Shown piece after piece: positions 1-64,000 of a stretch of 64,000 nt of DNA. The stretch comes from Eutreptiella sp. 'Long Island Sound 2002' (Eukaryota > Euglenozoa > Euglenophyceae > Eutreptiales > Eutreptiaceae): the NCBI GenBank assembly GCA_964036045.1, contig OZ038381.1:100569367-100633366 (forward strand). Reading direction: 5' to 3'. The notes under the pieces were generated by a model. The model saw only the letters and a list, made by a program, of their open reading frames with translations, was not told where the DNA came from and did no database searches. The position numbers and the translations under genes are program-made. Every line of letters begins with the position of its first letter. Within the stretch, counting starts at the first letter, position 1.

Positions 1-358
1 AGTAGGTCTGGTTGGAGATAACTTTTCGGTGCTGCAAAGTTTTGCGGCAGGAAAAGCGAGTGTGGGGTTGCGAGTGCAGAATACAATTTTGCGGCGGCTG
101 GTATACGCGTGCACGCGGTCGCGTAGGTCGTGGTATCTGTGCTGGGTCCCAGGAGAATGCAACCCGGCGGATCCTTTCAGCCGTATCCGGTCGGGGTGGA
201 GGGGAGACTATGCCGCAGCACAAGAGGAGGCCACACGTCGGCTGAGGTTGGCTATGGGCGGCCCCACGGTGTTAGTCCAGCATGTATGGACGTTGGAGCT
301 ACCGGTGATAAAGCAGCTGCAGGGTCATGTGGGCATGAAGGTCCGGAAACCTGCCTGA
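1..358 (+). CDS. C-terminal end of YR-retrotransposon pol (RNase H), 5' truncated by window
   Basis: The frame is open from the first base and ends at TGA 356-358. It contains an RNase H-like stretch with GDNFSVLQ near the start and then WVPGECNPADPFSR at about 140-181. The NPADPxSR signature after a WVP motif is typical of the end of the RNase H domain in DIRS/Ngaro/PAT-type tyrosine-recombinase retrotransposons. The same region is present in the element at 5,357-11,490, where it reads NPADPPSR. The protein would act with reverse transcriptase in cDNA synthesis. The element's 5' part lies outside the window, so completeness cannot be judged. About 60 residues follow the signature before the stop, as in the second copy. 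Family assignment is fairly secure; activity is unknown. Confidence 0.72.
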   Translation, partial: VGLVGDNFSVLQSFAAGKASVGLRVQNTILRRLVYACTRSRRSWYLCWVPGECNPADPFSRIRSGWRGDYAAAQEEATRRLRLAMGGPTVLVQHVWTLELPVIKQLQGHVGMKVRKPA

Positions 359-442
359 CACGCCGTAACGCCCTGCGTTTGGTCCTTGGGCCGTTGGCTG
401 CAAGTAGCTGGGCGTCGTGCGTGTGTCCTCCGAAGCGCCCTT

Positions 443-505
443 GCCCGGTGCTACAAACAAACACAACGGTCAACCTTTGGCCGAGCCGGGTGAGGGTGCA
501 GACGG
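443..505 (+). repeat. 55-bp direct repeat, copy 1 (hairpin-forming)
   Basis: The sequence from CCCGGTGCTACAAACAAACA to CCGGGTGAGGGT recurs at 1662-1720 with a few substitutions. Its ends are partly complementary (GCCCGGT and GCCGGGT). The two copies bracket the gene at 637-1587, as the B1/B2 repeats do in split-direct-repeat retrotransposons. Confidence 0.7.
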
Positions 506-636
506 GGACCAGCGGGGAGCACGGCGCCCGATAGCTCTGAGCATGCGAGTGTCTGCGTGGTAGGGGTACGGTGCGAATGGCGGTGAGGTAACCTCGCATG
601 TGTTGCGTTTGCGGTGCCTTAGTTTTTTTTTAACTC

Positions 637-1587
637 ATGCCAAGGCCTGTGGCGCTGCCGTGCTTCCACCCCCTGCCGCCGCCGGCGCCAGCACATATGG
701 GCCGGCGCAGGCGCCAGCGTGATTGGGGGCGTTGGGAGGAGGACCGGCAGCGGGGCATCGCACGCGCCCACCCGGTGCCGGTGCTGCGGGGATGGGCGCG
801 GGCGCTCACGGCAGCGGTGAGCGGTGCACGGCGCTGGGGAAAGATCGTGGACGCCGCGTGCGTCTTGTACGCGGTTTGCATGCTCTTCCCCGGCGCCCTG
901 GACCTGACAGCGCTCCTGGTGGGGGCGTTCGAGTACTTCATCAGCGTGGGAGCCTCACGGCCCGCGGCCTCCGTCAGCTTCACGGGAGTTGGGCTGGCGG
1001 TGGCCCCGGGGGCGGTCCGTGCGGCGCTGCGATGGAGATACGGGGCGGGGGCGACCCACGCGTGGAGAGCGCCGCGGCAGCACTTCCTGGCGGATGCGAT
1101 GCGCCAGGAGGTGTATAATATAATATTGCCCCTCTTGGACGCGGGGCCGTTCGGCCTGCGGGGCGTGCGGCAATGGGTCCCGGACCAGTGGTGGCATTTG
1201 CCACGGTGCAGGCTGGTGGTGTTGACTGGCTGGTGTCCGGGTCTGTTGGCGGGTAGTGCAGGACACGCGTTGGGGCTGTCGTACACGGGTTGGCTGGCGT
1301 GTAATCAGCATGGGACAGTTTATGTGGGTCAGGACCCGGATGCGGCCTTAGAACTCATCCGGCAATGGCTGCCGGTCGTGTGGGAGGCTTGGTACTTCTG
1401 CATGCCGCGGCCTGAGTTGTTGCAGGCACCGCCTGTGGTTGCGCGACCAGGTGCAGGGGTGCGGTGTTGGGAGGGTGCTGTGGGTCGGGAGAGGCTGTAC
1501 CGCGCTGCAGTGACCATTTCGGAGGACTGGTACGCGCGGCGGGTGCCCGTGCGTATGATGCGTGATGCGCCGGAATTCTGTGGCTGA
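637..1587 (+). CDS. Unrecognised 316-residue protein downstream of YR-retrotransposon pol
   Basis: An ATG frame of 316 codons ends at TGA 1585-1587. The start follows a T-run, and the first Met is the only reasonable one before an Arg/Trp-rich segment (MGRRRRQRDWGRWEEDR). The middle has a hydrophobic stretch (VLYAVCMLFPGALDLTALLV, about residues 72-91) that could be a membrane helix. The second half is Trp-rich (QWVPDQWWHLP, VVWEAWYFCMP). I recognise no domain or catalytic motif. It lies on the same strand as the preceding pol end and is enclosed by the 55-bp repeats at 443-505 and 1662-1720, so it is probably an accessory gene of that retrotransposon or a cassette captured between its recombination sites. 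Codon use is strongly GC-rich, like the neighbouring pol. Confidence 0.5.
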   Translation: MPRPVALPCFHPLPPPAPAHMGRRRRQRDWGRWEEDRQRGIARAHPVPVLRGWARALTAAVSGARRWGKIVDAACVLYAVCMLFPGALDLTALLVGAFEYFISVGASRPAASVSFTGVGLAVAPGAVRAALRWRYGAGATHAWRAPRQHFLADAMRQEVYNIILPLLDAGPFGLRGVRQWVPDQWWHLPRCRLVVLTGWCPGLLAGSAGHALGLSYTGWLACNQHGTVYVGQDPDAALELIRQWLPVVWEAWYFCMPRPELLQAPPVVARPGAGVRCWEGAVGRERLYRAAVTISEDWYARRVPVRMMRDAPEFCG

Positions 1588-1661
1588 CGCGGCAAGCGTG
1601 CTGCGGGCCGAGAGTGGCTGAGTGTGCTTGGGCGTCGTGGCCCTACCTTCTGACGTGCCCT

Positions 1662-1720
1662 CACCCGGTGCAGCAACCAAACACAACGGTCAGCCTTTGG
1701 CCGAACCGGGTGAGGGGGCT
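1662..1720 (+). repeat. 55-bp direct repeat, copy 2 (10-bp inverted ends)
   Basis: Second copy of the repeat at 443-505. Here the ends are perfect inverted repeats (CTCACCCGGT and ACCGGGTGAG) around a loop of about 35 bp containing CCTTTGGCCGA. It is probably the right member of the split-repeat pair of the first YR element. Confidence 0.7.
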
Positions 1721-1938
1721 GTCGGGGCCATGAGAAGTTACGGCGTCCGGCTACAGCGGCAAGAGTGCTGTAATTGACGCAATGCGACTGCGAGGGGGGG
1801 TGTCACGGCGTGGGCGTGTGTTGCGCGGGGTGCGTGTGTTGCACGGCGCGGCCGATCACGGCGCGCAGCCGGTATCTATTTTTTTTTCTTTCAGGGCAGA
1901 TTCAGCCTGCTATCATGTCGGTGTAGGGGAGTGTTTGC

Positions 1939-2023
1939 GCCCCAGACTCGCATACCGACGCTACTTATCGCTTTCTGTGTGCATGTGTTTTTGCTTGTTG
2001 GCAGATGTGAGTTTAGACCAAAA
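1939..2023 (+). repeat. 85-bp direct repeat, copy 1
   Basis: The stretch beginning GCCCCAGACTCGCA and ending GTGAGTTTAGACCAAA is repeated almost exactly at 2187-2271. The rest of 1588-2344 contains nothing else I can name; it is low-similarity 3' sequence of the first retroelement. Confidence 0.75.
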
Positions 2024-2186
2024 TGAGGTTTGCCATAAGCAAACTCAAGTTTGGTCTGTGCAGGATTGAGTGTATATGTGTCTGCACTGATTGTCCGCTC
2101 AGTTGTCTTTTATATTTTATATGTCGATGGCCCACCCACCCACCCTGGACAGTATCTATGGCACAGGCTGCCTTATGCGACATCAC

Positions 2187-2271
2187 GCCCCAGACTCGCA
2201 CACCGACGCTACTTATCGCTTTCTGTGTGCATGTGTTTTTGCTTGTTGGTAGATGTGAGTTTAGACCAAAC
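2187..2271 (+). repeat. 85-bp direct repeat, copy 2
   Basis: Near-identical to 1939-2023, differing by a few substitutions. The spacing of 248 bp and the T-rich tails suggest remnants of a split or terminal direct repeat. Confidence 0.75.
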
Positions 2272-2344
2272 CTAATTACCGGAAGAGCAACACATTGGGA
2301 CTAAGGGCTGAAAGTGCCTATGGCGGGGGCATTCCGTCAATCAG

Positions 2345-2565
2345 ATAGTGACCATCAACCCGCCTGTACATAGTATGTGGGGGCGGGGGCGATGGAGCCG
2401 CCACTTTCCGTTTTGTGCTTTACTCCGGCAGGTGGATATTGAGCTTCTCCTACGGGTTGCTGGCTGGACAAGGTGGTTCATCACGATGTGGAACAGGTAT
2501 GCGTCCCCACAGGTGGTTCCTGGCTCGTTGGGTGGTTCACGTGCCCTCGCGTCCCTTCATTACCG
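2345..2565 (+). repeat. Flank P of the satellite block
   Basis: A unique-looking stretch immediately before the satellite array. Its reverse complement is found at 40,177-40,370 and, for the last 30 bp (CCGGATAGGGTGTGAAGGAT), at 27,620-27,655. The shared junction shows that the array has a fixed left boundary. Confidence 0.7.
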
Positions 2566-2569
2566 GATA

Positions 2570-4735
2570 GGGTGTGAAGGATGTGCCACTGCTTACATGA
2601 ATGTGCGGCGCATCCTGCCACTGCATGCATGAATGTGTGGTACATCGTGCAGCTACACGAGTGCCTATGTTGCAATTCATACACCTGCATGCATGCGTGC
2701 ATGACATATTATGCAATGGTATGCGTGCATATGTGGCACATAATGCAACTGTATGCATGCCTATGTGGCACACTAAGCACTGCACGCATACCAGCCTAGC
2801 AGATACAACTTGTGTAGCAGAGTATGTGACCGCATGCATACATGTGTGACAGATTATGCGAATGCATTCATGCGTGTGTGGCAAATACAGCCTATGTAGC
2901 AGCATATGCGACTGCACGCATACTTGTGTGGCAAATCATGCACATGTATTCATGCCAGTGTGGCAGATACAGCGTGTGTAGCAGAATATGCGACTACATG
3001 CCCTGCGTGCGTGACTGTGTGGTAGATTATGCAGCCCCATGTGTTCGGCAGATTATGCAACTGCTTGCATGCCTATGTGGCAGATAGTGCAGTGCGTGCA
3101 TGCCTACGTGGCAGATTATGCAACTGCATGTCTTCTTGTCTGACCGGTTATGTGAATGCATGCATGCATGCCTGTGTCGCACATACCACTTGTAAAGCAT
3201 ACTGTGCCACATTGTGCAACCACATGTGTGGCACATTATGCTGCTACATGCGTGCCACTGTGGTTGATAATGCAGTGCGTGCATGCCTATGTGGCGGATT
3301 GTGCGGTTGCATGCATGCGTGTGTTGCAGAGACAGCTTGTGAGCAGAATATGCAACTGTATGTATACCTGTGTGAGAGATTATGCAAATGAATTCATGTC
3401 TGTGTGGCAGATACAACCCGTGTGCAAAATGTGCGACTACATGCATACGTGTGTGGCACAACGCAACTGTATTCATGATTGTGTGGCATATGCAACATGT
3501 GTAATAGCGTGTACGGCTGCATGCGGCTTGCCTGCTTGTGTGGCAGAGAATGTTGTGCCTGCATGCCTGTGTGGCGAATTTTGCAGCTACATACATGCTT
3601 GTGTGGCAGATACAGCATGTGTCACAGCATCTGGGACCGCATGCATCCGCGTGCAAGCCTGTGTGGCGGAATATGTGATTACATGCATGCGTGTGTGGCA
3701 GACCATGCGGTGCATGTGTGGAAAATTATGCCACTGCATGCCTGCCTATGGGGCAGATCCAGCTTGCGTAGCACATTATGCGACTACATATGTTGCAGAT
3801 ACAGCTTGTGTAGCAGAATGTGCGCGTGCATGCATGCATGTGTAGGAGATAAAGCTTGTGTAGCGGAAAATGCGACTGCATGCATACCTGTGTGACATCT
3901 CTGGAATGTTATGCAAATGTATTCATGCATGTATGGCAAATACAACGTGTGTGCAGAATGTGCGGCTACATGCTTACGTGTGTGGCAGATTATGCTAATG
4001 TATTCATGCTTGTGTGGCAGATACAACCTGTGTGGGGAATATGCGGCTACATGCTTACGTGTGAGGCAGATTCTGCAAATGTATTCATGCTTGTGTGGCA
4101 GATACAACCTGTGTGGAGAATATGCGGTTGCATGCTTACGTGAGTAGCAGATTATGCAAATGCATTCATCCTTGTGTGGCAGATAGAACATGTGTTGTAG
4201 AATGTGTGTCTGCATGCAACTGCATGCCTGCGTGTATGGCACAGAATGCTGTGCATGCATGCCTGTGTGGTGAGTTTTGCAAATTTGTGCATGCCCGTGT
4301 GGCAGGTACAGCATGTGTAATAGCATATGGGACCACATGCAATCGCATGCAAGCGTGTGTGGCAGATTATGTGACTGCATGTAGGCGTGCGTGGCAGACG
4401 ATGCGGCGCTTGTGTGGCAGATTATGCCACTTCATGCCTGCGTATGGGGCACATTCAACTTGCGTAGCTGATTATGCCGCTACAGGTGTGGCAGACACGA
4501 CTTATGGAAAATGTGCGACTGCATGCATACCAGTGTGACACATTATGTAGATGCATCCATGCCTGCGTGGCAGGTACAACCTGCGTAGCAGAATATGCGA
4601 TTACATGCATACTTGTGTGACAGGTTATGCAGATATATTCATGCCTGTGTGGCAATTACAGCGTGCATAGCAGAATATGTGACTACATGCATGCCTGCGT
4701 GGCAGAGAGAGCATGTGTAGCACAGCATGCGACTC
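2570..4735 (+). repeat. GCATGC/TGTGTGGCAGAT satellite array, forward orientation
   Basis: About 2.2 kb of degenerate tandem units built from two subunits. One is about 32 bp (TGTGTGGCAGATTATGCAAA plus TTCATGC). The other is about 49 bp (TGTGTGGCAGATACAACCTG, then AATATGCG and ATGCTTACG). Together they form an 81-bp dimer that is clearest at 3,980-4,150. Alternating purine-pyrimidine ATGCATGC runs recur in nearly every unit. Long open frames exist on both strands, but they translate into the same Cys/His/Met repeats in every frame and are by-products of the repeat, not genes. Confidence 0.9.
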
Positions 4736-4990
4736 CCTCCGTCCCTCCCTCCCTTACTCGCACATGCAAGTGTGCCTACGTGGCTTATTATGCACCAGGC
4801 GCGGCCGCGTGCAAGCGGCGGCTGAGCTTCTCTCGGGATTTGCCTAACGGCCCATTGGCTGTGCTATGCTATGCAGTGCTTTGCTTGCTCTCATCGGCTC
4901 GCGGGAGGAGGGGGAGGCAATGTGCTCTCACTCATGGCAGCAAAGCAATATTCGGTGGTCTGATCCATATCATTGCGGTTAGCTAATTGT
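4735..4990 (+). repeat. Flank Q of the satellite block
   Basis: Begins with a CCCTCC run and contains CACATGCAAGTGTGCCTACG, a CGGCGGCTGAG segment, a CTATGCTATGCAGTGC stretch and AATATTCGGTGGTCTGATCC. The reverse complement is at 15,440-15,690, and its first part recurs inside the inverse array at 19,550-19,680. Confidence 0.75.
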
Positions 4991-4994
4991 CCCA

Positions 4995-5350
4995 TTGTTT
5001 GACCACGACTGCGTTTAACGAGGCGCAGGGGGGTGGGGGGGGGGTGGCGCTAACGAGGCACGGGGGGGGGGGGGGGCTTTGGCGCTATTGGGGTGCACTG
5101 GCTTGGGGAAGTTTGGCGCCAACGACGCGCACGGGGGGGGGGATTTGGCGCTAAAGAAGCCCACGGGGGGGGGGGGGGTTTAGCGCTAACGAGGCGCGCG
5201 GGGGGGTTGCGAATGAGACGCGCGGGGGCGGTTTGGCGCTAACAAGGCACGGGGGGGGGGGTTGGGCCGCTAACAAGACGCGAGGTGGGGGAATTGGCGC
5301 GCTAACGAGGCAGGCGCCGGGGGGGGTTGGCAATCACGAGACACATAGTC
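4995..5350 (+). repeat. G-run tandem array (GCTAACGAGGCGCACGGGG units)
   Basis: About ten degenerate units of 30-45 bp, each with TTGGCGCTAACGAGGCGC followed by a run of 6-13 G. The same unit recurs at 12,270-12,470. With the array at 12,270 it brackets the YR retrotransposon and the GGCGGT array. Confidence 0.85.
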
Positions 5351-5356
5351 CCCCTG

Positions 5357-5497
5357 TACGCTGTATTGAAGTTCTAATGGAGGATGTCGGTAGCAGGGAC
5401 GGCAGCAATATCCACTTTGCCCGTAGTTCTGGACTGCAGGTTGCTCCCTTTGCACTGTGCAGTCTGTTTTTCATTTTTACATGAGCAGACAGGCCCA
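5357..5497 (+). repeat. Split direct repeat A1
   Basis: About 140 bp from CCCCCTGTACGCTGTATTGA to ATGAGCAGACAGGCCC, repeated at 11,166-11,311 with scattered substitutions. It marks the left end of the YR retrotransposon. Confidence 0.8.
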
Positions 5498-5682
5498 GTC
5501 GGAGGCACCCCGCGACTATGGGTGCCTTTCTCATGCCATAGGGGCGTTAGCAGCTCGCCAGGCTGGAGAAGTGGTCAGGGACGACAACAACCAGACCGGC
5601 CGACTGGGATACAAGGACGCGGAGGAAGCCGGGATGCCCCACAGTGGATCTCGTGAAGACGACGGTGGTGTGTTAGTGGGCC

Positions 5683-8058
5683 GTGGCGATGGCGGCCTGC
5701 CTCCAGCAAAGCCCAATGGAAGCGTTCGAGGGCGAGGGCGGGGGTACCAATGTGACAAGTACCAGGAGGAGCACGGTGCAGGTGTGCCCTGTGGACCCCT
5801 TGCGGCACACCAACCCGGTGCAGCCCGCGTGGAAGACCGGCCTGGGGATCAACCTTACGGTGATGGCAGTGGAGGAGTCACTGGGTCACACGACAACCCC
5901 GCGCCGACCAAGACCAGTCACGGTGACTGCTGGCAGTGGCAACGATGCAGCCCAGGCAGGAGCATACGACAACTTGGTACAGAAGCGCCCGGTGACTTCC
6001 CCGCGGCGCCAAACGCCGGCGGTTCCCGCGAAGCACGCCGACCGGGTGATGGAATCCACTGTGACCACAGTGAGAGGCTCACTAGGTCTGGCCCCCCTCG
6101 ATCCCGGTCCGGTGGCGACGGCTGCTGGTAAGGGCGGGGGTGCAGCTGCGGCAGGAGAACAGTGGAGCTGGGTATGCAGGACAGTGGTGGCCACATAGCG
6201 GCGACACGCGCCGGTGTTTCCCGCGAAGCAGGCTGACCGGGTGATGGAATCCACTGTGACGACAGTGCGAGGCTCACTAGGTCTGGCCACCCTTGATCCC
6301 GGTCCGGTGGCGACGGCTGCTGGCAAGGGCGGGGGTGCAGCGGCGGCAGGAGTACAGCAGAGCTTGGTACGGGGGTGGTTGATGGCCCCAAGGAGGCAAA
6401 ACTCGCACAGGAGGCAGTGGTGCACACTAACCAGGGGAATGGCCCTTGCTCGCCAAGCGCCATGCGTGCCCGTTTGGGCGGGGCCGGGCAACCCCAAGAG
6501 TGCGCCAGCGGCAAAAGTGAAGTTGGACTCGGCATGGAGGTGCCTGGTAGCCCCCTTGTTGCAGGGGAAAATGAATATGAGAAAGAGGACTGTGCGGATG
6601 TTGAAGAGCTCGTCGAATGGTGGCAAGACCAAGAAAAGGGTTGGGACTCGGACACGGTACTCGATGAGTGGGACGGTGTGAGGACGGGCGACGGCTTCAA
6701 TGAGGTGCACGCGACGGTGTTCTTCCCAGAAACTGCGGATGATCGGCCACTGGACCCGGAAGGGCAATTACTGCTGTGGGATCGCCACGTTCTGCTGCGA
6801 GACCTGCGAGGGGCCGTGCACCGGATACCGGTGCACATGGACAGGGACTACAGGCAGTTTGCAGCATGGTGTCCTGACCAGCTTGAGAACGTCATCTTCA
6901 TTGCGGGGGCTACGGTGTTGGTGAACAGCGTGAGCCTGCGAGACCTTCGTGTCGTGCCTGGTATGCTGCTGGAGATGAGAGCCCGACTAACGGGGGGAGC
7001 TGGGGACTCATTCCCGATGGCGGCGATGGCCGTCTTCCGTGTGCAGAAGTACGAAACCTGGAGGGAGTACCTGGCGGGCTCGTCGATGACAGCCGGAGCA
7101 TTGACACGCGCCATAGAAAAGATGATAGGCCTGTTTGCAGGAGACTTGCCCTCTCTGTTGACGAACGTCAGTGTCACATGCCCAGGATTGGAGCCAGAGC
7201 TTTTGTGGACATTGTTGGGATGCTTTGAGACGTATGCGGGCGCCCTGTTGGATATCTCTGTGATGCGGTACGTGCAGGTTCGCCGTGAAGAGTACCATGA
7301 TCCAGATGACTAGGATGCGTTGCACGAGGCCCGCAAAGAATATGACGAGGTCGAGTATCAGGTCCGATTAAAGGGGGCGAACAGAAAAGAACAAGATAAG
7401 CACCAGCGTGAGCTTGACAGTAGCGACGAAGGAGAGAGCCGGTACGAGGTCCTGAACCTGGAGAACGTGCGAAAAATCAGGAAGCGGCCGGGTGCGCCCA
7501 ACTGGATGGTAAGACTCAGCAAGGCCCTTCGAGACTACCTGCAGCAACCAGAGAGAGCGGAGGAGCATAGCCTGGCGAATGCCATATGGGAAGGTATGCG
7601 GAAGATGGATCGCCAAGGGAGTGCCTACTTGAAGGAAGAATGGAAGAAAGAGCACAAGAAAGAAAAGAAGAAGCGGCGCAGGGAGCGCAAGAAGGCAAAG
7701 AAGGCGGGCCACAAAAGCAAGAAAGGCAAGGGACGCAGGTCGAGAGATACTGACTTCTCCGGCGGCAGCTCCAGCGAGTCCAGCACCAGCTCGGACAGTT
7801 CGTCATCCTCCCAGTCCAGTGGCAAAAGTGGACGCCAGAAGGCCACACTACCAGCGAGCGCCGGACGCAAAGGAAAGGTGGAGATCCGGGTCGTGGCCGG
7901 GCGGTGGGAGTTTTGGTCCAAGAAAAGCCAGCGGTGGATAGACTGTACCAACCCGCCAGATGTGCCATGCCCCAAGTGTGGATAGCGGCACTGGTACCAC
8001 GAGGCCGAGGGCCTTTGGCTGTGGGGCCTGACTACGAGAGCATGGGGGGGGCGCGTTG
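5683..8058 (+). CDS. Gag-like ORF of the YR retrotransposon (frame change near 6,380; internal TAGs)
   Basis: Probable nucleocapsid-type protein. The first part (5683 to about 6,380) contains a tandem 65-residue repeat (copies at about 6,006-6,195 and 6,201-6,390) rich in Ala/Gly/Pro. The frame then changes within a GGGGGTGG run and continues from about 6,375 with an acidic region, a folded-looking domain, a Lys/Arg-rich basic tract (about 7,630-7,740), a Ser-rich tract, and a zinc-knuckle-like end, CPKCG then HWYHE. Two TAG codons (7311-7313 and 7983-7985) interrupt the second frame. Protein character is continuous across both, and the second falls inside the knuckle. A further TAG (6196-6198) separates the two tandem repeats. 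The frame closes at TGA 8056-8058. The start at 5683 is the first sensible Met in the repeat-bearing frame; an upstream in-frame ATG at 5481 belongs to a different frame. Confidence 0.55.
6006..6390 (+). repeat. In-frame tandem duplication, period 195 bp
   Basis: Two copies, with CCCGCGAAGCA at 6025 and 6220, of a segment encoding PAKxADRVMESTVTTVRGSL. The period of 195 bp is exactly 65 codons, so the duplication preserves the gag frame. Confidence 0.85.
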
Positions 8059-9222
8059 GATGAGGTGGACAGGGGGGGTCGGGCACTCCGCGAGGCCGTG
8101 CTGTAGTACCTGGATGCCATCCAATCAGAGCGTGGACACTCCTGGCTGTCGTCGGCAGCGCATGCCCTGGAGGAGGGCACCAGGAAGGGATACGCAGCAG
8201 CCCTTCGACGGCTGCGAAAGCACAGTCGGGAGCAGTTTGGGGCGAGCCCACGCCAAGTTGTGGAGTTGGAGATCAAGGAAATGGTGGCAAGTGAGAACGC
8301 GGAGGGGAACCTCAAAAAGTTACTGTCCGCCCGCAGGCATTTGGACAAGTTACGGTGCATCCCAGGATTGTGGAAACCGGGGACTGGCACGTGGTCAAGT
8401 GGTTGGCCAAGAGGCGGGTACGTGGCGAGTCAACCCTGGTACGCTAGGCGCCGATGGAATTGTTCGTCTGGCTGGCGGAGCAGATTGTGGACCTGGCAAG
8501 CGCCGAAATCGTGGCGCTGGCCTGCATCAGCGTGGCGTGCCTACTGCGTGTGGGAGAGGCGGCCACAGTGCGCACCAGTACACGTGGAGACGTCCGTTTC
8601 AACGGCGAAAAAGGGCGGCAGGCATGTTGGATGTGGAGGTCGGTCCATGGACAAAACGGTGGGTACTGTTCCTCTGGGAAATCCGACGACTCAAACACGG
8701 GCGTGCCGAGTTGCCCCTTTCCTTCCAGGACGCGACGGAGTTACAGGCGGGATGGAAAAAGATTGTTACAGGCTCCGACTTTGAAGGGTACAGGTGGCAT
8801 GCACTGCGTAGGTGTGGAGCGGCGGTCCTCTGGTTCTGGGGCGCCCGCATCCAGACGGTCATGCTGGCAGGAGGGTGGGTCACCCCCAGTGTCGCCAAGG
8901 GTTACCGCCACCCAACGCACGCGTGGTCCTGCGAAAGACGGATGCACCTCCCGGTTCCGGTGGACTGGGTGGGGGGGGGACGGGCGGAGCGTTCCAGTAC
9001 AGGTCAGAAGAACGACCTGTGGACAGTCTGTGGGCGCGATGGGTCCGAGCGGATCGGCGAGACGCTGCACCTCAGCGATGCCCTGGGACTCAGGCGAGTG
9101 CAGTCGGCACAAAGAGACGGAAGAGAAGGAAATCCTTGGAGCCCACGAGTGCCGCGCGCGCAGAGTACGACAGCGAGTCCAGCAGCGAAGGCGAATACCG
9201 GTTCATGGAGTGTGACCAGTGA
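8041..9222 (+). CDS. Tyrosine recombinase of the YR retrotransposon (frameshifted copy)
   Basis: Catalyses integration of the circular DNA intermediate by strand exchange rather than DDE integration. The N-terminal core-binding helices are in one frame (EEGTRKGYAAALRRLRKHSR, about 8,170-8,235). The box I arginine region LLRVGEAATVR is near 8,540-8,575 in the next frame. The C-terminal part in a third frame has RWHALRR at 8792-8812, then AGGWVTPSVAKGYRHP at about 8,867-8,915. The H-x-x-R, (H/W) and Tyr positions are all present, with Trp in place of the third His. Frame changes occur near 8,355 and in the AAAAAGGG run near 8,610. TAG codons at 8104-8106 and 8445-8447 lie inside homologous-looking sequence. 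A basic, Ser/Glu-rich tail ends at TGA 9220-9222. I infer one recombinase ORF; its exact start is uncertain. Confidence 0.65.
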
Positions 9223-9229
9223 AGTGTTG

Positions 9230-11009
9230 GATGGCTTTGGCGGGCAAGTGGAAGGACTGATGGGACTGCCGGATGTCCCGCGTAAGCAAGAAGGCCTTCT
9301 GGCGGGAGGGCTGATGGCGCTGGGAAGGCTGGCGGCTACTATTGACCCGCGCAAGGGGTTGGCAAGACTCACGCAGGCCCTGGAGACGATCTCGGAGGAG
9401 GGCCTCAGCCAGGCGTCGGAGGAGTCATACTATGATGATGACGAGCCGGAGCCGGTGAGCCTGCAGCTTGCCAGGCGGGGGATTGGAGAATTGGGAAAGG
9501 TTAGAATGGCAGATACCATATGGCGGCGTTGCGTACCGAAGGACCTGCTGCGTACGTACCAAGCATGGGACCGGAAATATGCCAGTGGTATACCAATGGT
9601 GGACAGCCTAGCCGTGGGTGACATGCTCAGCTCTATTCGCGAAGCGGGACCTTTGAAGAAGTGCAGCGAGACCCGAGGTACCAGCAAAGCAAGGGTCATT
9701 GCTAAGAACTCGCAGAAGTGTGCACTCATTTTTGCGTGTGTTGGTCTGAACGACGCAGACTGGCGTAAGCCGCCCAAATTCCGTTTGCCCCAGGTAGAGC
9801 AGGTGACTCGCCTGATGGCGGATGCAAGTCGTAAGGGTTTTCTGGGGAAAATAGATCCCAGCAATTGTTTTTGGTCTATTCGCATGCCGTACAGGTGGTG
9901 TAGGGTTTTCCGTGTGAACACACCACAGGGATGTTTCCGCTGGCTGACTTTGCCCTTTGGGTGGAAGTACTCGCCTGTACCTTGCCAGAGACTTGTTTCC
10001 GCGCTAGTCAGGAGGGCCCTGCGAGACTTACGGGCGCGGGGGGTCACTTACCTGGACGATGTCCTTGTGTTTGCAGTGGGTAGGTGCCGTCTGCGCGTTG
10101 CTGCCCGCCGCGTGAGCCGAGTCTTGGGCCGGGCAGGGTTCCTGATTAGCCCTAAGAGTGTGTTTGAGCCTGTCCGGACCTTGGATTTTATTGGGAAACA
10201 TTTTTCTGCCGCTGCTATGACCGTGGATAATAAGCCAGGGGTTATTGGTGGCGTTGTGGCTCTCTTGCTTTTGGGCGCTGTCCAGAACAGGCTGAGCGCG
10301 CGGATGGCTGCGCGACTATTAGGCAGGCTTGAGTGGGCTGTGAGGCCCAATGCTGGGCTGGCCCCTTTTGTTGCAGGAGGCCACTGTTGGATGTTGAGCG
10401 AATTTTGTGATTTTCGTAAGGGCATGCGTAGGGCGCTGATGACTGCCATTGCCTTTGCCCTGAACCCGCAGTGCTTTGCACCTTGGCCCTGGTTGCCTCA
10501 GGTTCCAGCGCCAGAGTGTGTCTTTTTCACTGACGCCGCCGAGCGAATGACCACGGGCAGGTACAGGATTGGGATTGTGAGGGAGGGCAAGCGATGGCTC
10601 AGACGTAAAGCGCCCAAGTGGATCAATACTTTACAGCAGGCAGAACTGTATGCTCCAGTTTATGCGCTGCGCTTGGGTTATTATATGCGCTTACCTTACG
10701 TTGTGATTGCCACAGACAGCGACGTTGGTAGGGCTCCGATTTTGGGCATGCGTGGGAGTATTTTTTTGCGTAGCCAGCAGCCGCTTCTTCAACAGTTGTT
10801 CTGGCTCAGGAGCTGGAATGATCGCCCTATGGGTGTTTTCAGGGTAAGCACGGATTAGAATCCCGCCGACCCGCCTAGTAGGCTGGGATCCTTTCACACG
10901 CACAGTGATGTTTCGGACAGTGTTAAGCGCTTGCAGGCAGCTTGGAAAGGTGAGCCGAATCGCTTTATTTGTCTTGAGTTTCTCCCAAGGTTTGCTTGGC
11001 GTCTGCGAT
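9230..11009 (+). CDS. Reverse transcriptase-RNase H of the YR retrotransposon
   Basis: Makes the cDNA of the element. After an acidic linker (YYDDDEPEP) the RT domain shows motif A as FLGKIDPSNCFWSI (about 9,840), motif B as TLPFGWKYSPVPCQRLV (about 9,950) and motif C as YLDD at 10,048-10,059. RNase H follows with FFTDAAE (about 10,525), the QQAELYAPVYAL glutamate region (about 10,635) and ATDSD (about 10,705). The frame reaches TAG at 10,856-10,858, but the family signature NPADPPSR lies directly behind it and the same frame runs on to TGA 11,007-11,009, so the real end is almost certainly the TGA. No frameshift is visible from about 8,622 onward. This is the best-preserved gene of the element. 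Confidence 0.82.
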
Positions 11010-11057
11010 GATCCTCGCATTCGCTCGTATGCGTCTACGATGATCCTCGCATTTGCT

Positions 11058-11165
11058 CGTATAAGGGTTGGTAGCTTGGTCTGCATGTGGAATGCAATGC
11101 CTGTTCCTCCTGTGCTTGCTTTTGTGCTTCATTCGACTGCCCTGCGACCGACAACCGGTTTGAAC
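11058..11165 (+). repeat. Split direct repeat B1
   Basis: From GGTAGCTTGGTCTGCATGTG to CGACCGACAACCGGTTT, repeated as B2 at 11,390-11,492. It lies directly before A2, as expected of a B1-A2 junction. Confidence 0.8.
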
Positions 11166-11311
11166 CCCTGTGCGCTGTATTGAAGTTCTGATGGAGGCTG
11201 TCGGTAGCAGGGAAAGCAACAATATCCGCCTTGACCGTAGTTCTAGACTGCAGGTTGCTCCCTTTGCACTGTGCAGTCTGTTTTTCATTTTTACATGAGC
11301 AGACAGGCCCG
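11166..11311 (+). repeat. Split direct repeat A2
   Basis: Copy of A1 (5357-5497), abutting B1. The abutment is the circle-junction-like arrangement expected if recombinase acts between the repeats. Confidence 0.8.
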
Positions 11312-11389
11312 CCCACACTCCCAGAGAGTTTGTCTTTTCCGTGCGTACACTAGCAAGGAGCGTTGCACCCAGGCAGCCTGGGATATGTG

Positions 11390-11492
11390 ATGTTGGCAGC
11401 TTGGTCTGCATGTGGAATGCAATGCCCGTTCGTCCTGTGCTTGCTTTTGTGCTGCATTGGACTGCCCTGCGACCGACAGCCGGTTTAAACAC
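11390..11492 (+). repeat. Split direct repeat B2, right end of YR retrotransposon
   Basis: Copy of B1 with a few substitutions. Similarity ends near 11,492, where the GGCGGT tandem array begins. Confidence 0.78.
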
Positions 11493-11494
11493 AT

Positions 11495-12215
11495 ACAACT
11501 GCACGCATACACAAGGCGGTGCACATACAAGCCGGTGCATACACAAGGCGGTGCACACACAAGGCGGTGCACACAAAAGGCGGTCTGTAGCCACCGCACG
11601 AGTCTTGTTATTTAAGGGGCCCCAAGCAAGGTGGTACACATAGAAGGCGCTACACGCAAAACGGGATGCACACAAAAGGCGGTCTGTAGCCACCGCAGGA
11701 ATTCAGTTATTTCGGGGGCTAGAGGCAAGGCGGTACACACACAAGGCACTGGACACACAGGGCGGTGCACACAAAAGGCGGTCTGCAGCCACCGCCCGAG
11801 TCTTGTTATTTAAGGGGACACAAGCACGGCGGTAGTCACAGAAGGCGGCACACACATAAGGCGGTGCATATAAAAGGCGGTCTGTAGCCTCCGTAGGAGT
11901 CTTGTTATTTAATGGGCCACAGGCAAGGCGGTACACACAAAAGGCGGTATACACACAAGGCGGTGCGCACAAAAGGCGGTTTGTAGCCACCGCAGGAGTC
12001 TTTTTGTTTAAGGGGCAACACGCAAGACGGTACACGCACGGCACACAAAAGGCGGTCTGTAGCCACTGTAGGAGTCTTGTTATTTAAGGCTCCTCAGGCA
12101 AGGCGGTGTATACACAAGGCGGTGCAGATTCAAGGCGGTGCATACACAAGGCAGTGCACACAAAAGGCGGTTTGTAGCCACCGCAGGCGGCTAGTTTTTT
12201 AAGGGGATTGCGGGG
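11495..12215 (+). repeat. GGCGGT tandem array, period about 100 bp
   Basis: Seven units carry AAAAGGCGGTCTGTAGCCAC, GAGTCTTGTTATTTAAGGGG and several short ACAAGGCGGTGCACAC subrepeats. Units begin near 11,580, 11,680, 11,780, 11,877, 11,977, 12,052 and 12,166. Nothing in the array looks coding. Confidence 0.85.
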
Positions 12216-12239
12216 GTGTCGCCCGGATCGAGCGAAGCC

Positions 12240-12475
12240 AGCCGAAGTTGAGGGAGGTCCACATACAAGGCGCCGCATAGGGGGGGGGGGTCGGCGCGCT
12301 AACAAGGCGCACAGTGGGGGGTTTGGTGCGCTAGCGAGGCGCACGGGGGGGGGTTTGGCGCTAACGAGGCGCACGGGGGGGTGGTTTGGTGGTAACGAGG
12401 CGCACGGGGGGGGGGGGGGGGGTTGGCGCTAACAAGGCGCGCACCGAGCCTGATTTGCGCTTCGTATAACGAGGT
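12240..12475 (+). repeat. G-run tandem array, second block
   Basis: Six or so units of GCTAACGAGGCGCACGGGG with long G runs, the same family as 4,995-5,350. Confidence 0.85.
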
Positions 12476-12481
12476 GCGCAG

Positions 12482-13004
12482 TTTTAGCCAAACACTCAAT
12501 TATTTACCTTGGAGGGCTGTGCTGTATTAACCACTGGTCCAGTAACGGCCCGACCCAAACTTCTTGCTGCCATGGTACCGTTGAACCTTGCAGTGCAAGG
12601 TCCACATACTCCTTACCCATTGCTGCAACGAATTTTCCACCACTATTCGGTGAGCATTTGATCCCTTGTTGTTGTTTTTTTCTTTTTGTCTAGACCAAGG
12701 TGAGATGGCGTAGCCTGCTCACCGTATGGTACTCGCCTGTCCGACCATCCCACCCGTGTGAGAGGCGCACCCCGCGTGATTCCTGCAGAGCTGTTGGGGA
12801 GCATTTCGTCAAGCACCTAAGACCCTCAAACGTTTGTTTTGATTCATAATTGATGGATGCTTTTGCAGTGGACCTCGGCACCTAATATTTCTCCTTGACC
12901 CTTGTTGTATTGATACCAAAACACCAATTTTCTTTTTTCAAGTGCAGGGTCTGGGTCATCTTTGGAGGCTATCGGTTTTGTCTGGTTCTTCGGCCCCTGT
13001 TTGA
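12482..13004. other. Non-coding interval; first 50 bp match flank Q
   Basis: The stretch TTATTTACCTTGGAGGGCTG plus TGCTGTATTAACCA matches the reverse complement of 15,425-15,470, so it is the far side of flank Q, separated from 4,990 by the YR retrotransposon block. From about 12,540 to 13,004 I see nothing coding or repeated. Confidence 0.6.
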
Positions 13005-15010
13005 GCCCTTCTAATGGTGGGTCCGGTCGCTAAGTTCACCAACCCCCCTCCCTGAATTTTGCAACATGCCCCTCGTTTTGACCATGCCAATGGCCCTAGA
13101 TCAGTTTTGGACGCCTTTTCTTATGGCATCTTTGAAATGCCCCGAGATCGTACCCTTGCCCACTCCCTAGTGCCCACTCCTGACGAGTGATGCAGGGTGC
13201 AGGGTGCTTGAGGCTAGGTGCTGCCGGCCGACGTTGGTGCACCGGGCGGGCCTGTGTACTGTCACTGCCCACCACCTGGGGGGGTGCTGTGCTATGTCAC
13301 AGTCCTCTGAGGCACCGTAGGGGGGCTTGTGGTGCTGTCACAACCCATCAGACGCCAATTGCGGCTTGGCCTAGGACGGTGAAGCGATCATAGTCATGGG
13401 CCCTCATTCTGGGCTTCATGGCCTGTGTCCTCGGGATGCGGCCCACGGAATGCTTACTGTCCATCCATCCATCCGTCCACTTTTTTGAGGTTTGGAGGGA
13501 GGTGGGGGGTTGGGGTTCGGGGGTCAAAAATGTCAAAAAAATTACCCCCCCTTTTTTTGGGTCGAAAATCATGAATCTTTTGGTTTTTCTCGATTTTGAG
13601 CCGAAAAAGTGTTTCCGGGTCCTGACTACATGGGGTTTTTATGCGGCGGAGTCGGACGAGTGCTTATGCAGCTTATTCACTTTCCAGTCATTTTTGCTAT
13701 GTTGGCGGTTTTGGCAACCTCGCTGATCCCGTGGTACCCACTTTGAGGGGTGTGAGTGGGGATGTTGTGACAGCATTTGCCTCCTAGGCAACTAAAGGAC
13801 ATTTTTTTTGCAGTCTGTAGCCTTGCCGAAGGTCGATCAAAACCTGTGCCAAAGACGCGAAACGCCTGTTTCAACCAATAATGGCCTAGTCAATCGCCCG
13901 GTGCACAAATCACCTCGCAGTTGTTGTCGTTGCTAGATCAAAGCCAGACAGGCAGATATGAGGGAAAACGCCACATACCCCCCATTTTGGGCCTTTTTGT
14001 TCCTATTCACGTACCCTACCCCAAGGGGTTGAATTGTTCGTTTAACCCCTTGTAAGATCATTATTTCGTCCAATAAACGCATCCCCCAATGAGTTCCCCA
14101 CTTGAAACCCACTTTTTTCAGGTTTTGAGGCAAGGGGGTGGTGGGGGGGTGGGGTGGGGTAAAAAATGTCGACAAAATAACCCCCCCCCTCTTTTTTTGG
14201 GTTGAAATCATGAATCTTTTGGTTTTTTTGATTTTTAGCCGAAAAAGTGTTTCGGGGTCCTGACTCCATGGGGTTTGTATGGGGTGGAATCGGACGAGCG
14301 CTTGTGCAGTTTATGCGCCCTTTAGTCATACAATAACCACCAACATGGCCAAAATGGCTAAAGACTGCATAAACTGCACCAGCGCTCATCCGACTCCACC
14401 CCATACAAACCCCATGGAGTCAGGACCCGGAAGGACTTTTTCGGCTCAAAAAATAAAAAATTAAAAGATTCATGATTTTTGACCCACAAAAGGGGGGGTC
14501 ATTTTTCGACAGCCCCCACCCCCCCACCCCCGCATCTCCCTCAAAACCTCAAAAAAACGGATCGATAGATGGATGGAGAGGAAGCTTTCCGGGGCCGCAT
14601 CCTGAGGACACAGTCCATGAAGCCCAAACTAAGGGCCCATGACTCTGATTGCTTCATCGTCCTAGGCCAAGCCGCAACTGGCGTCTGGTGGGCAGTGACA
14701 GCACCACGGGGGGGGCCCACCTGCGGTGCCTTGGAGGACCGTGACAGAGCATAGGACCCCTCCAAATGGTGGGTAGTCACAACACACCGCCCCCCACTCG
14801 GTGCACCAATGACGGCCGGCACCACCTGACCTCCAGCAATCTCCACCCTCTGTTAGCAGTCCGTATTGGGCAGTCGGGAGTGGGCATGGGTACAATCTCG
14901 GGGCATTTCAAAGATACCAAACGACGGAGGTGTCCAAAACTGATCTGGGTCCATTGGCATGGTCAAAACGAGGGGCATGTTTCAAAACTAAGGGAGGGTG
15001 GTTGGTGAAT
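13005..15010. repeat. Foldback (inverted) repeat of about 2 kb
   Basis: The left arm (about 13,005-13,670) and right arm (about 14,440-15,010) are inverse copies sharing CATGCCAATGG, GCCCCGAGAT, the CCATCCATCC stretch and the TTTTGAGCCGAAAAAGTGTT segment. A second, shorter left-oriented copy (13,960-14,310) forms a tighter hairpin with 14,360-14,530 around a loop of about 50 bp (ACAATAACCACCAACATGGC). The block could extrude as a cruciform and looks like a non-autonomous foldback element. Fragments of it recur at 40,980-41,770, 45,200-45,340 and 51,882-52,150. Confidence 0.8.
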
Positions 15011-15439
15011 CGGTGTGTGTGCTGGAGAAGTCATATGTCTTTGCGCTGGTGTGCCCATCATGCCTGCTAAACTGCAAAACTAGTGGCTTCGGCAAGGGGT
15101 GAGCATTTAGAGTTGCACATCAAAGGATTGTACAAATGAGGCAGAATGTTAGGTACCGGTGTTGTGAACGGGGTGCCCTACAACCACCCTGGGGCATATT
15201 ACTTTGCCAAGGCTGATTTCATTTGATCAAAATGATTACCTCAAGCAAAGAAGAGGCCCACAAGCTGGCAAAACAAGGCGGCCTTTTGGACCAATTAAAT
15301 GCTTCAGAATATGTGGTATTGTTCCTTGTGACTGCAGTATTCCCTAGTGGGGCAATACCGCCAAATGCGTCTAAGCACCAGGTAGACATGGTGGTTATCA
15401 TGTTTGACCCCAGTGAGGGCACTCAACCATTGGTTAATA
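15011..15439. other. Non-coding interval
   Basis: No tandem structure, homology to other parts of the window, or coding character is apparent. A 119-codon open frame starting at 15,223 runs into flank Q and has no recognisable features. Confidence 0.4.
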
Positions 15440-15690
15440 CAGCACAGCCCGCCAAGGTAAACAATGAGCTACCCGCAAGCGTCTGGATCGAACCACCAAA
15501 TATTGTTGTCATGAGTGATGGCACACTGCACCCCCCCCCCCCCGTGCGAGCCAATGAGCGCAAGCACGGCACTGCATAGCATAGCACATCCCATGCAGGG
15601 AGCGTTGAGGTAGATCCCGGGAGGGGCTCAAGCGCCGCTTCCACCGGATCGCATGTTGCATAATAAGCCATGCAAGCATGCTTGCATGTG
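15440..15690 (-). repeat. Flank Q, inverse copy (uninterrupted)
   Basis: Reverse complement of 4,735-4,990, continuing without a break into sequence that matches 12,490-12,535. This copy therefore represents the state before the YR retrotransposon block entered the forward copy. Confidence 0.75.
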
Positions 15691-15778
15691 CGAGGGAGGG
15701 AGGGAGGGAGGGAGACGGTCGCATACTGTGCTACACATGCTGTCTTTGCCACATAGGCGTGCATGTAGTCACATACTC
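15690..15778 (-). repeat. Satellite array, inverse orientation, first piece
   Basis: Short piece of the GCATGC satellite after the GGGAGG run, cut at 15,778 by the hAT-like insertion. It resumes at 18,068. Confidence 0.8.
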
Positions 15779-16479
15779 AAGCCATGAGTAATTGCCCGCC
15801 AAGTCTGCCCGCTGGAGGCCAATGAACACGTTCATGCGTTTAATTTCGCGATTTTCACCGTTTTGGCCCCGTTTGGGTCGTTTGTTGATGTTTCTTGATG
15901 TTTTTTTCTGTGTTTTTTTGTGTTTTTCAGAGGTATTTGAAAGGTTTGTGTGGTTTTCATTGCTTAGTGCCTTTTTTTTGGGCTTTTTTTTAATCTAATT
16001 TGTCACATAAATTCACTTGTCAGTTGATTTGTCAAGGTGTTCATGAGTGTCGCTACACGGTCCAACGGTTCGATAGACAATATACAAGGTAGAAACTACA
16101 AAGCATAAAAAAGAGAGTAGGAAGTACAAAGCAGAAAGTAGAAAGTGGAAAGTATGAAAGGAGAGATAACGAAAGGATCCGCGAAGAGCACTAACGTCGC
16201 TAAGTGTAGCGTTTTTCTCATGTGTACGGAGTCTCTACACGTGCACGCATATGGAGTCAAGTTTGTGGAGTAGATGTTCAAGTCGGGGTTGGGGTTGGGG
16301 AAACGAGGTTGCGAGAGCTCCGCAGGCATAACGTTTGGGAAAGGGTTGTGGGCAAGGGTCGGCACACGCTTCATTAGTACAAAATTTCTCCGGTCAAAGC
16401 TATACCAAGGGTTTAGGGCCTAGAGGAAAGGGTGGGAATGGGTGCCTCATACGATCTTCTCATTTGTCCCTCTCACTAG

Positions 16480-17440
16480 CATCTTGTTATGGGTCCCGTT
16501 TGGGTTCGACGCGCCGACGGAGGTCAATGGGTGCACGTGGGCTCCGTTGCCGATGCGGTAGCTCATGTGAAGCGCAACGGTACGGACATCTTTCACACGC
16601 AGGTCAAAGGGGGTACCAGCAAGGGATGGCAGTTCTCTTTCGAAGATGAGATCCCACATCCATCCCTTGTGGCCAATGCCCCTCCGCGCAGTGCACCGGC
16701 GGTGGTCTCTTCTTTCTTCCACCCTATCTCTCCCCACATGTGCCTGCTGTGGCGACCAACTACTCGGGGGTATCGTCACCTGCACGAATCGTCATCACAA
16801 GGTTCATGTCTTGTGCACGCAACACGGTCATTGCTTAAAATGCGTATGCCGTTTAGGCAATCAACAACCTGGGCCTGACATGCGGGCATGCAAAACATGC
16901 AAGCATCTGGTGCATACCACATGTGCAATGCACGTCTCCTTCCGTGTGGAGGTCGTATGCAAAGTATGCACACCCGGCCACGGGAGCACCCACCGCCTGC
17001 CAAGACGGAGAAGCGTCGGTTCCGACCCGAATGGCAAGCCGGTCGCCCATGGTTGCAACACGCCAATGGGGTGATGTGGTGTGCTGCCTGCCGGGAGTAC
17101 CCCCAGCCCGGTGTGCAACAGCGTTGCGTGATTGGCAACAGACAATTGCGCCGTACGCTCGTGCAACAACACGGCAACTCAGGATTGCACTGCAAGTCCT
17201 TGGCATTATGGGAAAGCGGTGGGACCTCATCCACCGTTATAGGAACCTTGCCGGCGCCCATCCGCCGCGCTATCCATCCAAGTGGTATATCGCATGGCAA
17301 AGCGCGGCAACCCACCTGCCCACATCCCCGGCGATGCGGATCCCCTAATGTTAAGTGGCGGCACCATTACCACAGCCTACCACTCTCCCTTCTCGGTGCG
17401 CCAGATTGTGCATGCAATCGCCGCACCCATTAGCTTTGTG
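16480..17440 (+). pseudogene. Zinc-finger N-terminal part of a hAT-like transposase (frames broken)
   Basis: Three overlapping frames together give one protein. The first (about 16,489-16,700) has VWVRRADGGQWVHVGSVADA. The second (16,715-16,975) is a cysteine/histidine cross-brace with CACCGDQ, CTQHGHCLKC, CKTCKHLVHTTC and CKVC, like a RING or PHD finger. The third (about 17,000-17,220) has KRRFRPEWQAGRPWLQ, MWCAACREY and the terminal histidine SGLHCKS, resembling the TTF/BED-like finger that precedes DUF4371-type hAT transposases. The finger types are recognised from cysteine and histidine spacing; their fusion is inferred from order and strand. Frame breaks make it a pseudogene as it stands. 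Confidence 0.55.
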
Positions 17441-17610
17441 GAAAGTCAAGCGATTGAGACCTCGCTTTTCTTTGTGCTCGCCTCTGATAGCTCCACGGAT
17501 TGGTCAGCGAACAAGAAGGGGCTAGTCTACACCCAAACGCTTCGCGAAGGCCAGGCCTATACTTTTTTTACCCCTAATCGAAATGTTTGTTTGCCAAAAG
17601 TCAACCTTTT
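17350..17610 (+). pseudogene. hAT (DUF4371-type) transposase fragment
   Basis: The stretch FFVLASDSSTDWSANKKGLV resembles the DxSTDxS motif around a catalytic Asp in DUF4371-type hAT transposases. Reading fades into the A-rich tract after about 17,600, so most of the catalytic domain is missing. Confidence 0.5.
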
Positions 17611-18067
17611 GGTTGAAAGTCCTCTCACACAAAACAAAAGCTGTGTACCCAACCCAATGTATTTTCGGTTTCACTTTTACGAAGAGCAAAACCCACAAAA
17701 ACGAATGTTTTACCAAAATCTTTTTCCCAAAACAAAAACCTTATTGCCAAAAACAAAACTGTTTTACCAGACACAAAGCCATTTTACCAAAACGCAACCG
17801 TTTTTCCCGGAACAACGTCGTACCTAGTCGCCAATACCCAGTAGCAAAATCTTTTTAGCAAAATCAAAACCAATTTACCAAAATCAAATGTCTTCTTTAA
17901 AATTAACAGATTTTAACTAGAAGCAGAAGCAAAGTCATCAAGTGTTTACCAAATCTTTTCACCAAATCTCTTTTATTAGAATAAAACGAAAAAAAAAAAC
18001 AAAGCTTTCACTCCTCAGCCCGCCGGCCCGCCGAGACCCCTGTTGGCGGGCGTTTACACGGGGCCTG

Positions 18068-21000
18068 CACATACTCTGCTACGCAGGCTGTACCTGCCAC
18101 ACAGGCATAAACACATCTGTGTACTCCATCCCACAGGTATGCATGCGGTCGCACGTACTGCTACACAAGCCGTATGTGCCACACACTTACTCGCATCATG
18201 TGCTACGCAACTTGGATATGCCTCATAAGCAGGCATGCAATGGCATAATTCGCCATGCATGCACCGCACTGCCTGCCACACAACGCATGCATGCTGTCAC
18301 AAAATCCGCCACACACCCTTGCACGCGGTTGCATGCCGTGACATATGCCGGTACACATGCTGCATCCGCCACAGGGGCATGCATGCCGTTGCAAAATTTG
18401 CCACACAGGCATGCATGCACTGCATGATCTGCCACAGAGGTAGGCATGCAGCTACATGCAGTTGCACATTCTACTACACATGCTCAACGTGCCACACAAG
18501 CATGAATGCATTTGCACAATCCGTCAAAGAGGTATGCTTGCAATCGCATATTCTGCTACGCAAGTTGTATCTGCTACACAGTCATGCGTGTAGGCGCACA
18601 ATCTGCCACACAAACTGTAGCTGGCACGCATGTAGTCCTCCATCTCCTACACAAGTTGGATCTGCCCGACAGGCAGGCATGCAGTGGCATAATGTGCCAC
18701 ACAAGCACCACATGGTCTGCCACACACGCATGCATGCAGTCACATGATTCGCCACACAGGCTTGTACGCGGTTGCATGCCGTCACATATGCTGGACGCAT
18801 GCTGTATGTGCCACACATGCATGCATGTAGTTGCAAAATCCGCCACACAAGCGTGCATGCACGACATTCTCTGCCACAGAGCCAGGCATGCCGCCGCTTG
18901 CAGCCGCAAAATCCACTACACATGTTGTATCTGCCACACAAGCATGAATACATATGCATAGTCTACGACAGACATATGCATGTAGTTGCGTATTGTGCAC
19001 ACCAATTGTATCTGCAACACAGGGATGAATACATTTGCCTAATTTGTCACACAGGTATGCATGCTGTCGCATGTTGTGCTACACAAGATTTGTCTCCTAC
19101 GTAGGCATGCATGCAGCCGCACAATCCGCCACACAAGCATGCACACACCGCATTATCCGCCACACCGGCATGCATGTAGTAGCGTAATCTGCCACACATG
19201 TGGTTGCACAATGTGCCACATTCTGCTTTACTAGTGGTATGTGCCCACAGGCTTGCATGGAGTTGCATAACCGGCCGCACGGGCATGCTTCCAGTTGCAT
19301 AATCTGCCATGCAGGCATGCACGCACTGCACTATCTGCCAGAGAGGCATGCGTGCCGCTGCATAATATGCCACATATGCGGTTGCATAATCTGCCACACA
19401 GGCATGCATGCAAGGCATGTAGTCACATATTCTGCTACACACGCTGTATATGCCACAACGGCATCAATACATGTGCATAATGTGCCACACAAGTATGCGT
19501 GCAGTCGCATACACTGCTACATAGGCTGTATCTGCCAAACAAGCATGCATGCAGGGAGCGTTGAGGCAGAATCCGAGAGGGGCTCAAGTGCCGCTTGCAC
19601 ATGGCCGCACCTGGTGCATAATAAGCCACGTAGGCACACTTGCATGTGCGAGGGAGGGAGGGAGGGAGGGAGTAGCATATTCTGTTGCACATGCTGTCTC
19701 TGCCACACAGGCATGCATGTAGCCGCATATTCCGCTATGCAGGCTGCAGGTGCCACACAGGCATGAATACATGTGCACTCACTGTAACACAGGCGTGCAT
19801 GTAATCGCATATTATGCTACGCGGACTGTACCTGCCACACATGCAAGGGTACATCTGCATAATTTGTCACATTGGTATGCATGCAGTCGCAGATTGTGCT
19901 ACACAAGTTGTATCCGCAACACATGTAGTCGCATAGTCTGCTACGCAAGTTGGATCTGCCCCATGTGCAGGCATGCAGTGGCATAATGTGCCAGACAGGC
20001 GCCGCATGCTGTGCCACGCACGCATGCATGCAGTCACATAAACCGCCACAGGGGCTTGTGTGTGGTTGCATGCGGTCACATATGCTGCTACACATGTTCT
20101 ACTTGCCACACACGCATGCATGCAGTTGCAAAATCCACCGCACAGGCATGCATGCACGGCATTCTGTGCCATACAGGCAGGTATGCAGCTGCAAACACTT
20201 GCAAATTCCACCACACATGTTCTATGTGCCACACAAGCACAAATGCATTTGCATAATAATGCAGCTGCAGGTTGTATCTTCCACACAAGCAGGAATACAT
20301 TTGCATAATATGTCACATACGTATGCAAGGAATTGCAGATTCTGCTACACAAGTTGTGTTTGCCACACATGTAGTCGCATAATCTGCTACGCAAGTTGGG
20401 TCTGCCCCATAGGGAAGCATGCAGTTGTATGATGTGCCACAAAGGCACCGCATTGTCTCCCACAAACGCATGCATGCGGTCACATCATCCGCCACACAGG
20501 CTTGCACGCGGATGCATGCGGTCCCATATATGGCGACACATGCTGTACCTGCCAGAAAGGCATGCATGCCATCGCAAAATCCGCCACACAGGCATGCATG
20601 CACGGTATTATGTGCCACACAGGCACGCAAGCCGCATGCAGCTGTACATTCTACGACACATGTTGTTTCTGGCACACAGGCATGAATACCTTTGCACAAT
20701 TTGCCACACACGTGTGCATGTAGTCGCACATTTTGCACACACGTTGTACTTGCCGCACATACATGAATACACTTGCATAATCGGTCACACATGTATGCAT
20801 GCAGATGCATATTCTGCTACACAAGCTGTCATTGCTACACGGCCATGCATGTAGGTGCACCGTTTACCACAATGGCACGCATGTAGCAGCATAATTTGCC
20901 ACACACGCGGTTGCACAATTTGCCACAATCTGCATCACTAGTGGTATGTGGCACACAAGCATGCATGCAATTGCATAACCCTCCACACAGGTCGGCATGC

Positions 21001-21240
21001 AATTGCACAATTTGCCATGTAGGCATGCACGCACTGCACTATCTGCCACATAGGCATGCATGCAATTGCATAATCCGCCACACCTACGGTCGCATAATCT
21101 GCCACACAGGCATGCATGAAGGCATTTCCTGCGACACACGTTGTATCTGCCACACCGGCGTGAATACGTGTGCATAATGTGCCACACAAGTATGCGTGCA
21201 GTCGCATACGCTGCTGCACAGGTTGTATCCTCCACACAGG
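18068..21240 (-). repeat. Satellite array, inverse orientation, main piece
   Basis: More than 3 kb of the same satellite as 2,570-4,735 but reverse-complemented (units GCATGCATGCAGTCGCATAA plus TCTGCCACACA). 19,550-19,680 is an internal piece of flank Q, showing a higher-order composite. No genes; long open frames in all registers reflect the unit. Confidence 0.9.
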
Positions 21241-21266
21241 CGCAACGATAGGTTACTGTCAGAGTG

Positions 21267-21401
21267 GCAGTGACGTCGGCCGCCCACGTGGACACCTGCG
21301 CTAGGGTGCTCGGCGTGTCCGCCCAGCGCACGCGGTTCTGGTTCCACCATAGTGTCCGCAGGACGCTCTACGCGCGCACCGTGCGCGTTAGCGTGTCCTG
21401 A
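21267..21401 (+). CDS. Short ORF end in the retroposed segment
   Basis: An open frame with GVSAQRTRFWFHHSVRRTL closes at TGA 21,399-21,401, overlapping the next ATG as TGATG. It looks like the last 45 residues of a protein truncated at its 5' end. Not recognised. Confidence 0.35.
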   Translation, partial: AVTSAAHVDTCARVLGVSAQRTRFWFHHSVRRTLYARTVRVSVS

Positions 21402-21946
21402 TGGGCACACTGTCCAGCCTACGCCGCCCGACCACACGGGCCTTGCGGCATGCAGACATGTTGGAAGTGGCGCTGCGCTCTGCGCTCGCCCACTCGGCCA
21501 CGGTTGCCCGGGCCAACATTAGCCACCAACAGTTGGCCTACCGGAAGTTCCGCACATGGGCTGCTATGGTGACCCATAAGCTGGGGGACAGGGACAGGTG
21601 GTTGAACGCGGCCATCTGCGATACCTTGCAACTCGCCCGCACCAGCCAACATAGATCCATGAAACAATGGCGGCAAGAGTCACTGGAAGAGGTGCGGGCC
21701 TGTATGAGCCGGTGGTTGATGGAACACCACACCTGGTTGGAGGAAATTGCAGAGCGGTGGACCCATGTCCGGGAACAGAAAAAGAGGCCGGCGAGTGCAA
21801 TCGACTTGTCACCGAGTCGGCGCTTCAAGAGGTACAGGACACACCACTCCGACACCCCGGACTACATCCAGCTTACTGGGGACCCTGATCCGACAGGCCC
21901 GTGGGAGATTGAGCTGACTGGGTCTCCGAGGACCCACTGCACGTGA
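21401..21946 (+). CDS. Unrecognised 181-residue protein in the retroposed segment
   Basis: ATG at 21,401 overlaps the preceding stop (TGATG), suggesting translational coupling or reinitiation between two ORFs of one transcript. The protein is helical and charged, with many Trp and Arg (FRTWAAMVTHKLGDRDRWLN, WLMEHHTWLEEIAERW), then a basic patch (SPSRRFKRYR) and an acidic end closing at TGA. The pattern would suit a coiled-coil nucleic-acid-binding protein such as a retroelement ORF1 or tail domain, but there is no diagnostic motif. Confidence 0.4.
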   Translation: MGTLSSLRRPTTRALRHADMLEVALRSALAHSATVARANISHQQLAYRKFRTWAAMVTHKLGDRDRWLNAAICDTLQLARTSQHRSMKQWRQESLEEVRACMSRWLMEHHTWLEEIAERWTHVREQKKRPASAIDLSPSRRFKRYRTHHSDTPDYIQLTGDPDPTGPWEIELTGSPRTHCT

Positions 21947-22208
21947 CCTGTGGCTAGAAAACCAACACGCTTGAAACACCACACTTGACATATCGGACCA
22001 AGCAGACACTGCCCGTGACTGTCAACCGACTTGTGGGATAACTTGTCCCCACAGGCGTCCTTGATGGACGTGCATAAACTGCACGAAGCCTGTGGTTATA
22101 GTTACTACGTTTGAACTGATGCTAGGCAACCTGCCTATGAGTGCCTCTCCTTTGTTCATAGCAAGACTTTGACATGCGAACTTATGTGGCGCCGGAAGTA
22201 AAAAAAAG

Positions 22209-22370
22209 AGGTTGTATCCGCCACACAAGCATGAATACATTCACATCACCCGTCACACATGTGTGCATGCAGTCGCATACTCTGCTACACAAGCTGCATC
22301 TGCTAGGCCGGTATGCATGCAGTGCTTAGTCTGCCACACAAGCATGCATACAATTGCATTATGTGCCTCA
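22209..22370 (-). repeat. Satellite array, inverse orientation, third piece
   Basis: Continues the array after the retroposed segment. It is cut at 22,370 by transposon C; the sequence to the left (GCATTATGTGCC) and to the right of C (CATATGCATGC) joins into a normal satellite unit. Confidence 0.85.
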
Positions 22371-22390
22371 CCCTAGTGGCCCAAATTAAA
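22371..22390 (+). repeat. Left TIR of transposon C
   Basis: CCCTAGTGGCCCAAATTAAA, a perfect inverse match of 27,454-27,473. Confidence 0.9.
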
Positions 22391-22671
22391 GTCAATATGG
22401 TTAATCTTAATTTTGAATATATGAACCGGTTACTATATTGATCTCGCAAATATTAAGAGGTTAGCGTTCAAACTTTTTGATTGGGTCATTTGTACTCAAT
22501 TTTCCATGCACATATGACGACCCATAAGGGGTGTTACGTGGTATATTGTTGCACAACGGTATAGTAGAGATGTTCCAATGGTGTGTTGGTGGGTGTCTCG
22601 GACACCCCCCCTCCGGTTGCCCGGATTCCCCCCCGCTCCACACCACCATGTTCCCCTATATAGCTCTTGTT

Positions 22672-24608
22672 ATGCCTTTCTCTCGGGACACCCTTACCGA
22701 GCTTAACATGACGCTCGAGCGTTTGAGTGGAGCCAAGAGTTTGCGGCACCCTTTGATCTCACAGCTTCTTGGTTAGTGGGAGGCTTCATCTCCCTTGGCC
22801 CGGGCCCGATGGTCTGAGCCCTTGGAGGTTGGCTACCCCTCCCTCATTCGCGACAAGCAAAAGGAGGCGGTAAAGCATTATGCCTCCCACCTCTTCCCGG
22901 CCCCGGACCTCATTGACCTCCACATGGACTGGAACGTCCCCAAGCTTGGCTTCCGGCACATGATGGAGTACATGAGCCGCCGGGGGTCGGCCTATACGGC
23001 CGCCATGGGCCTCCCGTTCGCCAAGCCCATCCCCACTTGGGAAGCGTTCACGGACGAGTGGAAGGAGTTGGTCACCCCCCTTGACCTACGGCCGCCCATG
23101 TCCATCTCCGATCCCCCGGCGAGCGGGCGCTCTTGGCCGCTACCCTTATGGGCTCAGTATGTCCAATCACGTCCATCGCTAGTGGACACCATCTATTGGA
23201 CAAGGCCCCTCACATTCATAGTTTGTGGGGATGCGTACCCGTGCGCCGGTGGTAGTTGGACCCAACTCTGCATTGGGCTCCTTGACCACGGCGCACGGGG
23301 CCGCACACCCATGTACTTGTGGGTGATAGGGATGGCCGTGTGCGGGGACAAGGACATGGCGGCACTAGCAACCATATGGGGTGACAACTTGAATGTTTGT
23401 GGCCCATTCGTTGTTTGTTAACTTTTGCATTTTTTTGCGTTAGTTTCTCGAGATTAATTTCTAGATTTTGGTTAATATTAACGTCGACTGAAAAATTAAC
23501 TTAATATTAATCTCGAGAAATTAATGTAAATATCAATCCATGTCTTTTTTGCAGGTATTGTAGTCCATACAAGACTGCAAGAAGTTCTTCTAGGTGTCGC
23601 ACTGGGTACCAAGCGGGTTGGTCATCGGGGGAGACCAACCCTTCGTGCGGCGCCTCATCGGTGTGTCCACCTCGCCCTTGGTGGGCTCAATTTACAATAT
23701 GTGGGTGTGGGACAAGGTTGCGGCGGCATGGGTCAACGTGGCGACCTGGCGCACATTGGACTGTGAGGAGGCGGTCCGCCTCCGCTACAAGGAGACCGGC
23801 CGTAGCTTGGAGAATGGGGGATGCATAGACGATCCACACATTTTTGTTCACCGGTGCGTGGTTTTCCTATGCATCCTCCATTGTTGCATGGCCATAGGCC
23901 GCCTCCAAGTGGCGTTCATCGAGACACGCCTCGTGGACCTCCCCAAGGAAAACATCAACGCCGTGCAACGAGTCCTCTACAAGGCCCGCACGGGTGTGAA
24001 GTTGGGTGCGTCGGCGGCACTAAATGGGGAGGAGGCCCGTGCATTGTTCCTCGTGTGGTAGGACCTTGGTCCGTTGTTGGACTACGTCCCGGAGGAGGGT
24101 GAATGGCAAGCCGTCGTGGCCATGCGTGACCTCCTCCGGGAGTTGTACACGGACAAGCCGCCCCGCGGGGACCTACGTGCGGCCGAGGTGGCGTGCACCT
24201 ACAATGCACATTGTTGGCGTGCAAATCAAACTACCTCCTCTATTGGGAGGAGGATGTCACCAAGGCCGTGGCGAACGCACGCCGCTTGGGGGTTGGGTTG
24301 GGTGCCGTGTGCGCGGATGTTGTTGAGAGCCTCAACGCCATCCTTAAGCGCGCATACAATGACCACTCGGGCCAGGGGGGGGTGGGGGTGCCGGGTCAAC
24401 CCAACTAGAACAGGAGGGGGAGGTAGTTTTGCAAGTGTGGGAGTGGTGGTTTTTACAATTTGACCTCCCCTTGCGGACCTACCGGACTCCCCACACCGGC
24501 CCATGCACCATGGCTAAACGTAATGGCCACCCATAGCCCCCCGCCCTCCGTCCTTGCTTCCCCTCCGCTAGCTTTGTTTTCGCCTTGCCATGGACGCGCC
24601 AGAAATGA
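22672..24608 (+). CDS. Transposon C gene 1: unrecognised transposase candidate (spliced; internal TAGs)
   Basis: The first exon runs from ATG 22,672 to 23,394. A GT-AG intron of 160 bp (23,395-23,554) splices in phase 0 to an exon starting at 23,555. Homology to D1 (27,807-29,660) covers nearly the whole protein. Conserved landmarks are LLG-x-W near the N terminus, CGDAYPCAGGSWTQ (about 23,224), GGDQPFVRR (about 23,630), CILHCCMAIGRL (about 23,871), AMRDLLRELY (about 24,121), YLLYWEEDV (about 24,231) and WEWWFLQFDLPLR near the end. Four TAG codons (22,774; 23,561; 23,591; 24,059) lie in frame inside conserved sequence. The first aligns with CAG (Gln) in D1. Frame changes near 24,205 and in the G run near 24,375 are probably indels. 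The best end is TGA 24,606-24,608. Conserved acidic and Cys/His residues suggest an enzyme, most likely the transposase, but no known catalytic triad is evident. Confidence 0.6.
23395..23554 (+). other. Intron 1 of gene C1, carrying the C-specific motif
   Basis: Donor AAT|GTTTGT, acceptor TTTTTTGCAG, phase 0, and the same position as the D1 intron donor. It contains TTTCTCGAGATTAATTTC and ATTAATCTCGAGAAATTAAT, inverse copies of one another, as well as TTAATATTAA. Confidence 0.7.
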
Positions 24609-24659
24609 AAAAGATGTTGTCCGACATGTTCGCAATCAATAATCGAGCCTCGCTGTGTT

Positions 24660-24853
24660 TTGCTTGTGCACGCTTGCTTGTGTGTTCCGATTAATATTTG
24701 CTCCGAGTTTGTTAATTTTTTGAGATTAATATTAATACCCGCGTCCATTAATACAGAGTATATTAATTAATCTTTCGGTCCAGGATATTAAGTTCAAGAA
24801 ATTCACTCGGGGGATTAAAAATTAAAGATTAATTTTTGTGCGTCTCTCCATAG
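24660..24853 (+). promoter_or_regulatory. C-specific ATTAAT motif cluster between genes C1 and C2
   Basis: Contains TTTTTTGAGATTAATATTAA, TATTAATTAATC and several ATTAA/TTAAT repeats in otherwise GC-rich surroundings, ending in CATAG directly before the ATG of C2. Similar clusters lie at 22,380-22,470, 23,425-23,545, 25,935-26,085, 27,175-27,270 and 27,395-27,450, all in non-coding parts of element C. Confidence 0.55.
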
Positions 24854-27082
24854 ATGGCCCAAGTGGATGAACGGCTGGCAGGAGCAGCTCCAGCGCATGC
24901 TCCAGCAGCCCTGCCAGCCCTGCCTCCACCCGTGGAGAGTCGCCCGCCGCCCGCGCGCCCATTCGAGGAGTCAAGCGACGACTCCTCGGATAGGCGAAAA
25001 AGAGAGAAGAAGGAGAAGAAGAAGAAGAAGAGGGAGAAGAGGGAGAGGAGAGAGAGGGAGAGGAGCCAGGCGCTCGGGGGGGGGGGGGGGGGGGCTACAC
25101 GCCAGTCGGGGGGGTATTAAGGACGAGGGGGAGGGGGAAGTGGTGGTGGACGAGGGTAACGGGGACGGGGAGGAGGGGGAGGGAGTTGAGGTTGTTGACA
25201 GCCCCCCCATGCCCCCCCCCCCCTCCCCTATTGGCTCCTGAAAGCTCTGGGCCCCTAGTGCGCCACCGCCCGGAAGCCGGGGGCGATTGGCTGGTCAGCC
25301 CAGGTGCTGGAGCCAGGATGTGCGGGAAATCAACCGGTCCCCCCCCCCCCCCCCCGCGCATAGCCACATGACAATCATGTGGATTTCCCGGAGGTTAATC
25401 CGGTGTTTGATTCGCCGGAAGGAGGGGGAACATAGAGGCACTTGGGGTAAGGATGCCTCCAGGGGGGGGTCTTGGGTCTGGAAACCCCTCTGTGGTGCCC
25501 CCCTGGCCCCCATGCCTGAGGCCACGAGTGTGGGCAGTTTGCCCGCACTCAATTTGTTGTTTGACCCCCGCGCCGTCCGTTTCGGGACGGCACACTACTA
25601 GGTACTACTACAGCATTGGACCCAGCTGGGCTGGGTCAAGGAGTTGCGGCAAGGCAAGGCTGTCGTGTTCGGGGTTGACTGGGGCATTGTCCTGGCCCTG
25701 CCCCGACCCATTTATGATCCGGGGTGTCAGCCCTGGTAAGAGGGCCTCACGCGCGCACAGCGAAGGCGGCCCCAGTGGCCGCGAACGTGGCCAAGCCGGC
25801 CGCCAAATCGGCCCCAATGGCCAGCGGGGCAGACCCCATTGAGGGCCCCACTGCAGCGTCTCACTTCCGAGATGCCATTGGGGCAGTACAGGCAGCAGGC
25901 ACCGGTGCTACGTTTGAGGTATGGTACTTGCTTGTTTCGCTTAATTTTTAGGTCGCCAGCATTAATTTCTTGAGATTAATTTTTAATTTTTGAACCGCCG
26001 CTCGAAATATTAAAAGTTAAGGGTTAGTATTAATGTCTAAAAATTAAAACAGTCACTGAAAATTAATTCACACTTCTGTTATCTTTTTTCTGTCTGTACG
26101 TTATAGACGTCGTGGTCAACGCGACGCACACCAGGGCCCATCCCGGTCGCCTGGCGCGACGCTGAGGGATCCCAAGAAGTACCCCTGGCGTGCCTCCACC
26201 GCATCAGGGCCCCACTCCCACCCTTGGGCCTTCCTCTCTTGCGAGGTCTCCATTAGTCGGAGACCTCGCGTGTGGTGAGCGGCGTTTGGGTGACGTCGCG
26301 TCACTTTCGGCCCAGCGAGTGGGCCCGGATGCAGGTAGTGGGGTATGTGGGGGGGGGGGGAGGATGAGGGGTTGTGGAGGAGCATGGGAAGGGGTGGGGT
26401 GAGCGACGAGGAGGGGGGGGGGGGCGTCCACCACTACCGCGCCAGCACCCCCCCCCCCCGGCCAAGACGCAACCCAACCCCTCCCAACCACCCTCAAATA
26501 AACGTTCGAAACAACGGTTTGCCTGGAGTCCGGCTCGGAGAGCGACAACGCGGCGAAACCCCGTAACAAAAGGCGCCCCCCCTCCCCCATCCCCCCCCCC
26601 CCCACCACCACCGCACCGCCTACGAAGGCCGGCTCCGCCCCCAAACCCACCAACCCCTCCAAGACCGTCCCCCCCCCCCCCCGACCAAGACCGACACCCC
26701 CAAAGGTGTCGAGAAGAAGGACGACCGTCCCGAGGATCCGATCGTCATGACGGTCGTCCACGTACCCTACCCCACCGGGGTAGAGAGGGGCACCGTCTGT
26801 GGTATCCACCGGCGGAAGCATGGTGCCGTTTGGCTGAAATGCCTGGGCGGCACCACCCTCTACGAGGTGGCCCGGCCCCTCCTCTTCCCCACCCCCGAGG
26901 AGGCCGAGCGGTACGGGGACGAGGCCCGCACGGGCAAGAAAAAGGCCATACCCCACGCCCCCACAAACGAAGAGACTAACCCCCCGAACCCAAACCCAAC
27001 CATTGAACCCACTAACCCCGCTAACCCCTCATCCGGACCCACAAAGACATGGGACCCCATTACGGGGTCCCATGAAGTGTGA
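24854..27082 (+). CDS. Transposon C gene 2: Pro-rich, charged protein (spliced)
   Basis: Starts at ATG 24,854 with a Pro/Ala-rich segment, then an acidic serine patch (EESSDDSSDRRKREKKEKK) and a Lys/Glu/Arg-rich helix-like tract. G and C homopolymer runs (25,078-25,094, 25,342-25,355) shift the apparent frame. An intron at 25,919-26,105 (donor GAG|GTATGG, acceptor TTATAG) contains the C-specific motif. The following exon contains GPIPVAWRDAEG, a match to D2 (GVRVLVRRRGG). A long Pro-rich linker precedes a small conserved C-terminal domain (YPTGVERGTVCGIHRRKHGA, then LLFPTPEEAERY), matched in D2 by LLFKAKEEAEAY. The end is TGA 27,080-27,082. TAG codons at about 25,361, 25,427 and 26,254 fall in frame. 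The composition suggests a DNA- or chromatin-binding accessory protein; the function is not known. Confidence 0.5.
25919..26105 (+). other. Intron of gene C2, carrying the C-specific motif
   Basis: GT-AG, phase 0. Holds ATTAATTTCTTGAGATTAAT, TATTAAAAGTTAAG and AGTATTAATG. It is strongly AT-rich compared with the flanking GC-rich exons. Confidence 0.6.
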
Positions 27083-27453
27083 GGGCCCGCATAGGGACCC
27101 AATGGGCCACAATGGCCATGGACAACATGCGTGAACACACACATGATGCATTACATGTTGTGTTGTGCCATTGTTAGGAGGGTTAATATCAATGCCAGCC
27201 ACTCATTAATTTTTAAGTTTTCAAATATTAATGCAAAAGTTAAAAACAAAAATTAAAGCCGAGAGCCATTTTACCATTTTGAAACAACCACATGGGTAGG
27301 ACCCCCCCACCAACCCCCGGGGGAAACGACTCCCAAGCCCGTAAGGCAGCCCATGGGGGCATAATTTTCACGGCAAACCCCCTAACCCCCCTTAAATCAA
27401 TTGACACTTGAGATTAACATGTTATTTTTTGGCCAGATATTAAATACATTGGG

Positions 27454-27473
27454 TTTAATTTGGGCCACTAGGG
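27454..27473 (-). repeat. Right TIR of transposon C
   Basis: Perfect complement of the left TIR; the satellite resumes at 27,474 with CATATGCATGC. Confidence 0.9.
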
Positions 27474-27655
27474 CATATGCATGCATACCATGGCATAATA
27501 CATCATGCACACATGCATGCAGGTGTATGCTGTGCCACGTAGGCACTCGTGTAGCTGCACAATGTACCACACAAGCACGCATGTAGTTGCAGGATCTGCC
27601 ACACATTCATGCAAGCAGTGGCACATCCTTCACACACCCTATCCGGTACTCAAGA
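27474..27655 (-). repeat. Satellite array, inverse orientation, final piece and flank P edge
   Basis: Reverse complement of 2,565-2,735, including the array boundary CACACCCTATCCGGT. It is followed by eight bases of flank P before transposon D begins. Confidence 0.85.
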
Positions 27656-27694
27656 GACGCGAGCCCTAGGAACCCGCTAGAAGTCTATCAGAAT

Positions 27695-27780
27695 GTCGGT
27701 CTAATTGGAACGATTAGAACACTTTTTGGTTAGACCACCTCCTTGTTCCAAGGTGTTAGAACACCGTTAGGTCACCTTGT
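27695..27780 (+). promoter_or_regulatory. D-specific GTTCTAA/TTAGAAC motif cluster, leader
   Basis: Contains GTCTAATTGG, GATTAGAACAC, GGTTAGACC, GTTAGAACACC and CCGTTAGGTC within 80 bp upstream of gene D1. Equivalent clusters are at 28,560-28,690, 29,810-29,920, 31,205-31,345, 39,860-39,965 and 40,118-40,150. Confidence 0.5.
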
Positions 27781-27806
27781 GTCCATTCACCTCACGGTAT
27801 TTTTTT

Positions 27807-29660
27807 ATGCCCTCTCCCATTGATGACCTAACCACCCCCCTCCTGTTGCTAAGTGGTGGGATCGGTTTGCGGGATGATCGTGTTGGGGAGTTGTTGGGGC
27901 AGTGGGCCTCATCTTCCCCGTGGGCCCACCACCAATTTTTGGTGGCCGCAAAGGTCATCAGTTCCTCGGTGCACAAGGAGGCGTGTAAGGTTGCCGTGGC
28001 ACAATATGCCCGGTGCGTTCTCACCCCCGAGGCCATGGTGGAATTGGTGCTCATCATGCGGTCCCCCAAGAATACTCTTCGGCAAGTCTCCGAGCTGATC
28101 AGCTTGCTGCAGCTCCAATATTGGTGCACGGTTACACAATTGAACCCAGACCACTATGTTGAGCTCCTGTGTACCGGCAACGCCTTCGACCTAAAGTCCC
28201 AGGAGCTGCTTACCCCTTTGCAGCTGGATCCGCCGACGTCCACCACCCATCCCTGCGCTACAGCGGTGGTGTGGCCCCTGGACTCTTGGATCCGGTACGT
28301 CTTCAGCCGACCCGCGTTGATCCGGCGGGTCTACAAGAGTTTCCCCCTCACTTTCCTTGTTCGAGGGGATCGGTACCCTGTGTCGGGCAGCTCATGGACC
28401 CAGATCACCATCTCCTTGGCGAACATGGGTTGGTTGTGCCGGTTCTTTGCCGCTGCTTGGGCACTGCGGCTGGCCAACCGCCATGACAAGCAGATGCCGA
28501 CCCTAGGAATCCTTTGGAAATGCCTGTTTGAGGTACGCAAGGCTGCAACGCAATGGTGCAATTGTTGTTCTAATGGTGTTCAAACAGAAGCGTTCTAATC
28601 GTGTTCCAGCGCTTTTTGCCTTGTTTCGTTAGAAGGTCATTAGAATGCTTCAGTTAGACCATGATTCAATCAAGTTGCACCTTTTGCGTAGCACGCCTTT
28701 CAAGGCATGATTGACGAGGGCACAGTCCACTCGGGTCCTGAATGTGATGTTGCGGCTAAGCTTCGGCTTGGTGGCGACAGGCCCTTTAGCCGGCGCATGG
28801 CAGGGTTATCCTCGGCCCCTCAAGTGGCGTCCTTCTTCAATGAGGGAGTTTTTTTTGGCACAAGGACACCGGGACGTGGAGTGGCTTGGAGGTGCGCCAC
28901 ATCATGGAATGGGATCGGGCACACCACGCATGCTTCTTGGCTGGTCGCAAGTCATTGCATTGTGCGGGTTGCAGTGTGACCCCGCTCCTTGTGATGCCCC
29001 GGCAGTGGGTGATCCCGTGCATTTTGCATTGCACCATGGCAATCGGTCGCTTGCGGCAAGACTTCATTAGGAAGGAGTCGGAGGGGTTACGCGCCGCGGA
29101 CACGATCCGCCAAGAGGGCGACCTTGCGGACCATAAGACAGGATGCTCCATCTTCCAGTCTCAATTTCCGGACGGGGAGGAGTCGAGGGCCATGTTCGAT
29201 GCATGGCTGTGCTAGCGCGCCGGCTCCGCATCTCTACCACGGCTCGGAAGTATGGTTTGGGTGTGGCCATGGGGTTACTATTGCGAGATTTGTATAGGAC
29301 AACTCACGAGAGGAACCTTGTGTATCGCGCCGTTGCCAAGGAGTATCGCCTGCAATGTTGCCCCGTCACAGCGTCAATCTACATGGTTTTTCTGGAATGA
29401 GATCGTGACTGGATGTTGCGGGGTGTTCGTCCATGGCGGTTAGCGATGTTATCAGGGGATGTGCAAAAAACCCTCAACCGGTTCGAGAAGCAGGCACACA
29501 ACGAGCATAGTGTGCTAGGTGGTGGGTCGTTTGCGAATTAGGGGCTGGCAGTCGGCAGCTTGCGGCAGCAATCAGTGAACAGGGAGACTTGCAGTGCTGG
29601 GGCAATGCTTGTGGTGGTCTTTTGTGTATTTGGACACCCATGTCCAGGTCCATGGCTGAG
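27807..29660 (+). pseudogene. Transposon D gene 1, homologue of C1 (frames broken)
   Basis: Begins MPSPIDDL at 27,807. The first exon ends at GAG|GTACGC (28,533), at the same place as in C1. The intron to about 28,706 contains D-specific motifs. Shared landmarks are ELLGQWASSSPW (the Gln is CAG where C1 has TAG), RGDRYPVSGSSWTQ (about 28,356), GGDRPFSRR (about 28,762), CILHCTMAIGRL (about 29,019), AMGLLLRDLY (about 29,269) and DVQKTLNRFEKQAHNEHS (about 29,458). Frame changes near 28,858 (a T run) and 29,200, and a degenerate end near 29,660, make this copy non-functional. Same unknown function as C1. Confidence 0.6.
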
Positions 29661-29927
29661 TGCGGGCTTTGGCTTGTCGCGCCTGTGAGGCCCTGGAGGT
29701 CAAGGTTGCACATCCGGCGCTCCACGGACCTCCTGTTTTTGTGACCAATGGCACAACCCCCAACGGGACTGAGCCAAGGAGCGTGGCAGGCCATGGTATG
29801 TCCTAGTCACGTTCTGATAAACAGTACTAATTGCGTTCTGCCGAAACCGAACGGATCGTGCGATTCCTTAGAACACTGTTAAAACCTTGTGTTAGAACGC
29901 CGTTACAACAATCGCCATTTCGTATAG

Positions 29928-31700
29928 GTCTCCACGCAACCAGCCCTAGTGGCTGTGTAGCAGCTGCAACCGGCCCCACCACAAGACCAGCCATTGCAGC
30001 CGCCGCCCCCCGACGTGCAGTAGTTGCCCCCCCCTAGCCCTAAAGCTCCTCCGCCGGAAGACCCTCCCCCGCAAGTTCATCAACCGCCACCCCCCCACCC
30101 CAAAGCGAAGAAAACGGGGAGGTTGTGCCCGAGCCCTCCCCCTCCAATGTGGAGCAATTGCGCCGCCGGCTGCAGAAGGTGACCCGCTGGCGCAGGTGGG
30201 TCAACGAGAATCCGGAGGACGCGGAGGGCAAGAGGGAGTTGGCGAAGGCAAAGAAGAAGTGGGAAAAGGAGGTGGCGCGGTGCTTGGCGCAGGGGATGCA
30301 ACCACATGAGATCCAGGGTGTGAAGGAGCAGGAAGGGAATGCGATGGAGGAGGATCCGGATGTGGAGTTGGATGCGGGGGACAAACGGCAGGAGGAGGAG
30401 CCAAAGGGGTGATGGGATGTGGTGTTGGTGGCGGATTGGGTGCAGCGATATCGGGCGAGTGAGTGGTTGGCGGGGCTGATGGGGCCGGGATAGGGCAGCT
30501 AGGGGCCTGTGCCATTGGCCCTTCAACCAAGCCGCCCTGGATGCGCCGCAGCCCCCGGGGCTGGATGAGCCCCTGTTGACTGCCCCGGAGAGCCGGAGGC
30601 ACACACTCCGATGGTGCCTCCATGAGGCCCATAGGAGATTGTCGAAGGAGGTTAAGTGGGCGTCCGAGGCTGAGCGAGCTCGGGAGCGGAAGCCGGATAG
30701 GGGGGCGGGGTTGAGGCGCGGCAAGTGGGTGTACACCTTGGGGGGGGGGAAAGAGCAAACCCTCCAAACGGTCCGTTTGTGATGTCGCGCATGTCCTAGT
30801 TCAACTTCTTAGCATGCGCGATGGTCGGGAGGGCGGGGTCGAGGAAATACCTGTTCCTTGCCCACACGTGGGGACTTTTGGGGCCGGGGAGGATGGTGAT
30901 GGCAGGCAAGGGGGGGGGGGGGGCACGGCAGCATGGGAGCCCGACTGGGATCAGATTTTATGGTGGGGGGAGTATAACCCGGATACGGCCAATAAGGGAG
31001 GCTATGGGGGGAAAGTGACGGCGATGCCTAGAGGGGGGTGAAGGAGTCGAGTATAGGGCAAAGGGCACGGAGGATGGCATGGGGCGACATGGCAACACTG
31101 CCAGCTGAGATTCTGCGTCAGCAGGATGAGACGCAGAGGAGGATCGGGAGCTAGAGGAGCAGCTGCGGATAGCAATGGGGGCCGTGGAACTGCGAGCTGA
31201 CCAGAGGACGATGGTATGTTCTAACTCTTTTCGGACAAATTTTTTCTAAAGACGTTCTAACGAAACCGAACGAACGCTCGCGCCTTTTGCCTTAGACCGC
31301 GATTCGAACACTTTGATTAGCACATGATTAAAACGTTTGCCCATTGTCACAGGTCGGCGACAGGCAGCTGAATGTTGAGCATCGGGACGGGGTCCGGGTG
31401 CTTGTTCGTCGACGTGGAGGACAAGTCACCGCCGTGCCTCTAGGGTCGCTGCGCTGCATGGTCACGCGGCATCCGCTTCAGGTCGTGGACGTTTTGGGGG
31501 CGTTGGAGATGTGTTCCAAGGGCCGGAGCACGCTGAAGGGGGGGGGGGGGGCTGGGTGGGGTTGGATGAGTGGGACTGGGATCAGCATGCAGCTGCAAAT
31601 TCGAGGGCCGAGGAGGCCCCGCACCCCAAACCCAGGGCACCGGAGCCCCCCCCCCCCCCAAGGCCAAACCCAAACAGGCGGCCCTCCTGTCGCCATCCTC
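29928..31700 (+). pseudogene. Transposon D gene 2, 5' part, homologue of C2 (interrupted by LINE)
   Basis: The exon starts after TATAG with a Gln/Pro-rich segment in which TAG codons stand next to CAG (for example GTG TAG CAG CTG CAA and GTG CAG TAG TTG). A C run shifts the frame to a charged segment (VEQLRRRLQKVTRWRRWVNE, ARCLAQGMQPHEIQG). Another exon (30,500-30,782) has TLRWCLHEAHRRLSKEVKWA. An intron at about 31,213-31,352 with D-specific motifs precedes GVRVLVRRRGGQVTAVPLGS, the match to C2. A Pro-rich linker follows and is cut by the LINE near 31,700. The 3' part resumes at about 38,960. Confidence 0.45.
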
Positions 31701-31739
31701 CTTGAGCCTGTTAGCGATGAAGATGACAAACTATCGTTT

Positions 31740-32890
31740 CTCAACCGAGCACTCGCCCTCAACTACAACCTGCCATTTGGTCGTGAAAAGCTGCAAATGG
31801 CGGACAGGTCTATCATGCACATGCGCACACATGATCGACTGGATGTCTGGATAGCAAGCAGCACAAGGGACTCCAGGAGTATGTCACCACCCCCGACGTA
31901 CAAGCTTCTGCGATTTATGACACTTGGAGGTGAAGTCGATAAAGTTGTGTTCTATGAGCCAGACGTACGGGACAACCAGTACACCATCCAGGTCCACAGG
32001 GACTTGATGAATTGTGTGTTGGGAGCTATTGGCTTGAACTGTGATGATGTCCACCTCCTTCCGGGAAAAGACCGACGGAACTGGAAGTTGTTCTTCACGG
32101 ATCTGAACGAGGAACAAGTGAATGCCGTGGTCTCGCAGTTTTGGTTCCAAGCCAAGGTTTCAGACCCAGCCTGTGGAATGGTATCGAGGGGCCGACCTGA
32201 CGAGCATGTCTGCCGTTTATGAGGTTTGGATAAAGAAGACGCTAACATGGTTGCCTATGTTATACGCCTCAGTTCTTGCAATGTTCTGGACGGTCCTTGG
32301 CGTCTTGCAATCACAATAACCGGTGAAAATCCATGTGTTGGGCCCAAGTAAACTCGTACTGGGCCTCGGAGACACTGGGCACTCACTGTTGAAGACCAGA
32401 TATCGAGAACTGGTGGCAGCCATTGGAGCTGTTTTCAAACACCCAAAGACAGCGCAATTCCTCGACCGAGACGTCGTCTCTAAGCCTGCTATCCCATCAA
32501 CGTGGAAGAAGGAGCTGGTGGGCACCGTATACATCTTGGATGTGGCGTCCTGGTGGTACCTCTCACATCTGACGGAAGCTCTTGCCCCCTTGGTGCATTG
32601 CCAATACATCGCAGACCGCGTCAGGTGGAGCGTTGGAGAAATGGAGAAATGCGCACAGCCACGCGGCTACTGACTGGGGAAAGTGCATCACAACTGGTTC
32701 GGAAGGTCTATTTGTCGGATTCTGGAATGCCCCCCATGTTTCTGATCTCAAAGGCGGACTACGAAGCGCGGAAAAAGCGCATCACAGACCGCCCCAAGAA
32801 TGCAGATGATGCCAAAACACGCATACAAGGCCTAAACACGGCAGGTGAAATTGCCAGGGCAATGGAATTGGACCACCAAGTCGACTAGGT
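31740..32890 (+). CDS. LINE ORF1-like region
   Basis: Open frames give KLLRFMTLGGEVDKVVFYEP, MNCVLGAIGLNCDDVHLLPG and, after a break near 32,222, VHWASRDTGHS-like and KKELVGTVYILDVASWWYL segments ending near 32,888. Composition and position before the endonuclease suit a LINE ORF1, but there is no visible RRM or zinc knuckle. Two frames are needed, so it is either broken or has a small intron near 32,222-32,320. Confidence 0.35.
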
Positions 32891-32971
32891 CATAAGCTAT
32901 CTCAAAAGAAAAGGAGACTTGAAGGAGGATGAGGCCTCGTCGACCACAGGAGTGGCGGTGGTGCAGAAACC

Positions 32972-35900
32972 ATGATGTCTGCACGAAGTATCCCTCTGAG
33001 CAGCACGCTGAGAGTACTATCCCAAAATGTCAATCCATTTCAAACAAAGGTAACGGTCAGAAAACGAAAGCAGACTCCGATAGTGGCCTTAGGGTCACTG
33101 CTTCGGTCCCTCGAGGTTGATTTTTTCGCCATCCAACAGCCGCACTTTGTCACAGCGGAGGACCGCTAGGCAAGCGCTCGGTGCCTGTCAAAGTATGGGT
33201 ACAGCCTGGATGGGCCACTCCACGAAGAAGGGCGAGGTGGAGTAGCACTGGCGTGGAAGACATCCAAGTGGGCATTACAGGCTATGCAGTTCCTGTCCTC
33301 CAGGGCACTGAAAGCCTCATTGTCGAGTGGTGCTCTGAGGATCACTCTAATGCTGGTGCACTTCCACCACAACCACTCACGGCGACAAGCGCAGTGGAAA
33401 GAAATCGCCAAAGAGTTGCATGGACCAAACCTAATGTTATGTGCTGATCACAATAGTTTGATACTTAAACACCGGGACGCCCTTGCGCCCCCTGAGTTCT
33501 AACATGATGCGTCTTTACGTGCCGGAGAACCAGAGGTTGCAGCCCTGGCGAAAGCGTGCCTGCATGATGTTTGGGTAGACATCCCTTGCCCAACTCTGAT
33601 GGATATCAAAGGCAAGGAGTCATTCTGTCCGACACGCTTCGCATACGGATACCCTCGGGAAGGAGAGCAACTCGATCCACAGAGACTACGCCGCATCGAC
33701 CACATCCATGCGACGTTGGAACTACTGAGCTTGGTGACAAGTGTGCATTCCATGTTTGCTGCCAACTCAGACCACAAAGCGTACCTGGCTAAATTCATGC
33801 CCCCCTCCTCTGAAACAGAGGGCACGACCTCACGAATTTACTGCATGGAAGCCATCCTCCAAGACCCAGAGGCAATGGAAGAATTGGAGACCTCCGTCAA
33901 ATCCATTACCTCGATGGGAGATCAATGGTGGGGAGATGCGTTGGGCTGCATCCAAAAAAAGGCGGTCAATTATCAAAGAGAACACAAAAACAAAAAGCAG
34001 TCGGCCGAACTCAAGGCGTTACGACTCTTGCGGGTCCCCACGAAAGAATCAGTCACGCCGGCGGTGTATCAATTCCTTTCATCGCTGGGAATAGCACCAA
34101 CCGAGGCAGCAACAGCCTACACCCTCTTTGTTGGGGTATATGAAAAGGCATAACGTGACACAAGGGGCATGGAGACGCTCTCCAACCTCAAAGGGGTAAT
34201 CGCGTCCGGGGAAACTTCATGAGACGTGACAGCGCGAAGAAACGAACTGTACTGGCCGATGAGGGAGCCGCAGGAAAGAAAGAAACTTCAACAGGTGGTG
34301 TCTCTGACAGGCACCGCCGGACGCGGGGCAAAAGCAGTGGCCCAGGAGCCGGTGGAACACTAGCACCGAGTATCCACACCAAAGGGGGCAACGGAGGAAG
34401 ACTGTGTGGCCTACCTCAAACCGTTGGGAGTGGAACAGCGGCTGCGCAAGGCACGTCGACTACTGTTCAAGCAATTTCCCCCAAAAATAGTACATGAGGG
34501 TCTCAAGCCATTGAACAGCAATAGTGCACCTTGGCTTGACGGTTTCTCATCAAATTTCTTCAAAAGATTCTCGGAGGTCTTTGTACCCCGAATGCATGAG
34601 TCACTGAAACGGTTTCTAGACACGGGGACCATGCCGGAGACATGGACGTCAAGAGTGGTGACCATGATTGCCAAGACGAAGGCAATGCCAACTCCATATT
34701 CGCTCCGACCCATCGCATTGCAAACAACACGCCAAAAGTGGCTCACCAACATCCTTCTAATTCAACTGGAGGATGTGCTGCTGCACTGCCTTCCGGCACA
34801 ACAAACTGGCTTTCTCCGTCACAGAAGCATCCTCCAGCATGTTTATGGTTTGAGGGCTCTCTGGGATGGCTTGCAGGAAGGAGCAGCACTGTCAGTGGAG
34901 TTCAAAAATGCGTTCCCCACGATGTGACACAAGATGGTGGCACTGGGTTTAGTGTGCATACCGTTCTTGTACGTCAGGCTAATATTGTATTTGCTGCGTG
35001 CACCATATCTGTACTCAGTGGGCAAAGGATACTCCCCGGGGGTCTACCACTACCTGCGCGCGGGTACGCGCCAAGGGGACCCACTCTCCCCAGCGCCATT
35101 CTCCCCGGTAGCGTCCTTTGTTATCTTCCCACTACGAGACCTCCACCAAGGAATCACCGTCATGATGTATGCGGATGACCTCATCATCTTTCTGGATGGA
35201 CGGGCCAACCCACAGTTGTTGGGAAGGATATGGAAAGTGGTGTCCTGCTTTGGACAATTATCTGGTTTGAAGGTAAACCGGAGCAAAATGGTTGCAATAG
35301 TTCGAAACTGTGGAGTACAAGCATGGGCAAAATGTTTTGGTGATATTGGAGCGGAAGTCAAAAATTTCGCCAAGTATCTCGGCATACGCTTGGGGAATAT
35401 ACGGCAACACCAAGATGACAAAGAATGGGGGTTGACAATGGAACAAGCCTTTGCACCAGCACTTCAAGAAGCCTTTCGGCGCGCGCGGGTGGTGTCCACG
35501 CTACATTTGTCGATGGATGAGCGCGCCTTCATGTTGACATCACGGATTTTACCGGTGGTGGCATGGGTATCCAAGGCATACTGTGCCCCAATCCCGGTGA
35601 TTAGGCAGCTGAAGTTAGTTTACCATGTGAACATGGGTACCAACAATTGGGGAGTCACTCTGCCAATCCTCTCCCGACTACGGCTGCAAGGGGGAGTGGC
35701 CCTGCCAGAGCCAGAATTATTTCTGATGCACCAACCAGCAGCCCCGTTTGTCAGCCTCTTGAGAGAACCCCACAAATATCCCAGCAAGTCAGTGGAGACC
35801 TTCTATGCATGGGCAACATCAATTGGGTTTACACCATCCAAAGACAACCTCCCATACATCCAGCTGCGCATGGTTCGAACAGCGCGACTATCGTTCCTGC

Positions 35901-36228
35901 GATGGTAAGCAAAGGCACACCCATATATCCAGCGGGTGGCCCCGCAAGTGGCCTCCTCAAAAGACCGAGACCAATTACCGCTATGGCACTCAGTCTGTTT
36001 CCGGAATGAGTACAATTGTTCGTACTAGAACATGACGATGATCCGAAGGGGTGTACTGACGTGGGGTCACTTCCAATCTCTTGAAGATGTGAGGCTAATG
36101 AATGCACTGCCTCGAACCTGGAAGGGGGTATACAACCAGGGCGCACGGCTCCTAAACGAAATCCCATCGAAAGAGGGGTTTGATACCCCCACGGTCCATG
36201 TTCAAAACTGGACCAGAGCGTGACTGCT
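32972..36228 (+). CDS. LINE ORF2: APE endonuclease and reverse transcriptase (internal TAR and TGA codons)
   Basis: A single frame from 32,972 carries the endonuclease (VLSQNVNPFQ, LEVDFFAIQQPHF, MLCADHNS, RRIDHIHAT) and the RT (APWLDGFSSNFFKRF, SLRPIALQTT, LSVEFKNAFPTM, AGTRQGDPLSP, YADDLIIF at about 35,168, KYLGIRLG). It nicks target DNA and copies the RNA. The frame contains TAG at 33,167, TAA at 33,500, TAA at 34,151, TGA at 34,220, TAG at 34,361, TGA at 34,925, TAA at 35,906 and TAG at 36,026, without loss of register. The seven TAR codons could be sense codons. The two TGA codons, one where RTs have a non-stop residue after AFPT-x, show that some true nonsense change has also occurred. 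Confidence 0.65.
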
Positions 36229-37694
36229 ACAGTACAGCACATGAAAGTGTCTACAAGAGGTCGGACACGGACAAGTGCCCGATTTGCGTGCAGAAGGAAT
36301 CAATCAAGCACGCCATGGTGGACCGCTCCATGTTTAAAGCGGCGGCGGCAATCATACATCACTATTTTGGCCCAGTGGCGAACGGGGACGGGGAGTTTCC
36401 AGTCCCTGATATGAGGGAGTCTGACCATTAGGAATGGTTGCTAAGCACGGACCAAGGCTGGGAAATGTGGTCGGCAAGAAGTGCCCACTGGCGATATCTA
36501 TGTGAAGTCAAGGCAGGAGCGTCACCAGTGTTCACATCATATCTGACGACGTGGCTCCACGAGCTGTGTGAATGGATTGAATACTACTCAGGAGAACGAA
36601 GGGATCAATGGAGAGGTTTGAAGCAATCACTAGAGCGACTTCAGGACGGAGTGCAGCCACGACAAGGGGACGTACGCATAAACAAGTCGTTAAGTGCGTG
36701 GTCGCAAACACATACAGAATTTTTGACACAAGACCGGAACGCCAACACGCGTAACTGGCAAGGGGGGGCAGAACCATCCCCGAAGCGCCCGAGGCAGGCA
36801 GGCCCGGGAGTGCTGCAGGGTGTGCAAGACCTGATTGCACAATTGGTGGCGAAAGGATAGACAATTGTATACACGAATGGGTCCTCAAAAAGATTGACCC
36901 ACAGGGACATGCGCAGGGCAGGTGGCTTCGGTGTATTCGCAACAGAAGATGAACAAGAACCATAAGTGCGTTTCTGCGGCTACGTACCGACACGTCACAG
37001 GCAAATAAACAACGGTGCGGAGCTCTGGGCAGCACTTCAGGCGCTAAAGGGGTTTTGGGTGCCGAAACTGGCAATCCTCACCGACTCACAGTACCTGCAA
37101 CTAGGAGCGACTGGCAGAGCACAGCAGTGGAAGTCAAAAGGGTGGACGACAACATCCGGCAAGCTTCAAGTCCACGTGCCCGTCTCGGAAACGGTGCTCC
37201 AGGAAATTGCAAAGCTAGGCAGAGAAGTCACGTGGGAAGACGTCGCAGCACATGTCAATGTGCAGGGGAATGAGGTGGCGAATGGACTGGCGATGGAAGG
37301 CATGTGCTCACGTCCACTGTGGTCCCAACAAGTCCCACAGCAATTGTCATCCGGATTGGAATCGACAGTGGGGTTAAGAGGAGCGCGTGGATCCGAATCA
37401 GAGAACACCAAAACACTGGGGTCATCCCTGGGTATGGTACCCATGGACAGTGATGAAATCACAGGAGAAGCGTCCATGGAACCAGCACCAAACGGAACAC
37501 AGTCATGCAATTCATGCAGTTCGGACAGTGAGGAAACTGGGGCAGGGTACACACAAACGGGTTGTTTGGATGAAGAAATGTCTCCACAAATAGAGTCTGA
37601 ATGGCAGTCTCTCAGCACGGATGTGAGTGACACAAGGCGACAACATAACAGGCGAAAGTGCAGGAAAAGCGGAAACCCAGGACAAGGCCGCTAA
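36180..37694 (+). CDS. LINE ORF2 C-terminal part: CPIC region and RNase H
   Basis: After a frame change near 36,200, one register continues for 1.5 kb across TAG 36,429, TAG 36,858 and TAA 36,963 with no TGA. CPICVQKESIKHAMVDRSMF (about 36,276) matches the post-RT Cys/His region of LINEs. RNase H follows with IVYTNGSS (36,867), NNGAELWAALQALKG, AILTDSQYLQL and NVQGNEVANGLA. Two positions that are normally catalytic Asp (YTDGSS and the GN-x-x-AD motif) are Asn here, so this RNase H is probably inactive. The tail is Ser/Thr/Glu-rich. Confidence 0.6.
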
Positions 37695-38559
37695 CTTCTG
37701 CGAAAGACACAAGGAGCAAGAGTCACAGCAATGCAGAAGCGCACATGACCCCCGCATCTTAACTGCCGTATCTCTACAGGTATCACACCTGCAAATGCCT
37801 GAACGCCCGAAATCGGTGTCTTGGCGCAGAGGAAACCGTTGTTGTGAGCTCCGCGTTCTGTCGCGAAGCACAGCAGCAACGAAGCCCAGCAACAGCTACA
37901 GCTGTGTACAGGCACAGACTCCGCGTCCTGTCGCGGAAGAGGTCTCTGGCCTGATTCCGCCAAGAAGGCCGTGGGAGAGGCGGGGGCCACAGCAGCCTCG
38001 ACATGGTTCATACACACAAGTCAACCCGGGCTCCAAAAAAATCAAGCCCCAGCAAGCACGCCAGCGTCTCAAGGTACAAGCACTGAACCAGCTGGACACC
38101 ATAGCGCAGGAAGAGTTGAGAGCTATCAATGCGGAGCTAAAAACTATGGCGTGGGCCCGTAATCAGCAAATCGGGCTTCGACTGGATCAACCTGACAGCA
38201 CAAGGAGGCACTGTGAAATTGTGGATAATCATGGAGCACCATTGCCGATGAAGAATCAAGACCTCTACTCGGTGAGGGTCCAAATCAACTAGACCCTGTA
38301 GACTCGGCATGTGACAAACATGCGGATTGAGTGGAGACCCAAGTGTGCTGGCACGTGGCATCCATTCCAATGGGAGGCAATCCTCTAGTGCCCAACGGCA
38401 GAGGGCCACAGAGCGGTGCCTTCCTCTGTGAGTAGAAATGGAGACTGCCAGCACGTGTGGCTAACGGGCCGAGCTGATCTAATAGGCTGTTTCAAAAAGA
38501 GCTCTTCAGGCAAACTGACCCGGTAACGGGGGACACTGTACGGTTCCTCTACATGTTGC

Positions 38560-38870
38560 TCAGCACACCGCCATGCGAACGGCGATATGCGTGAAATGAG
38601 CGAGCAAGCAGAGAGGGGGGTAAGACCAGGCACAGACTGCGGGGAGAGAGGGACAAAGAGAAAGGATGCAGAGGGTGAGGAGAACGACAAAACCCCTTGG
38701 GAGGGCCAAGAGGGCGAGAATCCGAGAGAGAGAGAGAGGGCACGACACACACAAAGAGAGAGAGAGAGTGGGCGAGACACACAGAGAGAGAGAGAGGGAA
38801 GCCCACAGAGCAAAAGGCCAGAGAGAGACAGAGAGAGAGAGACAAACACCCGCAGAGCGAGGGTTAGAGA
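38560..38870 (+). repeat. GA-rich microsatellite
   Basis: Runs of GAGAGAGAGAG interspersed with GGGCGAGACACAC over 300 bp near the 3' end of the LINE. Confidence 0.85.
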
Positions 38871-38959
38871 CTAACCAGCACTGTGGGATGGTGGTGGGTG
38901 CGAGCTGACCTAGATGCACAGATGGCCAAGGCCAAAGCACAATCAAAAGGCACCTAGTG

Positions 38960-39791
38960 TGGTGCAGAACTTGTATGCGCTGCAGTGCCGCAAGGCAAAA
39001 CGGTAAACCGAATGGTGATGACCATGCGCCTGTGACACGGGGGCGTATGCGAACCCAGTATCCGTTGCCTCATGGCCCTCTCACCCCCCATGCGTGGGAG
39101 TCCGGCGACCAGCCGGACGCCGCCATCCCGTGGCCCAAGAGGAAGAAGACCCCCCCCCCCCCCCCTCCGGCCACAACCCCCAACCCCAAACCCACCCGCG
39201 CCGCCCAGCCGGCTCCCATTCCCCCAAGGGACAAAGACCACTGTGGCAAAATCCCCCGTGGAGGGGAAGCTTGGTGGGTGCCGCGGCGGGGGGGGTCGAT
39301 GAGGAGTGGAGTGTGGGTGAGGGGCTGGTTGTGGAGACGTGGGATGATGGGTTGGGTGAGGGGAGTGGTACGTGGAGGTGGAGGAGTGGGTGAAGAAGTG
39401 GAAGGGTAAGACGAGGAAGAAGTAGGCCACGTATGCAATTGCATCGGCCTTGCTCTTCAAGGCCAAGGAGGAGGCGGAGGCCTATCTCTGTTCGTCGGGG
39501 TTGGGGAACGGGGAGGGCGGGGAGAACGGGGATGACGTGGACGACAGGGACAACGGGGATGACGGTGGGGATGTGGATGGGGACAAAGGTGGGGATGGGG
39601 GAGAGCCCCCCGCCCATAGCCCACCGACTTCGGACACAGAGTCGGGCAGCAGCGCACCAGGGGCAGGGCAGCGGCAAGGTCCAGGGCAGGGGCAAGGTCA
39701 AGGGCAGGGGCCAGGGCAGGGGCAAGGGCAGGGGAGTGGGGGTAGCCTCGGGGCGCCCAATGGGTACCCGGGTACGCAAGATTTTCCGTGA
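38960..39791 (+). pseudogene. Transposon D gene 2, 3' part
   Basis: Resumes with GDQPDAAIPWPKRKKTPPPP, a Pro-rich linker like that of C2. After several frame changes in G and C runs, EEWVKKWKGKTRKK is followed by TAG (39,423-39,425) and then ATYAIASALLFKAKEEAEAY, the match to C2's LLFPTPEEAERY. The tail is acidic and then Gly/Gln-rich with a GGGCAGGGGCAA repeat (39,655-39,740), ending at TGA 39,789-39,791. With 29,928-31,700 it made one gene before the LINE entered. Confidence 0.45.
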
Positions 39792-40176
39792 ACAAGAGGC
39801 AGCACATGTCACTCTCTTACAGTGAAAAAAAAGTACTACATGTTTTGTATTGTGTGCCTTCGCCAAATGTGTTTTAATCATGTTCTAATGAAACTGTTCT
39901 CAAGGCGTTCTAGCTGCGGCGCTCCAAAAAGCGCTAGAGCACAATTAGAACAAACCAAAGCTCCTGCCCAAAAAGTGAGAAAAATTGAGTTTTTCGAAAA
40001 AAAAGTCCCGCTGCACCTCGTAGCAACTATTTCGGGCCCTTAACCCCCCCCCCCCCCAAAAGGGAGAATCCCCGCAAGGGTACACGCGCGAACAATCGGA
40101 GTGTCCTTACTTTTCTAGGCAGAACGGTAGAACAAAAGCGAAAGACCACCATTTGGTTTCTAGCAGGTTCCTATGG

Positions 40177-40400
40177 AGGGCAGGTGAAACACAAAACGAG
40201 CCGCGAACCGCTTGTGGGGACGAATGCGTGTTCAACATCGTGATGAACCACCTTGTCTAGCCAGCAACATGCAAGGGAAGCTGAATACCCGACTGCCGTA
40301 GTAAAGCACAAAATGGAAAGTGGCGGTTCCATTGCCCGCGCCCGCACCATACTATGTACAGTTGACGACCATGCACAGGGGGGTGAGTATCAGAGCAAGT
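40177..40400 (-). repeat. Flank P, inverse copy
   Basis: Reverse complement of 2,345-2,540 (for example CATCGTGATGAACCACCTTG and CAAAATGGAAAGTGGCGG). It is the right-hand continuation of the flank P sequence interrupted by transposon D. Confidence 0.75.
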
Positions 40401-40975
40401 ACAATATGGTCCACACGTCCACACCGAGTACAGGATTGCCCGATCCCATGCCACGAGCATCGGGACAGATCCCAAGAGGGGCCCGAGCACCGCTGTCGCA
40501 TGGGCTGCATTAGCAGCTGGGTCGCCGAACTCACTTTGGCGGCGCATGCATGCACCTCTCAAGCCGTACTCTAGGTGGGCCACTCCCGGCGGCCGATACC
40601 CCGCTCACAGCGGGGCTTTGGTCCCTCTCCCCGGTACACACCGGGGGCAGGTCAGGGACGGTGGGGCACGGTCAAGGGGGAAGGGCAGGGCGGGTCAAGA
40701 GGGAGCAGGAACACCATGTGGAAGCGAGGTACAAGATCCAACGGAGGATGGAACGACAGAGTGTGGGGCACGCAGTGCTCACAGTGTGGTGAAAAGTGCT
40801 CTGTTCTTGACACGCTCCCCCACAAATAGTGGAATTCGCCCCGCTGCCTCCACTTGCCTGTGTGGCGCCGGTTGACGGTTTATTGTAGCTAACGAAGTAA
40901 GTGAGACGCAGACCCACAACGAGCCATTCGCCTCACCCGCCGCCACCACCTGTCTAAAAAAAACGGTTTTCAGTG
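40401..40975. other. Non-coding interval
   Basis: GC-rich sequence beyond flank P with short open frames in several registers but no recognisable protein, tandem repeat or match elsewhere in the window. Confidence 0.4.
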
Positions 40976-40979
40976 AGGG

Positions 40980-42250
40980 GGGTCTGGGGGAGGGTTCGGG
41001 ACCAAAAATTCATTGGTGGATGCGTTTATTGGACAAAATAATGATTTTACAAGGGGTTAACCAAACAATTCAACCCCTTGGGGCAGGGTACGCGAATGGG
41101 CCCTTAAAGGCCCAAAATGGGGCGTATGTGGCGTTTTCCTCTATATACGCCTACCTCGACTTGATCTAACAAGCTGTGTGAGGTCATGCTATTGCCTTCG
41201 GCAAGTCCACTTTGCAGAGTATCTACCCCAAGCAACGCACACACAATATAGACAAAAAACAACATGAATACTGCCCAAAACATGCTTTGGTTGTTATATC
41301 AAAGCCAGGCACGCGTATATAGGCCAAAACGCCACATACCCTCCACCCTATTTCGGGCCTTTTTGGGCTTTTTTGGGCCTTTTCGCGTACCCTACCCCAA
41401 GGGATTGAATTGTTGGTTTAACCGCTTGTGAAATCATCATTTTGTACAATGAGTGCATTCCCCAATCAATTTTTGGCAAGGACCCCCCCCCCCCAACCCC
41501 CCCCCTCGAAACCCAATTTTTGGAGCTTTTGAGGGAGGGGGGGGTTAAAAATGGACCCCCCCTTTTTTTGGTACAAAATCATGACTTTTTCGGTTTTCTT
41601 TATTTTGCACCGATAAAGTGTTTCCGGCTCACAACTCCATGGGGTTTGTATGGGGCGGAGTGGGGCGAGCGCTCTTGCAAGTTATGCAGTTTTGGACCAT
41701 TTCTGCTATGTTGGCGGTTTTGCGACCTCGGTGACCCGTGGTACCCACTCTGAGGGGTGTGAGTGAGGATATTGTGACGGTATATACCTACTAGGATACG
41801 AAAGCACGTTTTTGCAGTCTCTAGCCTTGCCTAGTGCCGGTCAAACCGCGTGCCAAAAATGTGAAACGATTGTTTCCACCAACAATGGCTGACATGAGTG
41901 AATTGGCCGGTGGACAACCTGCTTATTCATTCTTTCGCCCTGTACAGCTCAAAAAGCGAAGATTCTCAAACTAGTTTTTTTCACCTTGTAATTACCTGAA
42001 ATGACCATCCAGGGTATGTAAAGCATGTTTTAGGCCGCTTTTATCTGTTTTTCACCCCATTTGGGTACGGGGGGTTGTCCTCCCAAGTGATTGGTACACA
42101 ACCTGCTAATGCAGTTTTTCACCCCGGGCAACTCAAAAATGGAAGTCTTTGAAACTTATTTTTTTGATACGGTGATCATATACAATGACCATCCAAAGTA
42201 TGTAAAGCATATTTTAGGCTTCATTTACGTGTTTTTCAGGTGCTGTGTGG
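40980..42250. repeat. Pieces of the foldback family
   Basis: 40,980-41,150 matches 13,960-14,110 in inverse orientation (ACAAGGGGTTAACCAAACAA and GGGTACGCGAAT). 41,310-41,480 carries the same segment in direct orientation, so the two form a hairpin. 41,560-41,720 contains the CCGATAAAGTGTTTCCGGCT and GGGGCGGAGTGGGGCGAGCG segments of the family. 42,110-42,240 is one unit of the roughly 185-bp repeat. No coding signal. Confidence 0.7.
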
Positions 42251-42659
42251 TGCGCCTACCCGAGGCTACACTGTTTTTACTGAGCCCCACCTCTGCCGTT
42301 CCCTATGCTCCCACAGTGCGCACGGCAACGAGTTGCTCGCGGAGCCCGCGATGTGCACTCCGCCTGCTTGCTGATGCTGAGTGTCGCGTGGCGGGCCCTG
42401 CGCCTTCGGGACCAGGGCGTCAGACCGCCTTCGCTCACCCGATCGCCTGCCCCTGTGGCAGCCCGCTCGTGCTCCGGGGCGACCAATTTCTGGGTGCCGT
42501 TGGGCACATCTTCATCTCCTTCGGCGCCCTCTTCACGGGGGTGCCCCCAACCTGCGCTGCGCGCTGCGCACGTGCCGCCATCCGCTGTGCGAGCGATGAG
42601 CGCAGACGGAGTGCACATTGCTGCCCGGATTGCGGCGGTGCTGCAGCAGCCAGAAGGGG

Positions 42660-42768
42660 GGAAGGCACAGAACTCCGAGATCGGCCCTTTCCCCCTAGCC
42701 CCTCGACCTCTGTACATAGCCTCATGGACAGTAAAAGCGGAATACCCTCATTTACCTGTTTTTCAGGC
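42660..42768 (+). repeat. 110-bp direct repeat, left copy
   Basis: CTCCGAGATCGGCCCTTTCC, GCCCCTCGACCTCTGT and AAAAGCGGAATACCCTCATT recur at 44,808-44,917 with few changes; the two copies bracket the gene at 42,820. Confidence 0.85.
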
Positions 42769-42819
42769 TTCTTGTTGTGAGCCTGCTCGAGGCGAAGCTG
42801 CACTAGCTGAGCCGCAACC

Positions 42820-44751
42820 ATGTTTCTGTCGAGGGGGGCCTCCCAGGCTGCGGGGAGGACTCCCCTTGGCGCCTTTGCTCCCCGGGAGTTATCCGAGAGG
42901 CACTGGCCCTCTCTGCCGCTAGCGGCGACGGCCGCGCCTGCCGCCCCGCCCTCACGCCGAGGCCGACAACGCCGGAGCGAAGACCGGAGGAGGCCGCCAG
43001 CGGGGTGCACGACGCGTCCCCTCGCGACGGCGGTCGCAGCAGCCATCGCGGCGCAGGTCCAGGTGGCGGCATGGGCAGCGGCAGCGGCAGCAGCGCCGGC
43101 GGCTTTGCCTGCCTGCGGCGCCTTTTGTGACGAGTACGCGGACTACTACACCGAGGACGACGAGGTATGCCCGTTTGGCTGTGGGCAGCTGGGCAGCTGC
43201 TACTGCCACGTGGAACCTCTGGAGGACGACATCACTGTGGGACAATTTCTGGAGCAGTGCGCTGCTGCTCGTGCGGTGCGGGCCGCCTCTGTGGCTGCCG
43301 TGGCCGCAGCAGTCGCCGTCTGTTCGATGGCGGCAGGGGCTGGTTCGACCGCTGCCCCTCTTTCTCCGTTGTCGCCCGCGGTCTGCCCGCCGCGGGCTTC
43401 CTGCGGGTGGGGTGCCACGACGATGGCCCCTGCTGACTGGGCATTGCCGGCGACACAGACGCCCGCAGTCTGCCCGCTGCGGACCCCCTGCGGGTGGGGA
43501 GCCACACCTGTGGCCCCTGCTGATTGGGCCAAACTGCAGGCCGACCCCCTGCAGCTATGGGGGCCACCGGAGGCCTCTTGGGCAGCTGCAGTCGGCGCGC
43601 TGCCGGCCGCCCAGCGCACTGTTGCTAACCCCCTTGCGCTGACCCAACCAAGTGGATTCCCTGGGGGGAGGGGGGTGGAGGAGGTCCTGACCAGCCCCCC
43701 CTCCCCCCCTGAAAGTGTCTTCCCGGCTTTTTCACTGCCGGACCTCGTGGAGGAAGTGGTACAGGCGGAGGCCGAGGTCCGCTTTTTCATACAGCAGCAC
43801 AGGGCTGCGTGGCTGGAGCTGGAGTCTTCTAAACTCCAGTGCCGCCTGGAGGCGATGCCCCGGGGTCCGCCGAAACCGAGAAGGGCCCCTGTCGCCCCCC
43901 TGCAGCCCCTAGTGCTGCCACTGTTACAGGGCACCGCCAGTTTGTTGCTGGCAGGCCCCGCCGCCTGCCTGAAGGATGTGGCGCTCAACGGCGGGGCGCT
44001 GCCAAATGAAGATGCGGGCCTACAACAGAGGCCCTCAGGCCTACCTCCTCACCCTACCCCTAACCTTACCTCAAGGCAGGGCAGGGCAGAGAGCTGGGAG
44101 AGGGCAGGGCTTGGGAACCCCCCCCCCTCCCCTCCCCTCAGGAAGACGGCGGGGGCAGGTTTTAACGGCTCCCTACCAGCTGCAGGCTGCCCCAATGGCG
44201 GGGCATCCCGTTGGCTGCCCCCCCCTGTGGCGGCGATGGGGGAAGACCACAACTTCCCCTTGCCGGACAAGCAGGCGCGTGCAGTGGCGCACTGGAGGGA
44301 ACCGGGGGCTGCCACAGGGCTGCCACAGGGCTGCCACAGGGCTGCCACAGGGCTGCCACAGGGGGCCAACAGGTCGAGACGGGGCAGGGCTCGGGCCAGG
44401 GCGCCGGACGACAGGGGTGGGGGCCCGAGGGGCTTCCTAGGAGGCAGAGGCAATGGGGGGTCCTGTTACGGACCCCCACTGACGGGAGCGCCCCCTGGGG
44501 CGATGGGAACCCCACCCCACAAGTGGCCAGGGATCCAGCGGGTCAGGGCAGGGCAGGGCTCGGGTCAGGGCTCAGATGGCGTGTGGAGGGGGCCCGTGGG
44601 GCTGCCCAGGGAGCAGTGGAGGAGGGGGTCTGGCAGCGACCCCCCGCTGACGGGAGCGTCCTCCGGGGCGCTGGGTAACCCGTCCCATAAGGGCCCAGCA
44701 CCGCCCCGGCGGCTGCACGGACGGGCGAGTTCGGAAGTGACTTAGTCATGA
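42820..44751 (+). CDS. Ala/Gly/Pro-rich protein with a Cys-rich patch, unrecognised
   Basis: A 641-codon frame with no interruption other than TAG at 44,743-44,745, followed two codons on by TGA (44,749-44,751). Residues about 105-160 form an acidic, Cys-rich segment (CDEYADYYTEDDEVCPFGCG, then CYCHVEP) that could bind metal. Later parts contain a tandem pair of CGWGAT-APADWA segments, an acidic helix (LVEEVVQAEAEVRFFIQQHR), and low-complexity Gly/Arg/Pro sequence including five 11-bp repeats GGCTGCCACAG (44,308-44,363). An LPxxGCxRAATGLPQG array results from those repeats. It lies between 110-bp direct repeats and may be the gag-like gene of an uncharacterised element. The function is unknown; the uniform frame over 1.9 kb favours a real gene. 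Confidence 0.45.
44308..44363 (+). repeat. 11-bp tandem repeat
   Basis: Five perfect copies of GGCTGCCACAG inside the gene at 42,820-44,751. The period is not a multiple of three, so the encoded repeat cycles through all three registers. Confidence 0.9.
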
Positions 44752-44807
44752 CCAGCTCGTCCCTCCGTGTCGCCGCACTCCTACAGGCGGGGGGCGCCCA
44801 TAGGGGG

Positions 44808-44917
44808 GGGGGGCGCTGAACTCAAGGATCGGCCCTTCCCCCCAGCCCCTCGACCTCTGTGCATAGCCACGTGGACAGTAAAAGCGCAATACCCTCATTT
44901 ACCTGTTTTTCACCCTA
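44808..44917 (+). repeat. 110-bp direct repeat, right copy
   Basis: Near-identical to 42,660-42,768. It is followed at 44,930-45,110 by a unit of the roughly 185-bp repeat also seen at 42,110-42,240 and 52,300-53,930. Confidence 0.85.
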
Positions 44918-45199
44918 TTTGGGTATTGGGTGCGGGGACAAGGGGGGGGGGGGTCAAACGAGATTGGTAGACAACATGCTAATGCAGTTTTTCAGCTTAT
45001 GTAGCGCCAAAATGGAAGTTCTGGAAACTTATTTTTTCATATTGTGATCACCCAAAATGACCATCCAAGATACGTGAAGCATCTTTTAGCCCGCATTTAT
45101 GTAGTGGTTACCCTATTTTGGGTGTGCGCTGCTTGCGGTATATTCTCTTTGAGGTGGACTTGCCGAAGGCAATAGAATCACCTCGCAGAGATTCTTAGA

Positions 45200-45340
45200 T
45201 CAAAGGCAGGCAGGCGTATACAGGGGAAAACGCCACATACCCCCCCATTTTGGGCCTTTTTGGGCCTATTCACGTACCCTACCCCAAGGGGTTGAATTGT
45301 TAGTTTAACCCCTTGTAAGATCATTATTTTGTCCAATAAA
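45200..45340 (+). repeat. Foldback-family segment that is the target of transposon A
   Basis: AAAACGCCACATACCCCCCC to TTGTCCAATAAA matches 13,970-14,080. In the other copies it continues CGCATCCCCCAATGAG; here it is cut by transposon A and resumes at 51,882. Confidence 0.85.
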
Positions 45341-45365
45341 CTTAGGCGTCACAAGTTGCCCACCC
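45341..45365 (+). repeat. Left TIR of transposon A
   Basis: Begins CTTAGGCGTCACAAGTTGCC, preceded by the target duplication ATAAA. All 25 bases match the complement of 51,857-51,881. Confidence 0.93.
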
Positions 45366-45618
45366 TCGAGGACCCCGTATACGCGCGATGTGACAATATT
45401 CTACATTTCTACTTTGAGTATGCTATTTGACATATGTGACCAAAGTTGTTGGCAGAGCTGTGTGACACCCATTGAAATACGTGTTGATGTTTTAGCCTTG
45501 TGTATCCCCTTCTTCTAGTGTGTTGTATTTGACGTTTTTCTGAACCTGGCAGAAAATGATGCTAGCTTTTGGGTAACATTCCAAACAACTATGTGTATAT
45601 GCAGTTTTTGACCCTTTT

Positions 45619-45846
45619 GGCCGAAATTTCGGCCAGCTTTTTCGTTTCCTAGTGAATAGGCATAGTTATTTTCATTTTTCTTTGGGCTGGCCGAAATTTC
45701 GGCCAGCTTTTTGGTCTGTTCACTATTCAAGCACTTATAATCCGGTTTTTGGGCGGTCTGGCCGAGATTTCGGCCAGCTTTTCCTATTTTTGAACATTTA
45801 GGCAATTATTTCCCCTTCGAACACACCTGGCCGAAATTTCGGCCAG
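45619..45846. promoter_or_regulatory. Four A-type palindromes in the leader
   Basis: Copies at 45,617-45,636, 45,687-45,706, 45,758-45,777 (one mismatch) and 45,827-45,846, spaced about 70 bp centre to centre, each followed by CTTTT or CTT. Consensus CTGGCCGAAATTTCGGCCAG. Confidence 0.85.
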
Positions 45847-46129
45847 CTTGCAATTGTCGTTGTTCATGAGTATTACACCTTACACTCCTACATAACTGTT
45901 TTCTTGTCTCAGCATTGATGTCTTCTGCTATTATTGTCAATGTTGTACACCTGCAGTTACTGGTGCTTTTGCTACTACAGCCAAAGGGCTGTTGCGAAAT
46001 GCATTACGTGGTGGGACTCTGCAAAAGCTTTTGCAATTCTGCCTCATGTTGCGGAAGAATCGCAGGAGCCGGCACTCCGTGACACAGTTGAAGGCTGCCG
46101 CCACTGAGAAGAAGCCCCCACGATGGTGA

Positions 46130-48140
46130 ATGACATTTTTGTCACAGTTCCATGCCCTATACTGCCTGTTGCGTCGTATGGCCCTCCCATACTCTAACTG
46201 TGGGTCTGGTTACAACTGCGATATTATGTCCTGCCGCCAACGCCGTAAGGTAGGAGTCGTTGCTCAGTGTAACACTAAGCAGGAGTCCATTCACCATCGT
46301 GCTGGACTAGCAGCACACAACTTGTGGAACACCATGCACCGTAGGCAAGTTTGTATATGGTTTGATAACCTGAGGCGTTACAAGTCGGGAGTTGATCCCC
46401 ATTCACTCGACTTAACCCTAAATTGTACAGCTGTTGCTGTTTTGCACACTACTGCCCTACCTGCATACCGGGGTCTGCCGGAGCTGGCCGAAATTGAGGC
46501 CAGGGTACCAAAGGTTGCAGATGACATCTTTCGCTCACATAGAGCATTGTTTGATCGTATTGATGTTGCCAACCAAGGTATTCAGAGACTTTGGGTTCGT
46601 GCTCCTTTAGATATTGCGAGAAGAAATGTTCGTTCCCTCAACTGGAGACCCTTTTTCCTGTCTGAGCTCCGCTCCGGCACACACAAAGAGCCTTTGCAAC
46701 TCGTGGTTGATTTGTCATGTGTGGAACACCGCACCAGACACTGTGTTCCGCTGCTTGTGGACATGAAAATACACTTTGCCCAATTTATACTGTGTTATGG
46801 TGCTGCTTATGTTCCGTGGAATGTACCACAATTACTGTTGGGTTTTCCTTTGGTGTACGGAGTATGGCATAGCTATAAGTACCGCGTTGAATTGATCTAC
46901 AGGGCGTTCCTGCCGTTCATTAAGTTTTCTGAGCAGGGGAATAGCCTTCAGGTTCGGTCTATCCTCCCTCGCCAGGTCAAGGTCATCCATATGGAGAAGA
47001 CGTTGCTTGGACTTATGCTAGCCACATCGTCCAATAGAGGCAGACTAGATGAGCGCGTAACTACCCTGCTCAATAGCCAGCGGGACTTGACACCCATTCA
47101 GCGCAAGGGTTTGCGTATGTTATTAGCCCTTAAGGCTTTGCTGTACACATACTGTCCAGCTGCTTTCAGCATTGGGACTTTGGGTTCGTGAGTGCAACTG
47201 GGAGCGCCGGGGGGCAGGTTCCGGGATTGTTGCTAAGCAGGCAGTTGAGATGTCCCTACTGCTCATGCTGAACATCCCAAAGCCCGAGGAGCAGTTAGCC
47301 ACGGAGTATGTGAAAACCACTGCTGTTGCTCTTTTGTTTTGGAGTCAGTGGCATTCCGCCTCCCTAGGGTGTATCCACTCTCAGGAGCCGGGTGAGGCAC
47401 TTCTGAGTCGGTTCTCAGCCCACTGTCGCCGCCACACTGCCTGTACTAGTGTCCAACAGTCTTCTGATTTATTTCTGACACTTCCCCCTGTCCAACCGGG
47501 AGAGAAAGTTTTGCGTGGTGTGCCGACTGAGAGATCCGTGGCAATGTTCTCTGCCAATCTTAAACGATTCATCTTGACAGCCCATACACAGAGCCTGCCC
47601 ATATGTGTTCCCGTTCCGGACTATAAAGCTGAGGTGAGAAGACTGGATGCAGTTGACGATCTGACGTTCCCCGGTACCATGTCTAGGACACGAATCACCA
47701 CAGACCGTTTAAAAGTGGTTCTGTTGCATGCAATGCAAAATCTGGTTGCGCGTACCACGGTTCCTGAGGGTGTTGAGGATTTTTTACAGACAAATGCACC
47801 CGCTCGCACTGCTGCCCAGCAGGGGGTGATGCGTACTGCACATGCTTCTATCCGCGCTGCCAACCGTGCACCGCCTGCTGCTCCTGCTGCTGCTCCTCGT
47901 GGAATTGCCTTGCCCCCAAAGCCACCCGCGAAGCCCCGAGCCAGAGCCCCCCCAGTACCCCCCCCAGCCACCCCCCCCCCCCCCCCCCGCCCAGTACCCG
48001 CCCCCGCCCCTGATGATTCCATTGCCATCGACTGTCGTGATAGTGACCGGGATATTGATTGTGATGCATACAGCGTTGCCTCCTGTGAAGCCCTAGATGA
48101 GGCAAAACACATCGGTGTGGATACCCAGGACTGGGACTGA
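46130..48140 (+). CDS. Transposon A gene 1: unrecognised protein, +1 frame change at 47,183
   Basis: Homologous along its length to gene B1 (59,080-61,236). The first frame (46,130-47,182) contains RRMALP, IWFDNLRRYKSGV, LVDMKIHF, GVWHSYKYRVELI (about 46,858) and ends CPAAFSIGTL. The homologous continuation VRECNWERRGAGSGIVAKQA is in the next frame, one base further on, and runs to TGA 48,138-48,140. B1 reads straight through this point (FVVGHLVRSCTW), so the extra base is either an indel or a programmed +1 shift at TTG-G-GTT. The conserved HxYK segment and scattered acidic residues suggest an enzyme, perhaps the transposase. The C terminus is Pro-rich and then acidic. Upstream in the same frame, homology to B1 extends back to about 45,960 across TGA 46,127-46,129, so the start at 46,130 is uncertain. 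Confidence 0.6.
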
Positions 48141-48232
48141 TTTCTCTTTGCAGCTGTGTTTGTCACTGTGGTATGGGTTCTACCACCCATTGCTAGTGCT
48201 TTTGGTGTGTATATTTGCTGTTTCATGTTTTT

Positions 48233-48392
48233 CTGGCCGAATTTTCGGCCAGACTCGTTGTTTGGTCACATGGCTACCCCCGGAACACAAATGACATAAG
48301 GTTCTGGCCCAATTTTCGGCCAGCCTCTCAGAATGGTATTTGTGCACAGTGGTTTAACATGCGGAGCAGTGCTGGCCGAAACTTCTGCCCGG
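48233..48392. promoter_or_regulatory. Three A-type palindromes between genes A1 and A2
   Basis: CTGGCCGAATTTTCGGCCAG at 48,233-48,252, CTGGCCCAATTTTCGGCCAG at 48,304-48,323, and a degenerate copy at 48,372-48,392 starting CTGGCCGAAACTTCTGCCC. They fill the 370-bp gap between the TGA of A1 and the first Met of A2. Confidence 0.8.
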
Positions 48393-48510
48393 TTATCCAA
48401 TTTTCTTGTCAGGCAGCCTGTTTTGGTCCCTTTTTGGTTTATTTGTGCTTGTTATTTGCTATTTGGGGACTCTCCCCTTCATGAAATGTTGCCGTGTAGC
48501 ATTTTATTTT

Positions 48511-49963
48511 ATGACTGAGCGTGGAGAGGTATCACAGGACGAGGCTGTTTTGCCAGATGGTGAGCCTGCAGCAGACAATGGGCAGTCTCAAGTGCAATCC
48601 CAGTCTCAAGAGGACCAGGCGAGCACAGAGCGACTTCAAAAGAAGCCTAAGGTCGCACCAAAGAAAAATTCAGCATCCTCCATGAAGTTATCTGACTGGG
48701 TTACGTCAACGACGAAAATAAAGGTTCGCTGGGATCAGATTATTATTGACCACGACCGAAAACTTGGGCAGGTCCGTAGGATATCGGATGATCGCGTGCA
48801 ACGCCGCTACGACGATCTGAAGGCAGCCCCGCCTGTGGATTACATCCAGGATCTCCTTTTTTATAAAGTCACTCGTATGTGTGTTGTGGTATTCTTCTCG
48901 ATAGTACCGTTTTCGTGTTTGCATTTTCGACCCTGCTGTTTCGAATATTCCTGTTGCACAGCCACTCGCTGGGTTCTGTTGGGGGGTCAGCATGTTTACA
49001 CTGCTGCCCAAAAACACAAGACGGAATTTGAGATGAAAAATATGGAGACTCCGGATTGGACCCTGGTATTTGGTGGTTATGAAGTCAAACAGGACTGCCC
49101 CCTGCGGACTAGGCGCCGACTTGCAGGCTTACATCAAATCCAGACCACTCTTGGCTCAGCATCCACCACATCGGAGCGAATGTCCCTACTCCTGGATAGG
49201 CTTGAGGATGAGGATGCCAATGAGTACACCCTTTACCGACCCATTACTGTTATGCTTGAAGAGTGTGGTGTTACTGCCGAGGAAGGCACTGTGGTGTGTT
49301 TCGTTTATTAATTCGGTTTTGTCGATCGACCTGGCCGAAATTTCGGCCAGCTTCTGTGTTCCACATCTTCTCCTGTGCAGATTGCTGTTGCCAAACGGTG
49401 GGGTGGCGTTGGGCGTTTGGTGAAATTTGTGGGTCTTGCTGCAGTAGACGCCATGGCAGCCATGGAGAAGCGTGGATTACACCCCGCACTGGGTACGTTC
49501 AAGGAAGTGGAAGGCATCACGGCTGACCGACTTTGCGACATCGTAGGTTACATGGATGAGACAAAAAGTACCCTACCTGGTCTCAAAAAAATTATAAAAG
49601 ATGTTAAAAGGGCCCAGATGTGGTCCTGGCACATTCTTCATCCCGAGGCGGTTACCAATGGGCTTGTGAACAACACCAGAGGTATGTTTTGGTCAAACAG
49701 GGGTTTGTATTGGAATAAATCGAACGACCTGGCCGAAATTTCGGCCAGCTTGTGTGTCGTTCAATTAATGCACAATAGGAGCCCACCCTGTGACACCACC
49801 TGTCTGCAGCTACACTTGGTACTATCGAGATGGCCAAAAGGCAGTGCGCTATCGCATCACACCTGAAGGTAGCCTATGGCAGCTGGACCTGGACTTAAGA
49901 AAACCCCTGGCTACGGTGGTCAGCAGTAATTAAGGCCCCTCTTTGGAAGGAACCCAAATATGA
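48511..49963 (+). CDS. Transposon A gene 2: unrecognised protein, four exons
   Basis: Exon 1 (48,511-48,874) encodes an acidic/Gln-rich start and KLSDWVTSTTKIKVRWDQII. Exon 2 (48,962-49,293) begins with RWVLLGGQHVYTAAQ, matched in B2 by LWVIVGQHGVAACDE. Exon 3 (49,381-49,681) has the best conserved part: DAMAAMEKRGLHPALGTFKE and MWSWHILHPEAV, against CFARMQPENLWHVCN and LWWYHFGHPNMP in B2. Introns are 87, 87 and about 110-128 bp, all GT-AG. The second and third each contain one palindrome. Exon 4 may begin at 49,787 (acceptor CAATAG), giving SYTWYYRDGQKAVRYRITPE and an end at TGA 49,961-49,963 across a TAA, or at 49,810 in a different phase. Exon 4 and the end are therefore tentative. No known domain. 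Confidence 0.55.
49294..49380 (+). other. Intron 2 of gene A2 with central palindrome
   Basis: 87 bp, donor GTG|GTGTGT, acceptor CTCCTGTGCAG, phase 0. A perfect CTGGCCGAAATTTCGGCCAG stands at 49,331-49,350, in the middle of the intron. Confidence 0.75.
49682..49809 (+). other. Intron 3 of gene A2 with palindrome
   Basis: Donor AGAG|GTATGT. A perfect palindrome lies at 49,729-49,748. The acceptor is either CAATAG at 49,786 or CTGCAG at 49,809; the homologous protein does not settle which. Confidence 0.6.
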
Positions 49964-51134
49964 GGGGTTGCGGGGATTGTTGCAGAAGCCTGTTGCTAAG
50001 CCTGTTTGTGAAAAATCTGATACTGGTCTGGTTAGTATCCAGTGTGCTAGGGAGACCCTCGTTGAGACAAGCACAAGCAAACTCATTGCAGAGTCAGGAC
50101 GTGTGGAACTGATGGCAATGCGTTGTGGAGTCCCTGTTCCCCGTATCATTAGTTCACTGCCCTTTGCCGCTTGTGTCATTGAGGTGCCCCGCCTCTATAA
50201 AGCTGGTTTGCATAACGTGGTTGCGCAGCTGCTTCTGTCCGGTGTGCCTGTGTTCATTGCGGGTGAGTCTGCTGATGTGAAAGCCACTGTTGCTGCTTTG
50301 AAGGCCACTGTGGATGAGGATATGTATCAGTGTGATGTTGCAATTTACAATTTGTCAACCAAGACCCCGTTGTACACTTCCACTTCCCATCTAGTTTCCT
50401 TTTGTTCTGCCACCGCCTTTAATAACAGGCTGCCCCGTTAGGTGGCTTTTACTGAAGGACCCGTGTCTTCTGTGATGCCTGTTGAGATATTCTCATTTCT
50501 TTTGAGCCTGGTTCCGGTCCAAGAACGGGCAGGCAACTGGTTTTTGCCGGGGACTCTGTCTGTGTATTTTGCAAGCATGATGTCTACCAAGTCTTCCAAG
50601 GACTGTAATGTTGTGTGTGCCCTTTTGGGTGAGGAGACTGTTGTGCCTGATGAGTTTGTTCAGTCCAGCAAAGCGGCTATCACCAACGCCGACACGTGCC
50701 CCCCCAAGTCATGGGAGGATGTGTACCACGACTTGGGGGCAGGTTTTCCTGTGGATTGTTCTGGGGTTAGGTATGTAGATGAGGATCATGAGGAGCAAGA
50801 TGGGGAGGCAGAATCGCAACCAGAGACACACACTCCAAAGAAGAAACTCAAAAATGCCCCTGCCCCCTCACCTAGTGGCACACAGTGCGCTCAGGCCACC
50901 CCAGCTTCCTCCTCAGGCACTGTGGCCCCTACTGGCAGAGGTATGAATGCTTTTGTGAATCATTTTTCACCATCCCAGGGTGGAAACACACAATCACAGA
51001 ACTCTGCCATTGCCAAGCCTGGTGCTGCAGCCCCTGCCAAGCCTCCTGCTAACACAGGTGCTAAGAAGCCCCGTGCATCTGGTCTGCGCAAGCGCTAATG
51101 CCAGTCCTACTGCTTATATTGCGTGTCAATATGA
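49899..51134 (+). CDS. Transposon A gene 3 (or extension of gene 2): unrecognised protein
   Basis: An open register from about 49,899 contains APLWKEPKYEGLRGLLQKPV, a well-folded looking middle (VPRLYKAGLHNVVAQLLLSG, VPVFIAGESADVKATVAALK), and a low-complexity end rich in Pro, Ser and Lys (KKKLKNAPAPSPSGTQ, KKPRASGLRKR). TAG at 50,439-50,441 and TAA at 51,096-51,098 interrupt the register. If TAR is sense, the protein ends at TGA 51,132-51,134, four bases before the next palindrome. There is no ATG before 50,112 in this register, so it either starts there or is joined by splicing to A2. No family recognised. It may correspond to the accessory gene of C and D, but I see no clear homology. Confidence 0.45.
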
Positions 51135-51137
51135 AGT

Positions 51138-51458
51138 CTGGCCAAAATTTCGGCCAGCATGCAGTCCTGAGCCTCTTCAGCCTCTTATTATTGTGTTTCC
51201 CCATAGGCACTGCAAAAGTCTGATTTGATTCGTCAGGTGGCAGGTATTGGCTTGTAATTGAGTATATTATGTTGCACACCCTGTTCAAATGTCACTGCTC
51301 CTGTGTTCCTTGCTCATGTCTACTGTCATAGGTACCCATTTCAGTGATCATATTCGGAGTTTCGATGGATCGCGAAATTTCGGCCAGCTTAGGCCTGTCT
51401 GCCAAATAGGACCATGTGTTTGGACATTTTTCGAAGAGCTGGCCGAAATCTCGGCCAG
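51138..51458. promoter_or_regulatory. Three A-type palindromes in the trailer
   Basis: CTGGCCAAAATTTCGGCCAG at 51,138-51,157, a half-degenerate copy at 51,370-51,388 (CGCGAAATTTCGGCCAG), and CTGGCCGAAATCTCGGCCAG at 51,439-51,458. 51,460-51,881 otherwise holds no ORF of note. Confidence 0.8.
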
Positions 51459-51856
51459 GTTGGTTAAAATAGGAAATACAAGTACATGCTTTGGGATAGT
51501 TTTCTGTGTGCTTCGATGAAAGGTATGTTTGGGGTTCCCTTATCTGTGGTGTATAGGGGGGTTCTGTGATTAACCTGGAACAAAGGGGAGAGAAAAATAG
51601 GCAGCCCCCCGCCCCCCCCGCACTGGAATGCAGTGGTCTAAATGTAAAACAACACTATATTTTGGTGATTGAATATCTTTATTTTGAAAATCTGTGTGTT
51701 TCCAGAAATGCAAATAATGGCATATATTTGAAATACACACCTTGTTTTTGCATGTTGCCACCAGGGGGGTTCGAATACCCAAAAAATAACACCCCTTTTC
51801 ACATACTTTACCCCTCACCACACCATGGACTTCCGTGGGCCATAGCGCCAAGTGGG

Positions 51857-51881
51857 GGGTGGGCAACTTGTGACGCCTAAG
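51857..51881 (-). repeat. Right TIR of transposon A
   Basis: Ends GGGCAACTTGTGACGCCTAAG, a perfect complement of the left TIR for 25 bases, followed by the target duplication ATAAA. Confidence 0.93.
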
Positions 51882-52300
51882 ATAAACGCATCCCCCAATG
51901 AGTTTTTGGTCCGAACCTCCCCCCCCCCAAGATCCCCCCCACTTGAAACCCTCTTTTTGGAGCTTTTGACAGAGTGGGGGGTCGGGGGGGGGGGGGTAGT
52001 GGGGTGTCAAAAAATGATTGCTGCCTTTTTTGGGTCAAAATTATGAATCTTTTGGTTGCTTTTTTCCGATTGTGAGCCGAAAAATTGTTTTCGGGTTCCG
52101 ACTCCATGAGGTTTGTATGGGGCGGAGTGGGACGAGCGCTTGTGCAGGGGTTTTGCAGCTTTTCACCCTGGGCAGCTCAAAAATCGTAGTTTTCGAAACC
52201 TCTTTTTCCAATACCATGATCACTTGAAATGACCATGCAAGCTATGTAAAGCGTGTTTTAGGCCGTATTTGCGTTGTTCTTTCACTATTTTGTGTGTGCA
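51882..52300 (+). repeat. Foldback-family segment, continuation after transposon A
   Basis: ATAAACGCATCCCCCAATGA continues the repeat cut at 45,340. It includes GAGCCGAAAAATTGTTTTCG and GGGGCGGAGTGGGACGAGCG, the same order as at 14,075-14,310. Confidence 0.85.
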
Positions 52301-53930
52301 TTGTTGGGAGTAAATTCTCTGCGAGGCGGACTTCCCGAAGGCAATAGAAAATCGGAAACAGATGTCTTGGACTTTTTTTTCTGATACCGTGATCACCTAA
52401 AATGACCGTCCAAGGTAAAGCATGGTTTATGCCCCAATTACGTGTCATTCACCCTATTTGGGTATTGGGCGGTGGGGGGGTATCCCAAGGGATTGGTGCA
52501 CAACCTGCTTATGCAGTTTTTCATCTTGGACAGCTCAAAAATCGAAGTCTCCAAAACTTATTTCTTTTGATATTGTGATCACCTAAATTTACCATCCAAG
52601 GTATTTAAAGCATGAGCAATTTGCCGTCATCTTACAACTCTACTTGGAATGGGACCAATGGATGCTCATAATAAAACAAGGCAAGTTTGTATGAATTTGG
52701 GCTCTTTGATTTTCATAGCGAGATCCCCACCAACGGCTCATCACTTAAGTGTGCATTGCTCAGAGTAGATTCTTTGCGAGGTGGACTAGCCGAAGGCAAT
52801 ACAATTTCCAAAACTGATTTTTCTGATTTTTTGACCAGCTAACATGGACTAATATCTTATGTAAAGCATGTGTTAGCCCCCTTTATGTGTTTTTCACACT
52901 ATCTGGGTGTTGGGGGGGGGGGAGCTCCCAAGGGGTCTAGGGCACGACCCGCTGGTACAGTTTTCTCGCCTTGGCACTTCAGAAACGGAAATTTTTGAAA
53001 CTGATTTTTTTAATGCTTTGACCATTCCGAATGATCAAATATCCTATGTAAAGCATGTGTTAGGCCCTCTTTATATGTTTTTCACACTATCTTCTTGTTG
53101 GAAGAAGGGAGGGGGGGGGGGGGCTCCCAAGGGGTCGAGGGCACAACCTGCTCATGCAGTTTTCTAGCCTCGGCGGCTCAAAAATTGAAATTTCCGAAAC
53201 TGATTTTTTTGATTCTTTGACCCCCAAAATGATGAAATGTCCCATGCAAAGCATGTTTTAGCACCTCTTTATATGTTTTTCACACTATTTGGTTGGGGGG
53301 GGGGGGGGGGGCTCCCAAGGGATCTAGGGCCTAGCTTGCTCATGCAGTTTTCCACTCTCGGTAGCTCAAAAATGGAAATTTTCCGAAACAGATTTTTTTG
53401 ATACTGTGACCATCCAAAATAATCAAACATCCAATGTAAAGCATGTTTTAGCCCCTCTTTATATGTTTTTCACCCTATTTGTTTGGTTGGGGGGGGGGGG
53501 GGGGGACTCCCAAGGGGTCTAGGGCATAGCTTGCTCATGCAGTCCTCCAGCTTTGGCAGCTCAAAAATGGAACTACCCTAAACTGATTTTTTTGCTACTG
53601 TGACCATCCAAAATGATCAAATATTCCATATAAAGCACGTTCTAGCCCCTCTTTATGTATTTTTGACACCAGTTGGGTGTTGGGTGTTTGGGGGCTCCCA
53701 AGTTGTGTGGGGCACAACCTGCTTATGCAGTTTTCTAGCCTTGGCAACTCAAAAATTGAAATTTACAAAATTGTTTTTTTGCTTTTGTGACTATCCGAAA
53801 TGCTCAAATATCCTATGTAAACCATGATTTAGCCCCTCTTTATATTTTGTACCCTGTATTTGCGTGTGTAGGGGGGGGCCGGGGCTCCCAATGGGTCTAG
53901 CGCACACCCTGCTTTTCCAAGCATGGTTCG
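52300..53930 (+). repeat. Tandem array, period about 185 bp, with G runs
   Basis: Eight or nine units, each with CTCAAAAATGGAAATTTCCG, ACTGATTTTTTTGATA, AATGATCAAATATCC, TGTAAAGCATGTTTTAGCCC, TTTATATGTTTTTCAC, a run of 8-19 G and CTCCCAAGGGGTCTAGGGCA. Single units also occur at 42,110-42,240 and 44,930-45,110. Not coding. Confidence 0.88.
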
Positions 53931-53944
53931 GTCTATAAATGGCT

Positions 53945-56780
53945 GAAACCTGAAAGGTGAGGCCCGTCGGTGACCTTCCTGGTCTGGCCCCGCGGCACGC
54001 CCACGGTGAACCTGCAGGAGATGGACTCCCTGTTGAAAGATGCCGGGCGGCCCATCAACCGCAAGGGTGCGGAAGACGCTGAGCCGGGCAAAGCGCCCTC
54101 GATGGAGCGACAGCGACCCAGGTTCCCTTGGAGCTGTGCCGCTTGAAGGCGTGGGCGTTGGCGGGGATGAGAATCGATTACGTCTAGTGTTTCAATGTCG
54201 TCCCCTAGGTTGTCGTCCTGGCCCTGGCGTTGGAGCTTGGCATGGACCCCGGGGTCGCAAGGGCCCCCGGGGCCATCTTCAAGCAGCTCTGCCAGGCATT
54301 CAAGCTGGCCGGGTGCTGGGGGGCGTGGTGGCGGGCCACCAACGGCATCCTGCAGGGCTGTCCCCTCTCCGTGATCCTGGTGAATGTCCTCACCAAGTGG
54401 GAGGTGGACGCCCTAAAGGAGCAGGTATGTGTGGCCACCGTGGCCCTGCCGCCGGCTCCAGCGGCAGCGGAGACCAACATTGAGTTGGACCAAGCCAGCC
54501 AAGGCAATAACCCCGCGGAGGCGTCGGAGCTGCATGTGCAACTGCAGGCAAAGGGTTGGCGGCCTCGGGGGCGTCAGGCTATGCCGACGACACCCAGGCA
54601 GTGGCGCCGGGCACGGCGGCCCTCCACCGGTCCGCCCCCATCACGGAGGCGTGGCTTACCTTGACGGGGCATGACGTCCGCGTGGACGATTTCTGCTCCT
54701 GGTCGGAGGGGGAGGGGGGGGGCGGAGGTAGTGCTACTGCGCGGCCTCCCCATTTCGGCAGCAGACTTTTTCCTCCAGCTGGGGGTGAACGTCGCCGTGG
54801 GCGGCGGCCGAAGCACGGCGCCGGTGCTTGCACGACGCTTGGAAGCCCGCCGCAACCTGCTGCGACGTCCTCCTACACATACCCGCTTTTCCGCGGCGGT
54901 TGCACGGGGTTGGCACCTTTGTGACGCTGCTGGCGCTACATGTGGTGGCCGTCGCCGCGGTGACGCAGCGGGACGTGATGGGCTTGGAGACCATGGCCCT
55001 GCGGGCGTTATGGGGGGCGACCTGCGTCTCCCGCGGCAAGGAAGTGGTCTTCGTGGTCCTGACGCCGGGCCACCGCATCTGCTCGGTGATGCACACCCAT
55101 TACGAGCGGGTGCTCCAAATGACCCACTGCGCACACCCCAGGACTTGTGCAAGTCCTTGTGCAGGCCATCTGGGACACCAGCCGCCAGCCCCCGACGAGA
55201 GGGTCCTTCGGGCGCACCTTGCACGTTGTCCGCCTGCTCGGTTGGCTGCCACTAGAGGGCTGGTGGTTATGGGCAGTGCCGGGCCAGATAGAGCCGCTAC
55301 ACCTGGTGCACCTGCCCGCGCGGCAGATCCCGCACAAGATGCCGGATAGTCTGTGATGTCATGCCATGCGCGGGCTGGAGGCCTGCCGCCCGGCAACCCA
55401 TGGCGGGCTCGGGGACGGGTTCGACGGGAGGCATGTCTCACGGCACTCCGCGTGGCGTCCACAGAGCTGGAGGCCTCCCTGATGCGGGAACTGTTGGTAG
55501 GGGCACTATGGACAGCGGCCCGGGTGTGCAGGCACAACATGCGGGCCACGTTGAGGTGCCCCGGCTGCAGCTCACAGCACGAGGATGAGGCGCATGTGCT
55601 TTGGGACTGCCCGTCGTGTGAAACAGAGAGCAAGGTGGCGTGCTTGGGTCTTGCAGGCGGCGGAGTGCCTGCAGCCGGGCCCCCGTACGGGCTAGCTGCC
55701 ATGCCTATGGTGTATACGCAAGCCTAATACCCTTGGCAATGTCCGTGGGGGCGGACCCATGGCAAGTGGACGAGCACCTGTACAGACTGTACGGGATGTC
55801 CCTGGCGGTGCTCGCGGCAACATACGCGCACACCCGCTCGGGGGAGCAAGGGCAGCGCGACGCCCCCTTCCCGCGGCGCCCGGCGCCCGGCGGCAAGGGG
55901 AGATACCCGTCGCACGACCTAAGCCGTCCCCTGCCGCAACTGCCGGCGGTAGTCGCAATGCGACTCCTCCCAGGCATCCCGCTGGGGTGGTCGTGAGGGC
56001 TAGCCTTCGCCCACGACATAATCCGCTTGGCAGCGGCCCTCCGATGGCAGGACGGCCCAGGGGAGGTCACGTGGGTACAGGTGGCCCTGGATTGCAAGAA
56101 GCCCCTCGGCCGGGCCCTGCCGGCATCCCCCCACCATCAGTTGCGGGGGATGCACCTCCCGCTCGGTGAGCGCGCGCAAGTCCTGCGGCAGGCCGCGCGG
56201 CTATTGCCGCGCCACATGGCAGCACAGCGCAGCCTGCAGGGGGCTCGCAGTGTCCACTGCAGGGTGCTCGTTCCGCTTGGGGGCTGCTTGTGTGCGGCGC
56301 TGCAGGCGCGGCCATTCTTCGCGGCCAGGGCGGACATGGCACTGGAGCTGCAAGGCTTGGCCCTGCACCCGCAGGAAGCGTGGCTACATCGCTCGCGCAC
56401 GCCGGCCTGCATCCGGCCGGAGGGGGGCGACACGCTTCCTCATGACCTATCCCCCCCCCCCCCCCGGAGGGGGGCCGGCACTGCTCCCCTACGCTCCATG
56501 GCCGCGGCAGGAGCACGTCCCGGGGCCGTCGGGGCAGAAGAGCAGCGTCCGCGGCGGCAGGGCGAGGACAGAGGGTCGTTGGGGGCCCGGTGCGCGCAAC
56601 ATCTCGCGCAACATGGCTCGCTCTCGTGCCGCCGCTATCTACAGCGGGGCTGGGAAATGAGCCGGTGTTGCCGCGCGGGGCACGAGGGACACAAGGCGCC
56701 GGGACTTAAGAGGCCCATAGTGCCCCCCACCGTTTTGGCGAAAAAAGCAGTGACAGGTGGTCTTTTGCATGTGCTAAAAT
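53945..56780 (+). pseudogene. Decayed LINE (RT and C-terminal zinc finger), many frameshifts
   Basis: Fragments in all three plus frames, in the right order: VTFLVWPRGTPTVNLQEMDS, then the RT with NGILQGCPLSVILVNVLT (about 54,341) and YADDTQ (54,580), post-RT LGVNVAVGGGRSTAPV, VTQRDVMGLETMALRALWGA, a C-terminal finger CPGCSSQHEDEAHVLWDCP (about 55,557), YRLYGMSLAVLAATYA, and a tail ending CCRAGHEGHKAPGLK near 56,715. Motif order matches a non-LTR retrotransposon of a different lineage from the one at 31,700. At least seven register changes make it a clear pseudogene. The 5' endonuclease region is missing. Confidence 0.7.
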
Positions 56781-56811
56781 AGGGGTGCAAATTTGCATTT
56801 CTGCATCAAGG

Positions 56812-57260
56812 TGGGCTTTGTAGAGCCGAGACCAGTTGTGTAATTGATCTTAGGCCCCAATATTACACATTTGAGATCCCTACAAGTTATTCCCTTTGTG
56901 CCCACCCCCGTTACAACAAGTGGCTCATGTATACAGTGGTCAAGTGGCCACGCGACATGGCGCTGGGTGAAGTGGTATACCTTTCCAGATGCTCTAACAT
57001 AGTCAGCCTAAACATTGTCCCCGCGGATTCGGTCAACAGGAATAGGAATCAAGGATACAACTCTTGCATACCAAACTGGTGGGCAATGATCAGAGACACG
57101 TGCCAAACCACGCACCGCATCATCTAGACGGAGGTGCCAAAATGACGCCTATATTAGGACTTTTGAACAACCTGGGCTCTGCAGAGCCCCGCATTCATAT
57201 ACTTGGTACTTAAGGGGTACTCATTAGGGTTTCTTTGTTCGCTGGGCTTTGTAGAGCCCA
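56812..57260. promoter_or_regulatory. B-type palindromes in the leader
   Basis: Imperfect copy at 56,812-56,829 (GGGCTTTGTAGAGCCGAG), good copy at 57,173-57,190 (TGGGCTCTGCAGAGCCCC) and 57,243-57,260 (TGGGCTTTGTAGAGCCCA). 56,830-57,690 otherwise shows no gene. Confidence 0.8.
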
Positions 57261-57690
57261 GACCTTCACAATGTCCCATTTTGACCACCTGTTGTGTGAC
57301 ACAATAGCACTATTACACTTTGAATCCTATTCTACATGTGGTCTGCTGTTATATTTTTCTATGCCTTTCTATTGTGTTGCTCTTGTGTCGTGATGTACAA
57401 TGGTCCCACCGTGGTATTGTGTAAGTATCACAGTTAGCAGCCGTTGAGGAGTACTTTGCGACAAGCCTGAGACCGTTTCCACGCAGGTGTAGTTGGAGCT
57501 TGATGATGTGATGTTTCAAGTGGTGTGGTGTGTCTGATTCTATTAGAGTTTCGGGACACACTATTTGCAGTATACCCTCATCTATTGCAGTTGACTTTTG
57601 TCCATACTTTGCAGTGCTGTTATATTTCCTATCTGGTTGTATGTCCCATAAATGAACTACATGTACCTTGCTATTTTCTTTTTACAACAG

Positions 57691-58642
57691 CCATGGCTGA
57701 TTTTCCACACGTTACACCTACGGAGGTGGAACTATCGGGTGCCGGCCAGGATACCGAAGGAGATGAGGTCGTAGGACATGTACCCTTACCGGTCCCATCG
57801 ACCGGAGAAGCGGCAGTGCGTGCTACAGCTATGCTCTCCTTGCAAGAGGCGATTATGTTTACGGGGTCAGCACCCCCATTCCCACCGCGGCCAGCAAAGT
57901 TTGTTTCAAAGGACCAGCCAACCCCACAAAAGGCGTCCCTCAATGACCCATTGACTCCGAAGACAATGGACTTGCTGAAGCACAACGGTGGTTGCCACGA
58001 ACGATGGTTCGTGCAATAAATCTAGGGGCTTCGCGCATGCTTCCGTTTCGCATTGCGGAACCCAATGGGCAACCCCCTTGTCACATGGCGACAAGGGAAT
58101 CGGATATGCCGATCCCATTTTCTATCAAGCAGCGAGGAGCGGGCCGCATTGATCCTCGATTAATCCGCAATCAAGTCCCCCTGTGGAGTTGCCTTTACCA
58201 TCCCCGTATCCCACCTCCTCGGCCACTTCCTCCCCCGGATGCCAACCAACCCACACTTACACAAATTGATTGGCACAACTCCAATCGCTAGCAGATACGG
58301 TCGCTTCGACCACTTGTGGAAGCAGACCACACGGGTGGGCAGTCAAAATACATCATGTTGCCACCAGTGCATGTACCGGATAGAAGCACCTCCCGTGCCT
58401 TGAGTCGCACTTCACTGAACTCCAGTGGGAGGCGTTCAGTTAGTGCTCCAGTGCCCGTGCTTGATAATGCGATACCCCCAAGGACTTCCCACCCCCCCCC
58501 CCCCCGCCGCACTTCCCTGTTGCCCCGTGCCGCCGTTGAAGACAACCAACAGACCCCGAGGTACTCACTGTTGCCACATGTGCATGTAGCATTGTCACAA
58601 GGTATCGCTCAATTTGCATCCCCACAACCATGTACTATCTGA
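57691..58642 (+). CDS. Transposon B accessory gene: Pro-rich, unrecognised
   Basis: Starts ATGGCTGATTTTCCACACG at 57,691 after a CAACAG that could be a splice acceptor. The first frame encodes an acidic start and AMLSLQEAIMFTGSAPPFPP. Near 57,960 the coding register changes to AEAQRWLPRTMVRAINLGAS and continues past a TAG at 58,289-58,291 (next to CAG, in NSNR-x-QIRSLRP) to TGA 58,640-58,642. Two similar segments (LPPVHVPDRSTS and LLPHVHVALSQG) suggest an internal repeat. The composition, rich in Pro, Ser and Arg, is like the accessory genes of C and D. It lies upstream of B1, whereas the third gene of A lies downstream. Confidence 0.45.
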
Positions 58643-58800
58643 GCAAAGAGAGATGGTCAATATGGGTCACGGTGGTCATTACTACTTGATATGCCACTGG
58701 CCAAATGGTGGAAAACTATGTGACCTTCACATCCACTAAGTGTTTCGCCTAGGTCCCATATGTGTGTTATGCACCCCATAATTATCACTTTTAGGGACCC

Positions 58801-58940
58801 TGGGCTCTGCAGAGCCCGGCCTACGCCAAATGCTACTTTTATTCCTTCCCAGTTACTTGCTTGTAGCTTCCTATATCCCCTCTGTCTATTACACGGCCCG
58901 CCATTCCCAGTTTCCGGATGCTAGGCTCTGCAGAGCCCAA
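58801..58940. promoter_or_regulatory. B-type palindromes between the accessory gene and B1
   Basis: TGGGCTCTGCAGAGCCCG at 58,801-58,818 and AGGCTCTGCAGAGCCCA at 58,923-58,939. The remainder of 58,643-59,079 is non-coding. Confidence 0.8.
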
Positions 58941-59079
58941 CCTTTTTGAACAACCTAATTTCATGTCTTTGTGCATGCTCTCCGCAATGCAAGCCCCGTA
59001 CTTCTATTACGTCACGTGTGAACTCAGCCCCCACAATGCATGGTATGTGCTAGTCCACGCCTACTGCTAGTGTCCTATT

Positions 59080-61236
59080 GTGGTTACCGCCTTTTCCTGT
59101 TGTGCCACCCAGACAGTCTTCTCACAATGGCGCCGTTTTCTATGGTGTTGCATGTCAGCTACATGCGGTCTCTTTGTAAGAAAGTATGGTGCACTAGTCG
59201 CCCAATCATGTGGGCGGGTGTGCGCCATGGTGTGGCGCATGAATTCATACAAATCTACGTGTCTACGTGTTAACCAGCGGTCATGCATTACGCTTGACCG
59301 CATTCGCCAGGTAGTCGAGGAAAACAATGGCCGCGTTGCCTAACTCATTTTTCCAAGGAGGTATATTATGTATGGCTAGGTATGCGTCGCATGGAGTTGC
59401 CACAAGTTGCCGTCCCCAGTGGTGAGAGCACCATTGATGTCATGCGGGCAAACGGCCGCAAGCTGGTGCACGCAGGTCTCACCAAGCCATGCCGGTGGGC
59501 TATTGCTCACCAGCGGGCATTACATTTCCGCAAATTGTGGCGTAGCATTGTCCAGCGTGATATTGTGGTGTGGGTGGACAAATGGTGGCATGCCGTGTTT
59601 CGGGCCAATCCAGTGAAACGCAATGTCTATCTAGCTGCCCCTGTTTCTTGGTCACCCGAGTCTACAAGACCTACTGGACCGAGTTGACACAGTGGTCATG
59701 GCGGTTGTTCAATGGCACAGGCAAATGTGGAAGGTGTGCACTCATATGTGCAATGCACCCTTTTCTCGCACAACCATCCGTGCCCCCCTCCATATTGCTC
59801 GGCAGGTTGGTAGACAGCAACTCCCTTGGAATCCATTTGGCATATATGAGTCCCGTACAGGTCAGAACCAACAGCTCTTGGATCTGCCCGATATGCTACG
59901 CAGTACCCGACCCCATTATCAGAACCTGATGGCATTGCTCGTCGATTGTAACGTCCACCACTGGTTGCTCAAAGTTTTGTACTCTAGAGCAACCATTGAC
60001 TAGAATTTTCCGGATTGGTTGCGGGGTATCTCGTTAACTTGCGGCGTGTGGCACCCCTACAAACATGTTTACAATATCATCTGGTGTGAATTCTTTTCTT
60101 TGTTTTCGTACAGCACCGCTCCTGTGTTTGGGGCCGGTGCGCGCATATATCACCACCCCAAACCCATTGTCATAGAGGAAACTGTCGTTGTGCTCCTCCT
60201 CGCACCCCCCGACATACGGGCACAACTTCGGCAGAAAATTACCCTGTTTGAGGGACGTGCGGACCAAGCAGCCCTAAACACATACGAAGGGTTGCGCATC
60301 CTTCGGGGCGTGGAATCCCTCCTTGATTATTACCTTTCAGCCATCTTTGTAGTGGGACACTTAGTGCGTAGTTGCACTTGGGCTGGGTGCGCTGAGAGGT
60401 CCGGTATAGTAGCCACGTGTGTACTTCAGCGCTGTGTGGGTCTATACATTGACCTTGCCGGTCCAGCTGCGGCGAAAATGGACTATGTCCGCACTTCTGT
60501 ACAATACGCAATGGCGCAACGACACGCCCGGTGCCGCCCATGGGGACGAATGTTGTGAGGCCCTGCTCGCAAAATTGCAGGCACGGTGTAAGTAATATCC
60601 CGACAAGCACACGGCGGATGAGGTTGGTGACCTTTTTTGCACCATGGCCCGCCTTCAGCAGGCACTTGCAACGGACTCCCTCTCCCAAACTCTGTGTGTA
60701 GAGGTGCGGGACGAGGTATGGGCACTGATGCGTGGTGCAAGACACGAGGAGCATCCCACTGTGCGGTGGTCCTCGGTCAAGTCAGCGTGGTTGAGGAAGA
60801 AAGAGACACAACGTACGTGTTCCCCAAAAAGGGAACCAGGGGTACGCTAGCTGTGGCGTCTATGCTATGTCTATTGTCTATTGCGTTGATGAATTCTATT
60901 CTAAAGCGCTTTCTGCGCACCCTCGTAGGTGGACAAAGGCTCCGTGATGATGCCATGGATTACATACGGCAACATATCCTACTGAGGCCACGTTTGAACT
61001 GCCGCGAGGCCCGGGCAGCAGTAGAAACCGCTGGGTTCATACCAATTGCAATGGAGCACATTGTTCCCCCAGTGCAAAATGCAATCTTCATTGGTCATGT
61101 GCGCCCCCGCCTTGAGGATGGTGTATTTGTGATCCGGGCCAGGGATGCTGTAGATCTTGACGCCCTCTCTGAAGGCCCTGTATCTGTTGTGCTCAGTGAG
61201 GAGTTGCGTGAATTTGATGTGATGGATTTAGATTGA
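59080..61236 (+). CDS. Transposon B gene 1, homologue of A1 (TAG and TAA in frame, several frame changes)
   Basis: Segments in order: LRVNQRSCITLDRIRQ (about 59,263; A1 leader match), RRMELPQV (59,385), VWVDKWWHAVF (about 59,570), LLVDCNVHHWLLKVLYSR (about 59,938), GVWHPYKHVYNII (about 60,047), AIFVVGHLVRSCTW (about 60,340), EALLAKLQARC (about 60,560), then ILKRFLRTLVGG and an acidic end at TGA 61,234-61,236. TAG at 60,001 aligns without gaps to Trp in A1, and TAA at 60,593 aligns without gaps to Arg in A1. Frame changes near 59,340, 59,685, 60,500 and 60,790 may be indels or introns. Function as for A1: possibly the transposase. Confidence 0.5.
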
Positions 61237-61338
61237 CCACGAGGGGGGTGGCAATGTTGCCCCCCCCCCCCCCCCGCCAAGACAGCCCAATCGGCATTTG
61301 GATGTGTACGACCCTATTATTGCGTGCCCCCAAATGTC

Positions 61339-61545
61339 TGGGCTTTGCAGAGCCCAGCTTTGTCCGACACTGAGTTTTGAGGGGTTGTATTACTGGTTCT
61401 TGTTACTCTGGGCCCTGCCGAGCCCAGCCTATCACCATTCCCATTATGTACCTAGCTTTGTCCGACACTGAGTTTTGAGGGGTTGTATTACTGGTTCTTG
61501 TTACTCTGAGCCCTGCCGAGCCCAGCCTATCACCATTTCCATTAT
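61339..61545. repeat. 92-bp tandem duplication carrying B-type palindromes
   Basis: GCTTTGTCCGACACTGAGTT to CCTATCACCATT occurs twice (from about 61,358 and about 61,452), each with a palindrome variant GAGCCCTGCCGAGCCCAGCC-like. A third copy stands at 61,339-61,356 (TGGGCTTTGCAGAGCCCA). Confidence 0.85.
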
Positions 61546-62101
61546 GTACCCCCATCTGGTCAGTGTCTGTTCTTTTTTTAGGGCTGGGCCAGTCTTGGAC
61601 CATGCCATCACCATGCTTTGATCAATGCACACATGTCCATGCTTTCGTATTGTGCACGCGCCATGTCACCCACGAAGAGGTGTGCCTGGCATTGCTGCAC
61701 TAATACACTGTTACGATGTATGACGGCAAAATACCATAAGCAGCTTTGGCTGTGGTGTTGCAGGCCATTTGGACAGGCACAATTTTACTCTTACTCTGTA
61801 CCTGCGTCAACGAGGGACGTTTTGGTGGGCCTGTTTGGTGCTGTGGCCATCACTGTGCACTGGACGTTGTATTGGAGACGCCCCTGCAGTGATTGGCTGT
61901 TTTGAAGACAATTTTGCCTATTTCAACCCCTGTGGGTGCCGAACGGAATGCTTTGTGCCGGCTAATTTGCTGTCCGAATCAGCCATTTGCCATCATTGAT
62001 GCCTTGAATTGTGTGATCGTTGTGTTGTTTTTACTGACTTGATTTGTTCTGTAAAGTCTGTTTGTTTCTGTGACATGTGTGACATACTAAACGACATTGC
62101 C
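61546..62101. other. Non-coding interval between genes B1 and B2
   Basis: Short open frames without homology to element A. It may contain a 5' exon of B2 (for example the Cys-rich frame at 62,009-62,101), but nothing supports it firmly. Confidence 0.35.
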
Positions 62102-63302
62102 ATGGATGGCAACGCTGGTGAAACATCAGCGATGGACACACTGGAAGCCGAGAAAGTGGACACACTGCAGCCAGAGCCCTCCATAGAGGTGGCTGTACAA
62201 GGCACCACTGTTGCTGGTGCCAGCCCGGCCAGTCAATCGCCCTCTCAAATGGGGAACAAGTCTCGTCTTGCCCGGAAGATGGGTAGTATCAAGGACTCGA
62301 CAAGTGAACTAGCCTTTGCAAATTACGCGGAGTTGCGCCAGACCAAGGTGAATCGCAAGGAATTGAAGATTGACAGGACCATGGAATATGGGGACCACGT
62401 GGCAGAGGTAAAGGGGGGCCTACTTGCAAGCCCCTCTGATGGCCGGCGGCAGCTTCTGGTCTGGGATGACAAACGTATGCGAATGTCACGTCGCAATTGG
62501 ATCAATGTAACGGGCTACTTTGCCTGCCCTGTCTGATGTGCCATGCTGTTGTATTCAGTGGGAGCCCTGTGGGTGATTGTAGGCCAACACGGCGTTGCGG
62601 CGTGTGATGAAATTTGCAAGGATGTGACAGCAAGGATGGGCAAGGTTGAGGACTAGATGACCAATTCTGACGTGCGCATCATCAAGTTTGATTGGTACGT
62701 TGAGAACAGGCGAAAGCTGCTAGACAACACAATAGGGCGCAACACAGCGGACGTGAGAGCAGTGTAGCCCAACTGTTGAAAAATCTCCTACAACTGGCGG
62801 CTGAGGACACACATTGTAAGAACAGAGTTGTCACTTTGATGTGTGAGGCACTCGTGGAGGCGGGGCTGACTGCGAAATCCGGAAACACGGCGACAATCGT
62901 GAAGCAAATGAGGCCAGCTGTCCATATGGCCTTGACGTGTGGTACCACTTTCACGGACACAGTCGGCAAGATGGTGGAAGGCAAGCAGGTGATTGCCCTT
63001 TATGCAATGCGATGCTTCGCCAGAATGCAACCCGAAAACTTGTGGCACGTATGCAACTGCATGGCCTTGTCGAAGAGCACTGCACCAGGCTTTCAAAAGC
63101 TGGCAAAGGAGCTCCGTGCCGGAGAATTGTGGTGGTATCACTTTGGTCATCCCAACATGCCGCTGAGCGCCTCCACCCTTCAAGACATATGCTATTGCCT
63201 TGTAAGCCCCCTGCCTTCTTTTGTGAGACAATGTACTGCAACTCATATTCAATGGGCCGCTGCGACAGGGAGCATACATGAAGTGTAATATCCCATTTTA
63301 GT
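62102..63302 (+). CDS. Transposon B gene 2, homologue of A2
   Basis: Starts MDGNAGETSAMD at 62,102 with an acidic/Gln/Ser-rich segment like A2. The first exon probably ends at AAAC|GTATGC (62,474), in the same phase as A2 exon 1, and the next begins after GTATTCAG (62,560) to give LWVIVGQHGVAACDE. TAG at 62,654-62,656 lies in this exon, between KVED and MTNSD, in a region aligned with A2. After a register change near 62,760 the conserved part continues: LLKNLLQLAAEDTHC, CFARMQPENLWHVCN, LWWYHFGHPNMP. The frame meets TAA 63,286-63,288 and then TGA 63,300-63,302, about 27 bases before the next palindrome. No known family. Confidence 0.5.
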
Positions 63303-63328
63303 GTGACACCAAGCAATTTGAGTTTTCC

Positions 63329-64000
63329 GGGCTCTGCAGAGCCCAGGATCCCATGGGATGCAGATTGACTGGATCTACAGAGACGCTGTGCCCGTTGGAA
63401 CTTCCACAACTTCACTGATGTTGACTGGTGCAACCTTGCTTGATGATGTCCAAGGACCCCCCCCCCCCCCCAAGACACCCCCTACCTCACCATTTTGTTC
63501 GTGATGGGCTCTGCAGAGCCCAGGTCGAGCACATTGACCAATTTTAGGCGTCATGGCACCAATTGGAGAGTATTTGGCTCTGCAGAGCCCAATATGCCAT
63601 GGGATGCAAATTCATTGGATCTATAGAGACGGTGTGTGTCTGTTTGAACCTCCGCTATTCACCGATGTTGACTAGTGCAACCTTGCCTAATGATGTCCAA
63701 TGACCCCCCTCCCCAGACACCCCCTAATTCTCCTTTTTTTGCATGACGGGCTCTGCAGAGCCCAAATCAAGCACATTGACCGATTTCAGCCGTCATATTA
63801 CCAATTTGAGATTTTTGGGCCCTTCGGAGCCTAGGATCCCATGGGATGCCAATTGACTGGGTCTGCAGAGACTCTGTGCCTATTGGAATATCCGCAACTT
63901 CACCCATGTTGACTGGTGCAACCTTGCCTGATGATGTCCCAGGACCCCCCCCCCCCCCCCCACACACACACCCTAATTCATCATTTTGGTCATGCTGGGC
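63329..64000. repeat. Tandem units of about 245 bp, each with two B-type palindromes
   Basis: Units begin near 63,329, 63,576 and 63,816, each with CCCATGGGATGC, TTGACTGGTGCAACCTTGC, GATGATGTCC and a run of C. Palindromes are at 63,329-63,344, 63,506-63,522, 63,576-63,591 and 63,748-63,763, with a degenerate copy at 63,816-63,832 and a cut one at the window edge. No ORF. Confidence 0.85.

Follow-up and report, generated by a model that had tools for sequence, protein, structure and literature searches.

Family-specific, largely paired motif sites in the non-coding parts of DNA transposons in a eukaryotic genome

The stretch of 64,000 nucleotides analysed here (the window) belongs to a eukaryotic genome of 2.28 Gb and contains transposons, designated A to D, whose non-coding parts carry clusters of short motifs. 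As the initial annotation had proposed, each of these elements has its own motif, and the same holds for the families A2, F and E, which we added. Mirrored pairs of sites with centres about 70 bp apart are frequent in A, A2, B, F and C and in most of E. We suggest, with a probability of about 0.45, that the motifs are docking pairs for a dimeric DNA-binding protein that the element would itself encode and that would mark the element, most likely for anti-silencing or expression. All features in the window are given on the forward (+) strand.

Element A and its palindromic motif

Element A (45341..51881) is a young, abundant DNA transposon with exact inverted ends (CTTAGGCGTCACAAGTTGCCCACC) and a 5-bp target duplication (ATAAA). 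Identical 5-bp flanks were read in all 20 of the A copies having both ends, the window copy counted, and the combination of terminal inverted repeats and a fixed-length target duplication that characterizes DDE DNA transposons was found in A and in the A2 copy L032. Judged by its sequence, gene 1 (45918..48140) probably encodes a DDE transposase, for which the candidate acidic residues in alignment A5 are D150 (15 of 15 sequences), D282 (20 of 20) and E490 (14 of 15); its window copy is read in two different frames, as the ORFs 46130-47188 and 47127-48137. Gene 2 (48500..49690, exons approximate) is homologous to gene 2 of element B (30-36% in three blocks), and gene 3 (49899..51097), which has an in-frame stop near 50440 in the window copy, is homologous to gene 3 of B. 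A majority sequence was derived from 18 aligned copies, 17 genomic ones and the window copy, in which coding blocks make up 66% of the element.

Motif A (CTGGCCGAAATTTCGGCCAG) is a 20-bp palindrome. Searching the window with up to 3 mismatches gave 12 matches, all within 45617-51458, and a shuffled control of the kind that had been suggested for motif density gave none in 100 dinucleotide shuffles. Eleven of the 12 lie outside the coding blocks as drawn; the sole motif-like site within one is an imperfect copy with 2 mismatches in the transposase exon (46484..46503). The leader cluster (45617..45846) consists of four palindromes starting at 45617, 45687, 45758 and 45827, in steps of 70, 71 and 69 bp, to which the majority sequence adds a fifth at about 45546. 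Further sites lie between genes 1 and 2 (48233..48391; starts 48233, 48304 and 48372), between gene 2 blocks (49331..49350), between the gene 2 and gene 3 blocks (49729..49748), and 3' of gene 3 and in the trailer (51138..51458; starts 51138, about 51368 and 51439), those at 49331, 49729 and 51138 being solitary. The sites at 48372, 49331 and 49729 overlap longer stop-to-stop frames in the window copy. The majority sequence contains 13 exact palindromes, every one of them outside the coding blocks. The exact motif occurs 6168 times in the genome, the reversed control 0 times, and among the matches listed, which are from contig C1 only, 50 of 50 sites fall into clusters of at least two when grouped by hand.

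Recent copies of A keep the motif sites no better than their flanks. In their CpG transition rate the motifs (13/898) resemble other non-coding DNA (16/1589) and coding DNA (65/5195), so decay gives no sign of hypomethylation at the sites. The motifs do have a lower rate of CHG transitions (6/1355 vs 147/13205; p 0.017, one among several classes tested, with statistics that ignore the shared ancestry of the copies).

Motifs of the other families

Element B (57140..64000) is partial in the window and seems to continue past its end; its transposase (about 59300-60560) is decayed. The B palindrome (CTGGGCTCTGCAGAGCCCAG), searched with its flanks and up to 3 mismatches, matches 11 times in the window, all at 57172..63765, against a shuffled mean of 0.02, and includes the pairs 57172/57242, 61338/61408 and 63504/63573. 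In the B locus L034, where coding blocks form 57% of the stretch and up to 5 mismatches were allowed, 20 of 21 sites lie outside the coding blocks and the lone exception carries 5 mismatches; the non-coding placement that had been claimed for the motifs is supported. The A2 palindrome was reconstructed from imperfect copies as CTGGGCGAAATTTCGCCCAG. One A2 copy, the 2.64-kb L032, has both ends and has retained the transposase and the leader cluster alone. The idea that A2 is a transposase-only family, which would name the transposase as the binder, was rejected, since L032 is a deletion derivative; homology to gene 2 or gene 3 is present in the A2 loci L031 and L040.

The inverted ends of elements C and D were read from sequence. 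Element C (22371..27473), for which homologues were found, ends in CCCTAGTGGCCCAAATTAAA at 22371-22390 and 27454-27473. Half-sites of the GAGATTAA type, with up to 1 mismatch, occur 22 times in 22301-27550, and 5 of them are exact against 0.08 expected. The exact ones are spread over three introns and the trailer. In the leader all copies have 1 mismatch, and several other 1-mismatch matches are in or near coding sequence. Intron 1 contains an inverted pair of TTAGTTTCTCGAGATT-type blocks (23440..23526; arms 69 bp apart, 15/16), intron 2 a cluster (24711..24850; arms 74 bp apart, 13/16) and intron 3 another inverted pair (25961..26050; arms 70 bp apart, 13/16).

Element D (27666..40173), with ends CTAGGAACCCGCTAGAA / TTTCTAGCAGGTTCCTA, is split by a LINE-like insertion with an RVT_1 match in 34928-35905 and an RNase H match in 36966-37691. 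Its motif, TTAGAAC, is present at 13 places in the window, where shuffles gave 3.93 +/- 1.90: ten in the leader, introns and trailer of D, one (33496) in the LINE-like insertion and two outside D (1348 and 5371). The sites are found in the leader (27714..27762), in intron 1 (28567..28646, left-facing and then right-facing), in intron 2 (29868..29898), in intron 3 (31218..31260) and in the trailer (39882..39951, mutually facing, starts 63 bp apart). In their window copies, C and D have weaker motifs than A and B do. Family E has the half-site CTAGAAC, with an array pattern found exactly 397 times in the genome (reversed control 0) and, in all three introns seen, a cluster that fills about half to three quarters of the intron; these introns look as if they served as cluster carriers.

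Genes are shared within A/B and within C/D/E, in line with the two homologous pairs that had been proposed. The initial annotation had further held that homologous pairs share genes and no motif, which agrees with C, whose motif does look different from those of D and E, and is not supported for the rest: the palindromes of A, A2 and B all open with CTGG and close with CCAG, with symmetric changes in the core, and the half-sites of D and E differ by one base. As homologous families share parts of their motifs, motif change seems to be stepwise and symmetric.

Pairing and spacing of the sites

In A, 7 of 12 neighbour distances are 68-71 bp, compared with at most 3 in 20000 random non-coding placements. 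In B, the distance is 67-70 bp in every one of the 42 site pairs less than 121 bp apart; these come from 109 sites across 7 loci, whose pair counts are not independent because the loci are related copies. The A2 copy L032 has spacings of 69, 69 and then 111 bp, family F has 73 bp, and in C the values are 69, 74 and 70 bp for the window copy and 67 bp for L043. For E, hand arithmetic puts the arm centres 69 bp apart in intron 2, about 67 bp in intron 3 and about 55 bp in intron 1; both arms in intron 2 have half-site steps of 11-13-11. The arms of D, where visible, are 57-63 bp apart. A search for inverted arms that was blind to the motifs placed A, A2, B, C and E above every shuffle; D had no more clusters than its shuffles (2, against a shuffled mean of 1.05 and a maximum of 5), and L043 equalled the shuffled maximum (3 and 3). 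Pairing at about 70 bp occurs in two groups of genes with no detected homology to each other.

If each element encodes a sequence-specific dimeric protein that docks on its own motifs, one of the three A/B proteins would be the candidate binder in those families. Since the sites are largely paired as mirror images, at a centre-to-centre distance of about 70 bp, such a protein would probably act as a dimer of dimers that bridges or bends a DNA segment of about 90 bp, and since the sites are dispersed over leader, introns or gene gaps, and trailer, it could mark the whole element and leave the encoded proteins untouched. By analogy with VANC for VANDALs, the most likely use would be family-restricted self-activation or anti-silencing, and a joint drift of site and protein would insulate the families from one another.

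Known systems and alternative explanations

Searches of Pfam, NCBIfam and PDB sequences gave no match naming the element proteins, in keeping with the earlier impression that they look unrelated to those of VANDALs. No DNA-binding domain was recognised by Pfam or NCBIfam in any scanned element protein, and no transposase family matched at E <= 1 among the scanned ORFs and exons of A, B, C, D and E, at the sensitivity of Pfam and with single exons for C/D/E. Profile comparison, with shallow profiles and single exons of C/D/E, gave no relation between the A/B and the C/D/E transposases. Foldseek gave no match at E <= 0.001 against PDB and viral models; the first structure model had a pLDDT of 39.8, and a resemblance to hAT/Transib transposases appeared in weak structure matches only. 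No related loci were found in viral contigs or in the prokaryote contigs searched.

VANDALs belong to the Mutator superfamily, have a MULE transposase domain, for which there is a Pfam model, and make target duplications of about 9 bp. Unlike VANDALs, the elements described here encode proteins with no Pfam match naming a transposase, the MULE domain included, and A combines inverted ends with a 5-bp duplication. The family-specific motif clusters in non-coding parts are common to both systems, and the likeness drawn in the initial annotation is a fair analogy: in the available parts of the sources, VANC21 and VANC6 recognise family-specific motifs in the non-coding parts of VANDALs of Arabidopsis (PMC5735166), and the short motifs lie in introns, intergenic and terminal non-coding parts and differ among related families (PMC5735166; PMC10398659). 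The VANC21 motif is a 9-bp sequence, YAGTATTAY, tandemly repeated in one orientation, and the string 'palindrom-' is absent from the main text of PMC5735166 as available; the A and B sites, unlike it, are palindromes of 20 bp, for the most part in pairs about 70 bp apart. A literature search gave no account of such a paired-palindrome system, which does not prove absence.

Two alternatives to a self-marking protein are unlikely and yet deserve weight. The sites could be subterminal repeats that the transposase binds and that excision requires, as is the case in other DNA transposons, with the internal copies as by-products. In A the distance to the ends is about 200-510 bp for the leader cluster and about 420-510 bp for the trailer pair, and what L032 has retained fits this as well; the clusters in the gaps of B and in the introns of C, D and E are far from the ends, and L031 and L040 tell against A2 being a transposase-only family. 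The half-sites differ at 1 position between A and A2, 4 between A2 and B and 5 between A and B, at transposase identities of 46%, 31% and 34%, so that A and A2 are nearest in both respects and the order is unmatched in the other pairs. In En/Spm, the element protein TnpA binds a repeated subterminal motif and affects silencing; the likeness lies in the element protein, the repeated motifs and the effect on silencing, and the difference in the sites found here also in introns and gaps. Promoter or enhancer elements or operators, by which the element would control transcription gene by gene, are similarly improbable: at least one site precedes each of the three shared genes in A and B, but A has trailer sites as well and E has clusters in each of the three introns seen.

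Other readings are far less credible. Inverted pairs acting in RNA as hairpins in leaders and introns, with a stem of about 20 bp and a loop of 50 nt, would suit paired palindromes and mirrored arms, which are complementary; all 13 majority A sites share a single sequence, and the A and B sites are palindromic individually, which a hairpin does not need, making this very improbable. A co-opted host DNA-binding or chromatin factor could explain the spacing near 70 bp in both gene groups, and it sits so poorly with motifs that are family-specific and change symmetrically between families that we give it scant credence. Neutral tandem duplication that spread the motifs, with coding constraint clearing the exons, would need related spacers throughout and is already largely disfavoured: the L034 array does have three spacers 86-94% alike and a fourth 68-76% alike, and spacer likeness reaches 78-80% for the pairs at 537/2286 and 4710/4966, but the DNA between paired sites otherwise differs from group to group, mostly in A too, at or near the shuffled baseline of 0.56 +/- 0.04 (a few pairs reach up to 0.67 between B groups and up to 0.71 in A) and yet is 48-51 bp long, and the identical motif recurs across separate introns and gaps.

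We return to docking by a self-encoded protein, and tentatively extend it: two unnamed groups of elements, with no detected homology to each other, might have evolved self-marking independently of VANDALs, with a self-encoded protein, pairs at about 70 bp, carrier introns that space the clusters, and a lock and key that co-evolve by symmetric base changes, so that the families would not activate each other. In the literature searched, sequence-specific anti-silencing by transposons is known from VANDALs, and a second origin, if true, would make it a general strategy, in which a transposon that marks itself alone could restrain both damage and competition. If introns bear docking clusters, that would be a novel explanation for why mobile elements have introns. 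The pair spacing, seen as it is in unrelated elements, sets a clear geometric constraint and is directly testable, and the A family, with its 6168 exact sites, offers ample natural material.

Element A and its palindrome

The assembly comprises 2,280,300,865 bases in 2205 contigs, and the window lies at C4:100569367-100633366. Four DNA-transposon-like elements (A to D) were found within 22371-64000, and the window also holds satellite-like repeats and LINE-like genes. The satellite-like repeats, with a unit of ~82 bp (2572-4772, 18059-22371, and 27474-27635), are opposite in orientation on the two sides and form the insertion site of element C. The LINE-like genes (7904-10855 and 34364-37691) match reverse transcriptase and RNase H, and the second is enclosed by element D. 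Both sides of element A carry repeats of ~184-199 bp with poly-G runs (41884-42269, 44941-45141, and 52137-53913).

Exact inverted ends of A were located at 45342-45364 and 51858-51880; when the flanks of its copies were considered, the end was read as CTTAGGCGTCACAAGTTGCCCACC, and A therefore spans 45341-51881. Twenty further copies were retrieved beside the window copy, 19 with both ends inside the retrieved stretch (the left end is absent from that of L022), and the 5-bp flanks, read by eye from printed sequence, are identical in 20 of 20 copies (19 genomic and the window). From 710 first-look candidates, 40 A-like places were scored, at 94-100% identity. Gene 1, the probable DDE transposase, falls in one protein cluster (P0194, 722 residues) representing 267 sequences, and the family looks young and abundant. 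Two relatives of the A transposase (P0294 and P0065; 24% and 35-36% identity) are encoded by short contigs (2.1-2.5 kb) that may belong to other organisms.

The 20-bp palindrome of A occurs in the window at 12 sites with up to three mismatches, where none are expected. The majority sequence of 18 aligned copies (17 genomic and the window; two copies shorter than 6.2 kb were left out) has 13 exact palindromes and one two-mismatch site within the transposase exon. Coding blocks, set by hand from homology to B and from open frames, make up 66% of the element and overlap 0 of the 13 exact sites. The whole genome contains 6168 exact copies, against 0 for the reversed control; within the listed part, 50 sites on contig C1, every site fell in a cluster when grouped by hand. 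At C1:15670312-15673187, 11 sites in an arrangement differing from that of A perhaps mark a non-autonomous relative.

CpG transitions among the 18 copies did not differ between motifs (13/898), other non-coding DNA (16/1589), and coding DNA (65/5195). CHG transitions numbered 6/1355 in motifs and 147/13205 elsewhere (p 0.017, with no correction for common descent among copies or for multiple classes), a difference that we count as evidence neither for nor against. Across the window copy and its 17 genomic counterparts (from L009-L028), CHG transitions are about as frequent as CpG transitions and commoner than CHH, a pattern that may reflect CHG methylation in the host. Motif sites in young copies are no better kept than their flanks, and selection, if any, would therefore act on the active lineage.

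Palindromes of the related families B, A2, and F

Elements A and B have three genes in common, in the same order, at 30%, 30-36%, and 24% identity. The B palindrome, CTGGGCTCTGCAGAGCCCAG, was found at 109 sites with up to five mismatches in seven loci (L033-L039), although their proteins diverge from the window B exon by 16 to 37%. Leader sites of A2 (L031, L032, and L040) are of the CTGGGCGAAATTTCGCCCAG type, every one imperfect; L032 has site distances of 69, 69, and 111 bp, ends CTTAGGCCACGCTAACTACCC, and a duplication AAATG (read by eye). In F, represented by leaders only (L045 and L047), GCGAAATTTCGCCACTC occurs twice with a spacing of 73 bp, one copy in L047 having a mismatch. The ends of A, A2, and F (CTTAGGCGGCCTTAATTGCCC in L045) begin with CTTAGG, as that of B probably does (L034, CTTAGGAGGCCCGTAGTGCCC, read by eye).

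Transposase identity is 46% over 596 for A-A2, 39% over 266 for A-F, 34% over 506 for A-B, 36% for A2-F, 32% for B-F, and 31% for A2-B. Half-sites differ by one base between A and A2, four between A2 and B, and five between A and B, and only A-A2 is the closest pair of these three families by both measures. On the sequences of few families, the palindrome of the A-related group thus seems to evolve gradually, with symmetric changes. The initial annotation, according to which A and B share genes and no motif, was thus only partly right.

Half-site clusters in C, D, and E

A gene common to C, D, and the further family E (L044) is 48% identical over 248 residues for D-E, 40% over 212 for C-E, and 35% over 205 for C-D; comparison of shallow profiles revealed no relation of this group to that of A. 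In E, 19 exact CTAGAAC half-sites (0.37 expected) all fall in four clusters, in the leader and three introns. These introns, delimited by eye from sequence as GT...AG, are ~130-160 bp long, and clusters occupy roughly one half to three quarters of their length. Left-facing half-sites (GTTCTAG or GATCTAG) in intron 2 follow at steps of 11, 13, and 11 bp, as do the right-facing ones; intron 3 repeats these steps with one additional right-facing site, and intron 1 is more thinly populated. Genome-wide, 397 copies of the array GTTCTAG-N4-GATCTAG-N6-GTTCTAG were counted (189 forward, 208 reverse), compared with 0 for its reversed control. At C1:117381363-117388819, six E-type arrays recur every 1482-1489 bp, as though part of an E element had turned into a tandem satellite.

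The half-site of D, TTAGAAC, is one base off that of E and occurs in the leader, three introns, and the trailer. The C block, GAGATTAA/TTAATCTC, is clear in intron 1 of both the window copy and L043, which match over the first 1.3 kb only. Three C-type exons at C4:89981066-89987605, at steps of 2949 bp, are possibly another tandem array.

Pairing of sites and a possible recogniser

The pairing of sites at about 70 bp is new here, having been absent from the initial annotation. Neighbouring sites in A are 68-71 bp apart in 7 of 12 cases, compared with at most 3 in 20000 random non-coding placements, and the 42 B site pairs with a distance below 121 bp, from loci that are related copies, all lie at 67-70 bp. 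A motif-blind search placed the C arms 69, 74, and 70 apart in three introns and 67 apart in L043; the arm centres of E are 69 (intron 2), ~67 (intron 3), and ~55 (intron 1) apart. Inverted-arm clusters from this search exceeded each of 20 shuffles in A, A2, B, C, and E, with some of those in C and E located in coding DNA and not representing the motif. There was no excess in D (two clusters; shuffled mean 1.05, largest 5), and the three in L043 equal the shuffled largest. Spacers between paired sites form groups, and likeness between groups mostly stays close to that of shuffled sequence (0.56), rising in a few to 0.67 (B) and 0.71 (A). Spacing is thus conserved largely without sequence, which points to a protein touching both sites. 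By eye, TATTA-like words recur at comparable offsets in several B spacers of L034 and may represent a third element lying between paired palindromes.

The occurrence of identical sites at numerous distinct non-coding locations, their near-fixed pair distance, their symmetry, and the stepwise change between families fit recognition by a dimeric, element-encoded DNA-binding protein, whose binding, identity, and effect we infer. A precedent for family-specific motif recognition is VANC, the anti-silencing protein of Arabidopsis VANDAL transposons (PMC5735166, PMC10398659). The VANC21 motif as described there is 9 bp long, in a single orientation, and tandemly repeated (PMC5735166), whereas the A and B sites are palindromes and largely paired. 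Because the sites are spread along the element, introns included, marking of the whole element fits better than recognition of its ends alone; the putative recogniser would thereby mark the transposon along its length, as VANC does.
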